Below, in pieces: positions 1 to 64,000 of a stretch of 64,000 nt of DNA (position 1 is its first letter; each line of letters starts with the position of its first letter). Under the pieces are notes generated by a model. The model was not told the DNA's origin, ran no database searches, and saw only the letters and a program-made list of their open reading frames with translations. The position numbers and the translations under genes were made by a program. Source of the DNA: Armatimonadota bacterium (lineage in GTDB: Bacteria > Armatimonadota > Fimbriimonadia > Fimbriimonadales > Fimbriimonadaceae); NCBI GenBank assembly GCA_016223145.1, contig JACRPN010000021.1, positions 1 through 64,000 on the forward strand, written 5' to 3'.

Positions 1-87
1 AGCCGATCTGAAGCCGCCAATAGGGAACGAGAGATCAAGTCCTGGAAGAGCCGTGGAGCGATTGAAGCGCTCCTGGACCAGGGTTAG
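1..87 (+). CDS. GIY-YIG nuclease family protein, C-terminal fragment
   Basis: The window opens inside a reading frame whose last 28 residues run from SRSEAANRERE to EALLDQG and stop with TAG at 85-87. The pattern REREIKSWKSR...IEALL matches the C-terminus of small GIY-YIG (UPF0213/UvrC-N-like) proteins, where an (A/R)xREKxIKxW segment followed by K/R-K and IxLI closes the domain. The catalytic GIY, YIG, Arg and Glu residues lie before the window and cannot be checked. The frame is followed within a few bases by a tRNA 3'-half-like sequence. The assignment rests on this short signature only; it could also be the tail of an unrelated helical protein. Confidence 0.55.
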   Translation, partial: SRSEAANREREIKSWKSRGAIEALLDQG

Positions 88-139
88 GGCGTCCCGATAA
101 TCGGGAAGGTCACAAGTTCGAATCTCGTTGGGCCCACCA
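88..139 (+). other. tRNA 3'-half-like sequence with palindrome in place of the anticodon arm
   Basis: A T-arm-like hairpin is visible: stem 112-116 with 124-128 (one A-C mismatch) and the canonical loop TTCGAAT at 117-123. It is followed by a 7-nt acceptor-like strand TGGGCCC, discriminator A136 and CCA at 137-139. Where an anticodon arm should be, there is the palindrome TCCCGATAATCGGGA (92-106). No matching 5' acceptor strand or D-arm is found upstream, because that sequence codes for the GIY-YIG tail. This is therefore not a functional tRNA gene. It resembles the tRNA remnant left at an integration site, or a built-in tRNA-like end of the upstream gene. Confidence 0.5.
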
Positions 140-145
140 GGTTTT

Positions 146-245
146 GTGGCACGGCCGGTTGTGGCGCGACCGGGCCGGCCGTGCCACAGGCGTCTCGCCT
201 GTGTCTCCCCGCCACCCGCCTGCAATCGCCACAAAGGCAAGACCC
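146..245. repeat. Compound palindromic repeat (copy 1 of a dispersed repeat)
   Basis: Two palindromes lie back to back. The first has 13-bp arms at 146-158 and 175-187 around a 16-nt spacer. The second is CACAGGCG-TCT-CGCCTGTG at 185-203. The sequence from 185 to about 245 is similar to 8486-8545 downstream of the ferredoxin gene, sharing the identical 19-bp palindrome. The rest of the 88-385 gap shows no gene that I can support. A purine-rich AAGGGAGAGG lies at 332-341, before a possible GTG start of the PilZ gene. Confidence 0.6.
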
Positions 246-385
246 ACCCAAACTCCCGCCGTCCGTTGGCCTCCCCACTCCTGGTTCCTGTCACTCAGAG
301 TGAGCTTTTGCACCAATCAGCCGATAAAGAGAAGGGAGAGGTGCGCCTGGAACCTTCAGGCACACATCATCCTGAGGATCAATCG

Positions 386-787
386 ATGAGCTTCAACACG
401 GGTAGCGACGGGCGACGATTCGAGCGCTTCGACATTCTGGACTACGCGATGCTGTCCAGCAAGAACCACAAGGAACCGTTCCGCACGGTGATCGTGGACA
501 TCGGACTCGGTGGATTGCAGCTCAAGTCCAAGGACCAGCTTCCCGTGGGCGAGGTCTGCTCCATTCAGATCGCGCGAGAAGAAGCCGATCCTCTGTGCAC
601 CACCGGCGAAGTGCGCTATTCCAGGCAAGCTGAGGACAAAGGGCTCTATTCGAGCGGGTTCAAATTTCTTCCTTCGAACCACGTCGAGCGTGCTGCGATC
701 GCCGAATACGTCCACTCCGTGTTCATGCGCAACGAAGAGGCCGACATCGATTGGCATGGCGTGCGCGAGGCAAAAGAAGCCTTCTAG
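386..787 (+). CDS. PilZ domain protein (133 aa)
   Basis: A single PilZ domain fills most of the protein. An Arg-rich start RRFERF is followed by a beta-strand region and VDIGLGGLQL, the equivalent of the (D/N)xSxxG c-di-GMP signature, here DIGLGG. PilZ proteins bind c-di-GMP and adjust motility, pili or exopolysaccharide. The Ser of the signature is replaced by Gly, so binding may be weak. The ATG at 386 has GAGG at 374-377 with 8-nt spacing; a GTG at 341 in the same frame would add 15 residues. The gene converges on the sugar ATPase, and the two stop codons share a CTAG at 784-787. Given the T4P locus in the window, a role in pilus control is possible but not shown. Confidence 0.75.
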   Translation: MSFNTGSDGRRFERFDILDYAMLSSKNHKEPFRTVIVDIGLGGLQLKSKDQLPVGEVCSIQIAREEADPLCTTGEVRYSRQAEDKGLYSSGFKFLPSNHVERAAIAEYVHSVFMRNEEADIDWHGVREAKEAF

Positions 788-2286
788 GCGACGGCTGTTT
801 GGGCGTGGCCCATGGCCGCTTGCATCACCCTTTCCTGGTCCGCCTCCGAAGCGTCCATCTCTGTGACGATCGCGCCATCGCGCATGACCAGGATGCGGTC
901 CGACATGCCGAGCACCTCTGGCAAGTCGCTGCTGATCATCAAGACCGCCACCCCCTGCTGCGCCAGCTCCCTTAACAATCGGTAAATCTCCGCTTTGGCG
1001 CCCACGTCGATCCCGCGCGTAGGCTCATCGAAGACCAGAACGCTGCACTCTCGCCACAGCCACCTCGCCACGAGCACTTTCTGCTGGTTGCCGCCAGACA
1101 GGTGGGCTACGTCCTGCTCCAGGCCTGCCATCCTGACGTCGAGCTTCTTGGTGAGCTCCTTGGCTTTTGCGGTTTCTTCCCCGCGCTTCACGAAGCCCAT
1201 GCGGCTGAGCAGCTCCAGACTTGCCAGCGAGGCGTTTTCGCGCACTGTGAGCTGAAGCACCAACCCCTGGCGCTTACGGTCCTCGGCAAGCAAGCCCAGT
1301 CCACTCCGAATGCTCTTGCGTGGGTTCAAAGCGCCTTGGTTGCGCCCCTGAATGCGGATCTCTCCGGAGGTGATGCGCTCAGCGCCCAATGCCGCCCTGG
1401 CAATCGCGCTGCGGCCTGAGCCCACGAGGCCCGCAAGTCCCAATATCTCGCCGCGCCGCGCTTGAAAGCTCACGTGCCGAAGCTTGGGACTGCACACGTC
1501 CACGAACTCCAACGCGGGCTCCCCAAGCTGCCCCTCCATCCGGGCTGGATATTGCTCGGTGATCTCGCGGCCCACCATCAGCTTGATGATTTCTTGAGCG
1601 TTCGTGGCCGGCGTATCAAGCGTGGCCACCCACTTCCCGTCGCGCAGCACGGTGATCCGATCGGATAGCTCGAAAACCTCCTCGAGCCGGTGGCTGACGT
1701 AGAGTACCGACCGGCCGCTGTCACGGAGTCGCTTGACGAGCGCGTAGAGCCCGGCAAGCTCATGTTCGGTCAAGGTGGCACTCGGCTCATCCATGATCAG
1801 GAGCTGAGCGTTCTGAGAAACCGCTTTGGCGATCTCGACCATTTGCATTTGGGCCACGCTGAGCGAAACGATCCGCTCGTCCGGGTCGAGGTTCAGATCA
1901 AGCTCCTTGAGGACTTCTCGGGCGCGAGTCCGCATCGCACGGAAGTCCACGAACCCCATCTTTGAGGGTTCGCGGCCGAGGAAGATGTTCTCCATCACGC
2001 TGAGCTCGGGCACGAGGCTGAACTCTTGGTAAATGGTCGCGATCCCAAGCGCCTGAGACCGCAGCGGCGAACCGATGGCGACCACTTCACCTTTCCAGCG
2101 GATCTCGCCCGAATCGGGGTGGTGAGCGCCGGAAAGCACCTTGATCAAGGTGGACTTTCCAGCGCCATTCTCGCCAACCAAGGCGTGGACCTCTCCCACG
2201 CGAACGTCCAGGCTGACATCGTCCAGAGCCTGAACGCCCGTAAAGGCCTTGCGGAGGGAGGAGAGGGTGAGGAGGGGGGTGGGCAT
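784..2286 (-). CDS. Sugar ABC transporter, double ATPase subunit (RbsA/XylG type)
   Basis: A 500-aa protein with two fused ABC domains, the arrangement of CUT2-family carbohydrate importers (RbsA, MglA, XylG). The first Walker A is GENGAGKST at residues 38-46, followed by Walker B LLIMDEPSATLT. The second half has the degenerate GLVGSGRSA in place of Walker A, the signature LSGGNQQK, and VLVFDEPTRGID. This asymmetry is normal for the family, whose length is usually about 500 aa. The ATG at 2286 was chosen because conservation starts there; the open frame runs further upstream through intergenic repeat sequence. The permease and binding-protein genes lie upstream on the same strand, separated from this gene by an S23-type gene. 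Substrate unknown; the adjacent GH172 protein suggests a sugar or glycan product. Confidence 0.92.
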   Translation of the reverse strand: MPTPLLTLSSLRKAFTGVQALDDVSLDVRVGEVHALVGENGAGKSTLIKVLSGAHHPDSGEIRWKGEVVAIGSPLRSQALGIATIYQEFSLVPELSVMENIFLGREPSKMGFVDFRAMRTRAREVLKELDLNLDPDERIVSLSVAQMQMVEIAKAVSQNAQLLIMDEPSATLTEHELAGLYALVKRLRDSGRSVLYVSHRLEEVFELSDRITVLRDGKWVATLDTPATNAQEIIKLMVGREITEQYPARMEGQLGEPALEFVDVCSPKLRHVSFQARRGEILGLAGLVGSGRSAIARAALGAERITSGEIRIQGRNQGALNPRKSIRSGLGLLAEDRKRQGLVLQLTVRENASLASLELLSRMGFVKRGEETAKAKELTKKLDVRMAGLEQDVAHLSGGNQQKVLVARWLWRECSVLVFDEPTRGIDVGAKAEIYRLLRELAQQGVAVLMISSDLPEVLGMSDRILVMRDGAIVTEMDASEADQERVMQAAMGHAQTAVA

Positions 2287-2316
2287 GGCGGTCAATGGGC
2301 AACGCCTCCGGCTTTC

Positions 2317-2345
2317 GGGCGAGGGGCGAAGGGCGAAGAGCGAAG
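2317..2345. repeat. 29-bp inverted repeat, left copy (GAAGGGC-type low-complexity)
   Basis: The reverse complement of 2317-2345 matches 2862-2890 at 27 of 29 positions. Together the two copies bracket the S23-type gene inside the sugar ABC operon. The core is a run of CGCCCTT units; a similar tract occurs near 9342-9370. Confidence 0.6.
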
Positions 2346-2425
2346 TACCCGTGGGCTGGGCAGTGGTCTCATAGGAGAAGGGCACGAACTGGATAAGCCT
2401 GTTCGCTTGACCGCTTTGATGCCAG

Positions 2426-2848
2426 TCAATTGAAGCCTCCAGCGTTGCTGTAGCCTGCACCAGGCTCTCGAACGATGTTGAGCTCCATCCCGCTAATGTA
2501 AGCCTGAAGCAACCGTCTGCATTTCTCAACTTCTGCAAGCAGCGGAGCGAGAGCGTCGACCTCCCTAAGCTCCACGTCTCGGGCAATCAGGAGCAGGGTC
2601 CTGAGCTCATAAAGCGAGCCGCGCGCTACTCTGGCGAACTGCAGATTCGCTGCACCGCGACCTCTGCCCCAACCTTCGGCAATGTTCGATGGCACCGAGA
2701 CAGCAGCCCTTTGAATCTGGGAGGCCATCCCATATCTCTCGGCCGGCGGAAGGCCTGAGGCAAGAACGTACGCCTGACTGGCAACCCTCATTGCACATTT
2801 CCAGACCTCAAGGTTCTCGAAGCCGCAGGAATCAGAATCACTGCTCAA
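2426..2848 (-). CDS. Four helix bundle protein (23S rRNA-intervening-sequence / S23 family)
   Basis: The sequence FENLEVWKCAMRV followed by SVPSNIAEGWGR is the hallmark of the small four-helix-bundle proteins first noted in 23S rRNA intervening sequences (TIGR02436/S23). Some homologues are linked to diversity-generating retroelements. About 140 aa, all helical, no enzyme motif. The TTG at 2848 is preferred because GAGG lies 6 nt upstream; a GTG at 2860 is in frame but lacks a good site. The gene sits between the binding-protein and ATPase genes of an otherwise compact ABC operon and is bracketed by inverted repeats at 2317-2345 and 2862-2890. It therefore looks like an insertion. Function unknown. 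Confidence 0.85.
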   Translation of the reverse strand: MSSDSDSCGFENLEVWKCAMRVASQAYVLASGLPPAERYGMASQIQRAAVSVPSNIAEGWGRGRGAANLQFARVARGSLYELRTLLLIARDVELREVDALAPLLAEVEKCRRLLQAYISGMELNIVREPGAGYSNAGGFN

Positions 2849-2861
2849 GCCTAACCTCACT

Positions 2862-2890
2862 CTTCGCTCCTCGCCCTTCGCCCTTCGCCC
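2862..2890. repeat. 29-bp inverted repeat, right copy
   Basis: Partner of 2317-2345 in inverted orientation (27/29 identical). It lies just upstream of the S23-type coding region and 17 bp from the stop codon of the binding-protein gene. Confidence 0.6.
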
Positions 2891-2906
2891 TTCGCTTCTC
2901 CCCGAG

Positions 2907-3911
2907 TTACTTCGCCTCCACCCTGAACAGGTTCGGATTGTCCGCAAGATACTTATCGGCCGTTTCCTTGGTCACCAGCGTCGTGGGAAGGATAATCTTC
3001 TTGTCCTTCGGCGCGTTGCCCTTCAGAATCTCTGCTGCGATCTCGATGCCCTTTTCGCCTGGAGTCGGATACTTGAAGGTCGCCGCCATCTTGCCCTCGC
3101 GGATGTAGTCGAGCACCTCGGCCTGGCAGCCGTCCACGCCGACGATCATCTTGCCCTTGATCCCTTTGGCTTCCAGGGCTAGGTAGGCGCCGATCGCCAT
3201 CTCGTCGTTGTGGGCATAAACGGCATCAAAGGTCTTGCCGGACTGAAGGAAGGTCTCCATATAGGCTCGCGCTTTCTGGCGCTGATAGTCGGCGTTGTCT
3301 CCAACGATGATGTTGATCCCGGGGAATTTGGCCTTCATGACCTCGAGAAATCCATCGCGTCGATGCTCGGTGGGCTTGGCACCGGCTTTGCCCTGGACCA
3401 TCAGAATCGTCCCCTTGCCTCCCATGGTCTTGCCCATGTACTCGCCCACCTGGCGGCCGATTTCGGTATTGTCGCCACCGACGTAGCAGGTGAACTTCTC
3501 ACTCTCGATGTCTCGGTCGAGCACGATGACCGATATCCCCTTGTCGAACGCCTTCTCGCACACCTGCGTGACCGAGGTGTCGGCTGCGCTCACGAGAAGG
3601 ACCTTGGGGTTCTTGACCAAGAACGTCTCGATCTCGTCGATCTGCTTGTTGGGGTCGTCCTGGGCGTCCTGCTGCTCATAAGAGAATTCCGAGGCGTGCT
3701 TGTCCGCCTCAGCTTTGATGTTCGCATCAAAGACCTGCCGCCACGGGTCTTGGCTGTTCGCCTGGGCAAACACCACCAGCGGCTTCGCGCCGCCCGCAGC
3801 CGCACCGCCCTTGGCCGCCGTACCCTCGTCCGTGCTGCCGCCACCGCTGCAACCCGCTATCAGCATGCCCGCCAGGCACGCAACCAATCCCATCGACTTG
3901 CTAAACCGCAT
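2907..3911 (-). CDS. Sugar ABC transporter substrate-binding lipoprotein (RbsB type)
   Basis: A 334-aa protein with a signal peptide ending in a lipobox, LIAGC, with the acylated Cys at residue 21. A Gly/Ala-rich linker follows, then a periplasmic-binding-protein type I fold (Peripla_BP_4). Recognisable segments are LVVFAQANSQDPWRQV, ISVIVLDRDI, GQVGEYMG-like helices and VYAHNDEMAIGAYLAL, typical of ribose/galactose-type binders. It captures a sugar outside the inner membrane and delivers it to the permease. Its ATG overlaps the permease gene by 11 bp, implying translational coupling. The downstream ATPase has been separated from it by the S23 insertion. Confidence 0.9.
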   Translation of the reverse strand: MRFSKSMGLVACLAGMLIAGCSGGGSTDEGTAAKGGAAAGGAKPLVVFAQANSQDPWRQVFDANIKAEADKHASEFSYEQQDAQDDPNKQIDEIETFLVKNPKVLLVSAADTSVTQVCEKAFDKGISVIVLDRDIESEKFTCYVGGDNTEIGRQVGEYMGKTMGGKGTILMVQGKAGAKPTEHRRDGFLEVMKAKFPGINIIVGDNADYQRQKARAYMETFLQSGKTFDAVYAHNDEMAIGAYLALEAKGIKGKMIVGVDGCQAEVLDYIREGKMAATFKYPTPGEKGIEIAAEILKGNAPKDKKIILPTTLVTKETADKYLADNPNLFRVEAK

Positions 3912-4875
3912 CGCTTTTCCTCCGTCCTAAGTTTTGCATGTAAACCGCGATCAGGATGATGATCCCCTTGAATCCATCGCCAACAAGCTTATCAATGCTC
4001 ATCAGCGTCATCAGGACCCCCACCGAAACGATGAAAAGCGCCCCGCCAAAGGTTCCCAGCACGCTTCCATAGCCACCGATCAGCGAGCACCCGCCCACCA
4101 CGGCGCCGGCGATCGCATCGAGCTCATAGCCGATGCCGGCGCTGAACTGGCCCATCTGGATCTTCGACGAGAACAGCACGGCCGACAAAGCCACGCACAT
4201 CCCGTTGATGGCGTATGCGCCAATTCGCGTCTGGTTCACCGGCACCCCCGAAAGGCGCGACGCCAGCGCATTGCCGCCAACCGCATAGACCTGCCTGCCG
4301 AATCTCGTGCGCGCCAAAACCACCCAGGCAAGACCCGTGCACAGCAGCAGCACAATTGCCGACACGGGCAGGCCGGCCACGTCTCCCTGAAGCGGTTCGA
4401 GGAGCTTCTTGTGCTCCGGTTCCCTGATGTATATGAACGTCCTGTTCGAGTACACGAACGCCACACCGCGAAGGGAGACCATCGCCCCGAGCGTGACGAC
4501 AAACGGCTGAAGCCCGGACCAAGAGACGATGCCGCCCGTGAGCGCCCCTATGGCCGTCCCCAGGAACACAACGTAGGCAACGGTCATCCACAGCGGCGTC
4601 CCCGAAGCGCACCAGCTTGCCGTCACGCAGTTCAACAGCGCGAAAAGCGACCCCACGCTCAAATCGATGCCGCCGGTGAGGATGACGAAAGTCATTCCAA
4701 GCGCCAAAGTCCCTGGGATCGCCAACTGGTTCAGGACGTTTGCCAGGTTGCCGGGCGCAAAAAACAGCGGTTGCTGCCAGTAGGCAACCCCCAGCAGCAA
4801 CACCAATCCGACGAGGCTTTGGTATCGTTGAATCCAGAGGAGCCAGGCGCTTTGGCCCGATCGCGGTTGAGCCAT
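3901..4875 (-). CDS. Sugar ABC transporter permease (RbsC type)
   Basis: A 324-aa integral membrane protein with about 8-10 hydrophobic segments and the CUT2 permease signatures GTLALGMTFVILTGGIDLS and AGAVVGGCSLIGGYGS. It forms the transmembrane channel of the importer with the double ATPase. It is the first gene of the operon; the start ATG at 4875 lies 56 bp from the divergent GTG start of the GH172-like gene, so both promoters must lie in or overlap this short gap. Length matches RbsC homologues (about 320 aa). Confidence 0.92.
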   Translation of the reverse strand: MAQPRSGQSAWLLWIQRYQSLVGLVLLLGVAYWQQPLFFAPGNLANVLNQLAIPGTLALGMTFVILTGGIDLSVGSLFALLNCVTASWCASGTPLWMTVAYVVFLGTAIGALTGGIVSWSGLQPFVVTLGAMVSLRGVAFVYSNRTFIYIREPEHKKLLEPLQGDVAGLPVSAIVLLLCTGLAWVVLARTRFGRQVYAVGGNALASRLSGVPVNQTRIGAYAINGMCVALSAVLFSSKIQMGQFSAGIGYELDAIAGAVVGGCSLIGGYGSVLGTFGGALFIVSVGVLMTLMSIDKLVGDGFKGIIILIAVYMQNLGRRKSDAV

Positions 4876-4931
4876 TCGGAATCAACCGTTCGAGGCGAGG
4901 GCGCGAGGGTCCTTCCCAATGGAGGGTGAAG

Positions 4932-6959
4932 GTGAAGAAGTTCTTGGCGCTTGCGCTGGTTTTGGGTTCGGTGGTCCTGGGCGCCACCTCGATGGGGCAG
5001 ACCATCTCTGTGAAAAGCCTCCTACGCGATATGACCGACCTTTCCAGGCTCGCGCAAAGGTCCAAACCCGCTTACAGCGAGGCTCAAGCCAGCAGCTATG
5101 ACCGCGCCGCCAAGAGCCCAACGGAAAACTGGTTTGCCAATGGCGACAACGGCAAGTACATCCGCACCGAGGTGCGCAACGGCAGGTCCGAGCACGTGAT
5201 GGCGGACCTAAGAGGACCGGGGGTCGTGACGCGATTCTGGTCCGCCAATCCCAGCGGAGTTGTGCGTTACTACTTCGACGGCGAGGCCGAGCCCCGCTTT
5301 TCGGCCGACATGTCGCAGCTCCTGCAAGGCAAACACCCCCTCTTTCCCGATCCCTTTTCCTACAACGCCAGCAACGGCTGCAACCTCTACTTCCCATTCC
5401 CCTATGCCAAGAGCCTCAAGATCACGCTCGACGAATCGGCCGGGGACCGCTATCGGGGCGTGTACTACCAGATCGGCTATCGAACCTACGGAGAGGGCGT
5501 AAAGGTCGAGACCTGGACGGAAGCCCAGGTGAAAGCGGCGGGCGACGACATGAAGGCGCAAGCTGCGGCGATGCTGGACCCCGCCAAGCGGCCCACTGTC
5601 CGGCGGCCCTCCGGCACGCTGAAGGCCACCCAGACACTCCAGCCCTTCCAAACGGCAAGCGTCTCGGCGACTGGCTCTGGGGCCATCCAGGAGCTTCGGA
5701 TTCGCGCGAAGGTGGTGGGCGCCCCGGCGAACCTCGAGGAGCTGCCCTGGGAGAACCCAAACCACGAGCACAACGCCCTTCGCCGGGCGAGGCTGACCGC
5801 CGAATTCGATGGCGTGAAAGGCGTGGACGTGCCTCTTTGCGACTTCTTCGGTTCGACACCCGGGCTAACGCCGTACAAGTCCTTCCCGCTCGAAATGCGC
5901 GCTGACGGTTGGATGGTCTGCCGGTTCGTGATGCCCTACGGCAAGTCGGTCCGCATCGGCGTGACGAACGGCAGCCCCGTGCCGCTTGCCGTCGAAATTG
6001 AAGCCGACAAGATTTCTTTTCCGGTGAGCGACGGCACCTACCGGTTCCGCGCGCAATGGACCGCCGACAGGCTCTTTTCACGCCCCATGAAGGACATGAG
6101 CTACCTCGACACCACGGGCGAGGGGCGGTGGATTGGCTCGATGCTCCACATCGCGAACCCTGTCCCGGCCTGGTGGGGCGAGGGCGACGAGAAGATCTAT
6201 GTGGACGGCGAGAAGTTCCCCAGCACCTTTGGCACCGGCACCGAGGACTACTACGGTTACGCTTGGAGCAGCCCGACCCTGTTCCAGCGGCCCTACCACG
6301 CTCAGCCCCGCTGCGATGGGCCGGGAACCCAGGGCCACGACTGCGTCATGCGCTGGCACATCCTCGACGACATCCCCTACACCAAGTCGTTCAAGTTCGA
6401 CATGGAGCTTTGGCACTGGGCCGAGGTGAGCGTGAGCTTCGACCGAGTGGCGGTGTGGTACGCCCTGCCCGGGGGCCCAGCGATCCGGGAAGTCAATGGC
6501 AGACTGGTCGCACCGGTGGAGATCGAAAAACCCAAGCCGGTGAAGGGCGCGATCGAGGGCGAAACGCTCAAGGTTCTCGGGATGTCGGGTGGCGAGCGCG
6601 AAATTCAGGAGTTCGGTGACCTCTCTTCCGGCAAGCAACTCTGGTGGCGCGACATGCAGCCTGGCCAGACTCTACGGCTCGCCCTGAACGTGAAGGAGGC
6701 GGGAACCTATGAGGTCGCAGGCAACTTCTGTTTGGCGACGGATTACGGCATCCACACGATCAAAATCGGTGGGCAGGCGCTGGGCGGCCCGGTCGACTTC
6801 TTCTCGACGGGCCTGAAGTGGGAGAAGAAAGCCCTGGGGACGGTGACACTGCCGGCGGGTGAGGTGATCGTCGAGGTGGAGTGCAAGGGCCACCGTGAGG
6901 GCGCGGCGCCGCGCAACATGTTCGGGCTGGATTACCTGCTGCTGACGAAGAAGGGGTAG
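4932..6959 (+). CDS. Secreted GH172 / DUF2961 family protein
   Basis: A 675-aa protein with an N-terminal signal peptide (MKKFLALALVLGSV-like, ending ...TSMGQ). A DUF2961 domain follows, roughly residues 60-480, with the family hallmark GTGTEDYYGYAW and ADLRGPGVVTRFWSANP. DUF2961 proteins are now classed as glycoside hydrolase family 172, which includes difructose-anhydride/alpha-fructofuranosidase-type enzymes. A C-terminal beta-rich domain (about 530-675), ending AAPRNMFGLDYLLL, resembles a carbohydrate-binding module. The GTG at 4932 is preferred because GGAGG sits at 4921-4925; a GTG at 4926 is too close. Divergent from a sugar ABC operon, so it probably releases or modifies the imported sugar. 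Exact substrate unknown. Confidence 0.85.
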   Translation: MKKFLALALVLGSVVLGATSMGQTISVKSLLRDMTDLSRLAQRSKPAYSEAQASSYDRAAKSPTENWFANGDNGKYIRTEVRNGRSEHVMADLRGPGVVTRFWSANPSGVVRYYFDGEAEPRFSADMSQLLQGKHPLFPDPFSYNASNGCNLYFPFPYAKSLKITLDESAGDRYRGVYYQIGYRTYGEGVKVETWTEAQVKAAGDDMKAQAAAMLDPAKRPTVRRPSGTLKATQTLQPFQTASVSATGSGAIQELRIRAKVVGAPANLEELPWENPNHEHNALRRARLTAEFDGVKGVDVPLCDFFGSTPGLTPYKSFPLEMRADGWMVCRFVMPYGKSVRIGVTNGSPVPLAVEIEADKISFPVSDGTYRFRAQWTADRLFSRPMKDMSYLDTTGEGRWIGSMLHIANPVPAWWGEGDEKIYVDGEKFPSTFGTGTEDYYGYAWSSPTLFQRPYHAQPRCDGPGTQGHDCVMRWHILDDIPYTKSFKFDMELWHWAEVSVSFDRVAVWYALPGGPAIREVNGRLVAPVEIEKPKPVKGAIEGETLKVLGMSGGEREIQEFGDLSSGKQLWWRDMQPGQTLRLALNVKEAGTYEVAGNFCLATDYGIHTIKIGGQALGGPVDFFSTGLKWEKKALGTVTLPAGEVIVEVECKGHREGAAPRNMFGLDYLLLTKKG

Positions 6960-6965
6960 CGCGAA

Positions 6966-7010
6966 TTAGCACGCTGTTTCGTCACGATCCGTGACGAAAC
7001 AGCGTGCTAA
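6966..7010. terminator. Bidirectional intrinsic terminator-like hairpin
   Basis: A perfect 20-bp stem (6966-6985 with 6991-7010) closes a 5-nt loop GATCC. It lies between the convergent ends of the GH172-like gene and the erpA-like gene. The arms start TTAGCACG and end CGTGCTAA, giving A/T-rich bases outside the stem on both strands but no long T-run. Confidence 0.75.
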
Positions 7011-7029
7011 AAGATGCGCGGGACGGGCC

Positions 7030-7422
7030 TCAGTTCGAGCCGCAGCCACAGCTGCCGCAACCGCACCCGCCGCCCTGCGCGGGGGCAGAGTCTTCGGTCT
7101 GGAACGAGTTGCCGCAGCCGCAGGAGCTGGTGGCGTTCGGGTTCTCGATCTTGAAGCCGCCACCCAGGTTGTCATCCACAAAATCGACCGAGCTGCCTTC
7201 CATGTACTGAAGGCTGAGATCGTCGACGAAGATCTTGATGCCGTCCTGTTCGAAGACCTTGTCGCCTTCCTCGGGCTGGCCGTCATCCAGCGCCAAACCG
7301 TATTGCAGGCCGGAGCAGCCGCCACCGGCTACCCAAACGCGCAGGGCAGCCTCGGACTTCTCCTGGCTCGCCATGAGGTCCTTCAATTCCTTCGAAGCTC
7401 TTTCGGATAGTGTGATCGCCAA
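7030..7422 (-). CDS. erpA: Iron-sulfur cluster insertion protein, ErpA/HesB family, with Cys-rich tail
   Basis: A-type Fe-S carrier of 130 aa. The three conserved Cys are visible: C36 in GGGCSGLQYG and C101/C103 in SSCGCGNSF. These proteins receive clusters from the scaffold and pass them to target enzymes. The family usually ends shortly after the CGCG motif (about 105-120 aa). Here about 25 residues follow, with five further Cys in GGGCGCGSCGCGSN. The start is a TTG at 7422, supported by GGAGAGGA about 7 nt upstream; no ATG is available. A -10-like TATAAC lies in the upstream gap. Monocistronic. ErpA, IscA and SufA are hard to tell apart; the symbol is tentative. Confidence 0.85.
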   Translation of the reverse strand: MAITLSERASKELKDLMASQEKSEAALRVWVAGGGCSGLQYGLALDDGQPEEGDKVFEQDGIKIFVDDLSLQYMEGSSVDFVDDNLGGGFKIENPNATSSCGCGNSFQTEDSAPAQGGGCGCGSCGCGSN

Positions 7423-7506
7423 CTTGATTTCCTCTCCGGACTGCCAGCGCGACGCGCAGTAATCCTTACTTAGTTATACGGTTAATTCTGGCATAAGCGC
7501 GAGCCC

Positions 7507-8124
7507 GTGCCAAATTCTCCCGTGGACATGCTGAAAATCCGGTATGTTCAGGTGGTGGGCGAGGCTCAACACGAAGCGAGCGGCAGGGACAAACTCCTAG
7601 GAGCGGCCGCTGACCTCTTCTCGCGGTCAGGCTATGAAGAGACCGGGGTGGCGACGATTCTGCAGCTTGCCGGCGTTAAGGCGCCTACTCTGTATTACCA
7701 CTTTGGCGACAAAGAAGGCTTGTACCTCGCCTGGCTTCAGGGGGCGCTCAGCGAGTTGGGGCGTTCGCTCACAGAGTGCGGAGAGAAGTACGCCGACGTT
7801 GACATGCGCCTTCAGGCGGCCTGCCAGGTGATCGCCGGCGCTCAAGGCTGCGACCTGTTCCAAGTTGTGCGCGACATCCCCAAGCTCTCATCCGGAGAGC
7901 GGCGCGAAGCGGCCATGGCCGCCTACCTCGAAAACGTTCACGAGCCCGTTTGCGCGGCCATGCTCGCCGGCATGGAGCAGGGGCGGATTGCGCAGGACGT
8001 CCCAGGCCGATTGGCGGGGTTGTTCGTGCTTGGGGCGCTCGCCCAGCGGGCGGGGCTGCCGGGTGCTTCGTTCGGGACCCTTGAGACGTGGTGGCCCTCA
8101 AGGTTTCTCAAGAGCGTGGGTTGA
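7507..8124 (+). CDS. TetR/AcrR family transcriptional regulator
   Basis: The N-terminal helix-turn-helix is clear: LLGAAADLFSRSGYEETGVATI...AGVKAPTLYYHFGDKEGLY, the canonical TetR_N pattern, at residues about 25-75. The C-terminal ligand-binding half (to residue 205) is helical and unassigned. TetR proteins usually repress a neighbouring gene or themselves, but the target is not evident here. It is divergent from the erpA-like gene. The start is uncertain: GTG at 7507, GTG at 7522 and ATG at 7528 are all in frame with no strong ribosome binding site. Confidence 0.88.
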   Translation: MPNSPVDMLKIRYVQVVGEAQHEASGRDKLLGAAADLFSRSGYEETGVATILQLAGVKAPTLYYHFGDKEGLYLAWLQGALSELGRSLTECGEKYADVDMRLQAACQVIAGAQGCDLFQVVRDIPKLSSGERREAAMAAYLENVHEPVCAAMLAGMEQGRIAQDVPGRLAGLFVLGALAQRAGLPGASFGTLETWWPSRFLKSVG

Positions 8125-8219
8125 GTCGTCGCCTTCTCGACGCTCTTCAGGTTCTGTTGACGGGTCTGCAAGTGCCCGAATCCGCTGAGTAGAATAGACG
8201 GATTCTGAGGTGATCGGCC

Positions 8220-8471
8220 TTGCCTTATGTTGTGACGGAACCCTGCATCGGCGTAAAAGACAAGTCCTGTATGGCCGTGTGCCCGGTCGACTGCATTTAC
8301 GAAGCCGACGACATGGTGTACATCCACCCGGACGAGTGCATTGACTGCGGCCTTTGTGAGCCCGAGTGCCCGGTTACGGCGATTTTTGTAGATACCGACG
8401 TGCCGCCCAACTGGCGAGACTATATCGAGAAGAACAAGGCTGAGGCCGCGCGCATCAGCGCCGGCGGTTAG
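8220..8471 (+). CDS. fdxA: 7Fe ferredoxin ([3Fe-4S][4Fe-4S])
   Basis: An 83-aa protein closely resembling Thermus/Alicyclobacillus 7Fe ferredoxins: [19 protein letters not shown] and [14 protein letters not shown], followed by an [10 protein letters not shown] tail. By analogy, C9, C17 and C50 bind the [3Fe-4S] cluster and C21, C40, C43 and C46 the [4Fe-4S] cluster. It carries low-potential electrons in the cytoplasm. The start is a TTG at 8220, with GAGGTGA at 8206-8212 giving good spacing; no ATG exists before the conserved region. A repeat palindrome follows 15 bp after the stop and could act as a terminator. Confidence 0.93.
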
Positions 8472-8485
8472 GACAGCCTCTGTAG

Positions 8486-8545
8486 CACAGGCGTCTCGCC
8501 TGTGTTTAGCCACCATTCGCTTGAGGTCGCCGCAAAGCCAAGAGA
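8486..8545. repeat. Dispersed palindromic repeat (copy 2)
   Basis: CACAGGCG-TCT-CGCCTGTG at 8486-8504 is identical to 185-203, and the next ~40 bp are similar to 204-245. It lies between the ferredoxin stop and the convergent PilZ gene and could fold in either transcript. Confidence 0.6.
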
Positions 8546-8556
8546 CCGAGAGTCTC

Positions 8557-9099
8557 CTACGCCGCGAACTCGCTCAGCAGCCGACTCCATTTCGCTTGCT
8601 CCAGCCTCTTCAGATCAGAGATGAGCAACCCTATCCGAAACTTGCCTTCCTGCTTCTTGTCGGCTCGGCAATACCGCACCTCTGCTGTCGCCGTTACTGA
8701 CAGTCCCTTGAACACGATCGTCAGTGTGATGGACTCGCCACGCTCGAAGGCAACCGGCGAAGCGATACCGATGCCGTGACGCGATGCGTCCACAACCGCG
8801 ACATCGAAACTTTCAGACTCCCGCTCAACCGTGGCCACGATGCCATCGGCCCGGACGCGCGCGTCCTCGGTCGCCGCCAGATACCGGATCGGCGGGACGA
8901 CCCTCATCCGAATCTGGCTGCCCGAGACCAGGGTCACACAGGAATTGAAGTGCGCCGACAAAGACGGCCCCGCCACCTGGACGTAGAGTTCCTGCCCTGG
9001 AACCACGTCGGTCGGCTCATCGGACTCCAGATAGAGCTCCAGACCCAACACGCCCTGCAGCCAGGCGTTGAAGAGCTTGGCGTCGGAAAGGCGTTGCAT
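8557..9099 (-). CDS. PilZ domain protein with N-terminal YcgR-like region
   Basis: About 180 aa from the ATG at 9099. The N-terminal half (residues 1-90) is beta-rich and resembles the YcgR-N flagellar-brake type domain, with VPGQELYVQVAG. The C-terminal half has the PilZ features ARVRADG and VDASRHGIGI, the latter matching (D/N)xSxxG. This copy keeps the Ser and Gly expected for c-di-GMP binding. An upstream in-frame ATG at 9171 would add 24 residues encoded by a palindromic repeat (9147-9162), so it was rejected. The two-domain layout suggests a c-di-GMP effector acting on surface motility or polysaccharide. Convergent with ferredoxin. Confidence 0.75.
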   Translation of the reverse strand: MQRLSDAKLFNAWLQGVLGLELYLESDEPTDVVPGQELYVQVAGPSLSAHFNSCVTLVSGSQIRMRVVPPIRYLAATEDARVRADGIVATVERESESFDVAVVDASRHGIGIASPVAFERGESITLTIVFKGLSVTATAEVRYCRADKKQEGKFRIGLLISDLKRLEQAKWSRLLSEFAA

Positions 9100-9220
9100 C
9101 CGCGCACGGCCACGAACGTAGGCTTGCAGGCTCAATAGGACTCCGGAGGCGCAGGAGCGCCTACCCGACATTTTCGGCGAGATGGGCGGGGTTCATTAGC
9201 AGGGGGAAGAGGGGAGAGGT

Positions 9221-9264
9221 CTGGGGTTTGGGGTTTGGGGTTTGGGGTCTGGGGTTCGGGGCCC
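9221..9264. repeat. Telomere-like G-rich repeat tract (GGGGTTT)n
   Basis: Degenerate tandem units GGGGTTT/GGGGTCT/GGGGTTC run for about 44 bp on the plus strand, giving at least four G4 runs and so G-quadruplex potential. A related degenerate tract occurs at 22911-22960. It lies in the 330-bp gap between the PilZ and GbsR-type genes. Confidence 0.6.
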
Positions 9265-9282
9265 GGAACCTCCACCCCCTTA

Positions 9283-9323
9283 CCCCCTCCCCCTATCCCG
9301 ATCATCGGGACAAGGGGAGGGGG
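9283..9323. repeat. MITE/REP-like inverted repeat with CCCGATNATCGGG core
   Basis: Outer arms CCCCCTCCCC (9283-9292) and GGGGAGGGGG (9314-9323) flank an inner palindrome TCCCGAT-C-ATCGGGA (9296-9310). The inner palindrome differs by one base from the one inside the tRNA-like sequence at 92-106. A CGCCCTT-type tract follows at about 9342-9370. This occupies most of the gene-free stretch before the GbsR-type gene. Confidence 0.6.
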
Positions 9324-9429
9324 AACCCTTCCACCTCGCCCATCGCCCTTCGCCCTTCGCTCCTTCGCCCCAATGCCCAAGTGCCCTAATGCCCCATTGC
9401 GTCCCCATTTGTGCAAAAATTCAGAAATC

Positions 9430-9957
9430 ATGGCAACTGACGCGCTTTCGGCGGCCCAGGAGCAGTTCATCCTCGAATGGGGCCGCATGAGCTCGATGTG
9501 GGGCATCAACCGCACGATGGCGCAGATCCACGCCCTGCTCTTCATCACCGGCGACGCGCTCTCGGCCGACGAGATCATCGAGCGCCTGCAGATCAGCCGG
9601 GGCAACGCCAGCATGAACCTGCGCGACCTCATTGATTGGGGCATTGTGCGGCGCTTTCGCAAGCCTGGCGAGCGGCGCGATACCTATGTGAGCGATAGCG
9701 ACCCGGCGCAGATGTTCGTGCGTGTGGTGCGCGAGCGAAAGCGGCGCGAACTCGACCCCACCGCCGCCGCAATCCGCGAGGTGCTGGCCAAGCTGCCGGA
9801 CTCCTTCGAGTCCGAGGACGCGACGATCTTCCGCGAGCGCCTGCAGGGACTTCTGGAAATCTTTGATGTGATCGACGCCGTCTACCGCCAAGTTCTACTT
9901 TCAGACGCGGCGTTCTTCGACGCGATGAAGATGTTCAAAAGCGGTAGCAAGGTGTAG
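9430..9957 (+). CDS. GbsR/MarR family transcriptional regulator
   Basis: A 175-aa winged-helix protein. FILEWGRMSSMWGINRTMAQ...LLF, then SADEIIERLQISRGNASMNL and RRDTYV, matches the GbsR group of MarR regulators, which includes the glycine-betaine pathway repressor of Bacillus. The C-terminal half is helical and probably mediates dimerisation. It starts at ATG 9430 just after a repeat-filled gap; no strong Shine-Dalgarno is visible. The regulated gene is unclear: it is followed after 77 bp by an unrelated exported-protein gene. The 77-bp gap holds a T-rich hairpin, TCAATCT/AGATTGA (9977-10004), with a 14-nt loop containing a T9 run. Confidence 0.85.
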   Translation: MATDALSAAQEQFILEWGRMSSMWGINRTMAQIHALLFITGDALSADEIIERLQISRGNASMNLRDLIDWGIVRRFRKPGERRDTYVSDSDPAQMFVRVVRERKRRELDPTAAAIREVLAKLPDSFESEDATIFRERLQGLLEIFDVIDAVYRQVLLSDAAFFDAMKMFKSGSKV

Positions 9958-10034
9958 GATCAATAGGGCTGATTTGTCAATCTTTGTTTTTTTTTGTAGA
10001 TTGAATCTCGACACAGTCCCCTACAATTGCGGTG

Positions 10035-11186
10035 ATGAGGAATCACGGAGTGTTCTTCGGTGTGGTGGCGCTACTCGCTCTTGGCACCTTGCGCGCTAGC
10101 CCAAGGACCTGGAGGTGGAGGAGGAGGAGGGGGCACTGGCGTTGCCTGTAGCGTTACGCCCGGAATCCAGGGATATTCGGCCCCGATGTACTTCAGTGGC
10201 ACGAACTGCCGCGCCATCTGCTCGGCGACGCCGCTCTCTGGTGACCTGAGCCGGGTGACGATAACGGTGTCTGCAGGCACTGTTACGAAGACGGCGCTAG
10301 ACTTGCAGCCGGGCCCTCCGGATGGAATGGGGATATGGACACCGTTGATGTTCGACTCGACCGGGTTCCCGGATGGCCTAGTCGGAACCGTGAAGGTTGA
10401 AGCTTGGACAACGGCAGGAGGCCATGGATCTGCAACCATGCAAGCGTGGATCAAGAACAGCTTTCTGTTCGTGGAGCACCCGGATCCGGAAATCCCAGGC
10501 ACTCCCTATTATGTGGGATACGGAATGCTCACCAGCAGTTGGGGAAAAGACCTAATGGGCGGAACTTGGAGCCCTGCTGCATTCTGTGGAGCGCTGGCTG
10601 GCAAGAGCGCGGTCTATGAGGACGGACACGGGAACGTCGATCAGTTCCAAGCTGGCGCTACGGTGCCGGATCCCCCAAATGATCCGGATGTAACCAACGT
10701 CTATCCCTTTGGCGATAAACACCACTTCACTCGCCCGTTGACCTATACAGGCAGGCCCAGATGGGGTCGGGTTTCCCGCCATTCAACTCAACGGGCAACC
10801 CTGCAATTGGCTTCGTGTACCTCGAAGCTTGCCATTCAGGATACACGAACAACTTCATCAGGTTCTGCATTCCCTATCTGAACGCCTACGGGAAATGGCT
10901 GGAAGACCAAGCTGTGATGGCATACAACACTGACGTCTACTTAAGTGAGTACGGGGCGAAGGCTTTGGTCTTGTTCACAAAGCTGGTGCTTGACAGCAGC
11001 ACGGTCTACATGGCGCGGCAAGCACTGGTATCCGAAGGGACATTCCACGCAGGTCCAGACTACCATCCATTAGCGACAGACGATCTGGCAATCTACGGCG
11101 ATTCGTACGCAAGATTATCAGGCGTCTACTCCAAGACGCACGAGATTACGCCAGGCTGGTTCAGGCTCTCCTGGCCACCCCTTTAG
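10035..11186 (+). pseudogene. Exported protein of unknown function, apparently frameshifted
   Basis: Three overlapping frames look like one gene. Frame A from ATG 10035 encodes a signal-peptide-like start (MRNHGVFFGVVALLALG). The next frame, open from a GTG at 10060, encodes ALAQG followed by a Gly8 run and about 230 residues of secreted-type sequence. From about 10745-10760 the reading returns to frame A (GFPPFNSTGNPAIG and on) up to TAG 11184-11186. The segment GFVYLEACHSG resembles the Cys-containing strand of caspase-like/CHAT peptidases, with a His-rich FGDKHHF upstream, but this is weak. Two compensating shifts suggest a decayed gene, a sequencing error, or less likely programmed frameshifting. 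Base composition is visibly less GC-rich than the flanking genes. Confidence 0.45.
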
Positions 11187-11195
11187 GTGAGTCCA

Positions 11196-12239
11196 ATGAG
11201 AATCGCGCTTGTCTGCTTGGGGCTCTTGCTTTCGGCCCTCTCGCTAGGTCAATTAACTGAGCATGCCGCTCTTGCGAAAGCGATAGCGTTTGCTCAGAAG
11301 ATCGATCCGCTGACAACGGCCACGGAAGCGGCTAGCTTCCGAGCCCAAAAAGTAGGCCGCTCCCAGCCCTCGCCCATGCGTGAGCGCTGGATGATTGTCG
11401 GAAAGTTCCAGATACTTGGTGTAGACGGATCAACTGGCGATATTGTGAGTTACGGCAACGGTAAACGATATGGAGCGGCTCATGGCTCCGACTCCTTTCG
11501 TGCGCCCACCAGGGGCAAGGCCTTCTACCACGATGAATCTGACCTTATTGCGAAAGCGTCAGCTAAGCTCGAAGCAATAGGGTGGGCTCATGGACCTGAC
11601 GTGATCAAGGAGCATCCCTTCCCCACACCTGATGAGAATGGCGAATTGGGCCATGCGATCATATATGTTCGCTTCTACGAACGTCCCAACGGGTATAGGC
11701 TTGAAGGCGGAGCAAATTTCTGTGTCATTGGTCTGGATTCTCTCTCCGGCGACATTATCGAACTGGACCGGGCATTAGGTTACACATTTGGCCCGACCAC
11801 CAGTACGATCGATTCGACCACTGCGCTAGAGGCGGCGAGCGCCAAGATTGAATTAGGTGAAGCTCCTGATGTGTGGGGGCCAATCTATCGTCAACTGAGC
11901 GAACGCGCTGACCTGTCCACGCGTGGCCGAGACCTTTGCAGGAGGCAGGTTGTGCCCCTTTGCTTCGTCGTCAGGGGCACAAAGCAGGACGCCTATATAG
12001 CGGCAGACAATGGGGAGGTTCTCGAAACCCATTCCAATTTGACCGGTAGCGGTGCGACGTCCAACAAGGTTGCCGGCAAAACGCCGTTCGCGGAATCGAC
12101 TCCTCTTCCTTTGAGCGAGAAAAGTGCGCTCAAGTCACGTGCAGGAGGCGACATCTTGCAGCAGCCTGAGATTTGGGTAGCTGTCTTCGCCGCCCTGTTC
12201 CTGGCTTGGCTTGCCCTCTTCTTCAGACAGAAAACTTGA
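11196..12239 (+). CDS. Exported membrane-anchored protein of unknown function
   Basis: A 347-aa protein with an N-terminal signal peptide (MRIALVCLGLLLSALSLG) and a C-terminal transmembrane helix, PEIWVAVFAALFLAWLALFF, followed by RQKT. It would be anchored with most of its mass outside the cytoplasm. The middle part has repeated VDGSTGDIVSY and GLDSLSGDIIELD segments, a style seen in PepSY/YcdB-like proteins, but no domain is certain. ATG 11196 has AGGTGAG 5 nt upstream and lies 9 nt after the stop of the preceding frameshifted gene, so both were probably one transcript. Less GC-rich than the neighbours, suggesting recent acquisition. Confidence 0.65.
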   Translation: MRIALVCLGLLLSALSLGQLTEHAALAKAIAFAQKIDPLTTATEAASFRAQKVGRSQPSPMRERWMIVGKFQILGVDGSTGDIVSYGNGKRYGAAHGSDSFRAPTRGKAFYHDESDLIAKASAKLEAIGWAHGPDVIKEHPFPTPDENGELGHAIIYVRFYERPNGYRLEGGANFCVIGLDSLSGDIIELDRALGYTFGPTTSTIDSTTALEAASAKIELGEAPDVWGPIYRQLSERADLSTRGRDLCRRQVVPLCFVVRGTKQDAYIAADNGEVLETHSNLTGSGATSNKVAGKTPFAESTPLPLSEKSALKSRAGGDILQQPEIWVAVFAALFLAWLALFFRQKT

Positions 12240-12342
12240 CTCCAGTCGCATAGTTGTGCAGTTAGCAGTCCATATATCTGCCGACTTCATGCGCGATCAA
12301 CACAGGGGCAAAAGTGGCGAATCATCTGTTCGATGGCTCGAT

Positions 12343-12368
12343 AGCAGGAATAGAATCTCTATTCTGCT
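12343..12368. terminator. Terminator-like hairpin between convergent genes
   Basis: AGCAGGAATAGA (12343-12354) pairs with TCTATTCTGCT (12358-12368) with one bulged G and a 3-nt loop. It lies between the exported-protein gene and the end of rodA. No clear T-run. Confidence 0.45.
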
Positions 12369-12380
12369 GCTTCGTGCCGG

Positions 12381-13517
12381 TCAAAATAGCACCGGCTTCT
12401 CCCGGCTCCTGATGTTCAACAGCAGGCCCACGCTTGCCAGGCACAGCCAGATCGCCGTGCCGCCGAAGCTCATGAACGGCAGCCAAAGGCCCACCACGGG
12501 GAGCAGCTCCAGGTTCATGCCGATATTCGCGACCGTGTGGAACGCCAGATAGGAAAACACACCCGCCGCGAGCATCTGGTGGAAACGGTCCTGCGAGCGA
12601 TACAAGATGAGCCAGATCCGGTAGAAAAAGAACCCGAACGCCGCCAGCACCAGCGTGCAGCCCACCAGGCCGCCCTCCTCGCCGATGACCGTAAAGATGA
12701 AGTCGGTCTGCTGCTCCGGGACGAACCCGGCGTTCTTCTGCTCACCCTTCATGTAGCCCACGCCCGTCAGATTCCCGGCTGCAAAGGCGCTCTGCGCCCT
12801 CAGCGCGTGGAAGCGGCTGCCTTTGGGGTCGCCCCCACCGAGAAGCGCAATGATGCGCTCCTTCTGGTAGTCCTTGAGCACCCCCGGCACCACGAACGCG
12901 AGCCCAATGATCGCCGCCGCGCCGAGCACCGTGCCCAGCAGGTAGCGCACCTTCACCCCTGCGCACAGCGAAACCCCGGCCCAGGCCACCAGCATGGCCA
13001 GGCTCGCACCCAAGTGCGGCTGCTTGAAGATGAACGCGATGGGCACCAGCACGTGCACCAGCGACAACACGAACGTCGAGAGGCTCCTGAGCTGCGCCGG
13101 TTCTCGACTGGCGAAGAAGGTCGCCAGGGTGATCACAGTGAGCAGCTTCGACATCTCGCTGGGTTGGAACTCCAGCGGCCCGAGATTGAGCCAGCGCTGT
13201 GCACCGCCCTTGGTCGAACCGACGATCAGAACCAGGCCCAGAAACGTTAGGTTCACAACGTACAGCACCGAGGCGTAGCGCTGGAGCGCCTTGGGGCTGA
13301 CCAGGTAGAGAGCAAGAAACGGCACGATTCCAATGGCCAAACGGATGACTTGGTTAAGGAAATAGCGCCCGCCGCTGGCGCCCGCATCGATGCTGTAGAG
13401 CGACATCAGGCCCACCAGCAGCAATACCAAGGAAGCCAGAACGAGCCACCAGTCGATATGCTGTGCCTGTTGGGTCCGAGCCTCCATCAGGGGGCCGCTG
13501 GAGGTCGCTGCGCTCAT
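12381..13517 (-). CDS. rodA: Rod shape-determining protein RodA (SEDS glycosyltransferase)
   Basis: A 378-aa polytopic protein of the RodA/FtsW/SpoVE family, which polymerises peptidoglycan with a class B PBP during cell elongation. Family motifs are present: GAQRWLNLGPLEFQPSEMSK, the conserved loop with QPHLGAS, EQQTDFIFTVIGEEGG and the C-terminal LPFMSFGGTA. Length fits RodA (about 370 aa) better than FtsW. Its ATG overlaps the upstream lipoprotein-like gene by 4 bp (ATGA). It is the last gene of a coupled operon of secreted and lipoprotein genes. No mreB, mreC or PBP2 gene is present in the window. Confidence 0.92.
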   Translation of the reverse strand: MSAATSSGPLMEARTQQAQHIDWWLVLASLVLLLVGLMSLYSIDAGASGGRYFLNQVIRLAIGIVPFLALYLVSPKALQRYASVLYVVNLTFLGLVLIVGSTKGGAQRWLNLGPLEFQPSEMSKLLTVITLATFFASREPAQLRSLSTFVLSLVHVLVPIAFIFKQPHLGASLAMLVAWAGVSLCAGVKVRYLLGTVLGAAAIIGLAFVVPGVLKDYQKERIIALLGGGDPKGSRFHALRAQSAFAAGNLTGVGYMKGEQKNAGFVPEQQTDFIFTVIGEEGGLVGCTLVLAAFGFFFYRIWLILYRSQDRFHQMLAAGVFSYLAFHTVANIGMNLELLPVVGLWLPFMSFGGTAIWLCLASVGLLLNIRSREKPVLF

Positions 13518-14179
13518 TTCCCCGCTTTCACCGGTGCGCCCTCGACGGGCTTGGGCGCCGGGGACCGGGAGGAAGAGAGCCCGAACTCGCGCTTCAGCAC
13601 CCCGTAACCTGGCGCAACCCAGAAGTTGAGCGTCCTTTTGGCCGCGCGAGCCCGCGGATCGCCGATCTCGAGGGTGACGCTGACCTGAACTGCCTCCAGG
13701 GGATAGCCCTCTAGGCCCAGGGGCGCGTTCGCCGCCGTGATCACGGCCTCAGCGGGGATGCTCGCCGAACTCAGCACAATTTGGCCCGTCCAACTCCATT
13801 GGTCCCCCAGATTCATGGGGAACTTCAGCAGCGGCAAGATCGGCTCATAGGTCTCTCCGGCCGCTTCGACAAGGTTGAACGAGGTAGGTGTCGTGGAATA
13901 GGTCTCGGTCTCGATGACCTCCCGGTGGGCAATCAACTCCAATTGCAGCTTCGCACCGTCGCGGTTGGCCCTGACAGTCACTTCGAGGGGCTCACCGCCG
14001 GCAAGCTGAAGCAGGGCTGCCGAAGGAGGAGGCGTGTCCACGCCCAGGTCCTTGGGCGAGACAAACTTGGCCCTGGGCTCGGGCTCGATGTGGATCCGGC
14101 CACAAGCGCACAGGCAAAGGCCCGCCAAGGCGGCAAGGCCCGCGAAAGCGATGGGACGACTATCGAGATGCTCTTTCAA
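13514..14179 (-). CDS. Putative lipoprotein of unknown function
   Basis: A 221-aa protein with a hydrophobic N-terminus ending LCLCACG, a probable lipobox. The mature part is beta-rich, with FPMNLGDQWSWTGQI and VAPGYGVLKREFG. The FPxxxGxxWxW element resembles the FPLKVGTQWTY and FPLQPGTKWYY segments of two genes further upstream in the operon, so the proteins may be paralogues. The start is a TTG at 14179 overlapping the preceding gene by 20 bp; the 3' end overlaps rodA by 4 bp. Function unknown; a cell-envelope role is suggested by linkage to rodA. Confidence 0.65.
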   Translation of the reverse strand: MKEHLDSRPIAFAGLAALAGLCLCACGRIHIEPEPRAKFVSPKDLGVDTPPPSAALLQLAGGEPLEVTVRANRDGAKLQLELIAHREVIETETYSTTPTSFNLVEAAGETYEPILPLLKFPMNLGDQWSWTGQIVLSSASIPAEAVITAANAPLGLEGYPLEAVQVSVTLEIGDPRARAAKRTLNFWVAPGYGVLKREFGLSSSRSPAPKPVEGAPVKAGK

Positions 14180-14768
14180 AGCGCAGGAGCCTCGTCACGG
14201 TTTCCTTGTTTTGGCCGTTGTAGCTGACCGTTTGCTTCATCTCGACCCAGCCGATGCCCTCGGCATAGGTCGTCACCTGCTTGATGCGCAGTCGGATGCC
14301 TTCGCCTTGGTCCAGGTCCGCATTGAGCACCATTTCGTAACACTTTCGGTCGCTATCGAAGAGCTTCTTGACCCCTTTCGGCGTGGTTTTGGCTTCGTAG
14401 CTGATGCCCAGGCCCTCCTTGCCGCCATCGGTGACGCCGCTGAAGGTCCAAGCGCTCGGCGTATCGGCGATCTTCAGCACGGGATGCGGCACGGGGAGCG
14501 GGGATAGAGGCTTGTTTCCTATCAGATAGACCGTGTCGCCCTCGATACGGAAATAGCGCGTTTCGAGCGTGTTGCCCCCGACCGTCGTGCGGACGGGCGT
14601 GACCTTCTTCCCTCCCACTTCGACCGGCTCAAGAACCTCGTCGATCACTTCGGAAGGAGCCCCTTGCTCCTTGTAGTACCACTTTGTGCCCGGCTGCAGA
14701 GGGAAGTAATCCTCCACCCGCACAACGGGCATGGTCCACACGGCAACGGCGGCGAGCAATGCAGTCAT
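14160..14768 (-). CDS. Secreted protein of unknown function (FPLxxGxxWxY type)
   Basis: About 202 aa with a short signal peptide, MTALLAAVAVWTMPVVRV, then DYFPLQPGTKWYYKEQG and a beta-rich body ending with SYNGQNKETVTRLLRF. The start ATG at 14768 has GGAG 8 nt upstream; a GTG at 14777 is in frame but overlaps that site. The opening of the mature domain is shared with the lipoproteins encoded at 13514 and 15542, suggesting tandem duplication. Same operon. No catalytic motif seen. Confidence 0.6.
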   Translation of the reverse strand: MTALLAAVAVWTMPVVRVEDYFPLQPGTKWYYKEQGAPSEVIDEVLEPVEVGGKKVTPVRTTVGGNTLETRYFRIEGDTVYLIGNKPLSPLPVPHPVLKIADTPSAWTFSGVTDGGKEGLGISYEAKTTPKGVKKLFDSDRKCYEMVLNADLDQGEGIRLRIKQVTTYAEGIGWVEMKQTVSYNGQNKETVTRLLRFERASR

Positions 14769-14786
14769 CTTGGGCACTCCACAAGG

Positions 14787-15539
14787 CTATTGGGCGATCT
14801 CGACGTTCATCGTCTTCTTTGGATCGCCCCCTACACCCTTGACGGTGAACTTGACCTGTCCAGTTCCCTTGACGTACCACCCGCTGACTGTCGACTTCGC
14901 TGACTGGCTCTCACTTTTGGCGGACATCACGCCGTCCACCCTCAAGGCCTCATAGTCCTTTCCGCCCACCTTGACCTTCTCGATGCCAACCACCTTGAAG
15001 GTCGCGTCTATCTTGACGGGCTTGCCGTCGGCCCCGTCCAGCGTGACGGAAGAGGACCACCTCTTGCCCGGCTCGACGGGAGATGGCAATTCGAGAACGG
15101 GCTTTTCCAAGGTCTTTCCGGCCATTTTGGTGGCCCAGATGCCGTCTTTCTTCAGGACCATTTCCTGGTCGCCCTTGATCAGGAGCGCTCCGCCGAACTC
15201 GACGGAATAGGTGGCATCCTTCTCACCAACACTGATCAGTCGCAAGGTCTGAGAGCCCTCGGTTTGAGTCGGGTCTACCGGGTTTTCAACTTTGAACTTA
15301 ACCGCGCCGGAGTTTTCCAATCCATAGTATTCATAGGCGTCGTTCTTCAGCGCATCGGGCAGCGTCAGGGTGCTTGATCCCGATGGGTCCTGAGCCTTTG
15401 GCGCATTAGCGTCCGGCTTCTGGGCTTCGGCGGATTTCGGTTCGCCCGCGGGTGGGTCCTTCTTGTCGCCGTTACATCCTGCAGCCGCGAACAGCAGCGC
15501 GAGGAGGAGGGCAGAGAGCGGTCGCAACGATCTTAACAT
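14787..15539 (-). CDS. Lipoprotein of unknown function
   Basis: A 250-aa protein with a signal peptide ending AAAGC (lipobox), then a Lys/Pro/Ala-rich linker of about 40 residues and a beta-rich domain. The domain contains DAYEYYGLENSGAVKF, VEPGKRWSSSVTL and VSGWYVKGTGQVKF. The pattern 'GKRWSS...', then a kinetic-style beta sheet and 'GxGxV' near the end, parallels the neighbouring proteins. It is probably an outer- or inner-membrane-anchored periplasmic protein. Only 2 nt separate it from the upstream lipoprotein gene. Confidence 0.65.
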   Translation of the reverse strand: MLRSLRPLSALLLALLFAAAGCNGDKKDPPAGEPKSAEAQKPDANAPKAQDPSGSSTLTLPDALKNDAYEYYGLENSGAVKFKVENPVDPTQTEGSQTLRLISVGEKDATYSVEFGGALLIKGDQEMVLKKDGIWATKMAGKTLEKPVLELPSPVEPGKRWSSSVTLDGADGKPVKIDATFKVVGIEKVKVGGKDYEALRVDGVMSAKSESQSAKSTVSGWYVKGTGQVKFTVKGVGGDPKKTMNVEIAQ

Positions 15540-15541
15540 CC

Positions 15542-16291
15542 CTATTTCTCCACGAAACTCTTGAGTACGAGAACCTGCAGGAGCCGAATCTGGCCGGCGA
15601 TGATCTCTTGTCGGAACCGGGCAATCCCCACCTTCGGAACCCAGTAGGTCGTCGAAACGGTGCGGCCCTCTAAGGGTTTGCCGCTATCATCCGAGGTCTT
15701 GAACTTGCCTCCCGACTCGACCGGTATGGCTGAAAACGGCCCCATATCGGTGTCGATCTCCTGGGCCTCGGTGACGGTGTTCTGGAACTCCTGTGCGCCG
15801 CCCCGTCCCACCGGGCTAACGCCCGTACCCTTCCAGGAAAACGTCCTGTTGGAGTCTATGGGGAAGAGTATCGCCGGCTGAGGAGGCGAAAACGGAACCG
15901 AATTCTGGCCGGCAGTGATCTGGTAGATGCCCTTGGCCGTAACCTGCCACTCCTGGGACTGGGCAACCTTGCCTTCGCGATCGATCGTGTCGAGCGTGGC
16001 CTTCACACCGCCTGGAATCGGCGTGGCCGATGCCACGCGCAGCGTCACCTCGCCGGAGCCGGTTGTTTCGCGCCCGTCGGCCACACGCCTTGTCTCAACC
16101 TTGTAGGTCCATTGGGTACCCACCTTCAGCGGGAAGAGCGTGGCTTCTTCCCCGGGCTTGACGCTGGCGGGAGTCACCGGCTTGGGCGGCGCTGAAGCTT
16201 GGCTCGAAGATCCAGTCCCCTCTTTGGGACGGCATCCGGCCGCTGCAAGCGCCAATACAGCCACCGTTCCAATCACGACAACCTTGTTCAT
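15542..16291 (-). CDS. Lipoprotein of unknown function (FPLKVGTQWTY type)
   Basis: A 249-aa protein with signal peptide MNKVVVIGTVAVLALAAAGC (lipobox Cys20), a Ser/Pro-rich linker, then ATLFPLKVGTQWTYKVET and a beta-rich domain ending STTYWVPKVGIARFRQEI. The FPLxxGTxWxY opening and the VPKVG(I/V) closing are recurring motifs of uncharacterised secreted proteins and occur in three genes of this operon. Its ATG overlaps the upstream gene by 4 bp. Function not recognised. Confidence 0.65.
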   Translation of the reverse strand: MNKVVVIGTVAVLALAAAGCRPKEGTGSSSQASAPPKPVTPASVKPGEEATLFPLKVGTQWTYKVETRRVADGRETTGSGEVTLRVASATPIPGGVKATLDTIDREGKVAQSQEWQVTAKGIYQITAGQNSVPFSPPQPAILFPIDSNRTFSWKGTGVSPVGRGGAQEFQNTVTEAQEIDTDMGPFSAIPVESGGKFKTSDDSGKPLEGRTVSTTYWVPKVGIARFRQEIIAGQIRLLQVLVLKSFVEK

Positions 16292-17418
16292 CGGTTTCCT
16301 TCTCCGTTCGACGAAGACTTGATCGCCTTGGCGACCTGGTTTACGATCTCTTCGTCCTCCATTTGCGTTATTGTAACCTGACCTCCAGAAAGCTCATGCT
16401 CGATGGCGGGCGCGGCGACGGCGACGCCGTTCCAAACCAGCAGCAGCTGCGTGCCAACCTTGCCCCGGCTGTACTTCCAGAGCCTGTTCCTTCCGTCGCC
16501 CTTCAGGTCGATATTGAGGTTGAAGAGCGGCTTTCCGGAGTCGTTCACCGCCTTGGTGACCTGCGACTCGCCCATCAAGCTGTCATTCACGATCACTTCG
16601 ACGCTGTTCAATATCCGCTCGGGAGCCTCGGCGTACCCCGAGCGCCTGCCGGCCGCGTATCGCCCCTTAAGCGACGACGCGATGTCCTCGGGCCTCTCCT
16701 CGCCGTTCAGAATTCTCTGGGCCTCCTCACGGTAGTAGCCCAGGACCATCTCGCGGGTCTGGGTTTTCTCCTCGTAGTGCTTGTGCACCAACTGGGTGAA
16801 CCTCGGCTGATAGGGCTCGCGAAGCCGGGCGACAAGCTTCTTTCCGGCGGCCTTGCCCTTCTCGTTCAGGGCGATTTCGACGGGCATGTCGATAAGGATC
16901 CCGGCTTCGAGCGCATTCGGGTTGACCACGCTGAGAGGGGTGCCATCGAGCTTCACGTTCAAATCCGTTTCCAGCTTGGTCTGCAGGGCCTTGTCGCCCG
17001 CCATCGCCCTTTCGAGGTCCTCCATTGTCCAGACCACAGCCACGGGGGAGAAGTCCTCCTCCTTGATGTCGTTGAGTTTCATCACGAACGCGGAAAGCGC
17101 CTTCAGGTCACCTGAAAGCGAGCCCAGCAGTTCCCGGATCGGCACGCGCTTCTTTGTCCCGTCCTCAGAGTTCTCCTCGCGTTGCTCTGGAGCCGCAAAT
17201 TGGCCGGAGGAGCCCATGACCAGTTGCGCCACTCGGTTGGCGACCACGATGTGATAGCCGGCGCGCGTGTCCACGCCAAGCAGGTTCACGGTGCCGGGAG
17301 CGATCGGCGGGTATTCCTTCCTCAGGGAGATGTTCGCGTAGAGGTCCTTTCCGTAGTAGACGGCCCCGACCACGATGAGGAACCCAACGAGAATCTTGAC
17401 GGGTGCGCGGACTTTCAT
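16288..17418 (-). CDS. Membrane-anchored protein with C-terminal SecD-head-like domain
   Basis: A 376-aa protein with one N-terminal transmembrane helix (about residues 8-25) and a large periplasmic part. It begins PPIAPGTVNLLGVDTR. The last ~55 residues, with LLVWNGVAVAAPAIEHELSGG...ITQMEDEEIVNQVAKAI, resemble the SecD/SecDF P1-head pattern (I-x-LDGxVxSAPxI...I.GG...ITG.F..EEA..LA). It lacks the six SecD transmembrane helices, so it is not a SecD itself. It is the first gene of the operon leading to rodA and may be an accessory envelope protein. The similarity is from pattern recognition; structure prediction would settle it. Confidence 0.55.
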   Translation of the reverse strand: MKVRAPVKILVGFLIVVGAVYYGKDLYANISLRKEYPPIAPGTVNLLGVDTRAGYHIVVANRVAQLVMGSSGQFAAPEQREENSEDGTKKRVPIRELLGSLSGDLKALSAFVMKLNDIKEEDFSPVAVVWTMEDLERAMAGDKALQTKLETDLNVKLDGTPLSVVNPNALEAGILIDMPVEIALNEKGKAAGKKLVARLREPYQPRFTQLVHKHYEEKTQTREMVLGYYREEAQRILNGEERPEDIASSLKGRYAAGRRSGYAEAPERILNSVEVIVNDSLMGESQVTKAVNDSGKPLFNLNIDLKGDGRNRLWKYSRGKVGTQLLLVWNGVAVAAPAIEHELSGGQVTITQMEDEEIVNQVAKAIKSSSNGEGNR

Positions 17419-17505
17419 GGGAATTGGCTCCGCCCAATCCTAACAACCATCGGGCGGCGAAAGTTCGGAAGACGGCGACGTTTGGGAATTGTACCGGCGA
17501 AGCGC

Positions 17506-19200
17506 TCATTCGCTGGGGTTGAAGTTGGCGTATTGCCTTCCGGCGAGCATCACCACCACCCATCCGATGCCGGAGGCGATGGCGGCCGCCACGAGAGCGC
17601 CAACGTAAGGCGGTACGCGCAGCACCAACAAGCCCATGAAGGTGAGGACCGGCGGAAACGCCAGCACCGCCAGCGCCAACATCTGCATGAGGCCGCGGAA
17701 CTGCCGCTGGGTCTGGTCATCCATGTCGGGAAACAGGATGATCACAAAAAACACGATGGCGCTCATCAAAATGGCCATGGGCGGCACCAAGATGACGGCG
17801 GCCAGCGCTTCGGGCCACATGCCGGGACGCAGCGCTACGGTCAGCGCCGAGGCCACAAGGCACACAGCGATGCCAAGGGAGGACTTGGAGGCGACTTCAA
17901 ACAGAACCGTGACGGTGGGCCGGAATGGCAAGGGCTTTTGCAGGTCCACTCGGCGCAGCAGTTCCAGGTAGCCGGCGTTGGCAAGAGACATCGTCGCCAT
18001 CAAGAGCGCGAAGCCCTGCATGACGAGGAACATCGCGCCGGGAGAGAGCGATTCGTCCTTGTCGGGGAAGAGCAGCGGGCCCAGGGTCATGAACAGGCCC
18101 ACGCCAAAGAGCAGAGCAAGCATGCTCATCATCCCGCGAAACTGGAGCAGGAGGTCCTTCCACAGCAGCGCCCAGGGGCCGCGGGTCTGCCAATCGGCGA
18201 GCCAGCGGAACCGCCGCGTTTTGCGCTTGCCCTGCTTGGCCATCTCGGCCGAAGCGCCCATGATGTCGCCTTCGCGCTGGGCTTTCTTCAGCCCAATGCC
18301 GCTCGTCGCTTTGAGGGCCGATTCCTCATAGAGCCAGGGCGCTTGTCGAAACGCCAGGAAAAGCGCGCCTCCGAGCAGCCCGAGCAAGCCGGCGACCCCG
18401 ATGAGGCCCTCGGCAAGACTCCCTTCGAGCGGCGCCATCGCCATGCGCGACGCCAGCGTGGCGGGCAGGAACACCACTCGCAGCAGAGGCTCCGACGCGA
18501 TGGCGAGCACGCCGCGCGCATTGTGTGCCTGGGAGAGCCGCCACGCGATGTAGGCCGCTGTACCGACCACGATAGCCCCCACTGCCCAAGACACGAGCCG
18601 TTTGAGCCGATCGCCGGCTTCCGTCCCTTTGTTCAGCGTCAGGCTCACCGCGTAGTTGATCGCGACCCAGCTCATCGCCATCAGGATCCAACCGCCAAAC
18701 GAGGTCCGGAGCACCAGCGGGGCGTACTCCTTGTTGGGCACGTTGCGGAAGAACGCCTCCCAACCGGCCTTGGCAGGCACAAAACCGAACAGCAGAAAAA
18801 AGAAGGGCACGATCAGGGTGAGCAGATAGTCCCGAATCATGCGAAAGGCCAGCACGACTCTTGGTGAAAGCGGCGTGGGGAACAGAACGTCGACGTCCGC
18901 GGGCTTGAAGCCGCCCTGCTGCGAGAAAACACCCATCGTCATGAAGAGCGAGAGGCCTGCAAACACCGTGAAGGCGAGCGCATCCAGAACCTGGAGGGGT
19001 GGGAATTCGAGCGGCCCGGCCGCCATCGGATACCGCATCGCCCGCTCCAGCTTGCCCGAGCCGGTCAGCGCCGGGCGCATGAACATCATGAAGTAGTAGC
19101 CGATGAAGAACAGCAGCCCGATGAGGCGCGTCGGCGACCCGAGCGCGCGCTTGATCCCGTTAAGGAACGACCTATAGGTCAAAAACAGGAGCGGTTTCAT
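17506..19200 (-). CDS. ABC exporter membrane subunit
   Basis: A 564-aa polytopic protein with many hydrophobic segments, beginning MKPLLFLTYRSFLNGIKRAL and carrying the cytoplasmic stretch FKPADVDVLFPTPLSPRVVL. That stretch is typical of the 'putative ABC exporter' permeases (ABC-2-like, Bacillus YthQ/EcsB-like). It pairs with the ATPase gene upstream, with which it overlaps by 29 bp. Substrate unknown; such pairs export peptides, lipids or drugs. A small gap of 87 bp separates it from the next operon. Confidence 0.8.
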   Translation of the reverse strand: MKPLLFLTYRSFLNGIKRALGSPTRLIGLLFFIGYYFMMFMRPALTGSGKLERAMRYPMAAGPLEFPPLQVLDALAFTVFAGLSLFMTMGVFSQQGGFKPADVDVLFPTPLSPRVVLAFRMIRDYLLTLIVPFFFLLFGFVPAKAGWEAFFRNVPNKEYAPLVLRTSFGGWILMAMSWVAINYAVSLTLNKGTEAGDRLKRLVSWAVGAIVVGTAAYIAWRLSQAHNARGVLAIASEPLLRVVFLPATLASRMAMAPLEGSLAEGLIGVAGLLGLLGGALFLAFRQAPWLYEESALKATSGIGLKKAQREGDIMGASAEMAKQGKRKTRRFRWLADWQTRGPWALLWKDLLLQFRGMMSMLALLFGVGLFMTLGPLLFPDKDESLSPGAMFLVMQGFALLMATMSLANAGYLELLRRVDLQKPLPFRPTVTVLFEVASKSSLGIAVCLVASALTVALRPGMWPEALAAVILVPPMAILMSAIVFFVIILFPDMDDQTQRQFRGLMQMLALAVLAFPPVLTFMGLLVLRVPPYVGALVAAAIASGIGWVVVMLAGRQYANFNPSE

Positions 19201-19921
19201 CGCGTTCTTCGGTCAATCGCAGGAACACCTCTTCGAGGGTCGCGCCAGCGTCTGTACCCGTGGCGCGGAGCTCCTGGAGGGTGCCCTGCGCCAGCATGCG
19301 GCCGCGCGCGACAATCATCACGCGGTCGCACAGCCGCTCGGCGGTATCCAGCAGGTGTGTGGAAACCAGAATGCAGCATCCCGCGGCCTTGGCGCGCTGG
19401 ATCTCCAGCTTGAATTCAGCCACTCCCGCCGGATCGATGCCGATCACGGGCTCATCGAACAGGAGCACGTTGGCGTCCCGGATGAACGCGCATGCGATTG
19501 CAAGCTTCTGCCGCATGCCCTTCGAGAGGGTCGCGACCAGTTCGTTCTTCTTTTCTGAGAGGTCATAGCGCTCCAGCAGCCGGTCGGCGCGGTCGCGGTA
19601 GTGGTCCATCTGGTTGAAGCACATGGCGATGAAGCGCAGGTGCTCGTCCACGGTGAGCAGGTCGTAGAGCGAGGGCATCTCGGGAACGAAAGCGAGCCCC
19701 TGTTTGGCCCTTGCCTGGTCCATTTCAAGGTCGAATCCGTTGATCCGAATCGCGCCGGCCGTGGGCCTGAGGATGCCGGCAACGCACCGTAGGGCCGTGG
19801 TCTTGCCCGCTCCATTCGGCCCGAGCAGGCCCACGATCTCGCCCGGGCGGATTTCAAAAGAGAGCCCATCCACCGCGCGCGTCCTGCGGTACTGCTTGAC
19901 AAGGTCGAACACTTCGAGCAT
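19172..19921 (-). CDS. ABC transporter ATP-binding protein
   Basis: A 249-aa nucleotide-binding subunit. Walker A is GPNGAGKTT (about 36-44), the signature region LSKGMRQKLAIACAF, Walker B NVLLFDEPVIGIDPAG, then the switch His in STHLLDTAE. The closest types are ABC-2/EcsA-like exporters. The LSKGM variant of LSGGQ is common in this group. The gene overlaps the membrane subunit downstream. The divergent 162-bp gap to moxR contains no further gene. Confidence 0.88.
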   Translation of the reverse strand: MLEVFDLVKQYRRTRAVDGLSFEIRPGEIVGLLGPNGAGKTTALRCVAGILRPTAGAIRINGFDLEMDQARAKQGLAFVPEMPSLYDLLTVDEHLRFIAMCFNQMDHYRDRADRLLERYDLSEKKNELVATLSKGMRQKLAIACAFIRDANVLLFDEPVIGIDPAGVAEFKLEIQRAKAAGCCILVSTHLLDTAERLCDRVMIVARGRMLAQGTLQELRATGTDAGATLEEVFLRLTEERDETAPVFDL

Positions 19922-20083
19922 GGGCCGGATCAGGTTGTACCCGGAAGGCCGGCCGGGTCCCAGGGCCGGTTGGGGGGATGAACGAGGATGAAGGAGGATG
20001 CGGCAGGTTGAGGAAGGGGAGTCCGCTCATTCCTTGCGGCCCGAGCCCCATCTGGTAACCTGCCTTAGCCCGGTGGGGACACC

Positions 20084-21031
20084 ATGACCGTAGCTTCCGT
20101 TACTGCAACCCTCAAGTCTGAAATCGCCAAGGCCATCGTGGGGCAAGATGCCGCCGTCGACCGCGCCATCGTCGCCCTGCTAGCCGGTGGACACGTACTC
20201 CTGGAAGGCGTGCCAGGCATCGCAAAAACCCTGCTCGTCCGCACCCTGGCTCGGGCCGTGGACCTGCCCTACGGCCGCATCCAGTTCACGCCCGACCTCA
20301 TGCCCAGCGACCTCATCGGCACCAACGTCTTTGACCCCAAAGCCGGGGAGTTCCGCCTTCGCAAGGGACCCATCTTTGCTGCGGTCCTCCTGGCCGACGA
20401 GATCAACCGTACGCCTCCCAAAACCCAGGCGGCGCTCCTGGAAGCGATGGAGGAGCGGCGCGTTACCATCGACGGCGAAGCGTTCCCGCTCCCGCAGCCT
20501 TTCGTCGTCTTCGCAACCCAAAACCCCATCGAATTCGAGGGAACCTACCCCCTCCCCGAAGCCCAGCAAGACCGGTTTCTGCTCAAGATCGTGCTTTCCT
20601 ATCCGGAAGCTGAGACAGAAGTGGGCGTTCTTCGCCGGCACCACGCCGGCTTCCAGCCTCAGCACCTGGAGCAAGCCGGCGTCCAGCCCGTGCTGAACCT
20701 CGAGCAGCTCTCGGCTCTACAGGAACAAGTCCGAAAAGTCGCCGTCGAGGACAAGGTGTTCGACTACATCTATCAGATCGTGAGTGCGACCCGGAACTCC
20801 GCCAACATCCTCTATGGCGCCTCGCCGCGGGCCGGCATCGCCTTGCTCAACACCTCGAAGGCCCTGGCCGCCATGCGCGACCGAGAGTTCGTCATCCCGG
20901 ACGACGTCAAGGAGCTCGCGCTCGCCGTCTTGAGGCACCGCGTGCTCTTGCGGCCCGAAGCGGAAATTGAGGGCTTGACCGTGGACAGCGTGCTTCAGAG
21001 CCTGATCGGAGCACAAATCGTTCCAAGATGA
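20084..21031 (+). CDS. moxR: MoxR family AAA+ ATPase
   Basis: A 315-aa protein with the MoxR Walker A variant GVPGIAKT (about 44-51), Walker B LLADEINRTPPKTQAALLEAM, sensor 1 FATQNPIEFEGTYPLPEAQQDRF, and the C-terminal lid domain with ASPRAGIALL. MoxR ATPases act as chaperone-like activators, often with a DUF58/VWA partner. No such partner is adjacent here. The next gene, a glycosyltransferase, overlaps by 4 bp, so the three plus-strand genes 20084-22907 form one operon. Confidence 0.92.
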   Translation: MTVASVTATLKSEIAKAIVGQDAAVDRAIVALLAGGHVLLEGVPGIAKTLLVRTLARAVDLPYGRIQFTPDLMPSDLIGTNVFDPKAGEFRLRKGPIFAAVLLADEINRTPPKTQAALLEAMEERRVTIDGEAFPLPQPFVVFATQNPIEFEGTYPLPEAQQDRFLLKIVLSYPEAETEVGVLRRHHAGFQPQHLEQAGVQPVLNLEQLSALQEQVRKVAVEDKVFDYIYQIVSATRNSANILYGASPRAGIALLNTSKALAAMRDREFVIPDDVKELALAVLRHRVLLRPEAEIEGLTVDSVLQSLIGAQIVPR

Positions 21032-22050
21032 AGGTCGCACTGCTTCACCGACAGCCGTTCGGAGGCATCGCCACCTACGTCTCGCTCCTCGCGGCCGAAC
21101 TCGCCAAGCACGACATTCAGGCCACGATTATCGAGGCGAGCATCCGCATTCCGGCCGAGACGGGCCTCCGAGTGGACAAAGGCGTCAGCGCCTGGCTGAA
21201 AGAGGCCGTGGGCGAGGCCGACCTGGTTCACGCATTTGGCTATCGCCCCGCTTGGGCATGCGGCGAGGCGTTCGGCTTCGACGAGGCCTGGGTCTACACC
21301 GCCTTCGACATCCCGAAAACCACCCACCCCCAACTGATCGACCGGCTCAACAGGTCGCAGTGCGGGACCTGCGCTTCCAACGCCATCTGGCGCTCCCTGG
21401 ACAACTCCTTTGCGATGGACCTTTCGATCGTGTATCCAGGCGTCGTCACAGACCGCGAGACCGCGCTCACCAAGCAAGAGGCGCGGGCGCAGCTCGGCAT
21501 CCCCGAATCGGCCCTTCTGGTTGGGGGAATGGGCCGTTGGGAGGTGGGCTGCGGCCTCCGCGAGCTGATCGATTCGATGGTGCATGTTCAAGCGGCCCAT
21601 CCGGAGGCAAGGCTGGCGATCGCCGGGCAGGGCCCCGAGGAAGGGGAGCTCAGGCACCGCATCGAGGGCCTTGCCGACCCCGAACGGGTGCATCTACTGG
21701 GCCACGTGCCGGACGCAACGACCTTTCTTTCCGCCCTCGACCTCTTCGTCGCGCCGAAAGCCCGCGCGGGCACGAGCATGGGCGTTCTGGAGGCGATGGC
21801 GGAGGGCGTGCCCGTGCTCGTTCGCGGGGTCGATGGGCTACCGGAGCTCATCATCGAGGATGTCTCGGGGTTCGTCTTCGATAGCGACGAGGCCTTGGGA
21901 GCACGTATCACCGAGCTGCTGTCGATGGAAATGACACTTGAGACCGTCGGCAGAGCGGGCAGACTCAGGGCCCTCGAGCGATTCACGATCGAACAGAGCG
22001 CGCAGAGCATCGTCGAAATGTATCGAACGGTGACACAGGACCTTCTCTGA
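21028..22050 (+). CDS. Glycosyltransferase family 4 protein
   Basis: A 340-aa GT-B fold protein. The N-terminal domain starts MKVALLHRQPFGGIATYV, with the Gly-rich GGIA loop of GT4 enzymes. The C-terminal domain has the ER/E-type region GTSMGVLEAMAEGVPVLVRG, matching the ExxxxxxxE nucleotide-sugar-binding motif in degenerate form, and IAGQGPEEGELRHRI. It transfers a sugar from an activated donor, probably to a cell-envelope glycan. Substrates unknown. ATGA overlap with moxR and a 1-bp TGATG overlap with the next gene point to coupled translation. Confidence 0.85.
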   Translation: MKVALLHRQPFGGIATYVSLLAAELAKHDIQATIIEASIRIPAETGLRVDKGVSAWLKEAVGEADLVHAFGYRPAWACGEAFGFDEAWVYTAFDIPKTTHPQLIDRLNRSQCGTCASNAIWRSLDNSFAMDLSIVYPGVVTDRETALTKQEARAQLGIPESALLVGGMGRWEVGCGLRELIDSMVHVQAAHPEARLAIAGQGPEEGELRHRIEGLADPERVHLLGHVPDATTFLSALDLFVAPKARAGTSMGVLEAMAEGVPVLVRGVDGLPELIIEDVSGFVFDSDEALGARITELLSMEMTLETVGRAGRLRALERFTIEQSAQSIVEMYRTVTQDLL

Positions 22051-22907
22051 TGGCGAACTTCCTTTTTGCCCTTGTCGCGGCCACCTGCCTTCAGGGCGCG
22101 GCCCAAGACGTCCCCAAGAGCTATCTGCCCGCAAAGCCCGCCCCGAACAAGGTGCTGGCCAAGGTGAACGGCGCGCCCATCACCTTTGCGGAGGCTGAGC
22201 GGCTCGCCGGCGACTGGAGGGCTTGGGAGGTTGTGCAGGACCTAATCGCCTACAAGATGCTTAATGGCGAGGCCAAGAAGCTGGGGGTTTCGGCAACGGC
22301 CGCCGAGGTCGAGGCGGAGCTCCAGAAACAGCTCGCCAACTACAGCAAGAACCTTCGCCAGGGCCAGACTTTGAACCAGGTACTGCGTGAATCGGGGTTT
22401 CCCCGTTCCCGATTGTGGCTGCGGGTGAAGAGCCAGATCCTGCTCGACAAGATCGTGCTGCGCGAGTTCAACGCGGCCGAGTTTGTGGACGTCTCGACGA
22501 TCATGATCCCCGCCAAAAGCGAGCAGCTTTCTGACCTTCAAGAGGCGATCGAGGGGGCGAAGAAAGCCAGCCAGGACCTGGCGGCCGGAGTGAGCTGGGA
22601 TACGGTGCTCAAGCGGTTCCAGACCGACCCTGAGGTATTGAAGACGCATGGGCACCTGGGTTGGCGCAGGCTCGCCGTCTTCCCCGAATCCATCCGAAAG
22701 GACCTTATGTCGCTTAAGGAAGGTGGAGCCACTAAGCCCGCCCAGACTAGCAACGGCATCCAGATCTTTCGCGTGGACCGGTGGGGGAAGGACGCCAAGG
22801 GCGAGGTCCTGAAGCAGCTTAGGGAAGAGCACGTGAACGCCTCGAGGCAGCCCGCGCTGGAGCGCATCCGCAAATCCGCCAAGATCGAGGAGTTTTGGGG
22901 GAAGTAG
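22050..22907 (+). CDS. SurA/PpiC-like peptidyl-prolyl isomerase family protein
   Basis: A 285-aa exported protein with a short hydrophobic N-terminus. LAKVNGAPITFAEAERLAGDW is the SurA_N pattern. A helical chaperone segment and a parvulin-like domain (about 150-240, TIMIPAKSEQ...GHLGWRRLAVFPESI...TSNGIQIFRVDRW) follow. The GxLG and IF.V motifs of PpiC are present in weakened form, so it may act mainly as a periplasmic folding chaperone. Last gene of the moxR operon; a repeat tract begins 4 bp after the stop. Confidence 0.82.
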   Translation: MANFLFALVAATCLQGAAQDVPKSYLPAKPAPNKVLAKVNGAPITFAEAERLAGDWRAWEVVQDLIAYKMLNGEAKKLGVSATAAEVEAELQKQLANYSKNLRQGQTLNQVLRESGFPRSRLWLRVKSQILLDKIVLREFNAAEFVDVSTIMIPAKSEQLSDLQEAIEGAKKASQDLAAGVSWDTVLKRFQTDPEVLKTHGHLGWRRLAVFPESIRKDLMSLKEGGATKPAQTSNGIQIFRVDRWGKDAKGEVLKQLREEHVNASRQPALERIRKSAKIEEFWGK

Positions 22908-22910
22908 GAG

Positions 22911-22960
22911 GGCGCGGGGTTTAGGGTTCAGGGCGCGGGGTGCAGGGTTCAGGGTGTGAG
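22911..22960. repeat. Degenerate telomere-like repeat (GGGTTYAGG-type)
   Basis: Units such as GGGTTTAGGGTTCAGGG recur for about 50 bp directly after the PpiC-like gene. The style matches the tract at 9221-9264. Long G runs give G-quadruplex potential. Confidence 0.55.
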
Positions 22961-22965
22961 GCGAC

Positions 22966-23111
22966 GGTCTGGAACCACCTCGCCCCACAGGGGAGAGGTC
23001 AGTGAGCAACGCGAACTGGGTGAGGGGGCCGGAGAACTGAAGTCCGGGGTCTGGAACCACCTCGCCCCACAGGGGAGAGGTCAGTGAGCAACGCGAACTG
23101 GGTGAGGGGGC
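22966..23111. repeat. Two direct copies of a 64-bp repeat
   Basis: Positions 22966-23029 and 23048-23111 carry the same 64-bp unit (82-bp period). The unit begins GGTCTGGAACCACC and ends GGGTGAGGGGGC, and includes the internal palindrome CCCCACAGGGG. Repeats of the type 'GGGGAGAGGTCxGTGAGC...CGAACTGGGTGAGGGGG' are dispersed in several bacterial phyla. They are non-coding here. Together with the flanking tracts they fill the 472-bp gap before rpsR. Confidence 0.8.
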
Positions 23112-23153
23112 ACTCCTCGTGCCTCCGCAGCTCTTTGCCTAAGGTCACTCCTA

Positions 23154-23288
23154 CGCCGGCACGGAACCGGCGACTACGGCCTTACCTCGCATCTTGGCGA
23201 GAAAGCCCCAGGGGAGACGGCGGCCGTGAATATGCCATGGAGCGTCACGCATAGAGCGCGCCGGCACGGAACCGGCGACTACGGCCTT
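23154..23288. repeat. Two direct copies of a 30-bp repeat
   Basis: The unit CGCCGGCACGGAACCGGCGA plus the following ten bases (ending GCCTT) occurs at 23154-23183 and 23259-23288. Each copy contains the near-palindrome GCCGGCACGGAACCGGC. The second copy ends about 90 bp before the rpsR start. A possible -10-like CATAAT lies at about 23339-23344. Confidence 0.7.
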
Positions 23289-23379
23289 TCGCCAGAAAGT
23301 CCCTTTGTCCCTGCGCCCCTTTGTCCAGCGCATTCGTGTCATAATAGCGTTCCGTCCGAAATTCGGACTCCCCGGAACC

Positions 23380-23814
23380 ATGAGCGACGAACTGAATCCC
23401 ATCAATGCAGCGCGCGACAAGGAGCTTGGCCTCGGAGAGGGCAAGCAGCGCGGCCGCAAGCGCCGAAAGGTCAGCTATCTGACCCTGAACAAGATCGAAT
23501 ACGTCGATTACAAGGATTTTTCGGTCCTTCGCCGGTTCATCAACGATCGTGGCAAGATCCTTTCGTCGCGACAGACCGGCAACAACGCCAACCAGCAGCG
23601 CATGATCGCCCGCGCGATCCGCCGCGCGCGAGAATTGGCGCTCCTGCCGTTCGTGGTTACCGAGATGTCGGCCGACCGCCGGGAATACACGCCGCGCGGC
23701 CCGCGAAGGGATCGCAACTATGGCGCCCCGCGCGAGGAAGCCCAGGCCGAGGTGGCGACTGCACAAGCCGCTGCGCCCGCCCCCGAAGCTGCAGAAACCC
23801 CTGCGTCGGAGTAA
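23380..23814 (+). CDS. rpsR: Small ribosomal subunit protein bS18, with long C-terminal tail
   Basis: A 144-aa protein whose central part, with [35 protein letters not shown] and [18 protein letters not shown], is bS18. bS18 binds 16S rRNA with bS6 on the platform of the 30S subunit. Typical bS18 is 70-90 aa. Here about 35 residues precede the core and about 40 Arg- then Ala/Pro/Glu-rich residues follow it. The start ATG 23380 is chosen by context; upstream in-frame codons lie in repeat sequence. It stands alone, without rpsF, ssb or rplI, and is followed by a strong terminator. A 15-bp palindrome (GTCCGAA-A-TTCGGAC) sits about 10 nt before the start. Confidence 0.92.
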
Positions 23815-23829
23815 CGAACCTCTTCACCC

Positions 23830-23870
23830 AACACAAACGCCTCGATCCATGCGATCGAGGCGTTTGTGTT
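23830..23870 (+). terminator. Strong hairpin terminator after rpsR
   Basis: A perfect 18-bp stem, 23830-23847 with 23853-23870, and a 5-nt loop CATGC. It starts 16 bp after the rpsR stop and lies 17 bp from the end of the convergent kdsD-like gene, so it may serve both directions (AACACAAA and TTTGTGTT outer arms). Confidence 0.85.
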
Positions 23871-23886
23871 TCGTCCCTCAGGCACT

Positions 23887-24852
23887 TCACACAATCCCAC
23901 TCCTTGTCAGGTCTTTGAGAACAATCAGCCCCAGCACCTTGCCGTCGCGGTCGAGCACCGGCATCTCGCCGATCTTCTTCGGAAGGTTCTGAAAGACCTC
24001 CAGCGCCTCGACGGCCAGCAAATCCGGGCTCACCGTAGCCGGATTCGGCGTCATCAGCTCCGCCGCTATCGCGGTTTTCGGGTCTGAACCGCTCAAGATG
24101 TGCCGTCGCAAGTCTCCGTCGCTGAACAGGCCCGCCAGACGCCCTTCTGAGTCCACCACGCAGGCGGCCCCGGCGCCCGCCTTGGTGATAGCCCGCAAAG
24201 CGTCCAGAATGGGCGTTTGAGGCCCACAAAGCGCAATGTCGGCATCCTTCCTCATCACGTCCATCACGCGCAGCAGGAGGCGCTTACCGAGCGTTCCGCT
24301 GGGGTGGAACCGAGCGAAGTCCTCAGAGCCAAACCGCCGCTCCTTCATCACGGCGATCGCCAGGGCGTCGCTCAGCGCGAGCATCACCGTGGTGCTGGTC
24401 GTGGGTGCGAGGTTGTTGGGGCAAGCCTCGTCGGTGACGAAGGTGTCAAGCGTAAGGTCCGCCAGTCTCGCCCCGCTGCTGTTCGCCCGACCCGTAATCA
24501 GGATCGTCTTGGCCCCGATCGTCTGAAGCGAGGGAAACAGCTTGATCAGTTCATCGGTCTCGCCGCTATGGCTGTAGAGGATCACGATGTCCCGGCTCGT
24601 GACCATGCCGAGGTCGCCGTGAACTGCCTCGGCGGCATGCAGGAACAGGCTGGGTGTTCCTGTACTGCTCAGCGTTCCGGCGGTCTTGCGGGCGATGTGG
24701 CCCGACTTGCCAACGCCGCATGTGATCACTCGCCCTGAACACCCCAGAATCCAGCGAACCGCGGTCTCGTAGGGCTCGCCGAGCGCGTCCGCAGCCTTGA
24801 GCACGGCGACGCCCTCCTGACGCAGGGCTTCGCGCACGGTGTCGAGGATCAT
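23887..24852 (-). CDS. kdsD: Arabinose-5-phosphate isomerase (KpsF/GutQ/KdsD family)
   Basis: A 321-aa protein with an N-terminal SIS sugar-phosphate isomerase domain (about 20-190). Signature segments are CGVGKSGHIARKTAGTLSST, LYSHSGETDELI and CPNNLAPTTSTT. Two CBS domains follow (about 205-321). It interconverts ribulose-5-phosphate and arabinose-5-phosphate, the first step to Kdo of lipopolysaccharide, which supports a diderm envelope. Length is usual for the family (about 325 aa). ATG 24852 lies 11 bp after the arginase stop, so the two genes may be co-transcribed although their roles differ. Confidence 0.9.
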   Translation of the reverse strand: MILDTVREALRQEGVAVLKAADALGEPYETAVRWILGCSGRVITCGVGKSGHIARKTAGTLSSTGTPSLFLHAAEAVHGDLGMVTSRDIVILYSHSGETDELIKLFPSLQTIGAKTILITGRANSSGARLADLTLDTFVTDEACPNNLAPTTSTTVMLALSDALAIAVMKERRFGSEDFARFHPSGTLGKRLLLRVMDVMRKDADIALCGPQTPILDALRAITKAGAGAACVVDSEGRLAGLFSDGDLRRHILSGSDPKTAIAAELMTPNPATVSPDLLAVEALEVFQNLPKKIGEMPVLDRDGKVLGLIVLKDLTRSGIV

Positions 24853-24863
24853 GGCGGTTCAGT

Positions 24864-25814
24864 CTACCGTTTGCCCAAGATCGTCTTGCCGAACAGCGAG
24901 GCGATCCACTCGACCGCCGTTCGGGCGGTCTCGTTGTTGGCGTCGAAGATCGGGTTGATCTCCACGACATCCAGCCCCAAAAGCTCGTAGGGGCAATCGG
25001 GCGAGGCCATCACCTCGTGCAGGAACTCGCCCATCAGGTGCATCTCGCGATAGGTCAAGCCACCGCGCACCGCGGTCCCGGTTCCTGGAGCGAGGAACGG
25101 GTCGAGCGAGTCCACATCGAAGCTGATCCAAAGGCGTTTCTTGCCGCCCTCCCGCATCCAGCGATCGAACCGCTCGAGTTCATGCACGAGGCCGCGGCGG
25201 TCGATGTCGTACATCGTGGACGCGAACTGCCCGCTCAGGGAATGAAAATGCTCGGCCTCAGGGTCGTCCACATCGCGCAAGCCCACCCAGGCCACCTGGT
25301 TCGCCGAAAGCTTTCTGCCCCCCGTCATGGCGCTCTGAAGCTCGCCCCACTGCTTGTCCTTCACGCCTTCGCAACCGCTGGGAAAGCCCATCATCAGGCC
25401 GAGAGGCATGCCGTGGACGTTGCCGGAGGGGGTCGTCGCGGCCGTGTTCAAATCCGCGTGGGCGTCCACCCACAGCACCGCCAGTTCGTCTTGTGCGTAC
25501 TCCAGCGCTGCCCCCAGAGTGCCCATCGCGATCGAGTGGTCGCCGCCCACCACCAGGGGCGTCGCGCCGCGCTCAAACGAGGCCAACACAGCCGCACGGC
25601 ACTCCACGCAAGCGTGGCGCACCGCCTGAAAGCTCTTGATGCCCTTCTTGTCCTCTGAGTGGTTCGCCTGGGGCAGGTCGCCGACGTCGTGCGCAGAACG
25701 CTCGGAATGGGCCAACGCCTCGATGATGCCCCCGAGGCGCGCGGCTGCGGGCCCCATCCGACTCCCTTGTCGCTTGCCGCCGGCATCGAACGGCGCACCG
25801 ATGACCTCGATCAC
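24864..25814 (-). CDS. rocF: Arginase / agmatinase family ureohydrolase, likely arginase
   Basis: A 316-aa metal hydrolase of the ureohydrolase superfamily. All Mn-binding motifs are visible: GGDHSIAMG, DAHADLNT, SGNVHGMP and SFDVDSLDPFLAPGTGTAV. The layout, beginning VIEVIGAPFDAGGKRQGSRMGP, is that of bacterial arginase (arginine to ornithine plus urea). The start is a GTG at 25814; the frame is open far upstream but that part overlaps pdxT on the other strand and has no homologous character. It is divergent from pdxT with 36 bp between the starts. Confidence 0.92.
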   Translation of the reverse strand: MIEVIGAPFDAGGKRQGSRMGPAAARLGGIIEALAHSERSAHDVGDLPQANHSEDKKGIKSFQAVRHACVECRAAVLASFERGATPLVVGGDHSIAMGTLGAALEYAQDELAVLWVDAHADLNTAATTPSGNVHGMPLGLMMGFPSGCEGVKDKQWGELQSAMTGGRKLSANQVAWVGLRDVDDPEAEHFHSLSGQFASTMYDIDRRGLVHELERFDRWMREGGKKRLWISFDVDSLDPFLAPGTGTAVRGGLTYREMHLMGEFLHEVMASPDCPYELLGLDVVEINPIFDANNETARTAVEWIASLFGKTILGKR

Positions 25815-25850
25815 GAGGCTCAGTTTACCGGGGCGAGTACACTGGAACCC

Positions 25851-26423
25851 ATGTCGGGAGCCGTTGGGATCGTCGCAATCCAGGGCGACTTCGACATGCA
25901 TTGGCGGGCCTTTCTCCGTTGCGGCGTGTCTGGGGACTCCCTGAAGCTCGTCAAGACCCCCGAGGACCTTGAGGGCGTGGGCCGCGTGGTGATTCCGGGT
26001 GGCGAGAGCACCACCGTCGGAAAGCTCATGGAGCGCTTTGGGCTCGGCGAGGCCCTCCGGTCGGCGGCGAAAGGGGGCATGCCGATCTGGGGCACCTGCA
26101 TGGGCATGATCCTGATGGCCAACGAGATCGAGGACTACGATCAATGTCGGCTGGGGGTTCTCGATGTGACGGTTCGCAGGAATGCTTTTGGTGCGCAGGT
26201 TCACAGCTTCGAGGCGGAGGTCCCGATTGTAGGCTTCGAGGGCACTTTGACCGCCGTGTTCATCCGCGCGCCCGAAGTCGTGCGCCTTGGGCCGGGCGTG
26301 GAAGTGCTCGCCGAGTTTGAAGGAAGGATCGTAGGAGTGCGCCAGGGCAAGCTGGTCGGCACGTCGTTTCACCCCGAGCTCACCGACGACACTCGTTTTC
26401 ACGAGTGGTTCCGAAAGTTGTAG
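25851..26423 (+). CDS. pdxT: Pyridoxal 5'-phosphate synthase glutaminase subunit PdxT
   Basis: A 190-aa class I glutamine amidotransferase. The PdxT signatures GIVAIQGDFDMHW, VIPGGEST, the nucleophile elbow GTCMGMIL (Cys in WGTCMGM) and the C-terminal catalytic pair GTSFHPELTDD (His, Glu) are all present. It supplies ammonia to PdxS for PLP synthesis. PdxS is not in the window, which is unusual because the two genes are normally adjacent. TACACT ends 7 nt before the ATG, and no Shine-Dalgarno is seen, so the mRNA might be leaderless. Family length about 190 aa. Confidence 0.93.
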   Translation: MSGAVGIVAIQGDFDMHWRAFLRCGVSGDSLKLVKTPEDLEGVGRVVIPGGESTTVGKLMERFGLGEALRSAAKGGMPIWGTCMGMILMANEIEDYDQCRLGVLDVTVRRNAFGAQVHSFEAEVPIVGFEGTLTAVFIRAPEVVRLGPGVEVLAEFEGRIVGVRQGKLVGTSFHPELTDDTRFHEWFRKL

Positions 26424-26430
26424 ATACAAC

Positions 26431-26469
26431 AAAAAAAGAGCCCCGGTCTGAGGGCTAGACGCGGGGCTT
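26431..26469 (-). terminator. Intrinsic terminator reading on the minus strand
   Basis: AGCCCCG (26439-26445) pairs with CGGGGCT (26462-26468). An inner GTCT/AGAC stem extends it, with a 7-nt loop. On the minus strand the hairpin is followed by a T7 run (26431-26437). It lies 8 bp past the pdxT stop and would end a minus-strand transcript coming from the ribD side. Confidence 0.85.
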
Positions 26470-26761
26470 GGGGGAGGGAGGAGGAAGTCTCCGAAATCTC
26501 TCTACTTTTGTATAACGTCCATTTCGGGTCGTCCGTGCCGGGTTTCTTCGACCGTTGTAGAGCTTCTCTTCCCTGGGCTTCGATCAAGGATCCCTTTCCG
26601 TGATCGTTGCTTACATGTCTGACGACAATTGCGGGGAACAGGTTCGCTCAGTTGACAAATCTCTCGCATTTGAAGTCTTCAGGACCGTCGCGGAAGCGCC
26701 GGCGGCCCATGGGCCATAGGTCCCGAACGAGGGAAAGGTGGACCAAGACGAAGAGGCGTCC
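26470..26761 (-). other. Gene-free 292-bp stretch, possibly transcribed
   Basis: Between the ribD stop and a strong minus-strand terminator there is no gene I can name. A TTG at 26587 has GGAAAGGG 4 nt upstream and opens a 62-codon frame, but that frame runs through the terminator. An adjacent frame without a start codon encodes a very basic stretch (YNGRRNPARTTRNGRYTKVE). Both could be chance. A -10-like TTATAC lies at about 26510. It may be a long 3' UTR or hold a small RNA. Confidence 0.35.
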
Positions 26762-27820
26762 TCAGCCGTCGCGCTCATACCGGACCCAAAGGTCCCCGCC
26801 GACATCGCGGGCGAAGGTTCTGTCAAACCTAGGGGCCTCCGAAAGCCGGTCCACAGAGGGTCCTTCGACCCAGCTTGGGCCATCTCCAAGCACGATCGGC
26901 GCCACAAAGAGGTCGATCCGGTCGGCCAGCCCAGCCTTAAGGAATGACCCGGCGGTGACTGCGCCCCCCTCCACGAGCAGGCCCGTGATACCCCGGTTCC
27001 AAAGGTGCGCCAAGAGCGCCTGTAGGTCGAGGCTCCCGTCCAGCAAAGGCGCCTCGACGTCAAAAGGGGTCCTGGCGCTGCCCGTGGCAACGAACCGAAT
27101 GGCTTCGCCTGGCTCCCGAAACAGCGGCGCATCCTCGGGGACCTTCCCCTTTGGGTCCAGAAGCACCCGCAAAGGCTGGTTGTGAACACCCTTGATGCGC
27201 GCCGTGAGCCTTGGCTGGTCGAGCTCCGCGGTCCTCCGGCCCACCAGCACAGCCCCCATCTCGGCCCGCAACCGGTGCCCCATTCGCCGCGCCGCAGGGC
27301 CCGTAATCCACTGGCTCTCCCCGCTAGCCGTCGCGATCCTCCCATCCAGCGAGCAGGCCGCCTTGAGCGTGACAAAAGGCCTCCCCAGCCTCATCGCCCT
27401 CAGCCAACCGGTGTTCTCGCGGGCTGCCTCCTGCTCACAAATCCCTCCTTCGACCTCGATTCCTTGCGACCTGAGCCACGACGAGCCTCCGGCGGCCCGG
27501 GGGTTGGGGTCGGGGCAGGCAAACCGCACCGCCACGACGCCGGCCTCCCGGAGCGCCTCGGTACAGGGCCCCGTTCTTCCGGTGTGGTGGCAGGGCTCCA
27601 AGGTGACGTAAGCCGTCGCCCCAATGGCCCTTTCACCGGCTTGTTGAAGCGCCACGACCTCCGCGTGGTGTCCTCCCGCATAGTCGTGCCAACCCTCGCC
27701 CACGATGGCCCCGCCGCGCACCAGCACACACCCCACATGGGGGTTGGGCGCCGGAAATCCACGCCGCGATAGCCGAATCGCCCGGCGCATGGCTTCTTCA
27801 GGGCGAATGCTTGCGGGCAT
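26762..27820 (-). CDS. ribD: Riboflavin biosynthesis protein RibD (deaminase/reductase)
   Basis: A 352-aa bifunctional enzyme. The N-terminal deaminase (1-145) has the zinc motif HHAEVVAL (HAE) and PCHHTGRTGPC (PCxxxGxxxPC). The C-terminal reductase (about 150-352) has VTLKAACSLDGRIA and LLVEGGAVTAGSFL. It converts the pyrimidine product of GTP cyclohydrolase II in two steps towards riboflavin. ATG 27820 overlaps the preceding gene by 23 bp. Other rib genes are absent, so the pathway is split. Last gene of the aroK-to-ribD operon. Confidence 0.92.
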   Translation of the reverse strand: MPASIRPEEAMRRAIRLSRRGFPAPNPHVGCVLVRGGAIVGEGWHDYAGGHHAEVVALQQAGERAIGATAYVTLEPCHHTGRTGPCTEALREAGVVAVRFACPDPNPRAAGGSSWLRSQGIEVEGGICEQEAARENTGWLRAMRLGRPFVTLKAACSLDGRIATASGESQWITGPAARRMGHRLRAEMGAVLVGRRTAELDQPRLTARIKGVHNQPLRVLLDPKGKVPEDAPLFREPGEAIRFVATGSARTPFDVEAPLLDGSLDLQALLAHLWNRGITGLLVEGGAVTAGSFLKAGLADRIDLFVAPIVLGDGPSWVEGPSVDRLSEAPRFDRTFARDVGGDLWVRYERDG

Positions 27821-28097
27821 GGTCTTTCCGGGTCCCCTCCAGGAGCTCTTCCAGGTTCTGACGCGCCTCCGCGCGGTAGGCCTCGCGCGCGCGGCGCATG
27901 ACGAGGATGGCGAGGAACGCAGTGACCACAAACGTCATGACGGTCCCACCCAGATACCAGACGAACCGCGTGAGATAGGCCACCAGTTCGGCGCGAGGCG
28001 CTCCTTTCGGCGGGCGAACGCCCACGGTCCAAGGCCAAGCTGCCAGCAGCGAGAGCCCAAAAAGGAGAAACGCGGAGGTGACGATCTTCAGGCGCAT
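27798..28097 (-). CDS. Small two-helix membrane protein of unknown function
   Basis: A 99-aa protein with two transmembrane helices: MRLKIVTSAFLLFGLSLLAA and, after a short loop, FVWYLGGTVMTFVVTAFLAIL. A basic, charged C-terminal tail (RRAREAYRAEARQNLEELLE) may form a cytoplasmic helix. It overlaps rpe at its 5' end and ribD at its 3' end, which supports real translation. No family recognised. Confidence 0.6.
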   Translation of the reverse strand: MRLKIVTSAFLLFGLSLLAAWPWTVGVRPPKGAPRAELVAYLTRFVWYLGGTVMTFVVTAFLAILVMRRAREAYRAEARQNLEELLEGTRKDHARKHSP

Positions 28098-28732
28098 CGG
28101 CTGCGCAACTCCTCGAGTCCGGCCGCGAGCGAGGTTGAACGCACCAGGAAGTTGCCTGCGACAAACACGTTGGCGCCCGCCTCCCACGCCCGCCGAATCG
28201 TCTCAGCGCCTATTCCGCCGTCCACTTCGATGTCGATCTCGGGGCACAAAGCGCGGATCTGAGACACCTTCTCCAGTGCGGAGCCGATGAACTTCTGGCC
28301 GCCCCAACCCGGGTTCACCGTCATGACCAGCACGAGGTCTGCCAGGCCGAGGACCGGCTCGACCGCCTCCACGGGCGTCCCCGGATTGATGGCGATTCCG
28401 GCCCGAACCCCGCGCTGCTTGAGCCCCTGGAGCAGGCGGTGGGAATGGCTGGACGCCTCCTGATGGAAGATGATCGAGCCGCAGCCCGCTTCGATAAACG
28501 CCTCAAAGTGAGCCTCTGGGGTGTGTGTCATCAGATGAGCCTCAAACACCGTCTGCCCAAGATCGCGAAGCGACTTCACGAGGTCTGCGCCGAACGTGAT
28601 CGGGGGCACGAACTGCCCGTCCATGACGTCGAAGTGAATCCGGTCAGCCCCGCCCTCGATCAACTCCGCCACGGCCTCGCGCAAGCGCCCAGGATCGCAC
28701 GACAGGATGGAAGGGGCCATCTCAGGCTTCAT
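28088..28732 (-). CDS. rpe: Ribulose-phosphate 3-epimerase
   Basis: A 214-aa TIM-barrel enzyme interconverting ribulose-5-phosphate and xylulose-5-phosphate in the pentose phosphate pathway. Signatures are MAPSILSCD, HFDVMDGQFVPPITFG, VLVMTVNPGWGGQ and EVDGGI, including the two metal-ligand Asp residues and His. Length is typical (about 215-225 aa). ATGA overlap with the PASTA pseudokinase gene upstream. It shares its operon with aroK and aroB, whose pathway draws on erythrose-4-phosphate. Confidence 0.94.
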   Translation of the reverse strand: MKPEMAPSILSCDPGRLREAVAELIEGGADRIHFDVMDGQFVPPITFGADLVKSLRDLGQTVFEAHLMTHTPEAHFEAFIEAGCGSIIFHQEASSHSHRLLQGLKQRGVRAGIAINPGTPVEAVEPVLGLADLVLVMTVNPGWGGQKFIGSALEKVSQIRALCPEIDIEVDGGIGAETIRRAWEAGANVFVAGNFLVRSTSLAAGLEELRSRCA

Positions 28733-30510
28733 GGGTTTCGGCCTCCCGTGTCCTCCCAGTATGCGCCTGATTCGGCCGTCTTCGTCACTTGCTTCTTAAG
28801 CTCCCCGTCATAGAAGATCCGAAAGTCCGCTCGCGGGCCGTAGCCCTCCTCTTCGATCGTGATCTCGTCACCAGGATCGTGGGTCTCACGGTGGATCGTC
28901 CTCGTGCGGCGGCTGTCGGTCATATCCACCCGGAGTTCGACCGGGTCTTCGATGTCGGTGAGCTCGATCTTGATGGTGTAGAGGTACCGCCTGCGGTTTT
29001 CCGCGTCCGAGGTCGGCCTCTCGTCCTCTTCTCCGGCAACCTTCACGCGCACGATGGAGCCCCTCTCCAGCCGCACCCTGGGTTCGGGAACCTGGGAAAC
29101 CACGGTGCCAGGCTCAGCGGACCGGTCGCGCGTCTTTTCGACCGGATCTCCCAGGCTCAGCCCCACCGAATCGAGCATCTCCCTGGCTTTGTCCGGGGTC
29201 AGCCCGCGCACGTCCGGGGTCTCGACGAACCGACTCCCCTGGCTGATCACGAGCCCAACGGACTGCCCCTCGTAGACCGCAAAGCCCGGCGAAGGATCGG
29301 TGTCCACCACGGTTCCGGCAGCTTGGTCGTTGATCTCGCGGCGCATGATCCGCCCTTTCAGGTTGAGCTTCTTCAGGTTGGCCTCGGCTTGCGCCAGGGT
29401 CAACCCGCGCACGTTGGGGACCGTGACGTTTCGCGGGCGGTTCAGGTTAAAGATCATCCAGCCGCCGATCATGAACACGACGAGCGCGACGAAGAAGATG
29501 GTCGCCGTTCGCAGCCACATCGGCACGTCGCCGGGCACGTCGTCCTCGTCAAACTCCTCTTCGTCCCGGTCCCTCCTTTGGAAGAACTTGCCCTTTGCCG
29601 ACTCTTCCTTGATTCCGGTGAGCTGCGGCACGACGGGCTCGCGCGGCTCGGGCTTCTCACCCGTGGGCCAAGGAACGCTCTTGCCGAAGCGCAGCGCGTC
29701 CTCCACCATCCGCAGATCGCTCAAGAAGCTTTCGGCGTCCGGGTAGCGCTGCTCAGGGTCCTTGGAGAGCGCCTTCTTGATGCACTCTTCGAGTGCCTTG
29801 GGCACGCTGGGATTCAGCGACCGGACGCCAGGCGGTTCCTCCTGGGAGTGCTTGAGGATGGTCGCCATCGGCTGGTCGGCGATGAAGGGAAGCCTGCCGG
29901 ACAAAAGCTGAAAGAGGATGACTCCCAGCGCGTAGACGTCCGACGCTGCCGACGGCTGCCCGCCCTGGCTGATCTCGGGCGCAAGGTAGGGCGCCATGTT
30001 CGGGAGCACAACCACGCCCGCGGTTTGGCTGGAGGAGTAGGCCTCCCAAACGCCTCCCATGATCAGCCTGCAGCCGCCCTCCGGGGTGACCATCACGTGG
30101 TGCGACCCCAGGTCGCCGTGGACCCGCCCCGCCCTGTGAAGGGTCGCCAAAGCGTCGGCGATAGACACGGCCGTCGAGACCGCTACCGGAACTGAAAACG
30201 GTGCGAACTTGCGGATTCGCTCCGTGAGAAGCGCGCCGGGTGAGGCTTCAGAGATGAGGAACGGGCCGTTCTCGTCGTCATCCACTTCGATCAGCCGCTC
30301 GATCCCAGGATGTTTGGCCTCGTTCTGTTTGATGACGACGGCCTTGACCGCCTCGACGAACGGCGCCTCCTTATCGAACGGAGACTGGAACGTGCGGATG
30401 CAGACGTCTCGGTTCAGCACATGGTCGAGCGCTCGAAAGCTCCTGAAGATGGCGCCCTCGGAAAGGAGTTCCACCAGCTCGTAGCGCGCCCTGAGAGACT
30501 GCCCGATCAC
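28729..30510 (-). CDS. Ser/Thr kinase-like protein with PASTA domains, probably a pseudokinase
   Basis: A 593-aa protein with a cytoplasmic kinase-fold domain (1-~270), a linker, one transmembrane helix (about 336-356, IFFVALVVFMIGGWMIF) and at least two PASTA repeats outside (VTVPNVRGLTLAQAEANL; ETPDVRGLTPDKAREML). The fold is PknB-like, with SDVYALGVILFQLLSGRLPF intact. Catalytic residues are degraded: HRDLKxxN reads HGDLGSHH, DFG reads MGG, the glycine loop is LSEGAIFRSF, and the VAIK Lys region reads VCIRTF. It probably cannot phosphorylate and may sense muropeptides or lipid II. It starts at a GTG (GTGA overlap with the upstream gene). Confidence 0.85.
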   Translation of the reverse strand: MIGQSLRARYELVELLSEGAIFRSFRALDHVLNRDVCIRTFQSPFDKEAPFVEAVKAVVIKQNEAKHPGIERLIEVDDDENGPFLISEASPGALLTERIRKFAPFSVPVAVSTAVSIADALATLHRAGRVHGDLGSHHVMVTPEGGCRLIMGGVWEAYSSSQTAGVVVLPNMAPYLAPEISQGGQPSAASDVYALGVILFQLLSGRLPFIADQPMATILKHSQEEPPGVRSLNPSVPKALEECIKKALSKDPEQRYPDAESFLSDLRMVEDALRFGKSVPWPTGEKPEPREPVVPQLTGIKEESAKGKFFQRRDRDEEEFDEDDVPGDVPMWLRTATIFFVALVVFMIGGWMIFNLNRPRNVTVPNVRGLTLAQAEANLKKLNLKGRIMRREINDQAAGTVVDTDPSPGFAVYEGQSVGLVISQGSRFVETPDVRGLTPDKAREMLDSVGLSLGDPVEKTRDRSAEPGTVVSQVPEPRVRLERGSIVRVKVAGEEDERPTSDAENRRRYLYTIKIELTDIEDPVELRVDMTDSRRTRTIHRETHDPGDEITIEEEGYGPRADFRIFYDGELKKQVTKTAESGAYWEDTGGRNP

Positions 30511-30728
30511 CGGCTATCTCCCTCGGCCCTGCGTCCCACGAACGCCAGGATCAGCGCCGAAACCAACAGCAGCGCCGCGAGCGCCATCATCCAGGGCTGA
30601 TCGATCCAGCGCGAATAAGCGACGGCCTCTTCACGCCCCTTGAAAACCGCGACCTGGCTGGCGGCGTAAAGCCCGCCCAAGAGAGCCACGCAAAGCACGG
30701 AAACACCCAACCTGACACGATCTAGCAC
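30507..30728 (-). CDS. Small two-helix membrane protein
   Basis: A 73-aa protein starting at a GTG, with helices LGVSVLCVALLGGLYAAS and MMALAALLLVSALILAFVG separated by a short polar loop. Its start overlaps the end of aroB and its stop overlaps the PASTA pseudokinase start, so it is likely translated and possibly works with the pseudokinase. No known family recognised. Confidence 0.6.
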   Translation of the reverse strand: MLDRVRLGVSVLCVALLGGLYAASQVAVFKGREEAVAYSRWIDQPWMMALAALLLVSALILAFVGRRAEGDSR

Positions 30729-31756
30729 GAGGACAGCACCGACGAAACCACGTCCTTTGGAATCTGATTGACGAGTTTACACTCTCCCAACCGTGTGACA
30801 AGCGCCATGGCGAGACTCCCCTGCTCCGTCTTCTTGTCGCGAAGCATGGCCTCGATCAATGGTTCAGGGTCACGGAGGATTGGATGACGGGTTGGCAGGC
30901 CGCATCGCGCGAGCCGTTCCTCAATCGCCTCGCGCGCGCCGTTTTCGGCCACTCCCAGCGCCTCGCCGATTGCGGCCTCGGCCACCATGCCGATGGCCAC
31001 CGCCTCGCCGTGCAAGAGGTCTGAGTAGCCCGTGGCGTGCTCCAGAGCGTGCCCGACGGTGTGCCCGAAGTTGAGGATAGCTCGCCGGCCGGATCGGTCC
31101 TCCTCGTCGACCTCGACGACTCTGCGCTTGTCGTCCACGCACCGCCTCACGATCTCCGCGAGGTTGGGCGAGTCTGGCGACGGCACGCCTCGATCGAGGA
31201 CCTCCAGCAGGCCGGCATCCATGATGAACGCGGTCTTCCAAACCTCGGCGAGCCCGTTCACAAACTGCCTCTCAGGAAGCGTCGTCAGGAACTCCTGCGC
31301 GATGAACACCCCTTTCGGCGGCCAGAACGCGCCGGCAAGATTCTTGCCAGAAGGCAAGTCGATGCCGACCTTTCCGCCCACAGACGAGTCGACCTGCGCC
31401 AAAAGCGTCGTGGGGACCTGGATGAACGGCACGCCGCGCATGTAGGTGGCGGCGGCAAACCCTGCCAGATCGCCGATAACGCCGCCTCCAAGAGCGGCCA
31501 CCTCAGACGCTCGGTCGGCGCCCGACCGGGCGAGCCAGTCCCAGAGGGTCTGAAGGGACTCAGCGCTCTTGGTGGGCTCCCCTGGGGGCAGCACGAGCAC
31601 CTTTGAGAAGCCTTCAAGCAGGCTGCTCCAGGCATTTCGCACGTTCTCGTCGGTGATAACGAAAGCAGATTCTGAGAGGCCAGCAAGAGCCTGTTTAGCA
31701 GAGCAGAAATGGACCGAGTACCGGCCCCGGAAGTGCTTGATCTGAAGGTCCTGCAT
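30722..31756 (-). CDS. aroB: 3-dehydroquinate synthase
   Basis: A 344-aa NAD- and metal-dependent enzyme that cyclises DAHP to 3-dehydroquinate (second step of the shikimate pathway). Signatures are ALGGGVIGDLAGFAAATYMRG, PTTLLAQVDSSVGGKVGIDL, the zinc-ligand region NFGHTVGHALE and LLHGEAVAIGM. Length is typical. It overlaps aroK by one base (TGATG) and the small membrane-protein gene downstream by 7 bp. Confidence 0.95.
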   Translation of the reverse strand: MQDLQIKHFRGRYSVHFCSAKQALAGLSESAFVITDENVRNAWSSLLEGFSKVLVLPPGEPTKSAESLQTLWDWLARSGADRASEVAALGGGVIGDLAGFAAATYMRGVPFIQVPTTLLAQVDSSVGGKVGIDLPSGKNLAGAFWPPKGVFIAQEFLTTLPERQFVNGLAEVWKTAFIMDAGLLEVLDRGVPSPDSPNLAEIVRRCVDDKRRVVEVDEEDRSGRRAILNFGHTVGHALEHATGYSDLLHGEAVAIGMVAEAAIGEALGVAENGAREAIEERLARCGLPTRHPILRDPEPLIEAMLRDKKTEQGSLAMALVTRLGECKLVNQIPKDVVSSVLSSC

Positions 31757-32319
31757 CAGGTTTGGCCCTCCATCGCCGTTAGGAGCGCGAAGGCCTCCTG
31801 CGCGGTCTCTTCGAGCGTTCTTTCACCGATTTCGAGGACCCCGTCAGCCCGCTCATAGAACTCCGATCGTTGGGTCACCAACGCCGCTAGCCTCGCCTCC
31901 CAATCCGCGACCTCAAGAAGCGGCCTGCGCCTCTTGCTCTGGGTCAAGCGCTCCTTAAGCGTGTCCACGTCGGTTCTGAGATAAAGGACGAGCCCAAGAC
32001 GTCGCATCTCGATCCAGTTTTCTTCCCGCAGAACCACACCGCCGCCGGTGGCCAGCACGATCGGTTCGGGCTCCAGGGAGCGCAGCAGGCTCGTCTCATG
32101 CCCCCGAAACGCCTCCTCGCCATACACGCTGAAAATCTGGTGGACGGGCCTGCCGAACCGCAGTTGGAGGAGGGAGTCCAGATCCACGAATTTGCGGCCC
32201 GAGAGCTCTGCCAGTTGTCTGCCGACCGTGGATTTTCCTGCGCCCATCATCCCCACCAGAACCCACGCTCGGGCTTTGGAGTGGCAGGAGGAGATCGGCT
32301 CGTTGGAAGAAGGCTGCAT
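31756..32319 (-). CDS. aroK: Shikimate kinase
   Basis: A 187-aa P-loop kinase. Walker A is VGMMGAGKST, the shikimate-binding FVDLDSLLQLRFG, the Gly-rich LATGGGVVLRE, and the lid region QSKRRRPLLEV. It phosphorylates shikimate at O3. ATG 32319 is chosen; a frame extension to 32397 would run through the pilQ terminator. About 15 residues precede the conserved core. First gene of the operon aroK-aroB-...-ribD; a -10-like CATAAT lies about 23 bp before the start, but no clear -35 is visible. Confidence 0.94.
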   Translation of the reverse strand: MQPSSNEPISSCHSKARAWVLVGMMGAGKSTVGRQLAELSGRKFVDLDSLLQLRFGRPVHQIFSVYGEEAFRGHETSLLRSLEPEPIVLATGGGVVLREENWIEMRRLGLVLYLRTDVDTLKERLTQSKRRRPLLEVADWEARLAALVTQRSEFYERADGVLEIGERTLEETAQEAFALLTAMEGQT

Positions 32320-32358
32320 GAGGGCTGGCTTCTGACGATTATGGCAAGAGCAAATAGG

Positions 32359-32390
32359 GAGCGGCGGCCCGGATTCCCGGGCCGCCGCTC
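32359..32390 (-). terminator. Intrinsic terminator of the pilM-pilQ operon
   Basis: A perfect 14-bp GC-rich stem, 32359-32372 with 32377-32390, around a 4-nt loop ATTC. It sits about 23 bp after the pilQ stop codon and about 40 bp before aroK. The T-tract after it on the minus strand is weak (CCTATTTGCT). Confidence 0.75.
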
Positions 32391-32412
32391 TGCGCACTGT
32401 CGATTTTCTGAT

Positions 32413-34080
32413 TTACAGCGGCCCGAGACCGCCGTTTCCGTCGTCTTTGATGACCGTCGGGGTCACAAAGATCAGGAGCTCGGAGTTGTTCCGATCTCGC
32501 GTTCGAGACCTGAACAGGGACCCAACCACGGGGAGGTCGCCCAATACAGGGAACTTCGCCGTCGAGCCGGTGTCCTGCTTGCGGACCATTCCGCCAAGAG
32601 CGATGGTCTCGCCGTCTTTGACGCGGGCAACGACCGAGATCTGCTGGAAGAGCTGGTCCGGGATTTCCGTTCCATCTGAGCTTCGTCGCAACTGGCCGAA
32701 GTCCTGTACGGGCACTTGGAGGAACACGGTAACCGTTCCATCATTGTTGATTCTGGGGGCCACCGAAAGACCCGTCTGAATCGTGACTGGGAACGGCTGC
32801 GGCGCAATGATTGTCTGCCCGTTTCCGTTTCCAACGACGGTGTTGACGAAGAACGTGGTCGAAATGCCCTGAATGATCGTCGCCGGCTGGTTGTTCAGCG
32901 TTCGAACGATCGGCGCTTGAACCACCTTGCCTTGCCCGTACTGGAGCAGCGTCCGCATACGCGTGACGATGTTTCCGGTCGAGTAGTTGACGTAGATCGG
33001 GTCGCCGGCTCGGGCAAACGCTCCGGGCCGTGCGCCGGCAAACAGCGAGCCGCGCTCATAGGACCAGTCGAATCCAAGCGAGTTGGCCACAGACGAGCTG
33101 GTGGTGATGAACTCCACCTTGATCGTGACCTGCTTCGGCGCTTCGTCGAACATGGTGATCAGGCGCTGCAGTTCTGCAATCGCTTCATCGGTTCCCTGAA
33201 CGATGAGGCTGTTGTCGATCGGATCGTAGGTGATCTGATCGATACCCGTGGGAACAAACCCGGTTCCGCCTTGCAGGTTCAGGCCGCCGCCACCAAGGCC
33301 GCCACCACCGAGGCCGCCGCCGCCCAAGCCGCCCTGGCCCAGACCGCCGCCACCGAGACCACCGCCACCGAGGCCGCCACCACCAAGGCCGCCGCCACCA
33401 AGGCCGCCGCCGAGGCCGCCGCCGCCGCGCTGCGCGCCGCTCTCACCGGGGAGAAGGATGTTCGAGCCTCTCTCGGCGGTGGGCTCCAGCATCTTGCTGT
33501 TCACCGGCTGGAAGTTGCCAGACTGCGTCGCCGGGTTGGCAAAGTTGACGTTGGACAAGAAGCTGCTCATGGGCGTACCGGAGAACCTCATGAAGCTCAT
33601 GAGGCCGGCAAGCTTGTCCCGAGCGTCGGGCACTTGGCCACCGTACATCTTGATCAGCACTTCCTGCGGATCGGCATGCAGAAGCTTGAATTTCTGGATG
33701 CTCTTGGGGCCGGCGCTCTTTGGCGGCGCCGTCGCTGTTCCCGCCTCAATCGGCGGGGCTGCTTTGGCACGGCCGATAACGTAGTACCCGCCTTCTTCGC
33801 GCCGGAACGTGGCTCCAGCCGACGTGCAAAGGGCTTTCAAGACGCTTTCCAGCGTCTGGCCCTTAAGATTGAGGGAAATGGGCTTGAACGGCTCTTCCGA
33901 GGGCTCGATCACGAATTGCAGGCCGGTTTTTTGGCCGAGCATCTGCACGGCCGTCGCCAGGTCGGCGTTATCGAGCCGCAGATCGAGTCGCTGTTCCTCA
34001 GGCAGCTGCGCAAAGGCCGTAGCCGTGGCGAAAATCGTCGCCACGGCCAAGGCTCCCCACTTATTCCAGACAGTACGCAT
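32413..34080 (-). CDS. pilQ: Type IV pilus secretin PilQ
   Basis: A 555-aa outer-membrane secretin. Signal peptide ending TAFAQ. The N-terminal STN/N0-like domain (LRLDNADLATAVQMLGQKTG) and an N1-like domain with KFKLLHADPQEVLIKM follow. A Gly/Leu-rich linker is encoded by 33281-33432. The C-terminal secretin core has QVTIKVEFITTSSSVANSLG, VQAPIVRTLNNQPATIIQG, GETIALGGMVRKQDT and PVLGDLPVVGSLFRSR. It forms the multimeric gate through which the pilus passes. It is shorter than proteobacterial PilQ (about 700 aa) and lacks AMIN domains. Last gene of the pilM-N-O-P operon. Confidence 0.93.
   Translation of the reverse strand: MRTVWNKWGALAVATIFATATAFAQLPEEQRLDLRLDNADLATAVQMLGQKTGLQFVIEPSEEPFKPISLNLKGQTLESVLKALCTSAGATFRREEGGYYVIGRAKAAPPIEAGTATAPPKSAGPKSIQKFKLLHADPQEVLIKMYGGQVPDARDKLAGLMSFMRFSGTPMSSFLSNVNFANPATQSGNFQPVNSKMLEPTAERGSNILLPGESGAQRGGGGLGGGLGGGGLGGGGLGGGGLGGGGLGQGGLGGGGLGGGGLGGGGLNLQGGTGFVPTGIDQITYDPIDNSLIVQGTDEAIAELQRLITMFDEAPKQVTIKVEFITTSSSVANSLGFDWSYERGSLFAGARPGAFARAGDPIYVNYSTGNIVTRMRTLLQYGQGKVVQAPIVRTLNNQPATIIQGISTTFFVNTVVGNGNGQTIIAPQPFPVTIQTGLSVAPRINNDGTVTVFLQVPVQDFGQLRRSSDGTEIPDQLFQQISVVARVKDGETIALGGMVRKQDTGSTAKFPVLGDLPVVGSLFRSRTRDRNNSELLIFVTPTVIKDDGNGGLGPL
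33281..33432 (-). repeat. In-frame tandem repeat coding GGGGL units in PilQ
   Basis: About 150 bp of 15-bp-like units encode repeated GGGGLG(G/Q). The near-identical unit sequence suggests expansion and contraction by slippage. Confidence 0.85.
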
Positions 34081-34144
34081 ATCCTATCTCCTTACCTTCC
34101 GTTGACCGGAAAAGACGCTGACAAAGTTCGCTTTCGCGAGGCGA

Positions 34145-34900
<756 letters not shown>

Positions 34901-34988
34901 TGGTTGGTCCTCCGATTTCCTAGGAAGGGCGAATCGATCGCGGGTTTCTATAATTCTAACTTATCTTTCGGTGTTCGTGGCTCAAAAT

Positions 34989-35741
34989 CTATCCTTCGGG
35001 GCCACCGGGGCCGCCTCGGCCGCCTGGCCCACCCCTCGCGCCCGGGCCCCCGCCGCCCAATCCCTGCCGCCCGCCGGGCTGATTCCCGCGTCCGCCAGGA
35101 TTGTTAGCCGGGGCGTTCGCGCCAGGAGCGAGGCCGGATGGGGGAGACTCGAGCCGAACGTTGATTTCCTTCGGCAAGCGATTCCCGGGGCGCCGCAAAA
35201 TGGCCTGCTCCGGGTTTGTCGAAATGGAAACAACAGTCCAGTCGCTGTTCGGGATCTTCATCCCAGGCCGGACGATGTAGCTCTTGCCGTCCTCCATGAT
35301 GAGAATGGCGGCCACCGTCTCGCCGACCAGAATTCCAGCGAGGCGACGGTACGGCTGAGGCTCGATGGTCATTTCCTCGATGACCTCTTCCTTCGGCTCG
35401 TACATCATTCCGAACCCGCGTCCTTGCTGAGCAAACAGGTTCTCGGCGGACTGGCTGTTTTCGAATGCCATTTCCACCGGGAACAGCGCGTACGGGTCGG
35501 ACCGATGCGAAAACGATCGCAATGCCACGAGGTTCTTCATGGCGTCGGGGTCATCCTTGCGCTGTACGGGCACACCTGGAACGTCGCCGACTTCCATCGG
35601 CGGTGCAGGCTTGGCTTCAGCCGTGGGCGCCGTCGGCATGGGCTCGCGGGCGCAACCCGAAGCCGCCATAACAGCGATCATAGCCATGAGCGAAAGACCC
35701 CACGGGCCGAGCTTGAGTTGAATGGAAAGAGACTTTTTCAT
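34989..35741 (-). CDS. PilP-like pilus assembly lipoprotein
   Basis: A 250-aa lipoprotein (lipobox AASGC at about residues 27-31) encoded between pilO and the STN/pilQ genes, the position of pilP. A Pro-rich linker is followed by a compact beta domain (about 125-200) with YRRLAGILVGETVAAILIMEDGK...MKIPNSDWTVVSIS. This fits the PilP HR domain that contacts the secretin N0 domain. A Gly/Pro-rich tail (GGRQGLGGGGPGARGG) ends the protein and is not found in classical PilP (about 175 aa). ATG 35741 was chosen; the frame extends 14 codons further into pilO. Confidence 0.75.
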   Translation of the reverse strand: MKKSLSIQLKLGPWGLSLMAMIAVMAASGCAREPMPTAPTAEAKPAPPMEVGDVPGVPVQRKDDPDAMKNLVALRSFSHRSDPYALFPVEMAFENSQSAENLFAQQGRGFGMMYEPKEEVIEEMTIEPQPYRRLAGILVGETVAAILIMEDGKSYIVRPGMKIPNSDWTVVSISTNPEQAILRRPGNRLPKEINVRLESPPSGLAPGANAPANNPGGRGNQPGGRQGLGGGGPGARGGPGGRGGPGGPEG

Positions 35742-35772
35742 GTCCAATTCGCCTTGCCTGAGCCTGTTCGGC

Positions 35773-36450
35773 TTACGCTCCACCCTCCGGGACGTTCGGG
35801 AAGAACTTCGACCCGCGGATAAAGCCCACGATCGAAACGTTGTAAGTCGCCGTAAACACGGGCGTCGTTCCCGTTAGCTGAAGACCGTCGGTTACGGCCA
35901 GATAGTTCGGCATCATCGACCACGCACGGACGTGGTTCATGATCTGCTTGTAGGTTCCGCGCACCTGCACCGCGCCAAAATCGAACATCACGACCGGATA
36001 GGCCAGGGGCGGGAAGTTGAAGTAGCCCGCCAAGATGCCGTTCGGGGAGTCCGGCGGCATTTCGACAGCCGGGCCATTGATGACCTCGACGCCTCCCGCC
36101 TTCATCTGCGCGTTCACGGCCGACTGGAGCTTGTTGCGGAACGCCCGGACGTCGATGGCGAGGTGCCAGCCGTCCTTGGACAGATCGATGACGCTGGCAG
36201 GCGGGGTCTTGCGGTCCGTGATCTGCTTCCAATCGTCGATCTTCTGCTGCCTCATTTCAAGGGCTTTCTTCACCCTTTTTTGCGCAGCGCCAAGTTGATT
36301 GGCGGCCCTTTCGAGCTTTTCGGCGTTGGCGTTGAGAGCTTCGGTCTCCGCCTGGTTCGGCGCAATCTGCAGGAAGAACCCGGAGGCCAGCGCCGCAATG
36401 GCGATGGCAAGACCGATCGAGATGATGGCTATGGGGCTAAGTTTGCTCAT
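35773..36450 (-). CDS. pilO: Type IV pilus inner-membrane protein PilO
   Basis: A 225-aa protein with one N-terminal transmembrane helix (IAIISIGLAIAIAALASGFF), a coiled-coil (about 35-75, AETEALNANAEKLERAANQL) and a ferredoxin-like periplasmic domain with VQVRGTYKQIMNHVRAWSMM. The LxGxYxxxxxFL-type motif of PilO reads VRGTYKQIMNHV. It pairs with PilN to form the alignment complex between PilM and PilP/PilQ. Position in the operon supports the call. Confidence 0.85.
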   Translation of the reverse strand: MSKLSPIAIISIGLAIAIAALASGFFLQIAPNQAETEALNANAEKLERAANQLGAAQKRVKKALEMRQQKIDDWKQITDRKTPPASVIDLSKDGWHLAIDVRAFRNKLQSAVNAQMKAGGVEVINGPAVEMPPDSPNGILAGYFNFPPLAYPVVMFDFGAVQVRGTYKQIMNHVRAWSMMPNYLAVTDGLQLTGTTPVFTATYNVSIVGFIRGSKFFPNVPEGGA

Positions 36451-36468
36451 GTTCGATAGGCCTCCTGA

Positions 36469-37386
36469 TTACTCCTCGCCCTCTCCGCCCTTGGCGGCAT
36501 TGCGGCCGCCAGGGTTAGGCGGGCCACCCGTGGGCCTGCCACCTGCAGCGGGAGGTGCGCCAGGCGCGGGGATTCCTCCGGGAGCCGTGCCGCCGCCACC
36601 GCCGGAACCGCCGCCTCCGCTTGCGGACGCTGCCAGCGTGGCTCGAGGATCGGGCGTCTGGATATGGCGGTTCGATAGAACCACGCTCACCGTGATGTCT
36701 TGCCAACCCGGCATGGACTGGCGCAGCCCGGGCGTTCCGGAGCCAAAACCGCCGACGCCGAGATAACCCTGAGGCGCGGCGCGTGCGGCGAAATACTCAA
36801 TCTGATCGGCCGGGTCTTCGGGAACGTTCGTATCGCCCACCTTGATCGGGGTCCCCCTCTGGTCCGCTTCCGAAAGCGGCGGGACGTACATATCCGAAAC
36901 CTGGTAGCCGTTGCGCGAAACGGTCATGGCGCCTGGAATTCGGAGCAGCGCCAGCATCAGATCGGCGTAATCCTCGTAAGTTCGGATGACGCCCGCCATA
37001 GTCACGACGCAGTTATCGGCATCAACCGGCGTCGCGGAGATGCTGTTCAGCCGGAAAAAGCCCGGCACGTAGCGCTCAACCTCGGCATAGAGGTCGGCAT
37101 ACGTGTTGTTGTGGTCCATCATTGCGTGAGCGAGATCGGCGTTCACGATGATGCCGCGCGCACTCGCCATGATCAGGTCAGCCTGCTTCGCGACCGCAGC
37201 CGCGTTCGCGGCCCTCGGCTGAAGCTCTTCGACCTTGGCCCTGGCGTCCGCATGAGCCTGCTTGGACTGCTGAATCATGAAGTAGGTCGCGCCGACAGCC
37301 GCCAGAGCGATGATCGCCGAGACGAACCACGCCGCCTTTGCCGATTTCTCCTTCGAGACGTAAGTTGGGAGAAGGTTTAACTTCAT
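36469..37386 (-). CDS. pilN: Type IV pilus inner-membrane protein PilN, extended
   Basis: A 305-aa protein starting MKLNLLPTYVSKEKSA, the NLLP motif by which PilN docks into PilM. A transmembrane helix (FVSAIIALAAVGATYFMI) and a periplasmic domain with coiled coil and a VVTMAGVIRTYEDYADLM core follow. Classical PilN is about 190-200 aa. Here about 60 residues of Gly/Pro/Ser-rich tail and an inserted loop (130-220) are added. Encoded 9 bp after pilM and 18 bp before pilO. Confidence 0.88.
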   Translation of the reverse strand: MKLNLLPTYVSKEKSAKAAWFVSAIIALAAVGATYFMIQQSKQAHADARAKVEELQPRAANAAAVAKQADLIMASARGIIVNADLAHAMMDHNNTYADLYAEVERYVPGFFRLNSISATPVDADNCVVTMAGVIRTYEDYADLMLALLRIPGAMTVSRNGYQVSDMYVPPLSEADQRGTPIKVGDTNVPEDPADQIEYFAARAAPQGYLGVGGFGSGTPGLRQSMPGWQDITVSVVLSNRHIQTPDPRATLAASASGGGGSGGGGGTAPGGIPAPGAPPAAGGRPTGGPPNPGGRNAAKGGEGEE

Positions 37387-37395
37387 TCTCAGTTC

Positions 37396-38565
37396 CTAAT
37401 CGTAAAACACGTACAAGCCGTTGCCAACCGCCACGGCAAATTCCTGCCGGTGGTTCTCGATGAGATCCGCCGGACTCTTCTTGGCGTTAACTTGAATACG
37501 CTTCAACGGATCGAAGAGGTCACAGGGAAGGTCGGTCGCTTTCGCAAGAAAGGCGTCGAGACCCTTCTGCTGAGCGCCGCCGCCGCAGATCGCGATCCGG
37601 TCGACGCTGGCCCCCCGGCTCTTATAGTAGTCGATTGAACGCCGGACTTCAGAAACGAACTCGTTGAGCACCTCTTCCATCGCCGCAGCAGCTCCGCCGG
37701 CGGACGCCGGCGCGATCGCCGTGGCATCGGGCGCCGCAGCGTCTGCGGGCGGCGCATCCGCCTCATCGGAGAACGGGTTGTAGGGCTGAAACTGCTGGGT
37801 TCCGGCGGCTCCGGCGGGCTGAAGGCTGCCCACGTCCGCGCCGGCTTTCGATTGCTCGGCGTCGCTCGTGGGAATGCTCATCTTGTCCGCAACGGCCTTG
37901 GTGAACATCTCGCCGCCGATCGGCACCTGGCGCGGCATCAGAAGCTTGCCGTCCTTGTAAATGTTGATCGAGGTCGTCTTGTGGCCGATATCCACGAGGC
38001 AGACCGTCTGGCCCTTCCAATCCTCGCCATAGCTGGCGTCGATCGAGCGCGCGAGGCCAAGGGGCTCCACGTCGATCGCCGCAAGCTGGCGCCCGGCCTT
38101 CTTGACGCAGGCCATGAGCCCGTCGATCGCGGACTGTGGGCTGATCGCCATCACCACGTCCATATTCGCGGAATTGGGGTCCTCGTCGGTTAGGGGCCTA
38201 AAATCGCTGACCACCGTGCTCTCGGAGAACGGGATGTTGCGGTTGATTTCCCACTGCATGTGCTCCTTGAGCTCTGCAGGGCTCATGCGGGGCACTTCGA
38301 GCGTGCGCACGAGCACCGAAGCCTGGCCTGCGATGCTGACCACGGCCTGGGCCACGCTGGATCCGGCCTGCTGAAGCGCCTGTTTGAGCGCGCCGGCAAC
38401 GGCATCTCCATTGTAAATGCCGGTATGGTCGACAGCACCCTCAGGCGTATCCGCCATTCCAAGCGCCGTGACCACGACCTCTTTTCCCTGACTCTTCAAT
38501 TCGGCGACCTTGATCGACCGACTTCCGATGTCAATTCCCACTACACTATTGAGCTTTTTAGCCAT
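37396..38565 (-). CDS. pilM: Type IV pilus cytoplasmic ATPase-fold protein PilM
   Basis: A 389-aa actin-like protein. Signatures are VVGIDIGSRSIKVAEL (phosphate 1), TVCLVDIGHKTTSINIYKDG (phosphate 2) and IAICGGGAQQKGLDAFL (adenosine). It binds the PilN N-terminus and links the cytoplasmic motor to the alignment complex. An Ala/Pro/Asp-rich insert of about 50 residues (around 255-300) interrupts the fold, so the protein is slightly longer than usual (about 350). First gene of the pilM-N-O-P-STN-Q operon, preceded by a good promoter. Confidence 0.92.
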   Translation of the reverse strand: MAKKLNSVVGIDIGSRSIKVAELKSQGKEVVVTALGMADTPEGAVDHTGIYNGDAVAGALKQALQQAGSSVAQAVVSIAGQASVLVRTLEVPRMSPAELKEHMQWEINRNIPFSESTVVSDFRPLTDEDPNSANMDVVMAISPQSAIDGLMACVKKAGRQLAAIDVEPLGLARSIDASYGEDWKGQTVCLVDIGHKTTSINIYKDGKLLMPRQVPIGGEMFTKAVADKMSIPTSDAEQSKAGADVGSLQPAGAAGTQQFQPYNPFSDEADAPPADAAAPDATAIAPASAGGAAAAMEEVLNEFVSEVRRSIDYYKSRGASVDRIAICGGGAQQKGLDAFLAKATDLPCDLFDPLKRIQVNAKKSPADLIENHRQEFAVAVGNGLYVFYD

Positions 38566-38601
38566 GTGTCTTGATCCCGGCTCCCAAGGCTAAGCAAAGC
38601 T

Positions 38602-38631
38602 ATCTTACTTCCCTCGCGTGAACCAAGTCAA
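38602..38631 (-). promoter_or_regulatory. Sigma-70-like promoter of pilM operon
   Basis: On the minus strand TTGACT (38626-38631) and TAAGAT (38602-38607) are separated by 18 bp, about 37 bp upstream of the pilM ATG. This is the best consensus-like promoter noticed in the window. Confidence 0.6.
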
Positions 38632-38704
38632 CGCGCAAAGACCCTCCGCCTCGCCTTCAAAGACGTTCCATCCCCCTGCTTCTGTTCGTATTCAAACGAA
38701 AAAC

Positions 38705-38729
38705 GGGGCAGATCGTCTGCTTCTGCCCC
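38705..38729 (-). terminator. Intrinsic terminator after the giant-protein operon
   Basis: GGGGCAGA/TCTGCCCC (38705-38712 and 38722-38729) with a 9-nt loop, followed on the minus strand by GTTTTTCGTTT. It lies 24 bp past the stop of the 2212-aa gene and separates the two halves of the T4P locus. Confidence 0.8.
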
Positions 38730-38753
38730 AGTTTACGTCTTTTCCGAACTCGA

Positions 38754-41700
38754 TTACTGCTTTCCGACCGGCGTTGGCGTGAACCTCGGCGCAATTGTCT
38801 GGAAGAAGATGTCCGGTGTTCCCGTTCGCGTGCTCATCCAGAACAGCCAGATAAGCCCTGGCCGTCGCTGCGCGGCGTTCCCGAAGTCGAACGGATCGGG
38901 GAACGCGAAGAGCTGCGACTCGGTGAACGCCTGGTCCATTGGAACCGGCGCCTCATCCCTTTCGGGAACCAGCGCGACCTGGACATTGGTCAGCACGATT
39001 CCTGGGATGGCAGCTCCCGTCGCCTCATCCACACCCGTGTAGGTGATCGTGACCGTTCGGTTCTCATCCAGGTCCTGGAAATAGGCCCGGCCCCGGCCCG
39101 GATCGATTTGGTAGTACGAGGTGGCGCCCGTCACGTTGAACGACGTAATCGCGCCGTTCGCCTGAGTGTGCACCGGCACCGGGAGTTGGACTCCGAGCCG
39201 GAACGTGCGCATATAGGGGCGGCTGGTCTGGCCCGCTCCTGCCGCCGCTCGGCCATACGTGAAGACCATGCGCGCGCTTCGGACGGGGTCGTTCGGAATC
39301 GGGCCGCCGTTCGGCACCAGAGGCTGGTTGTTCGAACGCGCCCAATAGCTGAACTCGCCGATCATGCGGTTGTCGAAGATCACCGTTGGAGTCGAGTATC
39401 CGGCGCCCGCACTGCCGCTCGCCAATAGGAGGCGCGGCGTGTAGCGCAGGAGCAGGCTCGCGTTTCGCGGCGGCAGCGTTCCCGCCAGCCGCACCGTGCC
39501 CATGTTCGGGTCCAGGTAGGCCTTTCCGCCAAGCTTGGTGTCGAACGTGACAAGCCCGGTCGTGCGGTCGATGACCCGAGTGTTGGCCACTTCGAGGTTG
39601 GTCCTCACGCCGTTCAGGATCATGTCGAGCTGGATCGTGGCGTTCAGGTTCCATTGCAGGCCGGTCGAACGGTAGTTCCCAGCCTCGCCATCGGCGACCA
39701 TCCGGTCGTCCACCATTTCAGGCAGATAGATGAACTGCGCCTGGCCGCCCTGGCCCTGCGGTCCGCCGTAGGTTCCACCCGCGCGCACCCTGCCATGAAA
39801 AACCTCTGGATTCGGCCTGCCGCGAAGCTTGCCGGTGAAACCGAGTTCGAACATCGGCGCCCCGTTCGGAAGCCCGGGAACCGAGGCGCCCGCATAGGTC
39901 CTGGCGTAGGCGCTGGGCCCGGAAACATACTCGAAGCCCGTGCCGACCGCCAGCTTCAGTAGCTGGCCCGTGTTGTAGGCGGTCGTGCCGTTGTCGTGGA
40001 ATGCCTGGGCATAGATCTGGGTCTGTCCGCCGCCGCCCGCCGCGAAGAACAGCGTGCCGTCGGCATCGCTCGTCTTGACGATCGCGGGACGACCCTTGAC
40101 GCCGCCCTCCACGCTGGGCAGCGGGCTGATGTTGCCCATGCTGATGGCCCCATCGGCCGCCGTCGTGAACGACGCCACAAACGGAAGCGACATGCTGCGT
40201 CGGCCGCTGCCGCTTTGTATCTGGGCCTCGCCGAGGAACGCGATGTGCTGGGTGCCAAACTCAGCACCGGTATAGGGGTTGAACGCCCCGAGCAGCGGCA
40301 AGGCGGGAGCACCGAATTTGTCGGTGCCGGCAATAATCGTCTCGCCGCCGGAGAGACCGAAGAGCGCTGTCGAGGGAACGGTCGGGAACGGTCCCACTTC
40401 CTGCCGGAAGAAGGTGCCGCCGGCGCCGGGAAGCCAGGCATTCAGGTCCGGCAAGAAGCTTGACCCGAGGCCGGTTTCAGGCCGCGTTCCCGTCATGGAG
40501 CCGATGTAGAGCCGCCACCCGTCGTTCAGGCTCTCGGTGAGGGGCTCCGGCGCGTTGAACGCCGACGAGTTCGACATGTACGCTACCAGGAGGTTGCCGA
40601 AGCGGTCTCGCATGGCGGCAGGCTGCATGTTCTGGTGCAGGAACTTCTCGGTGCCGTTCGAGAGATTCTGCATCATGGGCGCCGTGTACTTCGTGTAGGC
40701 GTTCGTGATTCGGGACTCGCGCGCGCTGAACCTGAGGGTGAATCCAGGATCGGACTGCGCCTCGGTGGGGTTCCACGTACCGTTCGCGAGCAACGAATAT
40801 GCGAGCGTCTCGTTGTCGTCCACGTCCTCGATCACGCGCATCTGTGAGAGGTAGGACCCGACGGGCATACCGATCGGTACGGAGACCGAGACGCGCGGCG
40901 GGTTCGGCAGAACGCCTGCCGGGCCGCTTGTCGGCATCAGGTACGACTCCGCGAACTGGTTCAGGTTCTCGTTGACCCTGCGCCTGGGGTTCACGAGGAG
41001 CTCGTTCGCCGAAGAGTCGCCGACCCTAGGCTTCTGCAGGATCACGCTGTTGCTGCCCGAATGCACCGGAGCGAACCGCTTGTCGATGTCCGACCAGAGG
41101 TTGAGCTGCGTGTCCAGCCAGCTTCGCTCGTGCCCTGCGGGGGCAAAGAGGCCCCAGGGCCGGACGGTGCCAGACGTGGGGTCGAAGAAGCCCTTGGCGA
41201 GCCTGAGGTTCAGGAGGTTCACGTTTCCGTCGTTGAACACGCGGAACGTCTGGAAAATGTCGGTGTACGGGGCAACGTTGGGTCCATAGCCCGTATTGGT
41301 GGACAGCCATGGCCAGGGGTTGGTCGAATCCGCCCTAAAGCCGGTACCCGAGCCCAGCGAGCCGAGGTCCAAGGTTGGGGTCCCCACGTAGAACTTCTCA
41401 TCCACGGCCACGCTCGCGGCGGCCACAAACGTGCGGAACGCCTCGCGTCGGTTGCCCACATTGCCGAATCGGCCGTCGCCGTTCGAGTCGACATAGACCG
41501 TGATCGTTCCGGCATAGCCTCCCGGAACGCCGGCGAGATTGGCCGGATCGGAGTCCAGAATCGTCGAGAGGTTGGCCGGCTGGTACCTGGGAACGTTGAT
41601 GTCGATGTCCAGCGGTGTTCGGACCAGCGTCCGGTTGGTCACCGAGAAAGCGCCGACCGAGGTGGGCGGGATGAGCGCCACCCCGTAGTTCGCGGGGTCC

Positions 41701-44700
41701 TCCGCGTTGCCAAACCGGTCCTTGATGAAGTCCACCCGCTCCTGCTTGAGATCGGGGAAATCCAAGCTGGTGTTGGGGAACCGTGTCGGGCGGTCCTCGA
41801 AGTTGGGATAAGCCAGCGGATCGAGCGGCTTCCAGATGGACCCTGCGCCACCGCGCCAGGTCAGGTCAGCCCTGCCTATGCGCACGTTGTCCACGCCCCG
41901 CTCGGGCCCGCGAATCTGGCGCATCATGCTGCGGTCGAAAACCGCCATTTGGCGCGTGGCCTTCTGATTATGGTGCACGACGCCGGCGGAGGCCGTGATG
42001 CGGTCCTCGCGCTTGGTGCTCGAAAGGATGTCGCGCGAGCCGTTCATCACCGCTTCCGAGTGGTTCGGCTGGATCGTGTAGCCCAGAGAATGGTTCGGCA
42101 GCGGGTTACCACTAGCATCGAACTGCGTGGCAACGGCGATCGGGTTGGCTACCTGGAAGACCTTGTTGACGAGGGCCGGGTTCAGCACCACGTTCTGCAG
42201 CGGATCGCCCGCGCCGAACTGAGCCGAAAGGATCGCGTTCGTGTTGGCGTTGCCCGGCGCAATCGCCGTGCTGCCGGAGCCCTGAACCGTGAACGAGATG
42301 ATCGCGTAGCCGTCCAGGGTAGCGCCGGTGATCCCGGAGACGGGAGACGTTCCCGAAAACCGCTTCGCGGTCGACGTGATGTTGCGCACGGACGCGCCTT
42401 CGACGTTGAATCGAAACTCCGCCTGAGGGGCCGTGTAGGGCGGCTCGGGCAAGCCCGACGGGTTGTATGGGAAGTTGTACACCATCAGGTAGATGGTCTC
42501 GCCCCATTCATAGGCGGGGTTGACCGTCGTCACCTGGGCCGAAGTGTTGTTCGCTTGGGCGTGGGTCATGTGCCCCGAAGCGCCCGTCGGCAAGCGGAGC
42601 TTCTGATAGGTGTCCGGCTTGATGAACACCAGCTTGGCTTCGCGGAACGGGATGCCCAGCGGGTCGTTCTCGACAATCTCGAACGTTCCTGGCGGGTCTC
42701 CAGGCGAAATGTGCCCGGAGGTGCTGTTGTTGAGGCCGTACATGTAGCCGTTGGGGTCGGTGATGTACATCCAATTTCGGCCAACGGCCACCGAAGTCTT
42801 GAGGTCTGTTGCCCGCGTATCGAAGCCCCAGGCGCGGCGGCGGGTGCCGCCCAGGCTGTTCGTCTTCGACCATTCGGCAAACAGGGCCGAGATGCGCCCG
42901 TCGTTGGTGGGCACGATCACGCACGGCTGCGGGGAGGAGTAGAGGGCGCCTGAATTGTTGTAGACCGTCAATGGCGAATAGGTCAAGTTGCCGGCGACCG
43001 CAGAGCCAAGCTCGTTGGTTGCCCAGAGAATCAAGCCGGACGCCGCATCAAAGGCCGTGATGTAGCCGTTATCGTTCGCCGCCACGACGGTGTTCGGCAT
43101 GCCCGTCATCAGGGTCGAAGCGATGGTCACCGGACCGCTGGCGAAGTTCTCGGCATTCGCGCGGTTCCATTGTGCCGCGCCGCCGGAGTACTGCCAGACC
43201 AGTGCGCCCGTATCCTGATTCAGGCACACGAAGTGGCCAAGATTGTCCGAGCCGACGTTGCTGCCAAAGTACACCCTCCCAAACTCAACGGCCGGAGTGG
43301 ACTGGATGGCGCCGAGCGGCTGGGTGGTCAAGCTGGGGTAGTTCCAACGGACGCTCGTGGTCTTCGTCGCCGGTGTGCCGAGCGCGTTCAACGCATAGAG
43401 CCGACCCTCCGAGGTCGGAACGAACACCGTGGGGCCGGAGGCGATGGTGGCAAACGCCAGAGAGCCCTTGATCGGTCCCAGGGTGCTGGTTCGCCGGGAA
43501 GAGGGATAGTCGTTCGGGTAGGTCCACCTGCGAACGGCGGTGCCGGGATAGCTCTTGGCGTCGTCCATATCCCCGCGCCCAGCCATCTCGATGCAGTAAA
43601 CGCGGCCGTTCGTGGAGCCCACATAGAGGTAGTCCACGCCGCTGATCCGCTGGATCATCGCGGAGGTCATGTCGAAGCCGATTGGCATTTCCGCGATCGG
43701 ACCGACGCCATCGACCCCGCTGACATGGTTCGGGTCCGTCCAGCCGGATTCGTTCGGCCGGGGAGTGCTGGGATAGGTCCAATAAACCTTGGTCGTGCCG
43801 TCAGCATTGCCCAGCGAGTCCAGGCAGTAGATCCTGCCGTCCTCGGCGCAGACGATGGTCACTTCTCTTTCCACCGGCGCGCCTGCGGGTGTGAGCTTGA
43901 CAAACGCCTTGGCCTGGACAGGAGTCGAGTGGATCGCGGTGCTTCCTGCGCCGACGAACCGGACCGCATCGGCATACGCCAGCAGGCCCGCATCGGCAGG
44001 AAGCGCGCTGAAATTCGTCATCTTGACGCGAAGCGGATCGGCCTTGGTGTGATCGAACCGGCGCGACCCAAGGCGCACCCAACCGCCTCCCGCATTGGCA
44101 TCCAGGGTCAGGTTGGTAACCGAAGCCCCCTCCTCGACGTCCACCCGCTGCTGCTGTGCAAAGACCGTGGGGCCGGAGCTTCCCTGAAGGTGGACCCAGA
44201 CTTCGTAGCTACCGTCTTCCAGCGTCGGCTCAAACGAGACGTTCGACATGAGCACCGTGCTGTTGGTGGTGGGCTGGGAAAGGTAGTTGGTTCCGATGAA
44301 CCCACTCGGAGTGGTTTGAGGCGTCCATCCTGGCCCAGGGACCGCCGACAGGTTGTCGACGTTCACCGTGAGTTCGGGCGAGACCTGGTTCGGCCGGAAC
44401 ACCCATCGGTCGTTGTTTGCAACGTCAAGCAAGCCGTTGTTCGAATCGTGGAACCTCGAATGGACCTCTCCAACCTCGACGACCTTCGGCTTGCCGTCCA
44501 CGTAGGCCAATTCGTGCCTCGTAATGGCGTCCACCGTGTTGATGATCGTGGGCAGCGAGGAGATCAGGTTCACGATCGGCGAGGCGACGTAGGTTCCGTA
44601 TTCCGGAACCGCCATCACCGCGTCGCCGTAAACGAGCGTGCCGGGGCTATCCGTATAGCGGCCGCTGCTGTCCATCGGAACGGTGTTGTGGAGCCGGATC

Positions 44701-45389
44701 CTGATGGGGGTCGAGCCATCGTAATCGAAAAGCTGCCGCGTGGGCCTGCCGCCGCCGCCCAAACGCACCCAACTCGTGCCGGCTTGGAAGGTGTCGACGA
44801 CGTCGATCCACCGTTTGCTTCCGCCCGTGCCGTACAGAATCTCATACACGAAGAAGCGCTGAGGATAGAGTGGATTCCCAAGCTCCAGCGTGGGGCCGAT
44901 CGGGAGCCACGCATAAAGGGCCACGTTGCGCTGAACGGCGCCCGGCGGCGAAATCGACCACTCGACATAGGACGTCGATCCCTGGGTGGGGTCGTCCTGA
45001 TCCGAGCTCAAGACCGTCTTTGCGTAGCGGTAAGGAAAAACGACCGATGGGTCGGCGTTGGGGTCTGAAATGTAGGCGTTGAAAGCCTCATCCGCGACGG
45101 TGAGCGGCTGGCTCCAGGCTCCCGAAAACGTGACGCCGGCGTCCGGATTGTCGAGGACCCTGGTCCCGCCGATATTGTCCGCCAAGTTCGGGCGCCACCA
45201 CCTGAGATTCGCCAAGCCGGGCCCGCTGGCGTTCGCCGTGGCGTTCTTGCCGGTTCGCGCGTTGTCGCCTTTCAACGTGGGAAAGTCCTGGCCCATGCAC
45301 GGCGCAGAAGCGAGAGCCGCGCTGATGGCCAACGCCAGGCTGATCCAAATCTTGTTGCCGTTCCGCATGTAATTCACCACTTTCTCCAT
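38754..45389 (-). CDS. Giant exported beta-rich protein with PQQ-like propeller, candidate PilY1-like pilus-tip protein
   Basis: About 2211 aa, last gene of the minor-pilin operon. Signal peptide near residues 10-35 (ISLALAISAALASAPCMGQ); a second possible start is the ATG at 45368. Two golvesin/xanthan-lyase-like beta domains (about 155-263 and 345-480) share the closing pattern GWVRLGSRRFD...YADAVRFV. A PQQ-type beta-propeller (about 510-900) follows, with EDGRIYCLDSLG, SEGRLYALNALG, VCLNQDTGALVWQYSG and ITAFDAASGLILWATN repeats. A Ca-loop-like VDSNGDGRFG is at 1301-1310. The rest is beta-rich and unassigned. PilY1 is also a large propeller protein with Ca loops encoded after pilX. ATG 45389 overlaps the upstream stop (TGATG). 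The PilY1 comparison is inference. Confidence 0.7.
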   Translation of the reverse strand: MEKVVNYMRNGNKIWISLALAISAALASAPCMGQDFPTLKGDNARTGKNATANASGPGLANLRWWRPNLADNIGGTRVLDNPDAGVTFSGAWSQPLTVADEAFNAYISDPNADPSVVFPYRYAKTVLSSDQDDPTQGSTSYVEWSISPPGAVQRNVALYAWLPIGPTLELGNPLYPQRFFVYEILYGTGGSKRWIDVVDTFQAGTSWVRLGGGGRPTRQLFDYDGSTPIRIRLHNTVPMDSSGRYTDSPGTLVYGDAVMAVPEYGTYVASPIVNLISSLPTIINTVDAITRHELAYVDGKPKVVEVGEVHSRFHDSNNGLLDVANNDRWVFRPNQVSPELTVNVDNLSAVPGPGWTPQTTPSGFIGTNYLSQPTTNSTVLMSNVSFEPTLEDGSYEVWVHLQGSSGPTVFAQQQRVDVEEGASVTNLTLDANAGGGWVRLGSRRFDHTKADPLRVKMTNFSALPADAGLLAYADAVRFVGAGSTAIHSTPVQAKAFVKLTPAGAPVEREVTIVCAEDGRIYCLDSLGNADGTTKVYWTYPSTPRPNESGWTDPNHVSGVDGVGPIAEMPIGFDMTSAMIQRISGVDYLYVGSTNGRVYCIEMAGRGDMDDAKSYPGTAVRRWTYPNDYPSSRRTSTLGPIKGSLAFATIASGPTVFVPTSEGRLYALNALGTPATKTTSVRWNYPSLTTQPLGAIQSTPAVEFGRVYFGSNVGSDNLGHFVCLNQDTGALVWQYSGGAAQWNRANAENFASGPVTIASTLMTGMPNTVVAANDNGYITAFDAASGLILWATNELGSAVAGNLTYSPLTVYNNSGALYSSPQPCVIVPTNDGRISALFAEWSKTNSLGGTRRRAWGFDTRATDLKTSVAVGRNWMYITDPNGYMYGLNNSTSGHISPGDPPGTFEIVENDPLGIPFREAKLVFIKPDTYQKLRLPTGASGHMTHAQANNTSAQVTTVNPAYEWGETIYLMVYNFPYNPSGLPEPPYTAPQAEFRFNVEGASVRNITSTAKRFSGTSPVSGITGATLDGYAIISFTVQGSGSTAIAPGNANTNAILSAQFGAGDPLQNVVLNPALVNKVFQVANPIAVATQFDASGNPLPNHSLGYTIQPNHSEAVMNGSRDILSSTKREDRITASAGVVHHNQKATRQMAVFDRSMMRQIRGPERGVDNVRIGRADLTWRGGAGSIWKPLDPLAYPNFEDRPTRFPNTSLDFPDLKQERVDFIKDRFGNAEDPANYGVALIPPTSVGAFSVTNRTLVRTPLDIDINVPRYQPANLSTILDSDPANLAGVPGGYAGTITVYVDSNGDGRFGNVGNRREAFRTFVAAASVAVDEKFYVGTPTLDLGSLGSGTGFRADSTNPWPWLSTNTGYGPNVAPYTDIFQTFRVFNDGNVNLLNLRLAKGFFDPTSGTVRPWGLFAPAGHERSWLDTQLNLWSDIDKRFAPVHSGSNSVILQKPRVGDSSANELLVNPRRRVNENLNQFAESYLMPTSGPAGVLPNPPRVSVSVPIGMPVGSYLSQMRVIEDVDDNETLAYSLLANGTWNPTEAQSDPGFTLRFSARESRITNAYTKYTAPMMQNLSNGTEKFLHQNMQPAAMRDRFGNLLVAYMSNSSAFNAPEPLTESLNDGWRLYIGSMTGTRPETGLGSSFLPDLNAWLPGAGGTFFRQEVGPFPTVPSTALFGLSGGETIIAGTDKFGAPALPLLGAFNPYTGAEFGTQHIAFLGEAQIQSGSGRRSMSLPFVASFTTAADGAISMGNISPLPSVEGGVKGRPAIVKTSDADGTLFFAAGGGGQTQIYAQAFHDNGTTAYNTGQLLKLAVGTGFEYVSGPSAYARTYAGASVPGLPNGAPMFELGFTGKLRGRPNPEVFHGRVRAGGTYGGPQGQGGQAQFIYLPEMVDDRMVADGEAGNYRSTGLQWNLNATIQLDMILNGVRTNLEVANTRVIDRTTGLVTFDTKLGGKAYLDPNMGTVRLAGTLPPRNASLLLRYTPRLLLASGSAGAGYSTPTVIFDNRMIGEFSYWARSNNQPLVPNGGPIPNDPVRSARMVFTYGRAAAGAGQTSRPYMRTFRLGVQLPVPVHTQANGAITSFNVTGATSYYQIDPGRGRAYFQDLDENRTVTITYTGVDEATGAAIPGIVLTNVQVALVPERDEAPVPMDQAFTESQLFAFPDPFDFGNAAQRRPGLIWLFWMSTRTGTPDIFFQTIAPRFTPTPVGKQ

Positions 45390-48300
45390 CAACGCCTGTC
45401 GGCAAAGACCGGCACGACGATTCCTCTCGCGCCCGTCACTGGCGGCAACTGGAAGAGAACGCTGAACCAGTTGAAGCCAAGGTTAATCTTCGAGAAGCTG
45501 AATCCGGAAATCGTGTTGTCGTTCGTCGTGTCCACGCTTCCGTCCACTTCGAGCACCTCGCCAAAGAAGTCGGCGCCCGTCAAAGTCTTCGAGCTGTAGC
45601 CATTCACGACCAGCACGGTGCCGGAATCCAGGCGACGGGCATAGGTCGGCATGAACCCTGGCGCGTTCGAGGCAAGCGGCAGACCGGTTCCGATACCTCG
45701 CCGCATGACCACGTAAGCGCCCTTGGGCAGCATCCACCGGACGGTCCACCCCAGGGGCCCTTCGACCACTTCATAGACGCCGTCGTTATCGGTGAACATG
45801 ATCGCGACCCGCACGCCGCCGTCCGTGATCAGGCGCATGGACACCGACCTGACGCTGTTCAGCTTCTTGTAGTGTCCGGGCACGGCTGCGCCGGACCAGG
45901 AGCCCGCACCGGAGTTCCAGTAAACGTTTGCCGGCACGTCCGGCACGTAGACCTGGTCCACAACCGCCTCGATGCCGGCGCTATCGTTAAAGACCACGAT
46001 GCCGCCGCCTTCGCGCGAGTTCGAGGTCGAGATCGTGGAGGGGCTGTCCAGACCCAGCGCCGTCCTCGAGGGCAGAGACCCGCCGATGGACGCCGCGTAG
46101 TGCCTGCTGGGCGTGCCGGGGCCGGCGGAGTAGTACAGCGTCGAGACGCCCGTGTATTCAAAGTTTTTGCTGCTGAAGTTCGCCGGCGAGTGCCAGTTGA
46201 GCACGCCCACCGCCGGATTGCCCGCGCCATCGGTGACGATGTTGCCAACGCGCTTGGTGATCGGATCGGCCGCATACCGGTCCACGATCTCGATCAGCCT
46301 GCGGTTGCCGCCGTCGGCGATCAGGAAGTGAACCCAATATTCCAGCGGCTGCGGGTTGCTGAACTGCGTCGGATTCGCGACGTAAGTGGTGTACGCGACG
46401 ACGTCCCGCGGCAAATGGAGCAGCAAGCTCTCGTTGGCGACATACCCCTCGGGCCGGAATCCCGTGTGGGAAGCGGCGGGCACGTCGGGATCAAGCTGGA
46501 ACCCATAGATCGAGCGGAGCTCGCGGCCGTTCAGGTCCATCTGGACCACCTTGTCGCCGCCGGTATCCACCACCAGCATCTCGCGCGAGTTCAGAGAGTA
46601 CGCGCGTGTGGGCCGAACCAACGGCTTGTGGCTCCCGGCGGAGCCGCTGTCGCCGATCGTTCCTGTGCTCGACGAGCTGTCGGAGCTCCAGATCGGGTTG
46701 CCCGAAGCGTCGAACCGAGCCAAGCGATTCTCGTCGGCGACCATGAAATCGGACCGCGCGAAGCCGAAAAGGCCGGTCTTGCTCCACGAAGCCAGCACCC
46801 CGTCTCCGGCGACGACCCCATAGTTCGTGGTCGAGCCGGGCAGCTTGGTCTGAAGCAGCCTCTGATACCACTCCTCAAACTTGGTCACTCCGCGCGACTG
46901 GGGCCAGCGGATGTCCGGATTCGGGGCGATCGATCCCGGCCCCGGGTTGTCCACGTCCACCAACCAAAGCTGCTTGAGCCACGGCCGGATGGGGTTTGAA
47001 TGAAGGAACGAGTCGCTGGGGCTGATCACCGCATCCATGCCCACCAGCAGGCCGCTCGGCTGCCAGGAGGCAAACGGCTTTCCGGCAAGGATGTCGGGCA
47101 AGAGGCTGGTGCCGCTGAAGAACAGGGTGTTGCCAGTGACCGTCAGCGGGGCGCGCCCGTTGTAGCCGTAGAACACGCTATACCACTGCAGGGTGTTCCA
47201 CTTGGAAGCGGTGCGGTCGGGCTCCACATAGAGGTCCGGCTGCCCCCCGCGCCGGATGAGCACCGGCAGACTGCGGCTCATCGAGTTCTGAATGAGCCCA
47301 CGCTGATTGGGCGAGAGGTTCGCGATGCGGATGCGGCCCTTGCCGTTTGCCTGGTTCGCCTCGTAGCTGTACTGCCCCGGCTGCAACACGCTGAAGACCT
47401 TCGGCTTGTAGCGGTCCGGGCTGCGCGCCATGTCCTGCTGGACCACGGTGAAGGAACCCGCGATCTCAGGAACGATGAGTTCGGGCGCCGGGGGATCGGC
47501 TTGGAAGCACATCACGACCATGCAGTCGACGAGGTTCGCCTTCAGGCCCCAAGCGGTCACATAGACGTTGTTGCCCACCACGACGGGCGCGCTTCTGAAC
47601 CGGAGCCGCGTGAACGCCCCACCCAGGAATGGCGGTGCAAAGGTCTGCACCTCGTCCGTGTCCAATAGGGTCTCGGCGATGTTGACGGGGGTGGACTGGT
47701 TCGGCGAGATCGTGTGGGCAGGGTAGAGGTCGTACCGGTCCAGCATCACGAAGTTGCCGCGGCCCGTTTCCCTGAACGCGAAATACGTCCCGCCGTCCGG
47801 CCCGAGGAGCGGATCGAAGCCGTCGTTCGGCGGGGCGGTTGTCAGGTACAAGGTTCCCGTCGGCGACATCGCCAGGTGCTGAAGAACCATCCGTTCCGAC
47901 GTACCGTCGCCGGGCAAATAGAGGTTCCCACGCACGATCTGGTTCTGGATGTTGTTCTGGCCCGTGCCCCAATCAATGGTGTAGTCCAGCCGAAGCGAGA
48001 CCGAAGGCGGGAGCGTCTGCCCCGACTCCATGGTGAAGGTCAGGACACCATTGGATTCGCTGACGCCGCTTTTGAAATAGGTGTCGAGCTGCGCCACGTT
48101 CCACGCCGCGCCATTCGCGTCGATGACCGAAAGCTTGATGCCCAGCGGATCGGGGCCGGCCGTGGTCTTGTGGATGCGCAGGCCTTGGAGGCTCGCGCGG
48201 GTGATCACGGTGAGCTGGTCGCCGGCCTGGCTCCAGGTGGTGGGCTTTTCGCCCCGTGCGCCGAACCAAATGCTCGTGATGCCCGGCGTGGACTGCGGCC

Positions 48301-50077
48301 CGCCGCTCGTCGAGGCTCGGGTGGGGATATACACGACGCGATCGGTGCCCCCCGAGCCATCTTGGATCGGAACGTCGCCCACCGTCGGGCTCGAAGAGGG
48401 CTGGCGAATCTGGTTGACACCGTTGCCGCCTACCGCCCAAGGCGTGCCGGACGTTTCGAGAATGCTTCCGTCGGAAGCATCGGCGACCCATACGCGGCCA
48501 ACCGCCGAAGCGAAGCCCGCCGTGGCGTCATCGGCGACGAAATAGAGTCCCTCGGAATAGGTCGGCGCGTAGGGTCCTCGGCCGGGCCCGCTGGGCGAGG
48601 AGTAACCCGTTGGAACCGGTGTCGTCCATACGGGGCTGACCGCCGCCGAAGGGGTCGCATAGACGTTGAACACGACGAGGTTTCCGCTGCCGTCCACGAC
48701 CGCGATCTGGTTCGGCACCGAACTGTTGGGCACCTCCGCGCAAGTCGGAGGCGAAATCGGCGTGGTGAGCGACGCGCTACGCCATACCAGGTCGTAGCTC
48801 TTGCCGAAGGCGTAGTCCAAAATGCCGTCGTCGGGGTTGCCATCGTAGTCGAGGTCCCGCTCGGGGTTCACATCATAGACCTCGATGTGGTTCCCCACGG
48901 TGATCGCCACCAGGCCCTTGAAGATGGCGGGCGGAACGTAGGCGTCGCCCGGATCAAACTGCGAGGGGTAGACCGCTGAAAACCGGCTGAGGAGCGGCGC
49001 GCCGACGTCGATCGCGCTGCCATTGGTCTTGCGCGTGCCGCCGCCGAACTGCGGGTGGCCCGAGGTCAGGCTCACCATGTTCACGATGAGCTTGGCGGCC
49101 GCATCGGCGCGCGCATCGGGGACATAGGGTTCAGCAGTGGAAATCCGGTTGGGCTCATAGTCGTTGCCCACGTCCTGCCCGTTCACCAGTCTGCGGGTCC
49201 GGTTCAGCGTGTCGGCCAAGCCACGCGTCGTGACCACCATAAAGCCGTCGCCAATCCTGCCCACCGAAACGAAGGGGCCAAGCTGGTCCGCGGCGACCGG
49301 ATAGAAGCGGCCATACTCGCCCGCCGCCGTGTCGGTCGGCTGCTGGATCTCCTGAATGTCCGCATGGGCAACGGCGGCCAGGTCCACAGCGCGTACGCCG
49401 ATGGTCGACTGGCTCTGCATGGCCAAAAGGTTGTTGGACGTAATGGTCGACGGGTAGGTCATCAACGGATGGAGCCAGTCGGCGTCCAATCCGGCGCCGA
49501 TCGAGGTGCTCGCCACCGTGAAAGGCAGCGGGAAGCCGTTGACCAAATCAAGCTGGGGCGCGCCGGAATAGGCGATGTCGATCCAGAGCACACCTCCGGA
49601 CTCCACAAACTTTCGAAGTCGGCCCCGCTCGTCGGGGTTGATGTTCACGAAGCCCTGGACGCTGACCAGCAAGACGTCGAACTGGGAAAGCTGCTCGTTG
49701 GTGGCTGTGGCAAGCCGAAGCTCCCAATAGGCGCCGTTGCTCTTGGTGATTCGCTCACCAATCGCGGGCCCAAAAGCGCTGCCGCCATAAAACGTGTCGA
49801 GAAGAGACCATCGCGAGGCGATCGTTGCGGTCACCGAGCCTGGCGCAAGGGGGTTCGTGAAGTTCCAACCGGAGGGCTTCACGGCCTTGTTTCGGTCCAG
49901 GTTGTGCCAAACGTAGGGGTCGTAGTTCGCCTGGGTACCGGCAACCTGCTGGCTGTCGAGCAAGAGAACTCCGGCTCGGATGTCGATGGCCTTTTGGGCA
50001 TAGTTGACCTGGCCCATGGCGGCGGGAGCCAGCAGACCGGCCAATCCCACAAGCATCGCAGCGCATCGCCGAATCAT
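45389..50077 (-). CDS. Giant exported protein with propeller-like repeats, pilus-operon associated
   Basis: A 1562-aa protein with a signal peptide (MIRRCAAMLVGLAGLLAPAAMGQ). An N-terminal alpha/beta region (about 30-170) has SQFDVLLVSVQGFVNINPDE and LRKFVESGGVLWIDIAYSG, which resembles DUF4159/glutamine-amidotransferase-like domains of predicted secreted proteins. NHL/PQQ-like strands follow, such as LVAITVGNHIEVYDVN, QIAVVDGSGNLVVFNV and MLVVDTGGDKVVQMDLNG. A Ca-loop-like DLDYDGNPDDG is at 408-418. No catalytic site recognised. ATG 50077 overlaps the PilX-like stop (ATGA) and its stop overlaps the 2212-aa gene. It is probably displayed at the surface or at the pilus tip together with its neighbour. 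Confidence 0.65.
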   Translation of the reverse strand: MIRRCAAMLVGLAGLLAPAAMGQVNYAQKAIDIRAGVLLLDSQQVAGTQANYDPYVWHNLDRNKAVKPSGWNFTNPLAPGSVTATIASRWSLLDTFYGGSAFGPAIGERITKSNGAYWELRLATATNEQLSQFDVLLVSVQGFVNINPDERGRLRKFVESGGVLWIDIAYSGAPQLDLVNGFPLPFTVASTSIGAGLDADWLHPLMTYPSTITSNNLLAMQSQSTIGVRAVDLAAVAHADIQEIQQPTDTAAGEYGRFYPVAADQLGPFVSVGRIGDGFMVVTTRGLADTLNRTRRLVNGQDVGNDYEPNRISTAEPYVPDARADAAAKLIVNMVSLTSGHPQFGGGTRKTNGSAIDVGAPLLSRFSAVYPSQFDPGDAYVPPAIFKGLVAITVGNHIEVYDVNPERDLDYDGNPDDGILDYAFGKSYDLVWRSASLTTPISPPTCAEVPNSSVPNQIAVVDGSGNLVVFNVYATPSAAVSPVWTTPVPTGYSSPSGPGRGPYAPTYSEGLYFVADDATAGFASAVGRVWVADASDGSILETSGTPWAVGGNGVNQIRQPSSSPTVGDVPIQDGSGGTDRVVYIPTRASTSGGPQSTPGITSIWFGARGEKPTTWSQAGDQLTVITRASLQGLRIHKTTAGPDPLGIKLSVIDANGAAWNVAQLDTYFKSGVSESNGVLTFTMESGQTLPPSVSLRLDYTIDWGTGQNNIQNQIVRGNLYLPGDGTSERMVLQHLAMSPTGTLYLTTAPPNDGFDPLLGPDGGTYFAFRETGRGNFVMLDRYDLYPAHTISPNQSTPVNIAETLLDTDEVQTFAPPFLGGAFTRLRFRSAPVVVGNNVYVTAWGLKANLVDCMVVMCFQADPPAPELIVPEIAGSFTVVQQDMARSPDRYKPKVFSVLQPGQYSYEANQANGKGRIRIANLSPNQRGLIQNSMSRSLPVLIRRGGQPDLYVEPDRTASKWNTLQWYSVFYGYNGRAPLTVTGNTLFFSGTSLLPDILAGKPFASWQPSGLLVGMDAVISPSDSFLHSNPIRPWLKQLWLVDVDNPGPGSIAPNPDIRWPQSRGVTKFEEWYQRLLQTKLPGSTTNYGVVAGDGVLASWSKTGLFGFARSDFMVADENRLARFDASGNPIWSSDSSSSTGTIGDSGSAGSHKPLVRPTRAYSLNSREMLVVDTGGDKVVQMDLNGRELRSIYGFQLDPDVPAASHTGFRPEGYVANESLLLHLPRDVVAYTTYVANPTQFSNPQPLEYWVHFLIADGGNRRLIEIVDRYAADPITKRVGNIVTDGAGNPAVGVLNWHSPANFSSKNFEYTGVSTLYYSAGPGTPSRHYAASIGGSLPSRTALGLDSPSTISTSNSREGGGIVVFNDSAGIEAVVDQVYVPDVPANVYWNSGAGSWSGAAVPGHYKKLNSVRSVSMRLITDGGVRVAIMFTDNDGVYEVVEGPLGWTVRWMLPKGAYVVMRRGIGTGLPLASNAPGFMPTYARRLDSGTVLVVNGYSSKTLTGADFFGEVLEVDGSVDTTNDNTISGFSFSKINLGFNWFSVLFQLPPVTGARGIVVPVFADRR

Positions 50078-53000
50078 CGAAGAACCTCCCCGAAATACGA
50101 AAGGACCGGGCTCACCGGCAGGGCCGGCATGGGCGCCAGCGGACGCCCGTAAGAGTCCCGCCGAATGTAATCGCCGCCGAAGCCGAACGCGGACGCGGTA
50201 CCCAACGCCGGATCGTACGAGACGATCAGATTCGGCACGTAGTTCGCGCCCGAACTCACGTCGAACAGCGGGTGGTTGTGCAGGGTCGGGATGTAGATCG
50301 GCTTATCGCTCGCGATATCGTACATATAGCCCGTCTGCTTGGGTATCCAGCCCCACTTGCGCAGCCACTCGCCCTGATAGCTCATTGGAAGCGGGATGTT
50401 CTGGCTGATGGAACCGAAGATGCCGATCTTCACGTCGAGCGGCTCCTGGTGGAACGGCATTTCCGGTCCCGACCCATAGTTCTCGCGCCGCTCCTGGATG
50501 GCCCGGGCAACCGCTTGCGCGTGGGTCATCCCAAGGCCCTGGAACGCCGTAACCCGAAGTTCGAAGGCCTCGCGCGTGTCGTTTGGGTTCGGGTTGAACC
50601 AGTTGCCTGGAATCACCACGAACGAACCCTGTTCAGCGAACATCGAGGCTTCGATCCGCACATCGAACGGCAGAACCACCGCGCGCGCCAAGAGATAGTC
50701 GTTCGTCGCTCCGGCCCCGAGCTGGTTGTGGCGCATGAGGATATCGCTCATGTCGCCGACCAAACCCATGTAATCTCCGTAGCTGCCGGCGGCGTTCGCG
50801 CGGAGCACCGTCCCGTTGGCCTGGGTGCTGAGCGTGGCCGGGTCAAAGAGCGTGAACCCGGTCGTTTCGAACTTGGGATACCGCTGCCAGGTTTCGCTGC
50901 CCAGGCCGTAGATCGCGCCATAGGGCTGCGGCTGGAAGTAGGGCGCCGCCGCGTTCGGGGCGACCATCTCGAAGAAGTAGTCCGGGTTCGCCAGGCCGTA
51001 ATTGACCTGCATCGACATGAAGGACCAGGGAGCGGCGCCGTCATCGGTCGCATGGCTCAAAACGACCATCGACTTCCGGAAGCTGTTCGTCGCGTTGGCG
51101 TCGCGATAGCCTTCGGCCATGCTCTCCCAGCTGTTGGGCAGCGACGGCCCGCTTCCGCTCGCCGTGTTCCAGAGCAGTTCGAAGCGCCAGTCGAACGAGC
51201 CGCCGTGGCGAATGCGAAGGGGGTTCCAAGCCACCGGATTGGCCTCTTCGGAGACCTCCTCCAGCGACTGGCCGAAGATCGGCCCAAAGAACATCGTGGG
51301 GTTGATGGCCACGTAATCCTTGGCCATCAGCATCAGCATCGAGCGGCTGGGCCGGTTGAGCCTTGTGGCCGCCGGAGGGCCGCTCGGATCGGTGACCAGG
51401 TTGCGCAGAACGCCCTTGGTGATGCTGCCTTCGACGTAGATGGTCGCGTTCGACACAACGGTCATCTGAACGTCGGTCGGGATGATCCCGCGAATGCGGA
51501 CGTTGCCCTCGAAGTACAGCACCCCGTTGAACGGCCGTCCCGCGGCGAAGTTGGGAGTGGCTGAACCGATGTTCGCGCCAGGCGTAAAGCTGTTGATGAT
51601 GTAGGGAACGCCGTTGACCGTTCCGACCCTAAAGCGAATGGACGAGGTTCCGGTGTCCGCGCCGTCGGGGGTTCGCCAGGTCCGCTCGGGACCCGTGGCC
51701 CGCCCGTCGCGGATGATGTTGAATCCGTCGGCATCCATCAGCACATAGGCGCCGCGAGGGATGTAGTAGGGGCCGATCCAGCCGGAATTCGCCTGGCCGT
51801 TGTTCGGGTGGAACCAGTCGTAGAGAAGCGACTCAGAGCTTCCGGCATCGGCCCGGCCGTCCTCGTCGGTCCGCATCTGAAGGTCCTGCGTGTTGTTGAC
51901 GTAGATACCGCTGCCGTGCCCTCGGCTGCCTTCCTGGCCGAACGCCGTCACGCGCCCGCTGTTGCGGGTGAGCTGGAAGTAGCGGGTCAGGTTTGTTTCA
52001 GGGTCCTGGCGAACGATGGAGGGCCCGGCCTTCGGGCCGACGTTGCGCCAATAGCCGCTGGGATCGTTACCGTCGTAGCCGTCGCGGAAGAGGCCCATCA
52101 GGGTAGAAAAGGCGTTGCTGCGGCTGTCCAGCGAGGGCGCGCCCGCGTTCGTGAGCGTCGCGGAGTCGGTCTGCCAAGTGCCGCTGAAGAAGCTGCGGTT
52201 GATCTGGACGTGCGCCTCGTCATTGGCGCCGACCGTCAAGCCCGCCACGAGCCAGTTATCGCCGAGGGGCTGATTCAATTCCGTGATGATCGGGCCATGG
52301 ATCACGAGGTCCATGTTCGAATACAGACTGCCGCCGAGGCCCGCTGTGCCAGAACCCACACCACCGTAATTCGGCAGGTCCATGGTTCCGCCGAAGATCA
52401 CCGGAACGTCGACCGGAGCTCCTAGATAAGAGACCCCAAACGGCCTGGGCGACCCGATCTCCGCCACGTTGCTCGTGCGGTCCGAGCCCGTGATGTACAT
52501 CGTGGACTCAATCAGGCCAATCGAGGCAAACGCCACGAGTTTCGTGGTCTCGGTGTTGTCGCGGCCGAGGGTTGTGGTTGGGTCGTTCGCGTTCACGCGC
52601 CCGATCCGCCCGACAGACTCGATAATGATGTAGTTCCGCGCGCGCCCGGGCTGGCGAAGCGGACCGTTCTGAGCCGTCGAGAAGAGCACGGCGTCGCTAG
52701 GGCCGTACCTAACTCGAACCACGAAGCGGCCATTGCCGTAGTTGACGCGCGTGTAGCCGCCCAGCCCATCGGGGCCGCCCTGGTCCCCGTTGCTCGGGTC
52801 GGAATCCGGGTCCGGCCTCAGATAGTCGAGGTCGGGGTCACGGCTTGAAATCGGGAGCGTCGGCACAGGCCTGAAGTCCGCCCCTTCGTCGCTGTCAAGA
52901 AGCTGCTTGTGCACGTAGCGGATGCCGGCCTCGGCCAGAGCATAGGACTGTGAGCGCTTGCGCGACTCGCTGGTCTGGAAGATGTTCCGGTTGATGATTC

Positions 53001-53142
53001 CGAGAAACACAAAGCCGATGATCATCATCACGCCGAGCACGATCATCGCGGCAATCAGCGTTTGGCCGCGCGATCGCTTGCTCGACACTCTTTGATAGCT
53101 CATCGCGTTTTTCATTCGGTTCTCAACCCTTTCTCCACCCAT
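50074..53142 (-). CDS. PilX/GspK-like minor prepilin with ~950-residue exported domain
   Basis: A 1022-aa protein. Near its N-terminus it has a prepilin-like leader RSRG, then QTLIAAMIVLGVMMIIGFVF and, after the helix, the PilX-type SYALAEAGIRYVHKQLL. The Glu at +5 is absent, as in PilX/GspK. Ordinary PilX is about 190 aa and GspK about 330 aa. Here a very long beta-rich region follows, with no recognised catalytic motif. ATG 53142 has GAGG about 7 nt upstream; ATG 53115 is an alternative. Coupled by ATGA to the following 1562-aa gene. It is predicted to be an inner-membrane pseudopilin incorporated at the pilus tip. Confidence 0.7.
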   Translation of the reverse strand: MGGERVENRMKNAMSYQRVSSKRSRGQTLIAAMIVLGVMMIIGFVFLGIINRNIFQTSESRKRSQSYALAEAGIRYVHKQLLDSDEGADFRPVPTLPISSRDPDLDYLRPDPDSDPSNGDQGGPDGLGGYTRVNYGNGRFVVRVRYGPSDAVLFSTAQNGPLRQPGRARNYIIIESVGRIGRVNANDPTTTLGRDNTETTKLVAFASIGLIESTMYITGSDRTSNVAEIGSPRPFGVSYLGAPVDVPVIFGGTMDLPNYGGVGSGTAGLGGSLYSNMDLVIHGPIITELNQPLGDNWLVAGLTVGANDEAHVQINRSFFSGTWQTDSATLTNAGAPSLDSRSNAFSTLMGLFRDGYDGNDPSGYWRNVGPKAGPSIVRQDPETNLTRYFQLTRNSGRVTAFGQEGSRGHGSGIYVNNTQDLQMRTDEDGRADAGSSESLLYDWFHPNNGQANSGWIGPYYIPRGAYVLMDADGFNIIRDGRATGPERTWRTPDGADTGTSSIRFRVGTVNGVPYIINSFTPGANIGSATPNFAAGRPFNGVLYFEGNVRIRGIIPTDVQMTVVSNATIYVEGSITKGVLRNLVTDPSGPPAATRLNRPSRSMLMLMAKDYVAINPTMFFGPIFGQSLEEVSEEANPVAWNPLRIRHGGSFDWRFELLWNTASGSGPSLPNSWESMAEGYRDANATNSFRKSMVVLSHATDDGAAPWSFMSMQVNYGLANPDYFFEMVAPNAAAPYFQPQPYGAIYGLGSETWQRYPKFETTGFTLFDPATLSTQANGTVLRANAAGSYGDYMGLVGDMSDILMRHNQLGAGATNDYLLARAVVLPFDVRIEASMFAEQGSFVVIPGNWFNPNPNDTREAFELRVTAFQGLGMTHAQAVARAIQERRENYGSGPEMPFHQEPLDVKIGIFGSISQNIPLPMSYQGEWLRKWGWIPKQTGYMYDIASDKPIYIPTLHNHPLFDVSSGANYVPNLIVSYDPALGTASAFGFGGDYIRRDSYGRPLAPMPALPVSPVLSYFGEVLR

Positions 53143-53146
53143 GGCG

Positions 53147-55306
53147 CTACCTCAGGACGTTCCTTACCGCGGCGCTGGCGGCAACGGTGATGCCTTGCGG
53201 GTTCGGAAGCGACGACTGCGGGTAGTTCCGAATCGTCAGCTTGATCGACATCGCCTGGCGCGAATCGTAATCCGCCGACAAACTGTCGCCATCCCTGGTG
53301 AATTGGAAGCGGTAGGACACCCGAATGTTCCCATTGGGCAGGGGCAGGTTCGGGTCGGAATACAACTGCAGATAGCCCGCCTTGAACCTCGGCTGGATGA
53401 AGGCTGAGAGGAAGTTGGCGGCACTATACGACCCGCCGAGTCCCTCAAAAGCCGTCACTTCCGAGTTCGAGAACCCGAGGAGCCGGTAATCGGTGGGTTC
53501 GGGAAGGTCCACATAGTTCAGCTTGTACTGGTTGGGCCCAGGGTTTCGTGTGGTGCGGGAGTACCGGATCAGCTGCCCGTAGTTCGGTCCGGCGTTCTGA
53601 TCCGGACCGATCACGCTTTCGCTTCCCGGCACGATCCGAGCTCGGGCAAAGCCGCGAAGCGGGTTGGGATCGAGGGGGCTGGGCGTATCGTCAGGCTGCG
53701 CCACGACCCTTAGGTCGATGAACCTATGGATGTTCCCCCTGAGCTCGGGCCGCACCGACCACACCTTGTTAAACGAGGAGTTGATCTCATACTTCGGCTC
53801 GCTGGGCGAGTAGATGGCGTCCGTCAGTGTTCCGGGCGGGTTGGGGTCTTGCACGGGCGAGAGGGTCGGGCCGGTCAAGACGTCGGGCTTGTTGCCTCCC
53901 GGAGGTTCCGGCAACTGGTTAACGTCGCCAAGTTCCTCGATCGGGAAGCTCGCCGTCACGCGGCCCAGCTTCTCGTTCATCGAGAACGCCGCTAAGCGGT
54001 TTCGATAGGTGCTGTTCGCCATCGCCGCCGGATTCAGGGCGCGGCTGAACGCGTAGGGCAGGCGGTTTCGTACGGCCCATTCGTAGGCCGTGCCGTCGAA
54101 AAGGAGCAGGCCGTCGTACAGCTCACTTGCGTCCAGATCGGGGTCGAAAGTGAAGATCCCGTGCCTCCATTCCCCAGAGCCGCCCGGATAGCGCCTTGCC
54201 ACCAGGTATTCGTTGGCCGAGGCGTTTGTGCGGTCCCAGCCGACGGGCCAGAAACGGATCACGGTCGCGCTCCATCCGCCCTTGCTCGACCGGAAGACGT
54301 CGGGAGCAAAGGCTGTAGCGCTGTCGCCTTCACCGCTCAGCCGAACGGCCGCCATCGCCTCGAGCGGCTCGTTGCCGATCCCGGTCGGGCGGAACTGTAT
54401 CAGCGGGAGAATCCGAGGCGTATCGCCGTCGTAGACCACCTTTCGGCTCTGCTTATCGTAGACCGGCTGGATCATGTCGAAGCGGCTGACCTCGGTCATC
54501 ACGCGCCCCGCCTTCATCCAGTTGCGCACACGGCCCTGCTTGGCGGCAAGCGCCGCGCCGCCCAGAGTGCCTCCGAACCGGTCAAACCCCGGCAGAAGGA
54601 AATAGGGATCGTCCATGACCGGCTTGCCGCTCAGCGGATCGCCAGGAACGATGGTGGAGGGGTCGACTTCAAAGAAGGCGGTGTTGACCACGAACCGCTG
54701 GTTCGTGTTGTCCCAAAGGTAAGGCTGAACCTCGAACCGGTAAAGCACGTACAGGTTGTCGCGCTCGCCCTCTTTGGCCATGAGGAGCCCATCGTAGGGG
54801 TTTACGTAGCCACGCGGGTGCAAAGGGTCCCTCAGGCCGATGGAGAACCGGACAACCGTGTCCCCAGGGGTCACGGGCAGCACAACCTGGCCTTTCGGCG
54901 CCTTTAGCGTGGGGTCCTCTTTGCCGGTGTCTGGGTCGATGTAGGCGCCACTGGGGCCGCGAAGCGGCTCGCCTGTTGCGGGCTTGGCCAGGTCAAGTTT
55001 GCAGTACTCGAGGAGCACCGGGGCAACAACCGCGCCGTTCCGGCCCGGAACCAGAACCGCCACCTCGCCGGCGCGGTCCGCATTGTCCAATATCGACGCA
55101 GCGTTCGATATCTCCCGGCCAACACGCTCGACGACCGTTCGCGCCTTGTCCTGGGCGTCCGCGAGGGCCTGGGCCTGCCGCGTCATGTTGAAGCCCTGAA
55201 CGATGGGAACAATGACCAGCGTGAGGATGATCGCGGTGATCGCAATGACCACCAGCATCTCCACGAGGGTAAACGCTTGTTTCAAGGGAAGCCGTTTGAG
55301 TGCCAC
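53147..55306 (-). CDS. PilW/GspJ-like minor prepilin, oversized
   Basis: About 719 aa from a GTG at 55306, which follows the TAA of the PilV-like gene by one base and has GGGGGAGA upstream. The leader is short and basic (ALKRLPLKQA), then FTLVEMLVVIAITAIILTLV with Glu at +5, and the post-helix segment QAQALADAQDKARTVVERVG typical of PilW/GspJ. The residue before the cleavage site is Ala instead of the usual Gly. Classical PilW is about 270 aa; the extra length is a beta-rich exported domain. Predicted minor pilin processed by the PilD encoded upstream. Confidence 0.8.
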   Translation of the reverse strand: MALKRLPLKQAFTLVEMLVVIAITAIILTLVIVPIVQGFNMTRQAQALADAQDKARTVVERVGREISNAASILDNADRAGEVAVLVPGRNGAVVAPVLLEYCKLDLAKPATGEPLRGPSGAYIDPDTGKEDPTLKAPKGQVVLPVTPGDTVVRFSIGLRDPLHPRGYVNPYDGLLMAKEGERDNLYVLYRFEVQPYLWDNTNQRFVVNTAFFEVDPSTIVPGDPLSGKPVMDDPYFLLPGFDRFGGTLGGAALAAKQGRVRNWMKAGRVMTEVSRFDMIQPVYDKQSRKVVYDGDTPRILPLIQFRPTGIGNEPLEAMAAVRLSGEGDSATAFAPDVFRSSKGGWSATVIRFWPVGWDRTNASANEYLVARRYPGGSGEWRHGIFTFDPDLDASELYDGLLLFDGTAYEWAVRNRLPYAFSRALNPAAMANSTYRNRLAAFSMNEKLGRVTASFPIEELGDVNQLPEPPGGNKPDVLTGPTLSPVQDPNPPGTLTDAIYSPSEPKYEINSSFNKVWSVRPELRGNIHRFIDLRVVAQPDDTPSPLDPNPLRGFARARIVPGSESVIGPDQNAGPNYGQLIRYSRTTRNPGPNQYKLNYVDLPEPTDYRLLGFSNSEVTAFEGLGGSYSAANFLSAFIQPRFKAGYLQLYSDPNLPLPNGNIRVSYRFQFTRDGDSLSADYDSRQAMSIKLTIRNYPQSSLPNPQGITVAASAAVRNVLR

Positions 55307-55307
55307 G

Positions 55308-57299
55308 TTACGGGTTCTCCCCCTTCTGTAGGAAGCTCTCGACATAGACTTGACGCCAACCTCGCGACCACTGGTTGAACCTCAGCCAGTTCTGCTCGCT
55401 GGTGGACTTGACATTGAAGCTCTCCGGGTTCCAAAGAACTCGGACGCGCAGGGAAGCGCCACGCACGAACCGCACGGCATAGCCGTTGCTGTAGTCGAAC
55501 GCCGTTGCCGCGGGATCGATCGACCGAATGTCGACATAAGGACCGATCGGGTCTGCGGGCGCCGTCTGAATCTGGAAGTTCTGAGAACGGAGCACCTTGA
55601 CGGAAGCTCCGTCCGTGTACCAGATTTCGCCGACGGTCACGTTCTTGCCGCCGTCTGTTGTTGGGAAGTAGATTCGAGTGGGCTGGCCGACGGGCGTGTT
55701 GCCGGTCTGGCCGACATAGAACTCGGCGATCTGCGGAGTGCCGTAGGACTGGCGATAGCGCGACGCGGCCTTCATCGCCTGGACGGCGAACTCGCCGCGA
55801 GCCTGGTAAAGCGCCCGGAGCAGCCGCCCTTCGGCGTTCACGGTCACCTGGGTGTTGGTCCCCGGGTAGATCATCCGAAGCTGGAGCCCAGGCGCCACTC
55901 TATCGTAGTCGAGGAACCGGACGAACCCTGCCGACTTGTCGACCACATACGATGACCTGGCCGGATCGACCCGCAGGTAGTCGTTGTGCACGTTCGGGTC
56001 CGGGTTTGGGTCCGCGGGGTTGGTGGGATCGTGAAGCAACACGGAACCGGTCTGAAGGTCCACCACGATCACATCGAGTTCCTGGGTCGAACCAGGGTCG
56101 CCCAGAGGCGTCCCGTTGCCGGTAGGAACCGCGACGTCCATGCCTCGGTTAGGAAGCTGGTCGGGCCCGTCGTCACCCTTGACCTTGATGCCGTCGAGCT
56201 TCAGCTTGACGGAGGGGTTCTCCTCGTCCGGTACGCGGAACTCGTCCCGGATAATCCTCCAGTCGAGCACGTCGTAGTTCACGCGGGCCATGAGCGGCAC
56301 GCGGCGGTTGTTGCCGCGAAGCTCCTTGTAGTCGTAGCCCCTGGGGTTGAACAGCAGGACTCCGAGCCGCCCGTCGAGGAGCACGTACTCGTAAGGATCG
56401 CCGGTGAAGAGCGTGGGGTCGGCAAGCTGGTCGAACGACCGCGCAAGCCGAACGGAGTCCCAGTCCACCGACAGCAGCGTGCCGAAGCCGCTCACCGCCG
56501 GGAGCGCGGAAAAGTCAACGTCATAGTAGCCGCCAGACGCGTTCGGAGAAACGGAAATTGTCGTCTCGACGTCGCGGTATTCCGGGCCGCCGTTGTTGAA
56601 CCAAGCCGCGAATTCAAGGCGATAGGAAAACGTCTTGAACCGGTCGCGGGGGATGTGAAGCGCGGCGTTCGACTCATCCGGATCGCTCACGTAATAGACA
56701 TAGCTTCGCGAGCGCCCGAAGAAAGGCTCGCCCCAGCGCTTGACGAGGTCGTTTCCATAGACCTGGAGCAAAAGCGGATAGCCCGGATCGTAGACGATCG
56801 GAGAAAACTGGAGAACCAGCAGGCCCCCAAAGGCTCCGCCGGTCTGGCTCGGCGCCGGCACCCGACCGCCCTCGCCGATGATGCGTCGGGTCATGTTCGC
56901 GCCGCTCACGTAGGGCCAATAACCGAGTGCGGCGGTGGCGCCCGCAACCAGCACGTTGCCCTGGTTGTCCATGCCGTCGCCGTCGACGGGAAGCAGGGCC
57001 GTCATGGTCACTCGCGGGTCCGAAACGATGCTGACCAGGGTGCCGCCAATGAACGAGTAGACGGTGGTTCGGATCTCCTCAGGGATCTGCTCGGCGCGGC
57101 TCGCGATGCGCGCCCACTCTTCCTCGCCGAGCCGGTACTGCTGGGTGTTCGCTTTCGTCGTGCGAAGGACCCCAAAGCCGCCCGGGAAGATCTGGATCAC
57201 GCCAAGGATGCCGATCAGCAGCACGACCATCACCACCAGCACTTCAAGGAGTGAAGTGCCTCGGGCTCTAAAGGATCGGCCGCGCTTGATCTGGTTCAT
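55308..57299 (-). CDS. PilV/GspI-like minor prepilin, oversized
   Basis: A 663-aa protein with an N-terminal type IV prepilin signal: basic leader MNQIKRGRSFRARG, cleavage after Gly14, then TSLLEVLVVMVVLLIGILGV with Glu at +5. This is characteristic of PilV ('LLEVLVALVIL..GLLG'). PilV is normally about 185 aa; here more than 600 beta-rich residues follow, including repeated VLLDGRLGVLLFNPRGYDY-like strands. It is separated from the downstream PilW-like GTG by one base. Structural or adhesive role at the pilus tip is inferred. Confidence 0.82.
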   Translation of the reverse strand: MNQIKRGRSFRARGTSLLEVLVVMVVLLIGILGVIQIFPGGFGVLRTTKANTQQYRLGEEEWARIASRAEQIPEEIRTTVYSFIGGTLVSIVSDPRVTMTALLPVDGDGMDNQGNVLVAGATAALGYWPYVSGANMTRRIIGEGGRVPAPSQTGGAFGGLLVLQFSPIVYDPGYPLLLQVYGNDLVKRWGEPFFGRSRSYVYYVSDPDESNAALHIPRDRFKTFSYRLEFAAWFNNGGPEYRDVETTISVSPNASGGYYDVDFSALPAVSGFGTLLSVDWDSVRLARSFDQLADPTLFTGDPYEYVLLDGRLGVLLFNPRGYDYKELRGNNRRVPLMARVNYDVLDWRIIRDEFRVPDEENPSVKLKLDGIKVKGDDGPDQLPNRGMDVAVPTGNGTPLGDPGSTQELDVIVVDLQTGSVLLHDPTNPADPNPDPNVHNDYLRVDPARSSYVVDKSAGFVRFLDYDRVAPGLQLRMIYPGTNTQVTVNAEGRLLRALYQARGEFAVQAMKAASRYRQSYGTPQIAEFYVGQTGNTPVGQPTRIYFPTTDGGKNVTVGEIWYTDGASVKVLRSQNFQIQTAPADPIGPYVDIRSIDPAATAFDYSNGYAVRFVRGASLRVRVLWNPESFNVKSTSEQNWLRFNQWSRGWRQVYVESFLQKGENP

Positions 57300-57334
57300 T
57301 TCAACTTCTCTGGTGTCGGTAGGGCGGAAAGGCG

Positions 57335-58198
57335 TCAGGGCAGGACTCTCCAGGATCGCTCGAACGCGTCCTTCGAGTCATAAGTGCGCGCCGCGCCGCT
57401 CAGGAACAGCACGATGTCTTTCTTGGTGTGAGAGACGTCGCCCCCGGAATAGTCGCGGAAGTAGCCGTTCCAGGTGATAACGGTGTTCTCCGGTGGGTTG
57501 TCGTAGCCAAGCTGGCGCGGGTCGTCCATGGCGTTGCCGCCGCCAAGGCCCCAGGAACTCCAGAACCTGGAGTAGCGTAGCGTCGTTCTCGTCACACCAG
57601 AGCCGGGCACCCTTTCCTCGGCCACGTCGTAGCCGCTAATGCGGTAGAAGCAGGCTTCCACGGCCGCCGCGCCGCCGGCGCAGGGGCTGGCCGGAAGCGG
57701 GGACTCGGCGAGCACGGTCGTCGCCGGACCAAAAGCCTGCCTGGCGTTTGCCGGATCGTCGGCCGCATCGATGTCGCCGTCACCATCCAGGTCGAGCGCT
57801 GGGGCCGTTCCCGCCGCGCGGGGGTCCTGGTTGGGCCAAAGCGCCATGGTCACGGCGCTCGGATCAACCCGGTCATAGGCAGGGCGGAACGATTCAAGCG
57901 AGGGAACGCGCTTGCTGTAGAGGTGGCCCGGATAGAGGTTCGCCGGAATGATCTGGCCCATGTTCGCGCCGGTCATGTAGACCGAGGCGTAGCCCAGAAT
58001 CGCCGGAGGATAGGCGCCGTTGTCGGCTCGGTAAAGCTGCAAGGCGGTTCTCAGCTCGTTCATGTGCTGGATGTCCCCGCCGCGATAGGCGCTGTCTTTG
58101 GCACGCGCCAAGACGGGCAGAATGATCGCTGAGAGGATCGCGATGATCGCGATTACGGTCAGCAACTCGATGAGAGTGATGCCCCGAGTTGGTTTCAT
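57335..58198 (-). CDS. GspG/FimU-like prepilin
   Basis: A 287-aa protein from ATG 58198. Leader MKPTRG, then ITLIELLTVIAIIAILSAII with Glu at +5, followed by LPVLARAKDSAYRGGDIQHMNELRTALQLYRADNGAYPP, the hallmark of GspG/PulG-type and DUF1559-like prepilins. It contains a DLDGDGDIDAADD stretch (around 150-165) like a Ca-binding or dockerin-type loop. It could be the pseudopilin that primes assembly (FimU role) or a major pilin candidate, although its length exceeds typical major pilins (150-170 aa). Confidence 0.85.
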   Translation of the reverse strand: MKPTRGITLIELLTVIAIIAILSAIILPVLARAKDSAYRGGDIQHMNELRTALQLYRADNGAYPPAILGYASVYMTGANMGQIIPANLYPGHLYSKRVPSLESFRPAYDRVDPSAVTMALWPNQDPRAAGTAPALDLDGDGDIDAADDPANARQAFGPATTVLAESPLPASPCAGGAAAVEACFYRISGYDVAEERVPGSGVTRTTLRYSRFWSSWGLGGGNAMDDPRQLGYDNPPENTVITWNGYFRDYSGGDVSHTKKDIVLFLSGAARTYDSKDAFERSWRVLP

Positions 58199-58257
58199 AG
58201 CAAAGAAGCTCCCTTGTTGTTCATTCTTTCGACCCGCCATTCGTCTTCGATGTTCCC

Positions 58258-59349
58258 TCATCGCGTCCCAGGCGCTACCCAATTCAGGTAGGCGTCTACC
58301 AATCCTAGCAACTCCTTTTGGAAGATGAGCACGGCGATGGCTCCCAACGCCAAATAGGGGCCGAACGGAATCATGGTCCGCTCGACCTCAAACGCTTCCT
58401 CTTCTTCCAACGGCACGAATTGGGGTTCCCCAAACCACCGCTCGTACAGTCTAGGGACATAGAGACCTGCAATGTCAACGCATAACAGGTATCCAAGCCC
58501 ACATTTTAGAAGGACCGGAATCGGTTCAGGTTCCCAATCTGCCTCTATCTCGGAGGCAGAACTTTCGACATCTGGCTCACTTCCCGGCTCTTTTGTATTC
58601 AAAACGTCGGACGGAACGCCGCCCACCCGCCGTTCACCGCCCCTTGCCAGGATCTGCACAATCCCAAACACGGCCCCAAAAAGCACGGCCACGCCAAAGC
58701 TCATGAGCGCCGCTGCAGGGAACACCACGGCCCCCACGCCCCGCGCCATCTTGATGTCGCCGTGGCCCATAGCATCTTTGCCAAAGAGCACCCTTCCAAA
58801 GATGGCGATTCCCCAGATGGCGCCGACCCCCGTCAGCCAGCCCGCCAGCGCGCTCGGCATGCCCCAGGTCATCGCCTCAGGCCTCCCTGCGATGAACAGC
58901 CACACGTTCAGCAGGATCCCGACGAGCCAGAGGAACCCGTTGATCTGGTCCGGGATGATATAGAGTTCCAGGTCGATGAAGATGATGGCGACCAGCGCCG
59001 ATCCCGCCGCCGCATAGGCCAGGAACATCGCGATATCCGAGCCCTGCACCAGAAATCTGTACCAGAGCGCTCCCCAAATGGCAAAGGTAAGCAGTTCGAC
59101 GAAGAAGTAGCGGCTGGAGACCTTCGCCCTGCAATGGCGGCACTTGCCCCCCAAAAAGACCCAGCTCAGCATCGGCACCAAGTCCGGCACCATCAGCCGA
59201 TGCTTGCACTTGGGACAGAAGCTGTTCTTGGGTTCGTTAAGGGAGAGACCCCGCGGGATTCGGTAGATGACGACGTTGAGGAAACTGCCAAAGAACGCGC
59301 CGATCCAAGCTCCGATCAGCCACGTCCAGGTTGGAAATAGTTCCTGCAA
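58258..59349 (-). CDS. pilD: Prepilin peptidase / N-methyltransferase PilD
   Basis: A 363-aa polytopic aspartic protease. The N-terminal zinc motif CPKC...CRHC (methylase domain) is present. Catalytic Asp residues are in FIDLELYIIPDQ and in GHGDIKMARGVGA (GxGDxK). It cleaves and methylates prepilins, including the four encoded immediately downstream. Family length is about 250-290 aa; an acidic insert (about 235-285, with SEPDVESSASEIEAD) explains the excess. The only available start is a TTG at 59349, with GGAGGG about 11 nt upstream. Confidence 0.92.
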   Translation of the reverse strand: MQELFPTWTWLIGAWIGAFFGSFLNVVIYRIPRGLSLNEPKNSFCPKCKHRLMVPDLVPMLSWVFLGGKCRHCRAKVSSRYFFVELLTFAIWGALWYRFLVQGSDIAMFLAYAAAGSALVAIIFIDLELYIIPDQINGFLWLVGILLNVWLFIAGRPEAMTWGMPSALAGWLTGVGAIWGIAIFGRVLFGKDAMGHGDIKMARGVGAVVFPAAALMSFGVAVLFGAVFGIVQILARGGERRVGGVPSDVLNTKEPGSEPDVESSASEIEADWEPEPIPVLLKCGLGYLLCVDIAGLYVPRLYERWFGEPQFVPLEEEEAFEVERTMIPFGPYLALGAIAVLIFQKELLGLVDAYLNWVAPGTR

Positions 59350-59467
59350 CTCCGCTTATGCCCTCCGTGGTCCCGCCGTCTTGCCTCTGGACGATGCCCT
59401 CGTCCCCTTACTTGCGCCAAATAGCCCGCCTCCACCTCAACGCGCAGATGGAGACGGGCCGAGAGAG

Positions 59468-60697
59468 CTATTCGCCCTGGCCGGGACCGGATAGCTTTTC
59501 GATGACCTTCGCGAACGGAAGGAACATCGAGATAACGATGAAGCCGACGATGAAGCCGAGCATGACGATCATGATCGGTTCCAGCGCAGCCGTCAGCGAC
59601 GCCAAAGTCGCCTCGACCTCCGCCTCATAAAAGTCGGCGATCTTCTGAAGCATGAAGTCCAGCGAACCGGATTCCTCTCCGACGCCGATCATGTGTACGA
59701 CCATGGGCGGGAAGAGCCTGGACTGCTCCAGGGGATCGCCAATTCGGTCTCCTTCACGAATCCTGGCGCGGGCCTCCATGACCGCGTCTGCCATGATCGT
59801 GTTGCCGACGACGCCCGAAGTCGTTTCCATCGCTTGAAGGATCGGTACGCCCGAGGTTAGAAGAGTGCCCAGCGTTCGGCTGAACCGCGCCATGCAGATC
59901 TTGTGGTGAAGCTTGCCGAAGACAGGAATCTTGAGCTTGATGCGATCGGCGACGCGTCTGCCAAAGCGGGTGCTCACGAACAGCTTGTAGGCGATAACGA
60001 TGCCCACCACTGACAGGAGGTAAATCCACCACCGCTTCTCAAGCGTGTGCGCCAGATCGATCAGGAACTGGGTCGGGGCCGGAATGTCGTCCTTGCTCAG
60101 TCCCAGGTCCTCCAAAATCTTCGCGAACTGCGGAACGAACCAGTACACGAGGAAGAACGTGATACCGAAGGCCATTACGACGACGAGAACGGGATAGGTA
60201 AGGGCCGATTTCACCTTGCGGCGAAGTTCGACGTCCTTCTCCAAGAAGTGCGAAAGGCGCTGAAGGGATTCCTCAAGCACACCACCGACTTCTCCGGCGC
60301 GGATCAAACCGATAAACAGGTTTGAAAACGTCTTGGAGTGGCGTTGCATGGCCCGGGAAAGGCTCTCGCCTCCTTCAACACGCTCGCCGACATCCATGAT
60401 GATCTTCTTCAGCCTGGCATCCTGAGTCTGCTGGCCGAGAACGTCCAAACAGCGCACCAAGGAGACGCCGGCGTCGACCATCGTCGAGAACTGGCGACAG
60501 AAGATGGAAAGGTTGATCAGCTTGACCTTGCCATAGCGCTTCTGCTTTGCGCCACGGGCACGGATCATCGTGACTTCCGTGATCGTAAAGCCCTGCTCTT
60601 CGAACCGTTTGCGAAGGACCTCTTCGCTCTCGGCCTCGGCGGTGCCTTTCTGCACGCCTCCGCTTGCGTCTCGATAGCTGTAGCTGTAGACTGGCAT
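59468..60697 (-). CDS. pilC: Type IV pilus inner-membrane platform protein PilC
   Basis: A 409-aa protein with two T2SF/GspF domains: FCRQFSTMVDAGVSLVRCLD...GESLSRAMQRHSKTFSNLF and FSRTLGTLLTSGVPILQAME...GEESGSLDFMLQKIADFY. Three transmembrane regions follow the known PilC topology. It couples the PilB and PilT motors to pilin polymerisation. ATG 60697 follows the pilT stop by 15 bp. Length is as expected (about 405 aa). Confidence 0.94.
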   Translation of the reverse strand: MPVYSYSYRDASGGVQKGTAEAESEEVLRKRFEEQGFTITEVTMIRARGAKQKRYGKVKLINLSIFCRQFSTMVDAGVSLVRCLDVLGQQTQDARLKKIIMDVGERVEGGESLSRAMQRHSKTFSNLFIGLIRAGEVGGVLEESLQRLSHFLEKDVELRRKVKSALTYPVLVVVMAFGITFFLVYWFVPQFAKILEDLGLSKDDIPAPTQFLIDLAHTLEKRWWIYLLSVVGIVIAYKLFVSTRFGRRVADRIKLKIPVFGKLHHKICMARFSRTLGTLLTSGVPILQAMETTSGVVGNTIMADAVMEARARIREGDRIGDPLEQSRLFPPMVVHMIGVGEESGSLDFMLQKIADFYEAEVEATLASLTAALEPIMIVMLGFIVGFIVISMFLPFAKVIEKLSGPGQGE

Positions 60698-60712
60698 GTT
60701 CGTCTCCTTGCT

Positions 60713-61933
60713 TTATCTTCGGGGTGGCGGGCCCGCAGGACCACCTCCAGGGCCGCCCGGACCGCCGGCGCCCCCGGTTGGGGTGCTGATCATCTTCTTA
60801 AGCTCTTCAATATTGACCGCGCGCAGCATCGCATGCTCCAGGGTGATCTGGCCCTTCATATAGAGGTCGCGCAAGCACTGGTCCATCGACACCATTCCAA
60901 ACTGGCTGCTGGTCTGAATAGTTGACGGAATCTGGTGGGTTTTGTTCTCGCGGATGAGGTTGCGGATTGCCGGGGTCGCCACCATGATCTCGGTCGCCGG
61001 AACGCGTCCGGGGGAGCCGGCTCTTGGCAGAAGCTGCTGAGAGATGATCGCCTGGATGTTGTTGGCAAGCTGGATGCGGATCTGTTCCTGCTGGCCCGGA
61101 GGGAACACGTCGATGATACGGTCGATGGACTCCGCAGCAGTGTTCGTGTGCAGGGTGGCGAACACCAAGTGGCCGGTTTCCGCGGCGGTGATGGCCAAGC
61201 CGATCGTTTCCACGTCGCGCATTTCACCGACGAGCATGACGTCGGGGTCTTCACGAAGGGCGGAGCGAAGGGCGGCCGCAAAGCTCTTGGTGTCCTGGCC
61301 GATCTCGCGCTGGTTCAAGACGGATTTCTTGTTGACATGCAGGTACTCGATCGGGTCTTCGATCGTGATGATGTGCTCGGCGCGGTCCTCGTTGATCTTA
61401 TTGATCATCGCCGCCAAGGACGTGGATTTGCCGTGGCCGGTGGGACCCGTCACCAGAATCAAGCCGCGAGGCTTCTCGGTGAGCTTATCGAGAAACAGCG
61501 GCAGGTTCAGATCGCGGACTGTGGGGATCTTCTGCGGGATCAAACGAAACGCGGAAGCCACTGCGCCGCGATCGCGGAAACAGTTCACACGGAAACGGGC
61601 ACGCTTGGGAAGCTGGTATGAAAAGTCCAGCTCCATCGACGTCTCAAATCGGTGAATCTGCTCATCCGAAAGGATGTCGTACATCATGCGCTGCGTGATC
61701 TGGGGCGTGAACCGCTGGTAGTTCAAGCGGATCAGCTTCCCGTCCACGCGGATGACTGGCTCGCAGTTCGCGCTGATATGAAGGTCGGAGGCGTTCTGAT
61801 CGACGACGATGTTGAGGAAGTCGTCTACGTGCGTGTCCTCGATTGACAGCGGCGCCCCGGCTGCCTCCTCCTTGGGCTTCTCGTCGAACGCCTGCGCATC
61901 CGTCAGCTGGAAAATCGGTTTTGGCTCGTCCAT
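60713..61933 (-). CDS. pilT: Type IV pilus retraction ATPase PilT
   Basis: A 406-aa ATPase of the PilT class. Walker A reads GPTGHGKST (His for the usual Ser), the Asp box ITIEDPIEY, Walker B LVGEMRDVETI, the His box FATLHTNTA, and the PilT-specific AIRNLIRE. It depolymerises pili and powers twitching. N-terminal ~40 residues are acidic and extra, and the C-terminus carries a Gly/Pro-rich tail (GGAGGPGGPGGGPAG) not found in classical PilT (about 345 aa). ATG 61933 chosen by homology start. Confidence 0.94.
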   Translation of the reverse strand: MDEPKPIFQLTDAQAFDEKPKEEAAGAPLSIEDTHVDDFLNIVVDQNASDLHISANCEPVIRVDGKLIRLNYQRFTPQITQRMMYDILSDEQIHRFETSMELDFSYQLPKRARFRVNCFRDRGAVASAFRLIPQKIPTVRDLNLPLFLDKLTEKPRGLILVTGPTGHGKSTSLAAMINKINEDRAEHIITIEDPIEYLHVNKKSVLNQREIGQDTKSFAAALRSALREDPDVMLVGEMRDVETIGLAITAAETGHLVFATLHTNTAAESIDRIIDVFPPGQQEQIRIQLANNIQAIISQQLLPRAGSPGRVPATEIMVATPAIRNLIRENKTHQIPSTIQTSSQFGMVSMDQCLRDLYMKGQITLEHAMLRAVNIEELKKMISTPTGGAGGPGGPGGGPAGPPPRR

Positions 61934-61991
61934 TCTGTTCTTCGTCCCAGTTCGATCGCTCGACGCCTCGCTTTGGGCGTCGCCCTCCACT

Positions 61992-63776
61992 CTAGAAGCC
62001 GGCCGTAAAGACCACGCGCATGACCTCTTGCGGGTCCGTGATACCCGCAAGGACCTTGTGCAAACCGTCTTCGCGCAACTCCTTCATGCCATTGGCCTTG
62101 GCAGCTTCTTTGATATCCGTCAGCGGCGCCCTTCGGACCACCAACTCCCGAATCTCGTCGTTCAAGAGCATCAGCTCATGAATGCCGGTTCGTCCGCGGT
62201 AGCCGGTCATTCGGTTGTCTTCGTGAGGCACGCCCCGATAAAGAGTGACCTCCTCTTCGGGATCGGTCATTTTGAATCCAAATCGTCTGAGGTCTTGCGC
62301 CTTGACCGTATAAGGCTCCTTGTGGTCCTGGTCGACCTTTCGGCCAAGCCTCTGGGCCATGATGCCGACGACGGTCGCGGCGATCAGATACGGCTCGACG
62401 CCCATGTCGATCATACGGATCGTGGCGGAAGGCGCATCGTTCGTGTGCAGCGTGGAAAGCACCATATGTCCCGTCAGCGAGGACTCAATGGCGATTTCTG
62501 CCGTTTCAAGGTCGCGCATTTCGCCGACCATGATGATGTCCGGGTCTTGCCGAAGGAAGGAGCGCAGCGCCGTCGCAAAGGTCAAGCCGGCCTTACGGTT
62601 GACCTGGACCTGGGCGATGCCGGGAAGCTGGTACTCGATCGGGTCCTCAATGGTAAGGATGTTCACGCCGACCGTGTTCAGCCGGTTGAGAACCGAGTAC
62701 TGCGTGGTCGTTTTTCCAGAACCCGTAGGGCCCGTGGAAAGGAACATGCCGTTCGGCTGCGAGGTGACCTCTTCCACCAGGAGCTGGTGCTCTTCGGTGA
62801 ATCCCAGCTTGCCAAGGCCGATCATGACGCTCGACTTATCGAGAATACGCATGACGACCTTTTCGCCGTAGGGGGTCGGGATGCTGGAAACGCGAAGGTC
62901 GAAGTCCTTGCTTTGGTGGCGCACCTCGATACGGCCATCCTGAGGGATGCGGCGCTCGGCGATGTTCATGTCCGCCATGATTTTGAGGCGGCTGACGAGC
63001 GGCGCCTGAAGGTTTTTCGGCACCGTCATCGCCTCCATCAAGACGCCGTCGATTCGGTACCGGATGCGGACCGAGCGGTGCTGGGGCTCGACGTGGATGT
63101 CGCTGGCTCTGTCGTAGATGCCTTGCTGGATGAGGGCGTTCGCCAATTTGATGATGGGCGCCTGCTCTGCCATTTTTTCGGCATCGCTGTCCGGCATCTC
63201 CTCATCGATCTCTTTGCCGCGCGCCACCTGAGCGCTGGCTATCGCCGCCCGAATTTCACCGTGCGCCGCTGCAGGCGCGGCCGCTTGGGGTTGCTGCTGG
63301 GCGGGGGTCGCCGCCGAGGGAGCGGCCACCTCTTCCGACTTGCCGGTATAGAACCGCTTAATGGCGTCCTCGACGGCGCCGGCGACCGCCATGACCGGTA
63401 TCACCTTGCAGCCGCTGGACATGCGCACGTCGTCCTGCGCCTGAATGTCCGAAATCTTGGCCATCGCCAGCCAGAGGTTCGTGCCCTCTTTGCGAATGGG
63501 GATCACGTTGTGCAGCTTGGCGATGCGCTCAGGAACGATATTGAGCGCGCTTGAATCGATCTGAACGTTATCTAGGTCCGCAAAAGCGTAGCCGAGCTCT
63601 TGGGCGCGGGCTTCGAGAACCTCGCGCTCTCCGACCATGCCGAGCTGCATGAGGACGCGGCCGAGATCCACTTCTTTGGTTTGCTCTTGAACCTGCTTCG
63701 CCTCATCCAGTTGCTCCGGTTTGACGTAGCCTTTCTTGACCAAATAATCCGCCATCGGCATACGAGTGACTGCCAT
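61992..63776 (-). CDS. pilB: Type IV pilus assembly ATPase PilB
   Basis: A 594-aa extension ATPase. The N-terminal GspE-N domain (about 1-150) includes MADYLVKKGYVKPEQLDEA and ELGYAFADLDNVQID. A linker rich in Ala/Gln follows, then the ATPase core: Walker A STGPTGSGKTTTQ, Asp box LTIEDPIEYQLPG, Walker B MVGEMRDLETAEI, His box LSTLHTND. The usual tetracysteine zinc motif before GYRGRTGIHE is missing (no Cys there). GGTGGAG lies 9 nt before ATG 63776. First gene of the pilB-T-C-D-prepilin-giant protein cluster. Confidence 0.94.
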   Translation of the reverse strand: MAVTRMPMADYLVKKGYVKPEQLDEAKQVQEQTKEVDLGRVLMQLGMVGEREVLEARAQELGYAFADLDNVQIDSSALNIVPERIAKLHNVIPIRKEGTNLWLAMAKISDIQAQDDVRMSSGCKVIPVMAVAGAVEDAIKRFYTGKSEEVAAPSAATPAQQQPQAAAPAAAHGEIRAAIASAQVARGKEIDEEMPDSDAEKMAEQAPIIKLANALIQQGIYDRASDIHVEPQHRSVRIRYRIDGVLMEAMTVPKNLQAPLVSRLKIMADMNIAERRIPQDGRIEVRHQSKDFDLRVSSIPTPYGEKVVMRILDKSSVMIGLGKLGFTEEHQLLVEEVTSQPNGMFLSTGPTGSGKTTTQYSVLNRLNTVGVNILTIEDPIEYQLPGIAQVQVNRKAGLTFATALRSFLRQDPDIIMVGEMRDLETAEIAIESSLTGHMVLSTLHTNDAPSATIRMIDMGVEPYLIAATVVGIMAQRLGRKVDQDHKEPYTVKAQDLRRFGFKMTDPEEEVTLYRGVPHEDNRMTGYRGRTGIHELMLLNDEIRELVVRRAPLTDIKEAAKANGMKELREDGLHKVLAGITDPQEVMRVVFTAGF

Positions 63777-63894
63777 GCTTACTGACTCCACCTTCCAGAC
63801 CCAAACGAGCGCCGGCCTCTCGTGCGCCGCTCAGGAATCTCCTATTGTAGACCAACTTCCAGCCCAGATAGGGGGATTGTTCCGACCTCCCCCA

Positions 63895-64000
63895 CTATCG
63901 CTCCAAATTGAGACGCGCGTTCTGCCGCCGAACGTTCAGTTCGGCGCCAATTCCTTGCCCCAACAAACGAGCGCCCGGCGAGGGCGCGATCGCCATCGCC
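63895..64000 (-). CDS. C-terminal fragment of an unidentified minus-strand gene
   Basis: A frame open to the window edge encodes about 34 residues (AMAIAPSPGARLLGQGIGAE and on), ending NLER with TAG at 63895-63897. An ATG in it is possible, so it could also be a tiny ORF. A second frame is also open to the edge and ends near 63850, so the call is uncertain. An imperfect hairpin (63867-63876 with 63888-63899) overlaps the stop and could terminate this transcript before pilB. Confidence 0.3.
   Translation of the reverse strand, partial: AMAIAPSPGARLLGQGIGAELNVRRQNARLNLER

Follow-up and report, generated by a model that had tools for sequence, protein, structure and literature searches.

A conserved cassette of giant prepilins and predicted exported proteins in the type IV pilus gene cluster of Armatimonadota

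In the type IVa pili of Pseudomonas and Myxococcus, the FimU-PilV-PilW-PilX-PilY1 set is ordered as a pilin, the V, W and X pilins and then an exported propeller protein. All core pilins carry a glutamate at mature position 5 (Glu5) except the K/X-type tip pilin. Absence of Glu5 in GspK and PilX identifies the pilin that is the first to enter and comes to lie at the tip. In AlphaFold-Multimer models of the Myxococcus complex, PilX lies under PilY1 and the PilY1 C-terminus adds a strand to PilX (PMC11046646). PilY1-type propeller proteins bear a variable N-terminal domain (PMC11046646, PMC13190605), and the consensus given for their calcium loops is Dx[DN]xDGxxD (PMC8833165).

Enlarged minor pilins are described in other systems. 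ComZ of Thermus thermophilus, described together with PilA2, is an enlarged GspK-like pilin, and a steric argument confines it to the tip (PMC6561018). Large modular minor pilins functionalise the pilus tip in the Myxococcus Kil/Tad tip complexes and in Streptococcus sanguinis PilB/PilC (PMC12075869, PMC8179133); these belong to other pilus types, have other domains and have no partner equivalent to the two exported proteins described below. The Verru_Chthon cassette A-D (TIGR02600, TIGR02599, TIGR02596) is, like the present locus, a multi-gene prepilin cassette with one large member; a literature search for it gave nothing. In Fimbriimonas ginsengisoli, which is non-motile, fimbriae have been seen and a role in attachment was suggested by the authors (PMC4072686). 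A literature search with Armatimonadota and pilin terms returned no description of a cassette like the one reported here.

The window is the whole stretch of 64,000 nucleotides analysed (positions 1 to 64,000 of contig JACRPN010000021.1, assembly GCA_016223145.1). The host genome falls in the Armatimonadota, order Fimbriimonadales, by its named relatives. Six close-packed minus-strand open reading frames, P1 to P6, occupy positions 38754-58198 (Table 1). The coordinates, order and sizes given in an initial annotation of these genes hold when the reading frames are re-read from the sequence, as does its description of genes that overlap or lie tens of bases apart: in gene order, the junctions from P1 to P6 are +35, -38, +4, -4 and -4 bp, and the spacing from pilD to P1 is +59 bp. 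The annotated position downstream of pilB, pilT, pilC and pilD is confirmed by Pfam matches. The cassette is additionally followed on its 3' side by pilM and a PilQ-type secretin and is thus located inside the type IV pilus cluster, not merely after pilD. In this embedding between pilD and pilM it differs from the FimU-PilVWX-PilY1 set.

Table 1. Features of the pil cluster and of the P1-P6 cassette in the window, in gene order. Positions are those of the window.
Feature	Position	Strand	Length (aa)	Assignment and basis
pilB	61992..63791	(-)		Assembly ATPase; MshEN + T2SSE (Pfam), T2SSE 425 bits
pilT	60713..62050	(-)		Retraction-type ATPase; T2SSE 165 bits (Pfam), PilT-type length and position
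pilC	59468..60697	(-)		T2SSF platform; Pfam, 224 bits
pilD	58258..59349	(-)		Prepilin peptidase; A24_N_bact + Peptidase_A24 (Pfam)
P1	57335..58198	(-)	287	GspG-like prepilin, Glu5 present
P2	55308..57299	(-)	663	Giant prepilin, PilV/GspI position; PilV model at N-terminus only
P3	53147..55345	(-)	732 from ATG; 719 from GTG at 55306	Giant prepilin, PilW/GspJ position
P4	50074..53142	(-)	1022	PilX/GspK/ComZ-type giant prepilin without Glu5; probable beta-solenoid extension
P5	45389..50077	(-)	1562	Predicted exported; DUF4159-like N-terminus, PQQ/NHL propeller segments
P5, residues 123-175	49553..49711	(-)		DUF4159 match (Pfam)
P5, residues 408-416	48830..48856	(-)		DLDYDGNPD; PilY1-consensus EF-hand-like motif, Dx[DN]xDGxxD
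P5, about residues 1108-1270	46268..46756	(-)		C-terminal NHL-type propeller stretch; profile and conserved residues, approximate
P6	38754..45392	(-)	2212 from TTG; 2204 from first ATG	Predicted exported
P6, residues 651-797	43002..43442	(-)		PQQ_2 propeller core, E 5.7e-9
pilM	37396..38565	(-)		TIGR01175, 202 bits against a cut-off of 133
Probable pilN	36469..37386	(-)		Position alone; family search without match
Probable pilO	35773..36450	(-)		Position alone; family search without match
STN-domain protein	34145..34900	(-)		Glycine-rich, precedes secretin; family match
pilQ-type secretin	32413..34080	(-)		Family match
Terminator-like stem	32359..32390	(-)		14 pairs, directly after secretin; consensus match only

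P1 to P6 are likely transcribed as a single unit, given their spacing. The GC content at third codon positions is 0.80-0.83 in all six genes and matches that of the flanking pil genes. Promoter and terminator scans of the window stay at chance level except for one strong stem after the secretin, at which the pil unit likely ends, and an Rfam search of the window returned no match. The secretin and the STN-domain protein contain long glycine-rich tracts (GGLGGGG, GGFGGGG).

The N-termini of P1 to P4 are those of prepilins. A class III signal with a cleavable G/A and a hydrophobic alpha1 is found in 34/35 members of P1, 37/37 of P2, 38/40 of P3 and 41/42 of P4. Glu5 is present in all loci scored for P1 (34/34), P2 (37/37) and P3 (38/38) and in none of the 41 scored for P4, where position 5 is nearly always hydrophobic. 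Lacking Glu5, P4 has the sequence mark of a tip pilin of the GspK/PilX type, a likeness to the FimU-PilVWX-PilY1 set that is established for PilX and GspK and is measured here for P4.

Curated models match the N-terminal regions only (GspG for P1, PilV for P2, several pseudopilins and TIGR02599 for P3, GspK for P4), and all scores are below cut-off, generic prepilin models excepted. The best match of P1 is GspG (TIGR01710, 41 bits). The "GspG/FimU-like" label of the initial annotation is therefore retained in its first half; FimU is not established, and P1 as a proven FimU is rejected. P2 scores 18-29 bits against the PilV model, whose cut-off is 52, and the PilW and PilX_N models match none of P1 to P4. 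Verru_Chthon models give weak N-terminal-type matches, with 28 bits for P3 against a cut-off of 256.5 and a best E of 0.006 in 3/19 P4 relatives, none above cut-off. The fit of the N-termini to PilV/W/X profiles, named beforehand as a test of the tip-complex idea, is thus N-terminal and below cut-off, and P2 to P4 are V/W/X-like by position and not family members by profile. What stands of the proposed PilV/W/X-PilY1-like order is the prepilin N-termini, the Glu5 pattern and the propeller proteins that follow; no gene gives a full-length match to PilV, PilW, PilX or PilY1.

The C-terminal extension of P4 is probably a beta-solenoid. The first 60 mature residues of P4 can be aligned with a GspK-like protein encoded in a T2SS locus of this genome. 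A compact 348-aa GspK-like protein (L126 4070-5113; C4) has repeats of a solenoid-like kind, in which one motif resembles IYVEGSITKG of P4. This shared motif suggests that P4 may be an enlarged version of the plan of the 348-aa protein; a profile comparison of the two is not significant. For P4 and for residues 370-1562 of P5, AlphaFold predictions have pLDDT values of 27.7 and 31.5, which are unusable as fold support because the alignments, of two rows each, are too shallow.

P4 resembles ComZ in that a GspK-type pilin is enlarged by a big domain, which in ComZ is a beta-solenoid (PMC6561018) and in P4 is a suspected one. ComZ differs in its length of 554 aa, and no partners like P5 and P6 are described for it (PMC6561018). 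The likeness favours a DNA-uptake (competence) pilus tip, in which P4 would be a ComZ-like DNA receptor and P5 and P6 accessory envelope proteins, and so does a match to the FapA beta-solenoid family in one of 19 P4 relatives. Against this, the P4 profile has no sequence match among solved protein chains, and the calculated pI of every mature protein of the six lies in the acidic range of 5.0-6.0. A DNA-uptake tip is considered improbable.

In P5, the DUF4159 match recurs in 13/15 relatives, and this N-terminal domain takes the place of the vWA or DUF4114 found in PilY1 proteins. The strict Dx[DN]xDGxxD motif, which P5 shares with PilY1 (PMC8833165), is present in 25/35 P5 rows (three loci present twice), nearly always once and at an equivalent position, and a looser form is present in most of the other rows. 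Shuffled P5 carries the strict motif 0.4% of the time. The motif is read as a PilY1-type calcium loop that would bind calcium. When phylum-wide relatives are included, PQQ_2 is found in 6/19 members, NHL repeats in 6/19, and P5 matches solved NHL-type propellers (E 5e-7). A propeller in P5 is thus supported only once relatives are added.

The initial annotation placed propeller repeats in both large proteins. This is borne out directly for P6, in which the propeller prediction is firm: its PQQ_2 core is accompanied by matches to solved propeller structures, and a PQQ-type propeller is found in 15/15 relatives. Golvesin-type domains are found in 12/15 relatives, and the C-terminal ~1300 aa of P6 are conserved and without family assignment. 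The PilY1 propeller family, PF05567, has no match in P5, P6 or the relatives examined, in which both differ from PilY1; the genome-wide PF05567 search was likewise empty, but its controls matched nowhere either. The N-termini of P5 and P6 are hydrophobic, as read from the translations, and both proteins look Sec-exported.

Two T2SS-like loci are present elsewhere in the same genome. The first encodes pseudopilins of 157, 224 and 348 aa plus a 144-aa GspG, and the second encodes pseudopilins of 177, 207, 309 and 413 aa. Since the other filament loci stay within 144-413 aa, the giant size belongs to the cassette and not to the pilins of the lineage generally; a general pilin inflation is rejected on this ground. 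The genome contains 38 N_methyl prepilin reading frames, mostly of 115-460 aa. Apart from the pilT of the window, three PilT-like ATPase genes lie in tandem (L129 4472-7854; C6 ~210.5-213.9 kb), and a second pilM-to-secretin set encodes a 951-aa secretin and has no minor pilins near it (L130; C11 ~304.6-310.5 kb).

The T2SS pseudopilins GspG/H/I/J/K are similar to the cassette in their N-termini, in their order and in having a Glu5-less K-like member. A T2SS-like pseudopilus, in which the prepilins would act as a short piston, with P5 and P6 as released or surface-anchored cargo and not as a tip, draws on prepilin N-termini that are as close to GspG/GspK as to type IV pilus models, on the Sec-exported and propeller-rich appearance of P5 and P6, as secreted enzymes often have, and on golvesin and other carbohydrate-associated domains in P6. 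The cluster does not match a T2SS set (GspC/L/M, no retraction ATPase), however: pilT and pilM are part of it, and pseudopilins of ordinary size are encoded by the two T2SS-like loci elsewhere in the genome. The PilY1-type calcium loop in P5 also argues against a secretion piston, as does the layout, since P5 and P6 each overlap the upstream gene by 4 bp and adjoin P4 across the phylum. A pseudopilus of this kind is judged unlikely.

The cassette is conserved phylum-wide among the Armatimonadota genomes surveyed. With a 19-sequence profile, P4 is found in 230/237 genomes, although the matches in the most distant families consist of the N-terminus and scattered blocks and are not full length. 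Among 61 near relatives, P4 is present in 58, among them every one of the 51 with a completeness of 90% or more. Direct reading shows the ordered cassette in 18 loci from the same taxonomic order and in about 20 from other families (about 40 in total), with pilD before it and pilM after it where the fetched stretch extends that far (for example L087/L088, L090 and L095). Such a synteny survey had been proposed by the initial annotation. Recurrence of the same six-gene order across the order and the phylum is not chance, and a one-genome oddity or assembly artefact is rejected. That the giant cassette is not confined to a single genome is new. P5 profiles match 45 of 60 spread genomes. P6 profiles match 55/60; many of these matches are generic PQQ, matches beyond the PQQ region are seen in about 25 genomes, and P6 orthology in distant families often rests on the common PQQ region. 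Lengths are about 500-935 aa for P2, mostly 500-750 aa for P3 (about 300-340 aa in one distant family), 740-1355 aa for P4, 1340-2130 aa for P5 and up to several thousand for P6. Viral-contig scans with P4 and P5 found no relatives.

Two related 1.5-Mb genomes (G030 and G141) contain a shortened cassette and keep pilB and pilT. In G030 (L044) the cassette lengths are 279, 318, 538 and 685 aa, and in G141 the P4 reading frame is about 600 aa. P4 retains its N-terminus and C-terminal tail there, along with the solenoid-like stretch. P5 and P6 are absent from both genomes. Since P1 to P4 persist where P5 and P6 are gone, the two giants are dispensable for the role of the pilins there, which counts against the tip-complex reading given below, and the pair of genomes is a natural deletion series for them. 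By eye, P4 in G030 is followed by a gene that seems unrelated and methyltransferase-like. The loss of P5 and P6, together with the abundance of PQQ-type proteins in Armatimonadota genomes, is what would be expected if P6, and perhaps P5, were ordinary surface propeller proteins merely co-transcribed with a four-pilin tip complex. Adjacency that is kept across many families and, at least for P5, the PilY1-like motif point the other way, and a bystander role is rated distinctly unlikely.

P1 to P6 probably make up the complex that primes the type IV pilus of Armatimonadota and forms its tip, similar to FimU-PilVWX-PilY1. The most likely form is a minor-pilin/PilY1 tip complex enlarged to as much as ~0.65 MDa; the calculated mature mass of P2 to P6 is ~657 kDa, or 687 kDa with P1. 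From the features above we infer complex formation, tip position, calcium binding and adhesion to a ligand. PilD would cleave the four prepilins. P4, without Glu5, would enter first and cap the fibre, with P3 and P2 beneath it; P1 would either connect this stack to the shaft or be the shaft pilin. The large C-terminal domains of P2 to P4 would widen the tip, that of P4 probably as a ComZ-like beta-solenoid. By analogy with Myxococcus PilX-PilY1, Sec-exported P5 would dock on P4 as the PilY1 equivalent, its propeller stabilised by the EF-hand-like calcium loop and its DUF4159-type domain placed at the outer end. P6, with its PQQ propeller and golvesin-like domains, would be a second exported partner that probably contacts a surface or polysaccharide. 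This second tip protein is the least supported part of the model, and to our knowledge it has no close precedent. PilB would push the tip out via the secretin and PilT would pull it back under load.

Compared with the FimU-PilVWX-PilY1 set, the minor pilins here measure 663-1022 aa and two giant exported proteins are present instead of one; the tip-type proteins of the cassette exceed the usual size three- to fivefold. The architecture was initially called undescribed. None like it is described in the literature searched, and its parts resemble the ComZ and PilY1 tip complexes. It is a tentative suggestion that the tip is a phylum-specific assembly of ~0.65 MDa, with two separate propeller proteins mounted on three giant pilins: a PilY1-like one with a calcium loop and one that contacts carbohydrate. 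If so, the organisation of the tip would be unlike any described, and the tip would have to go through the secretin or be put together beyond it. A tip of such mass bears on how a tip larger than the shaft leaves via the secretin. The tip is probably an unusually massive grappling structure on a retractable pilus. If this is true, a barely studied phylum would gain a defined pilus tip, and the minor-pilin/PilY1 plan would be extended to a form several times larger.
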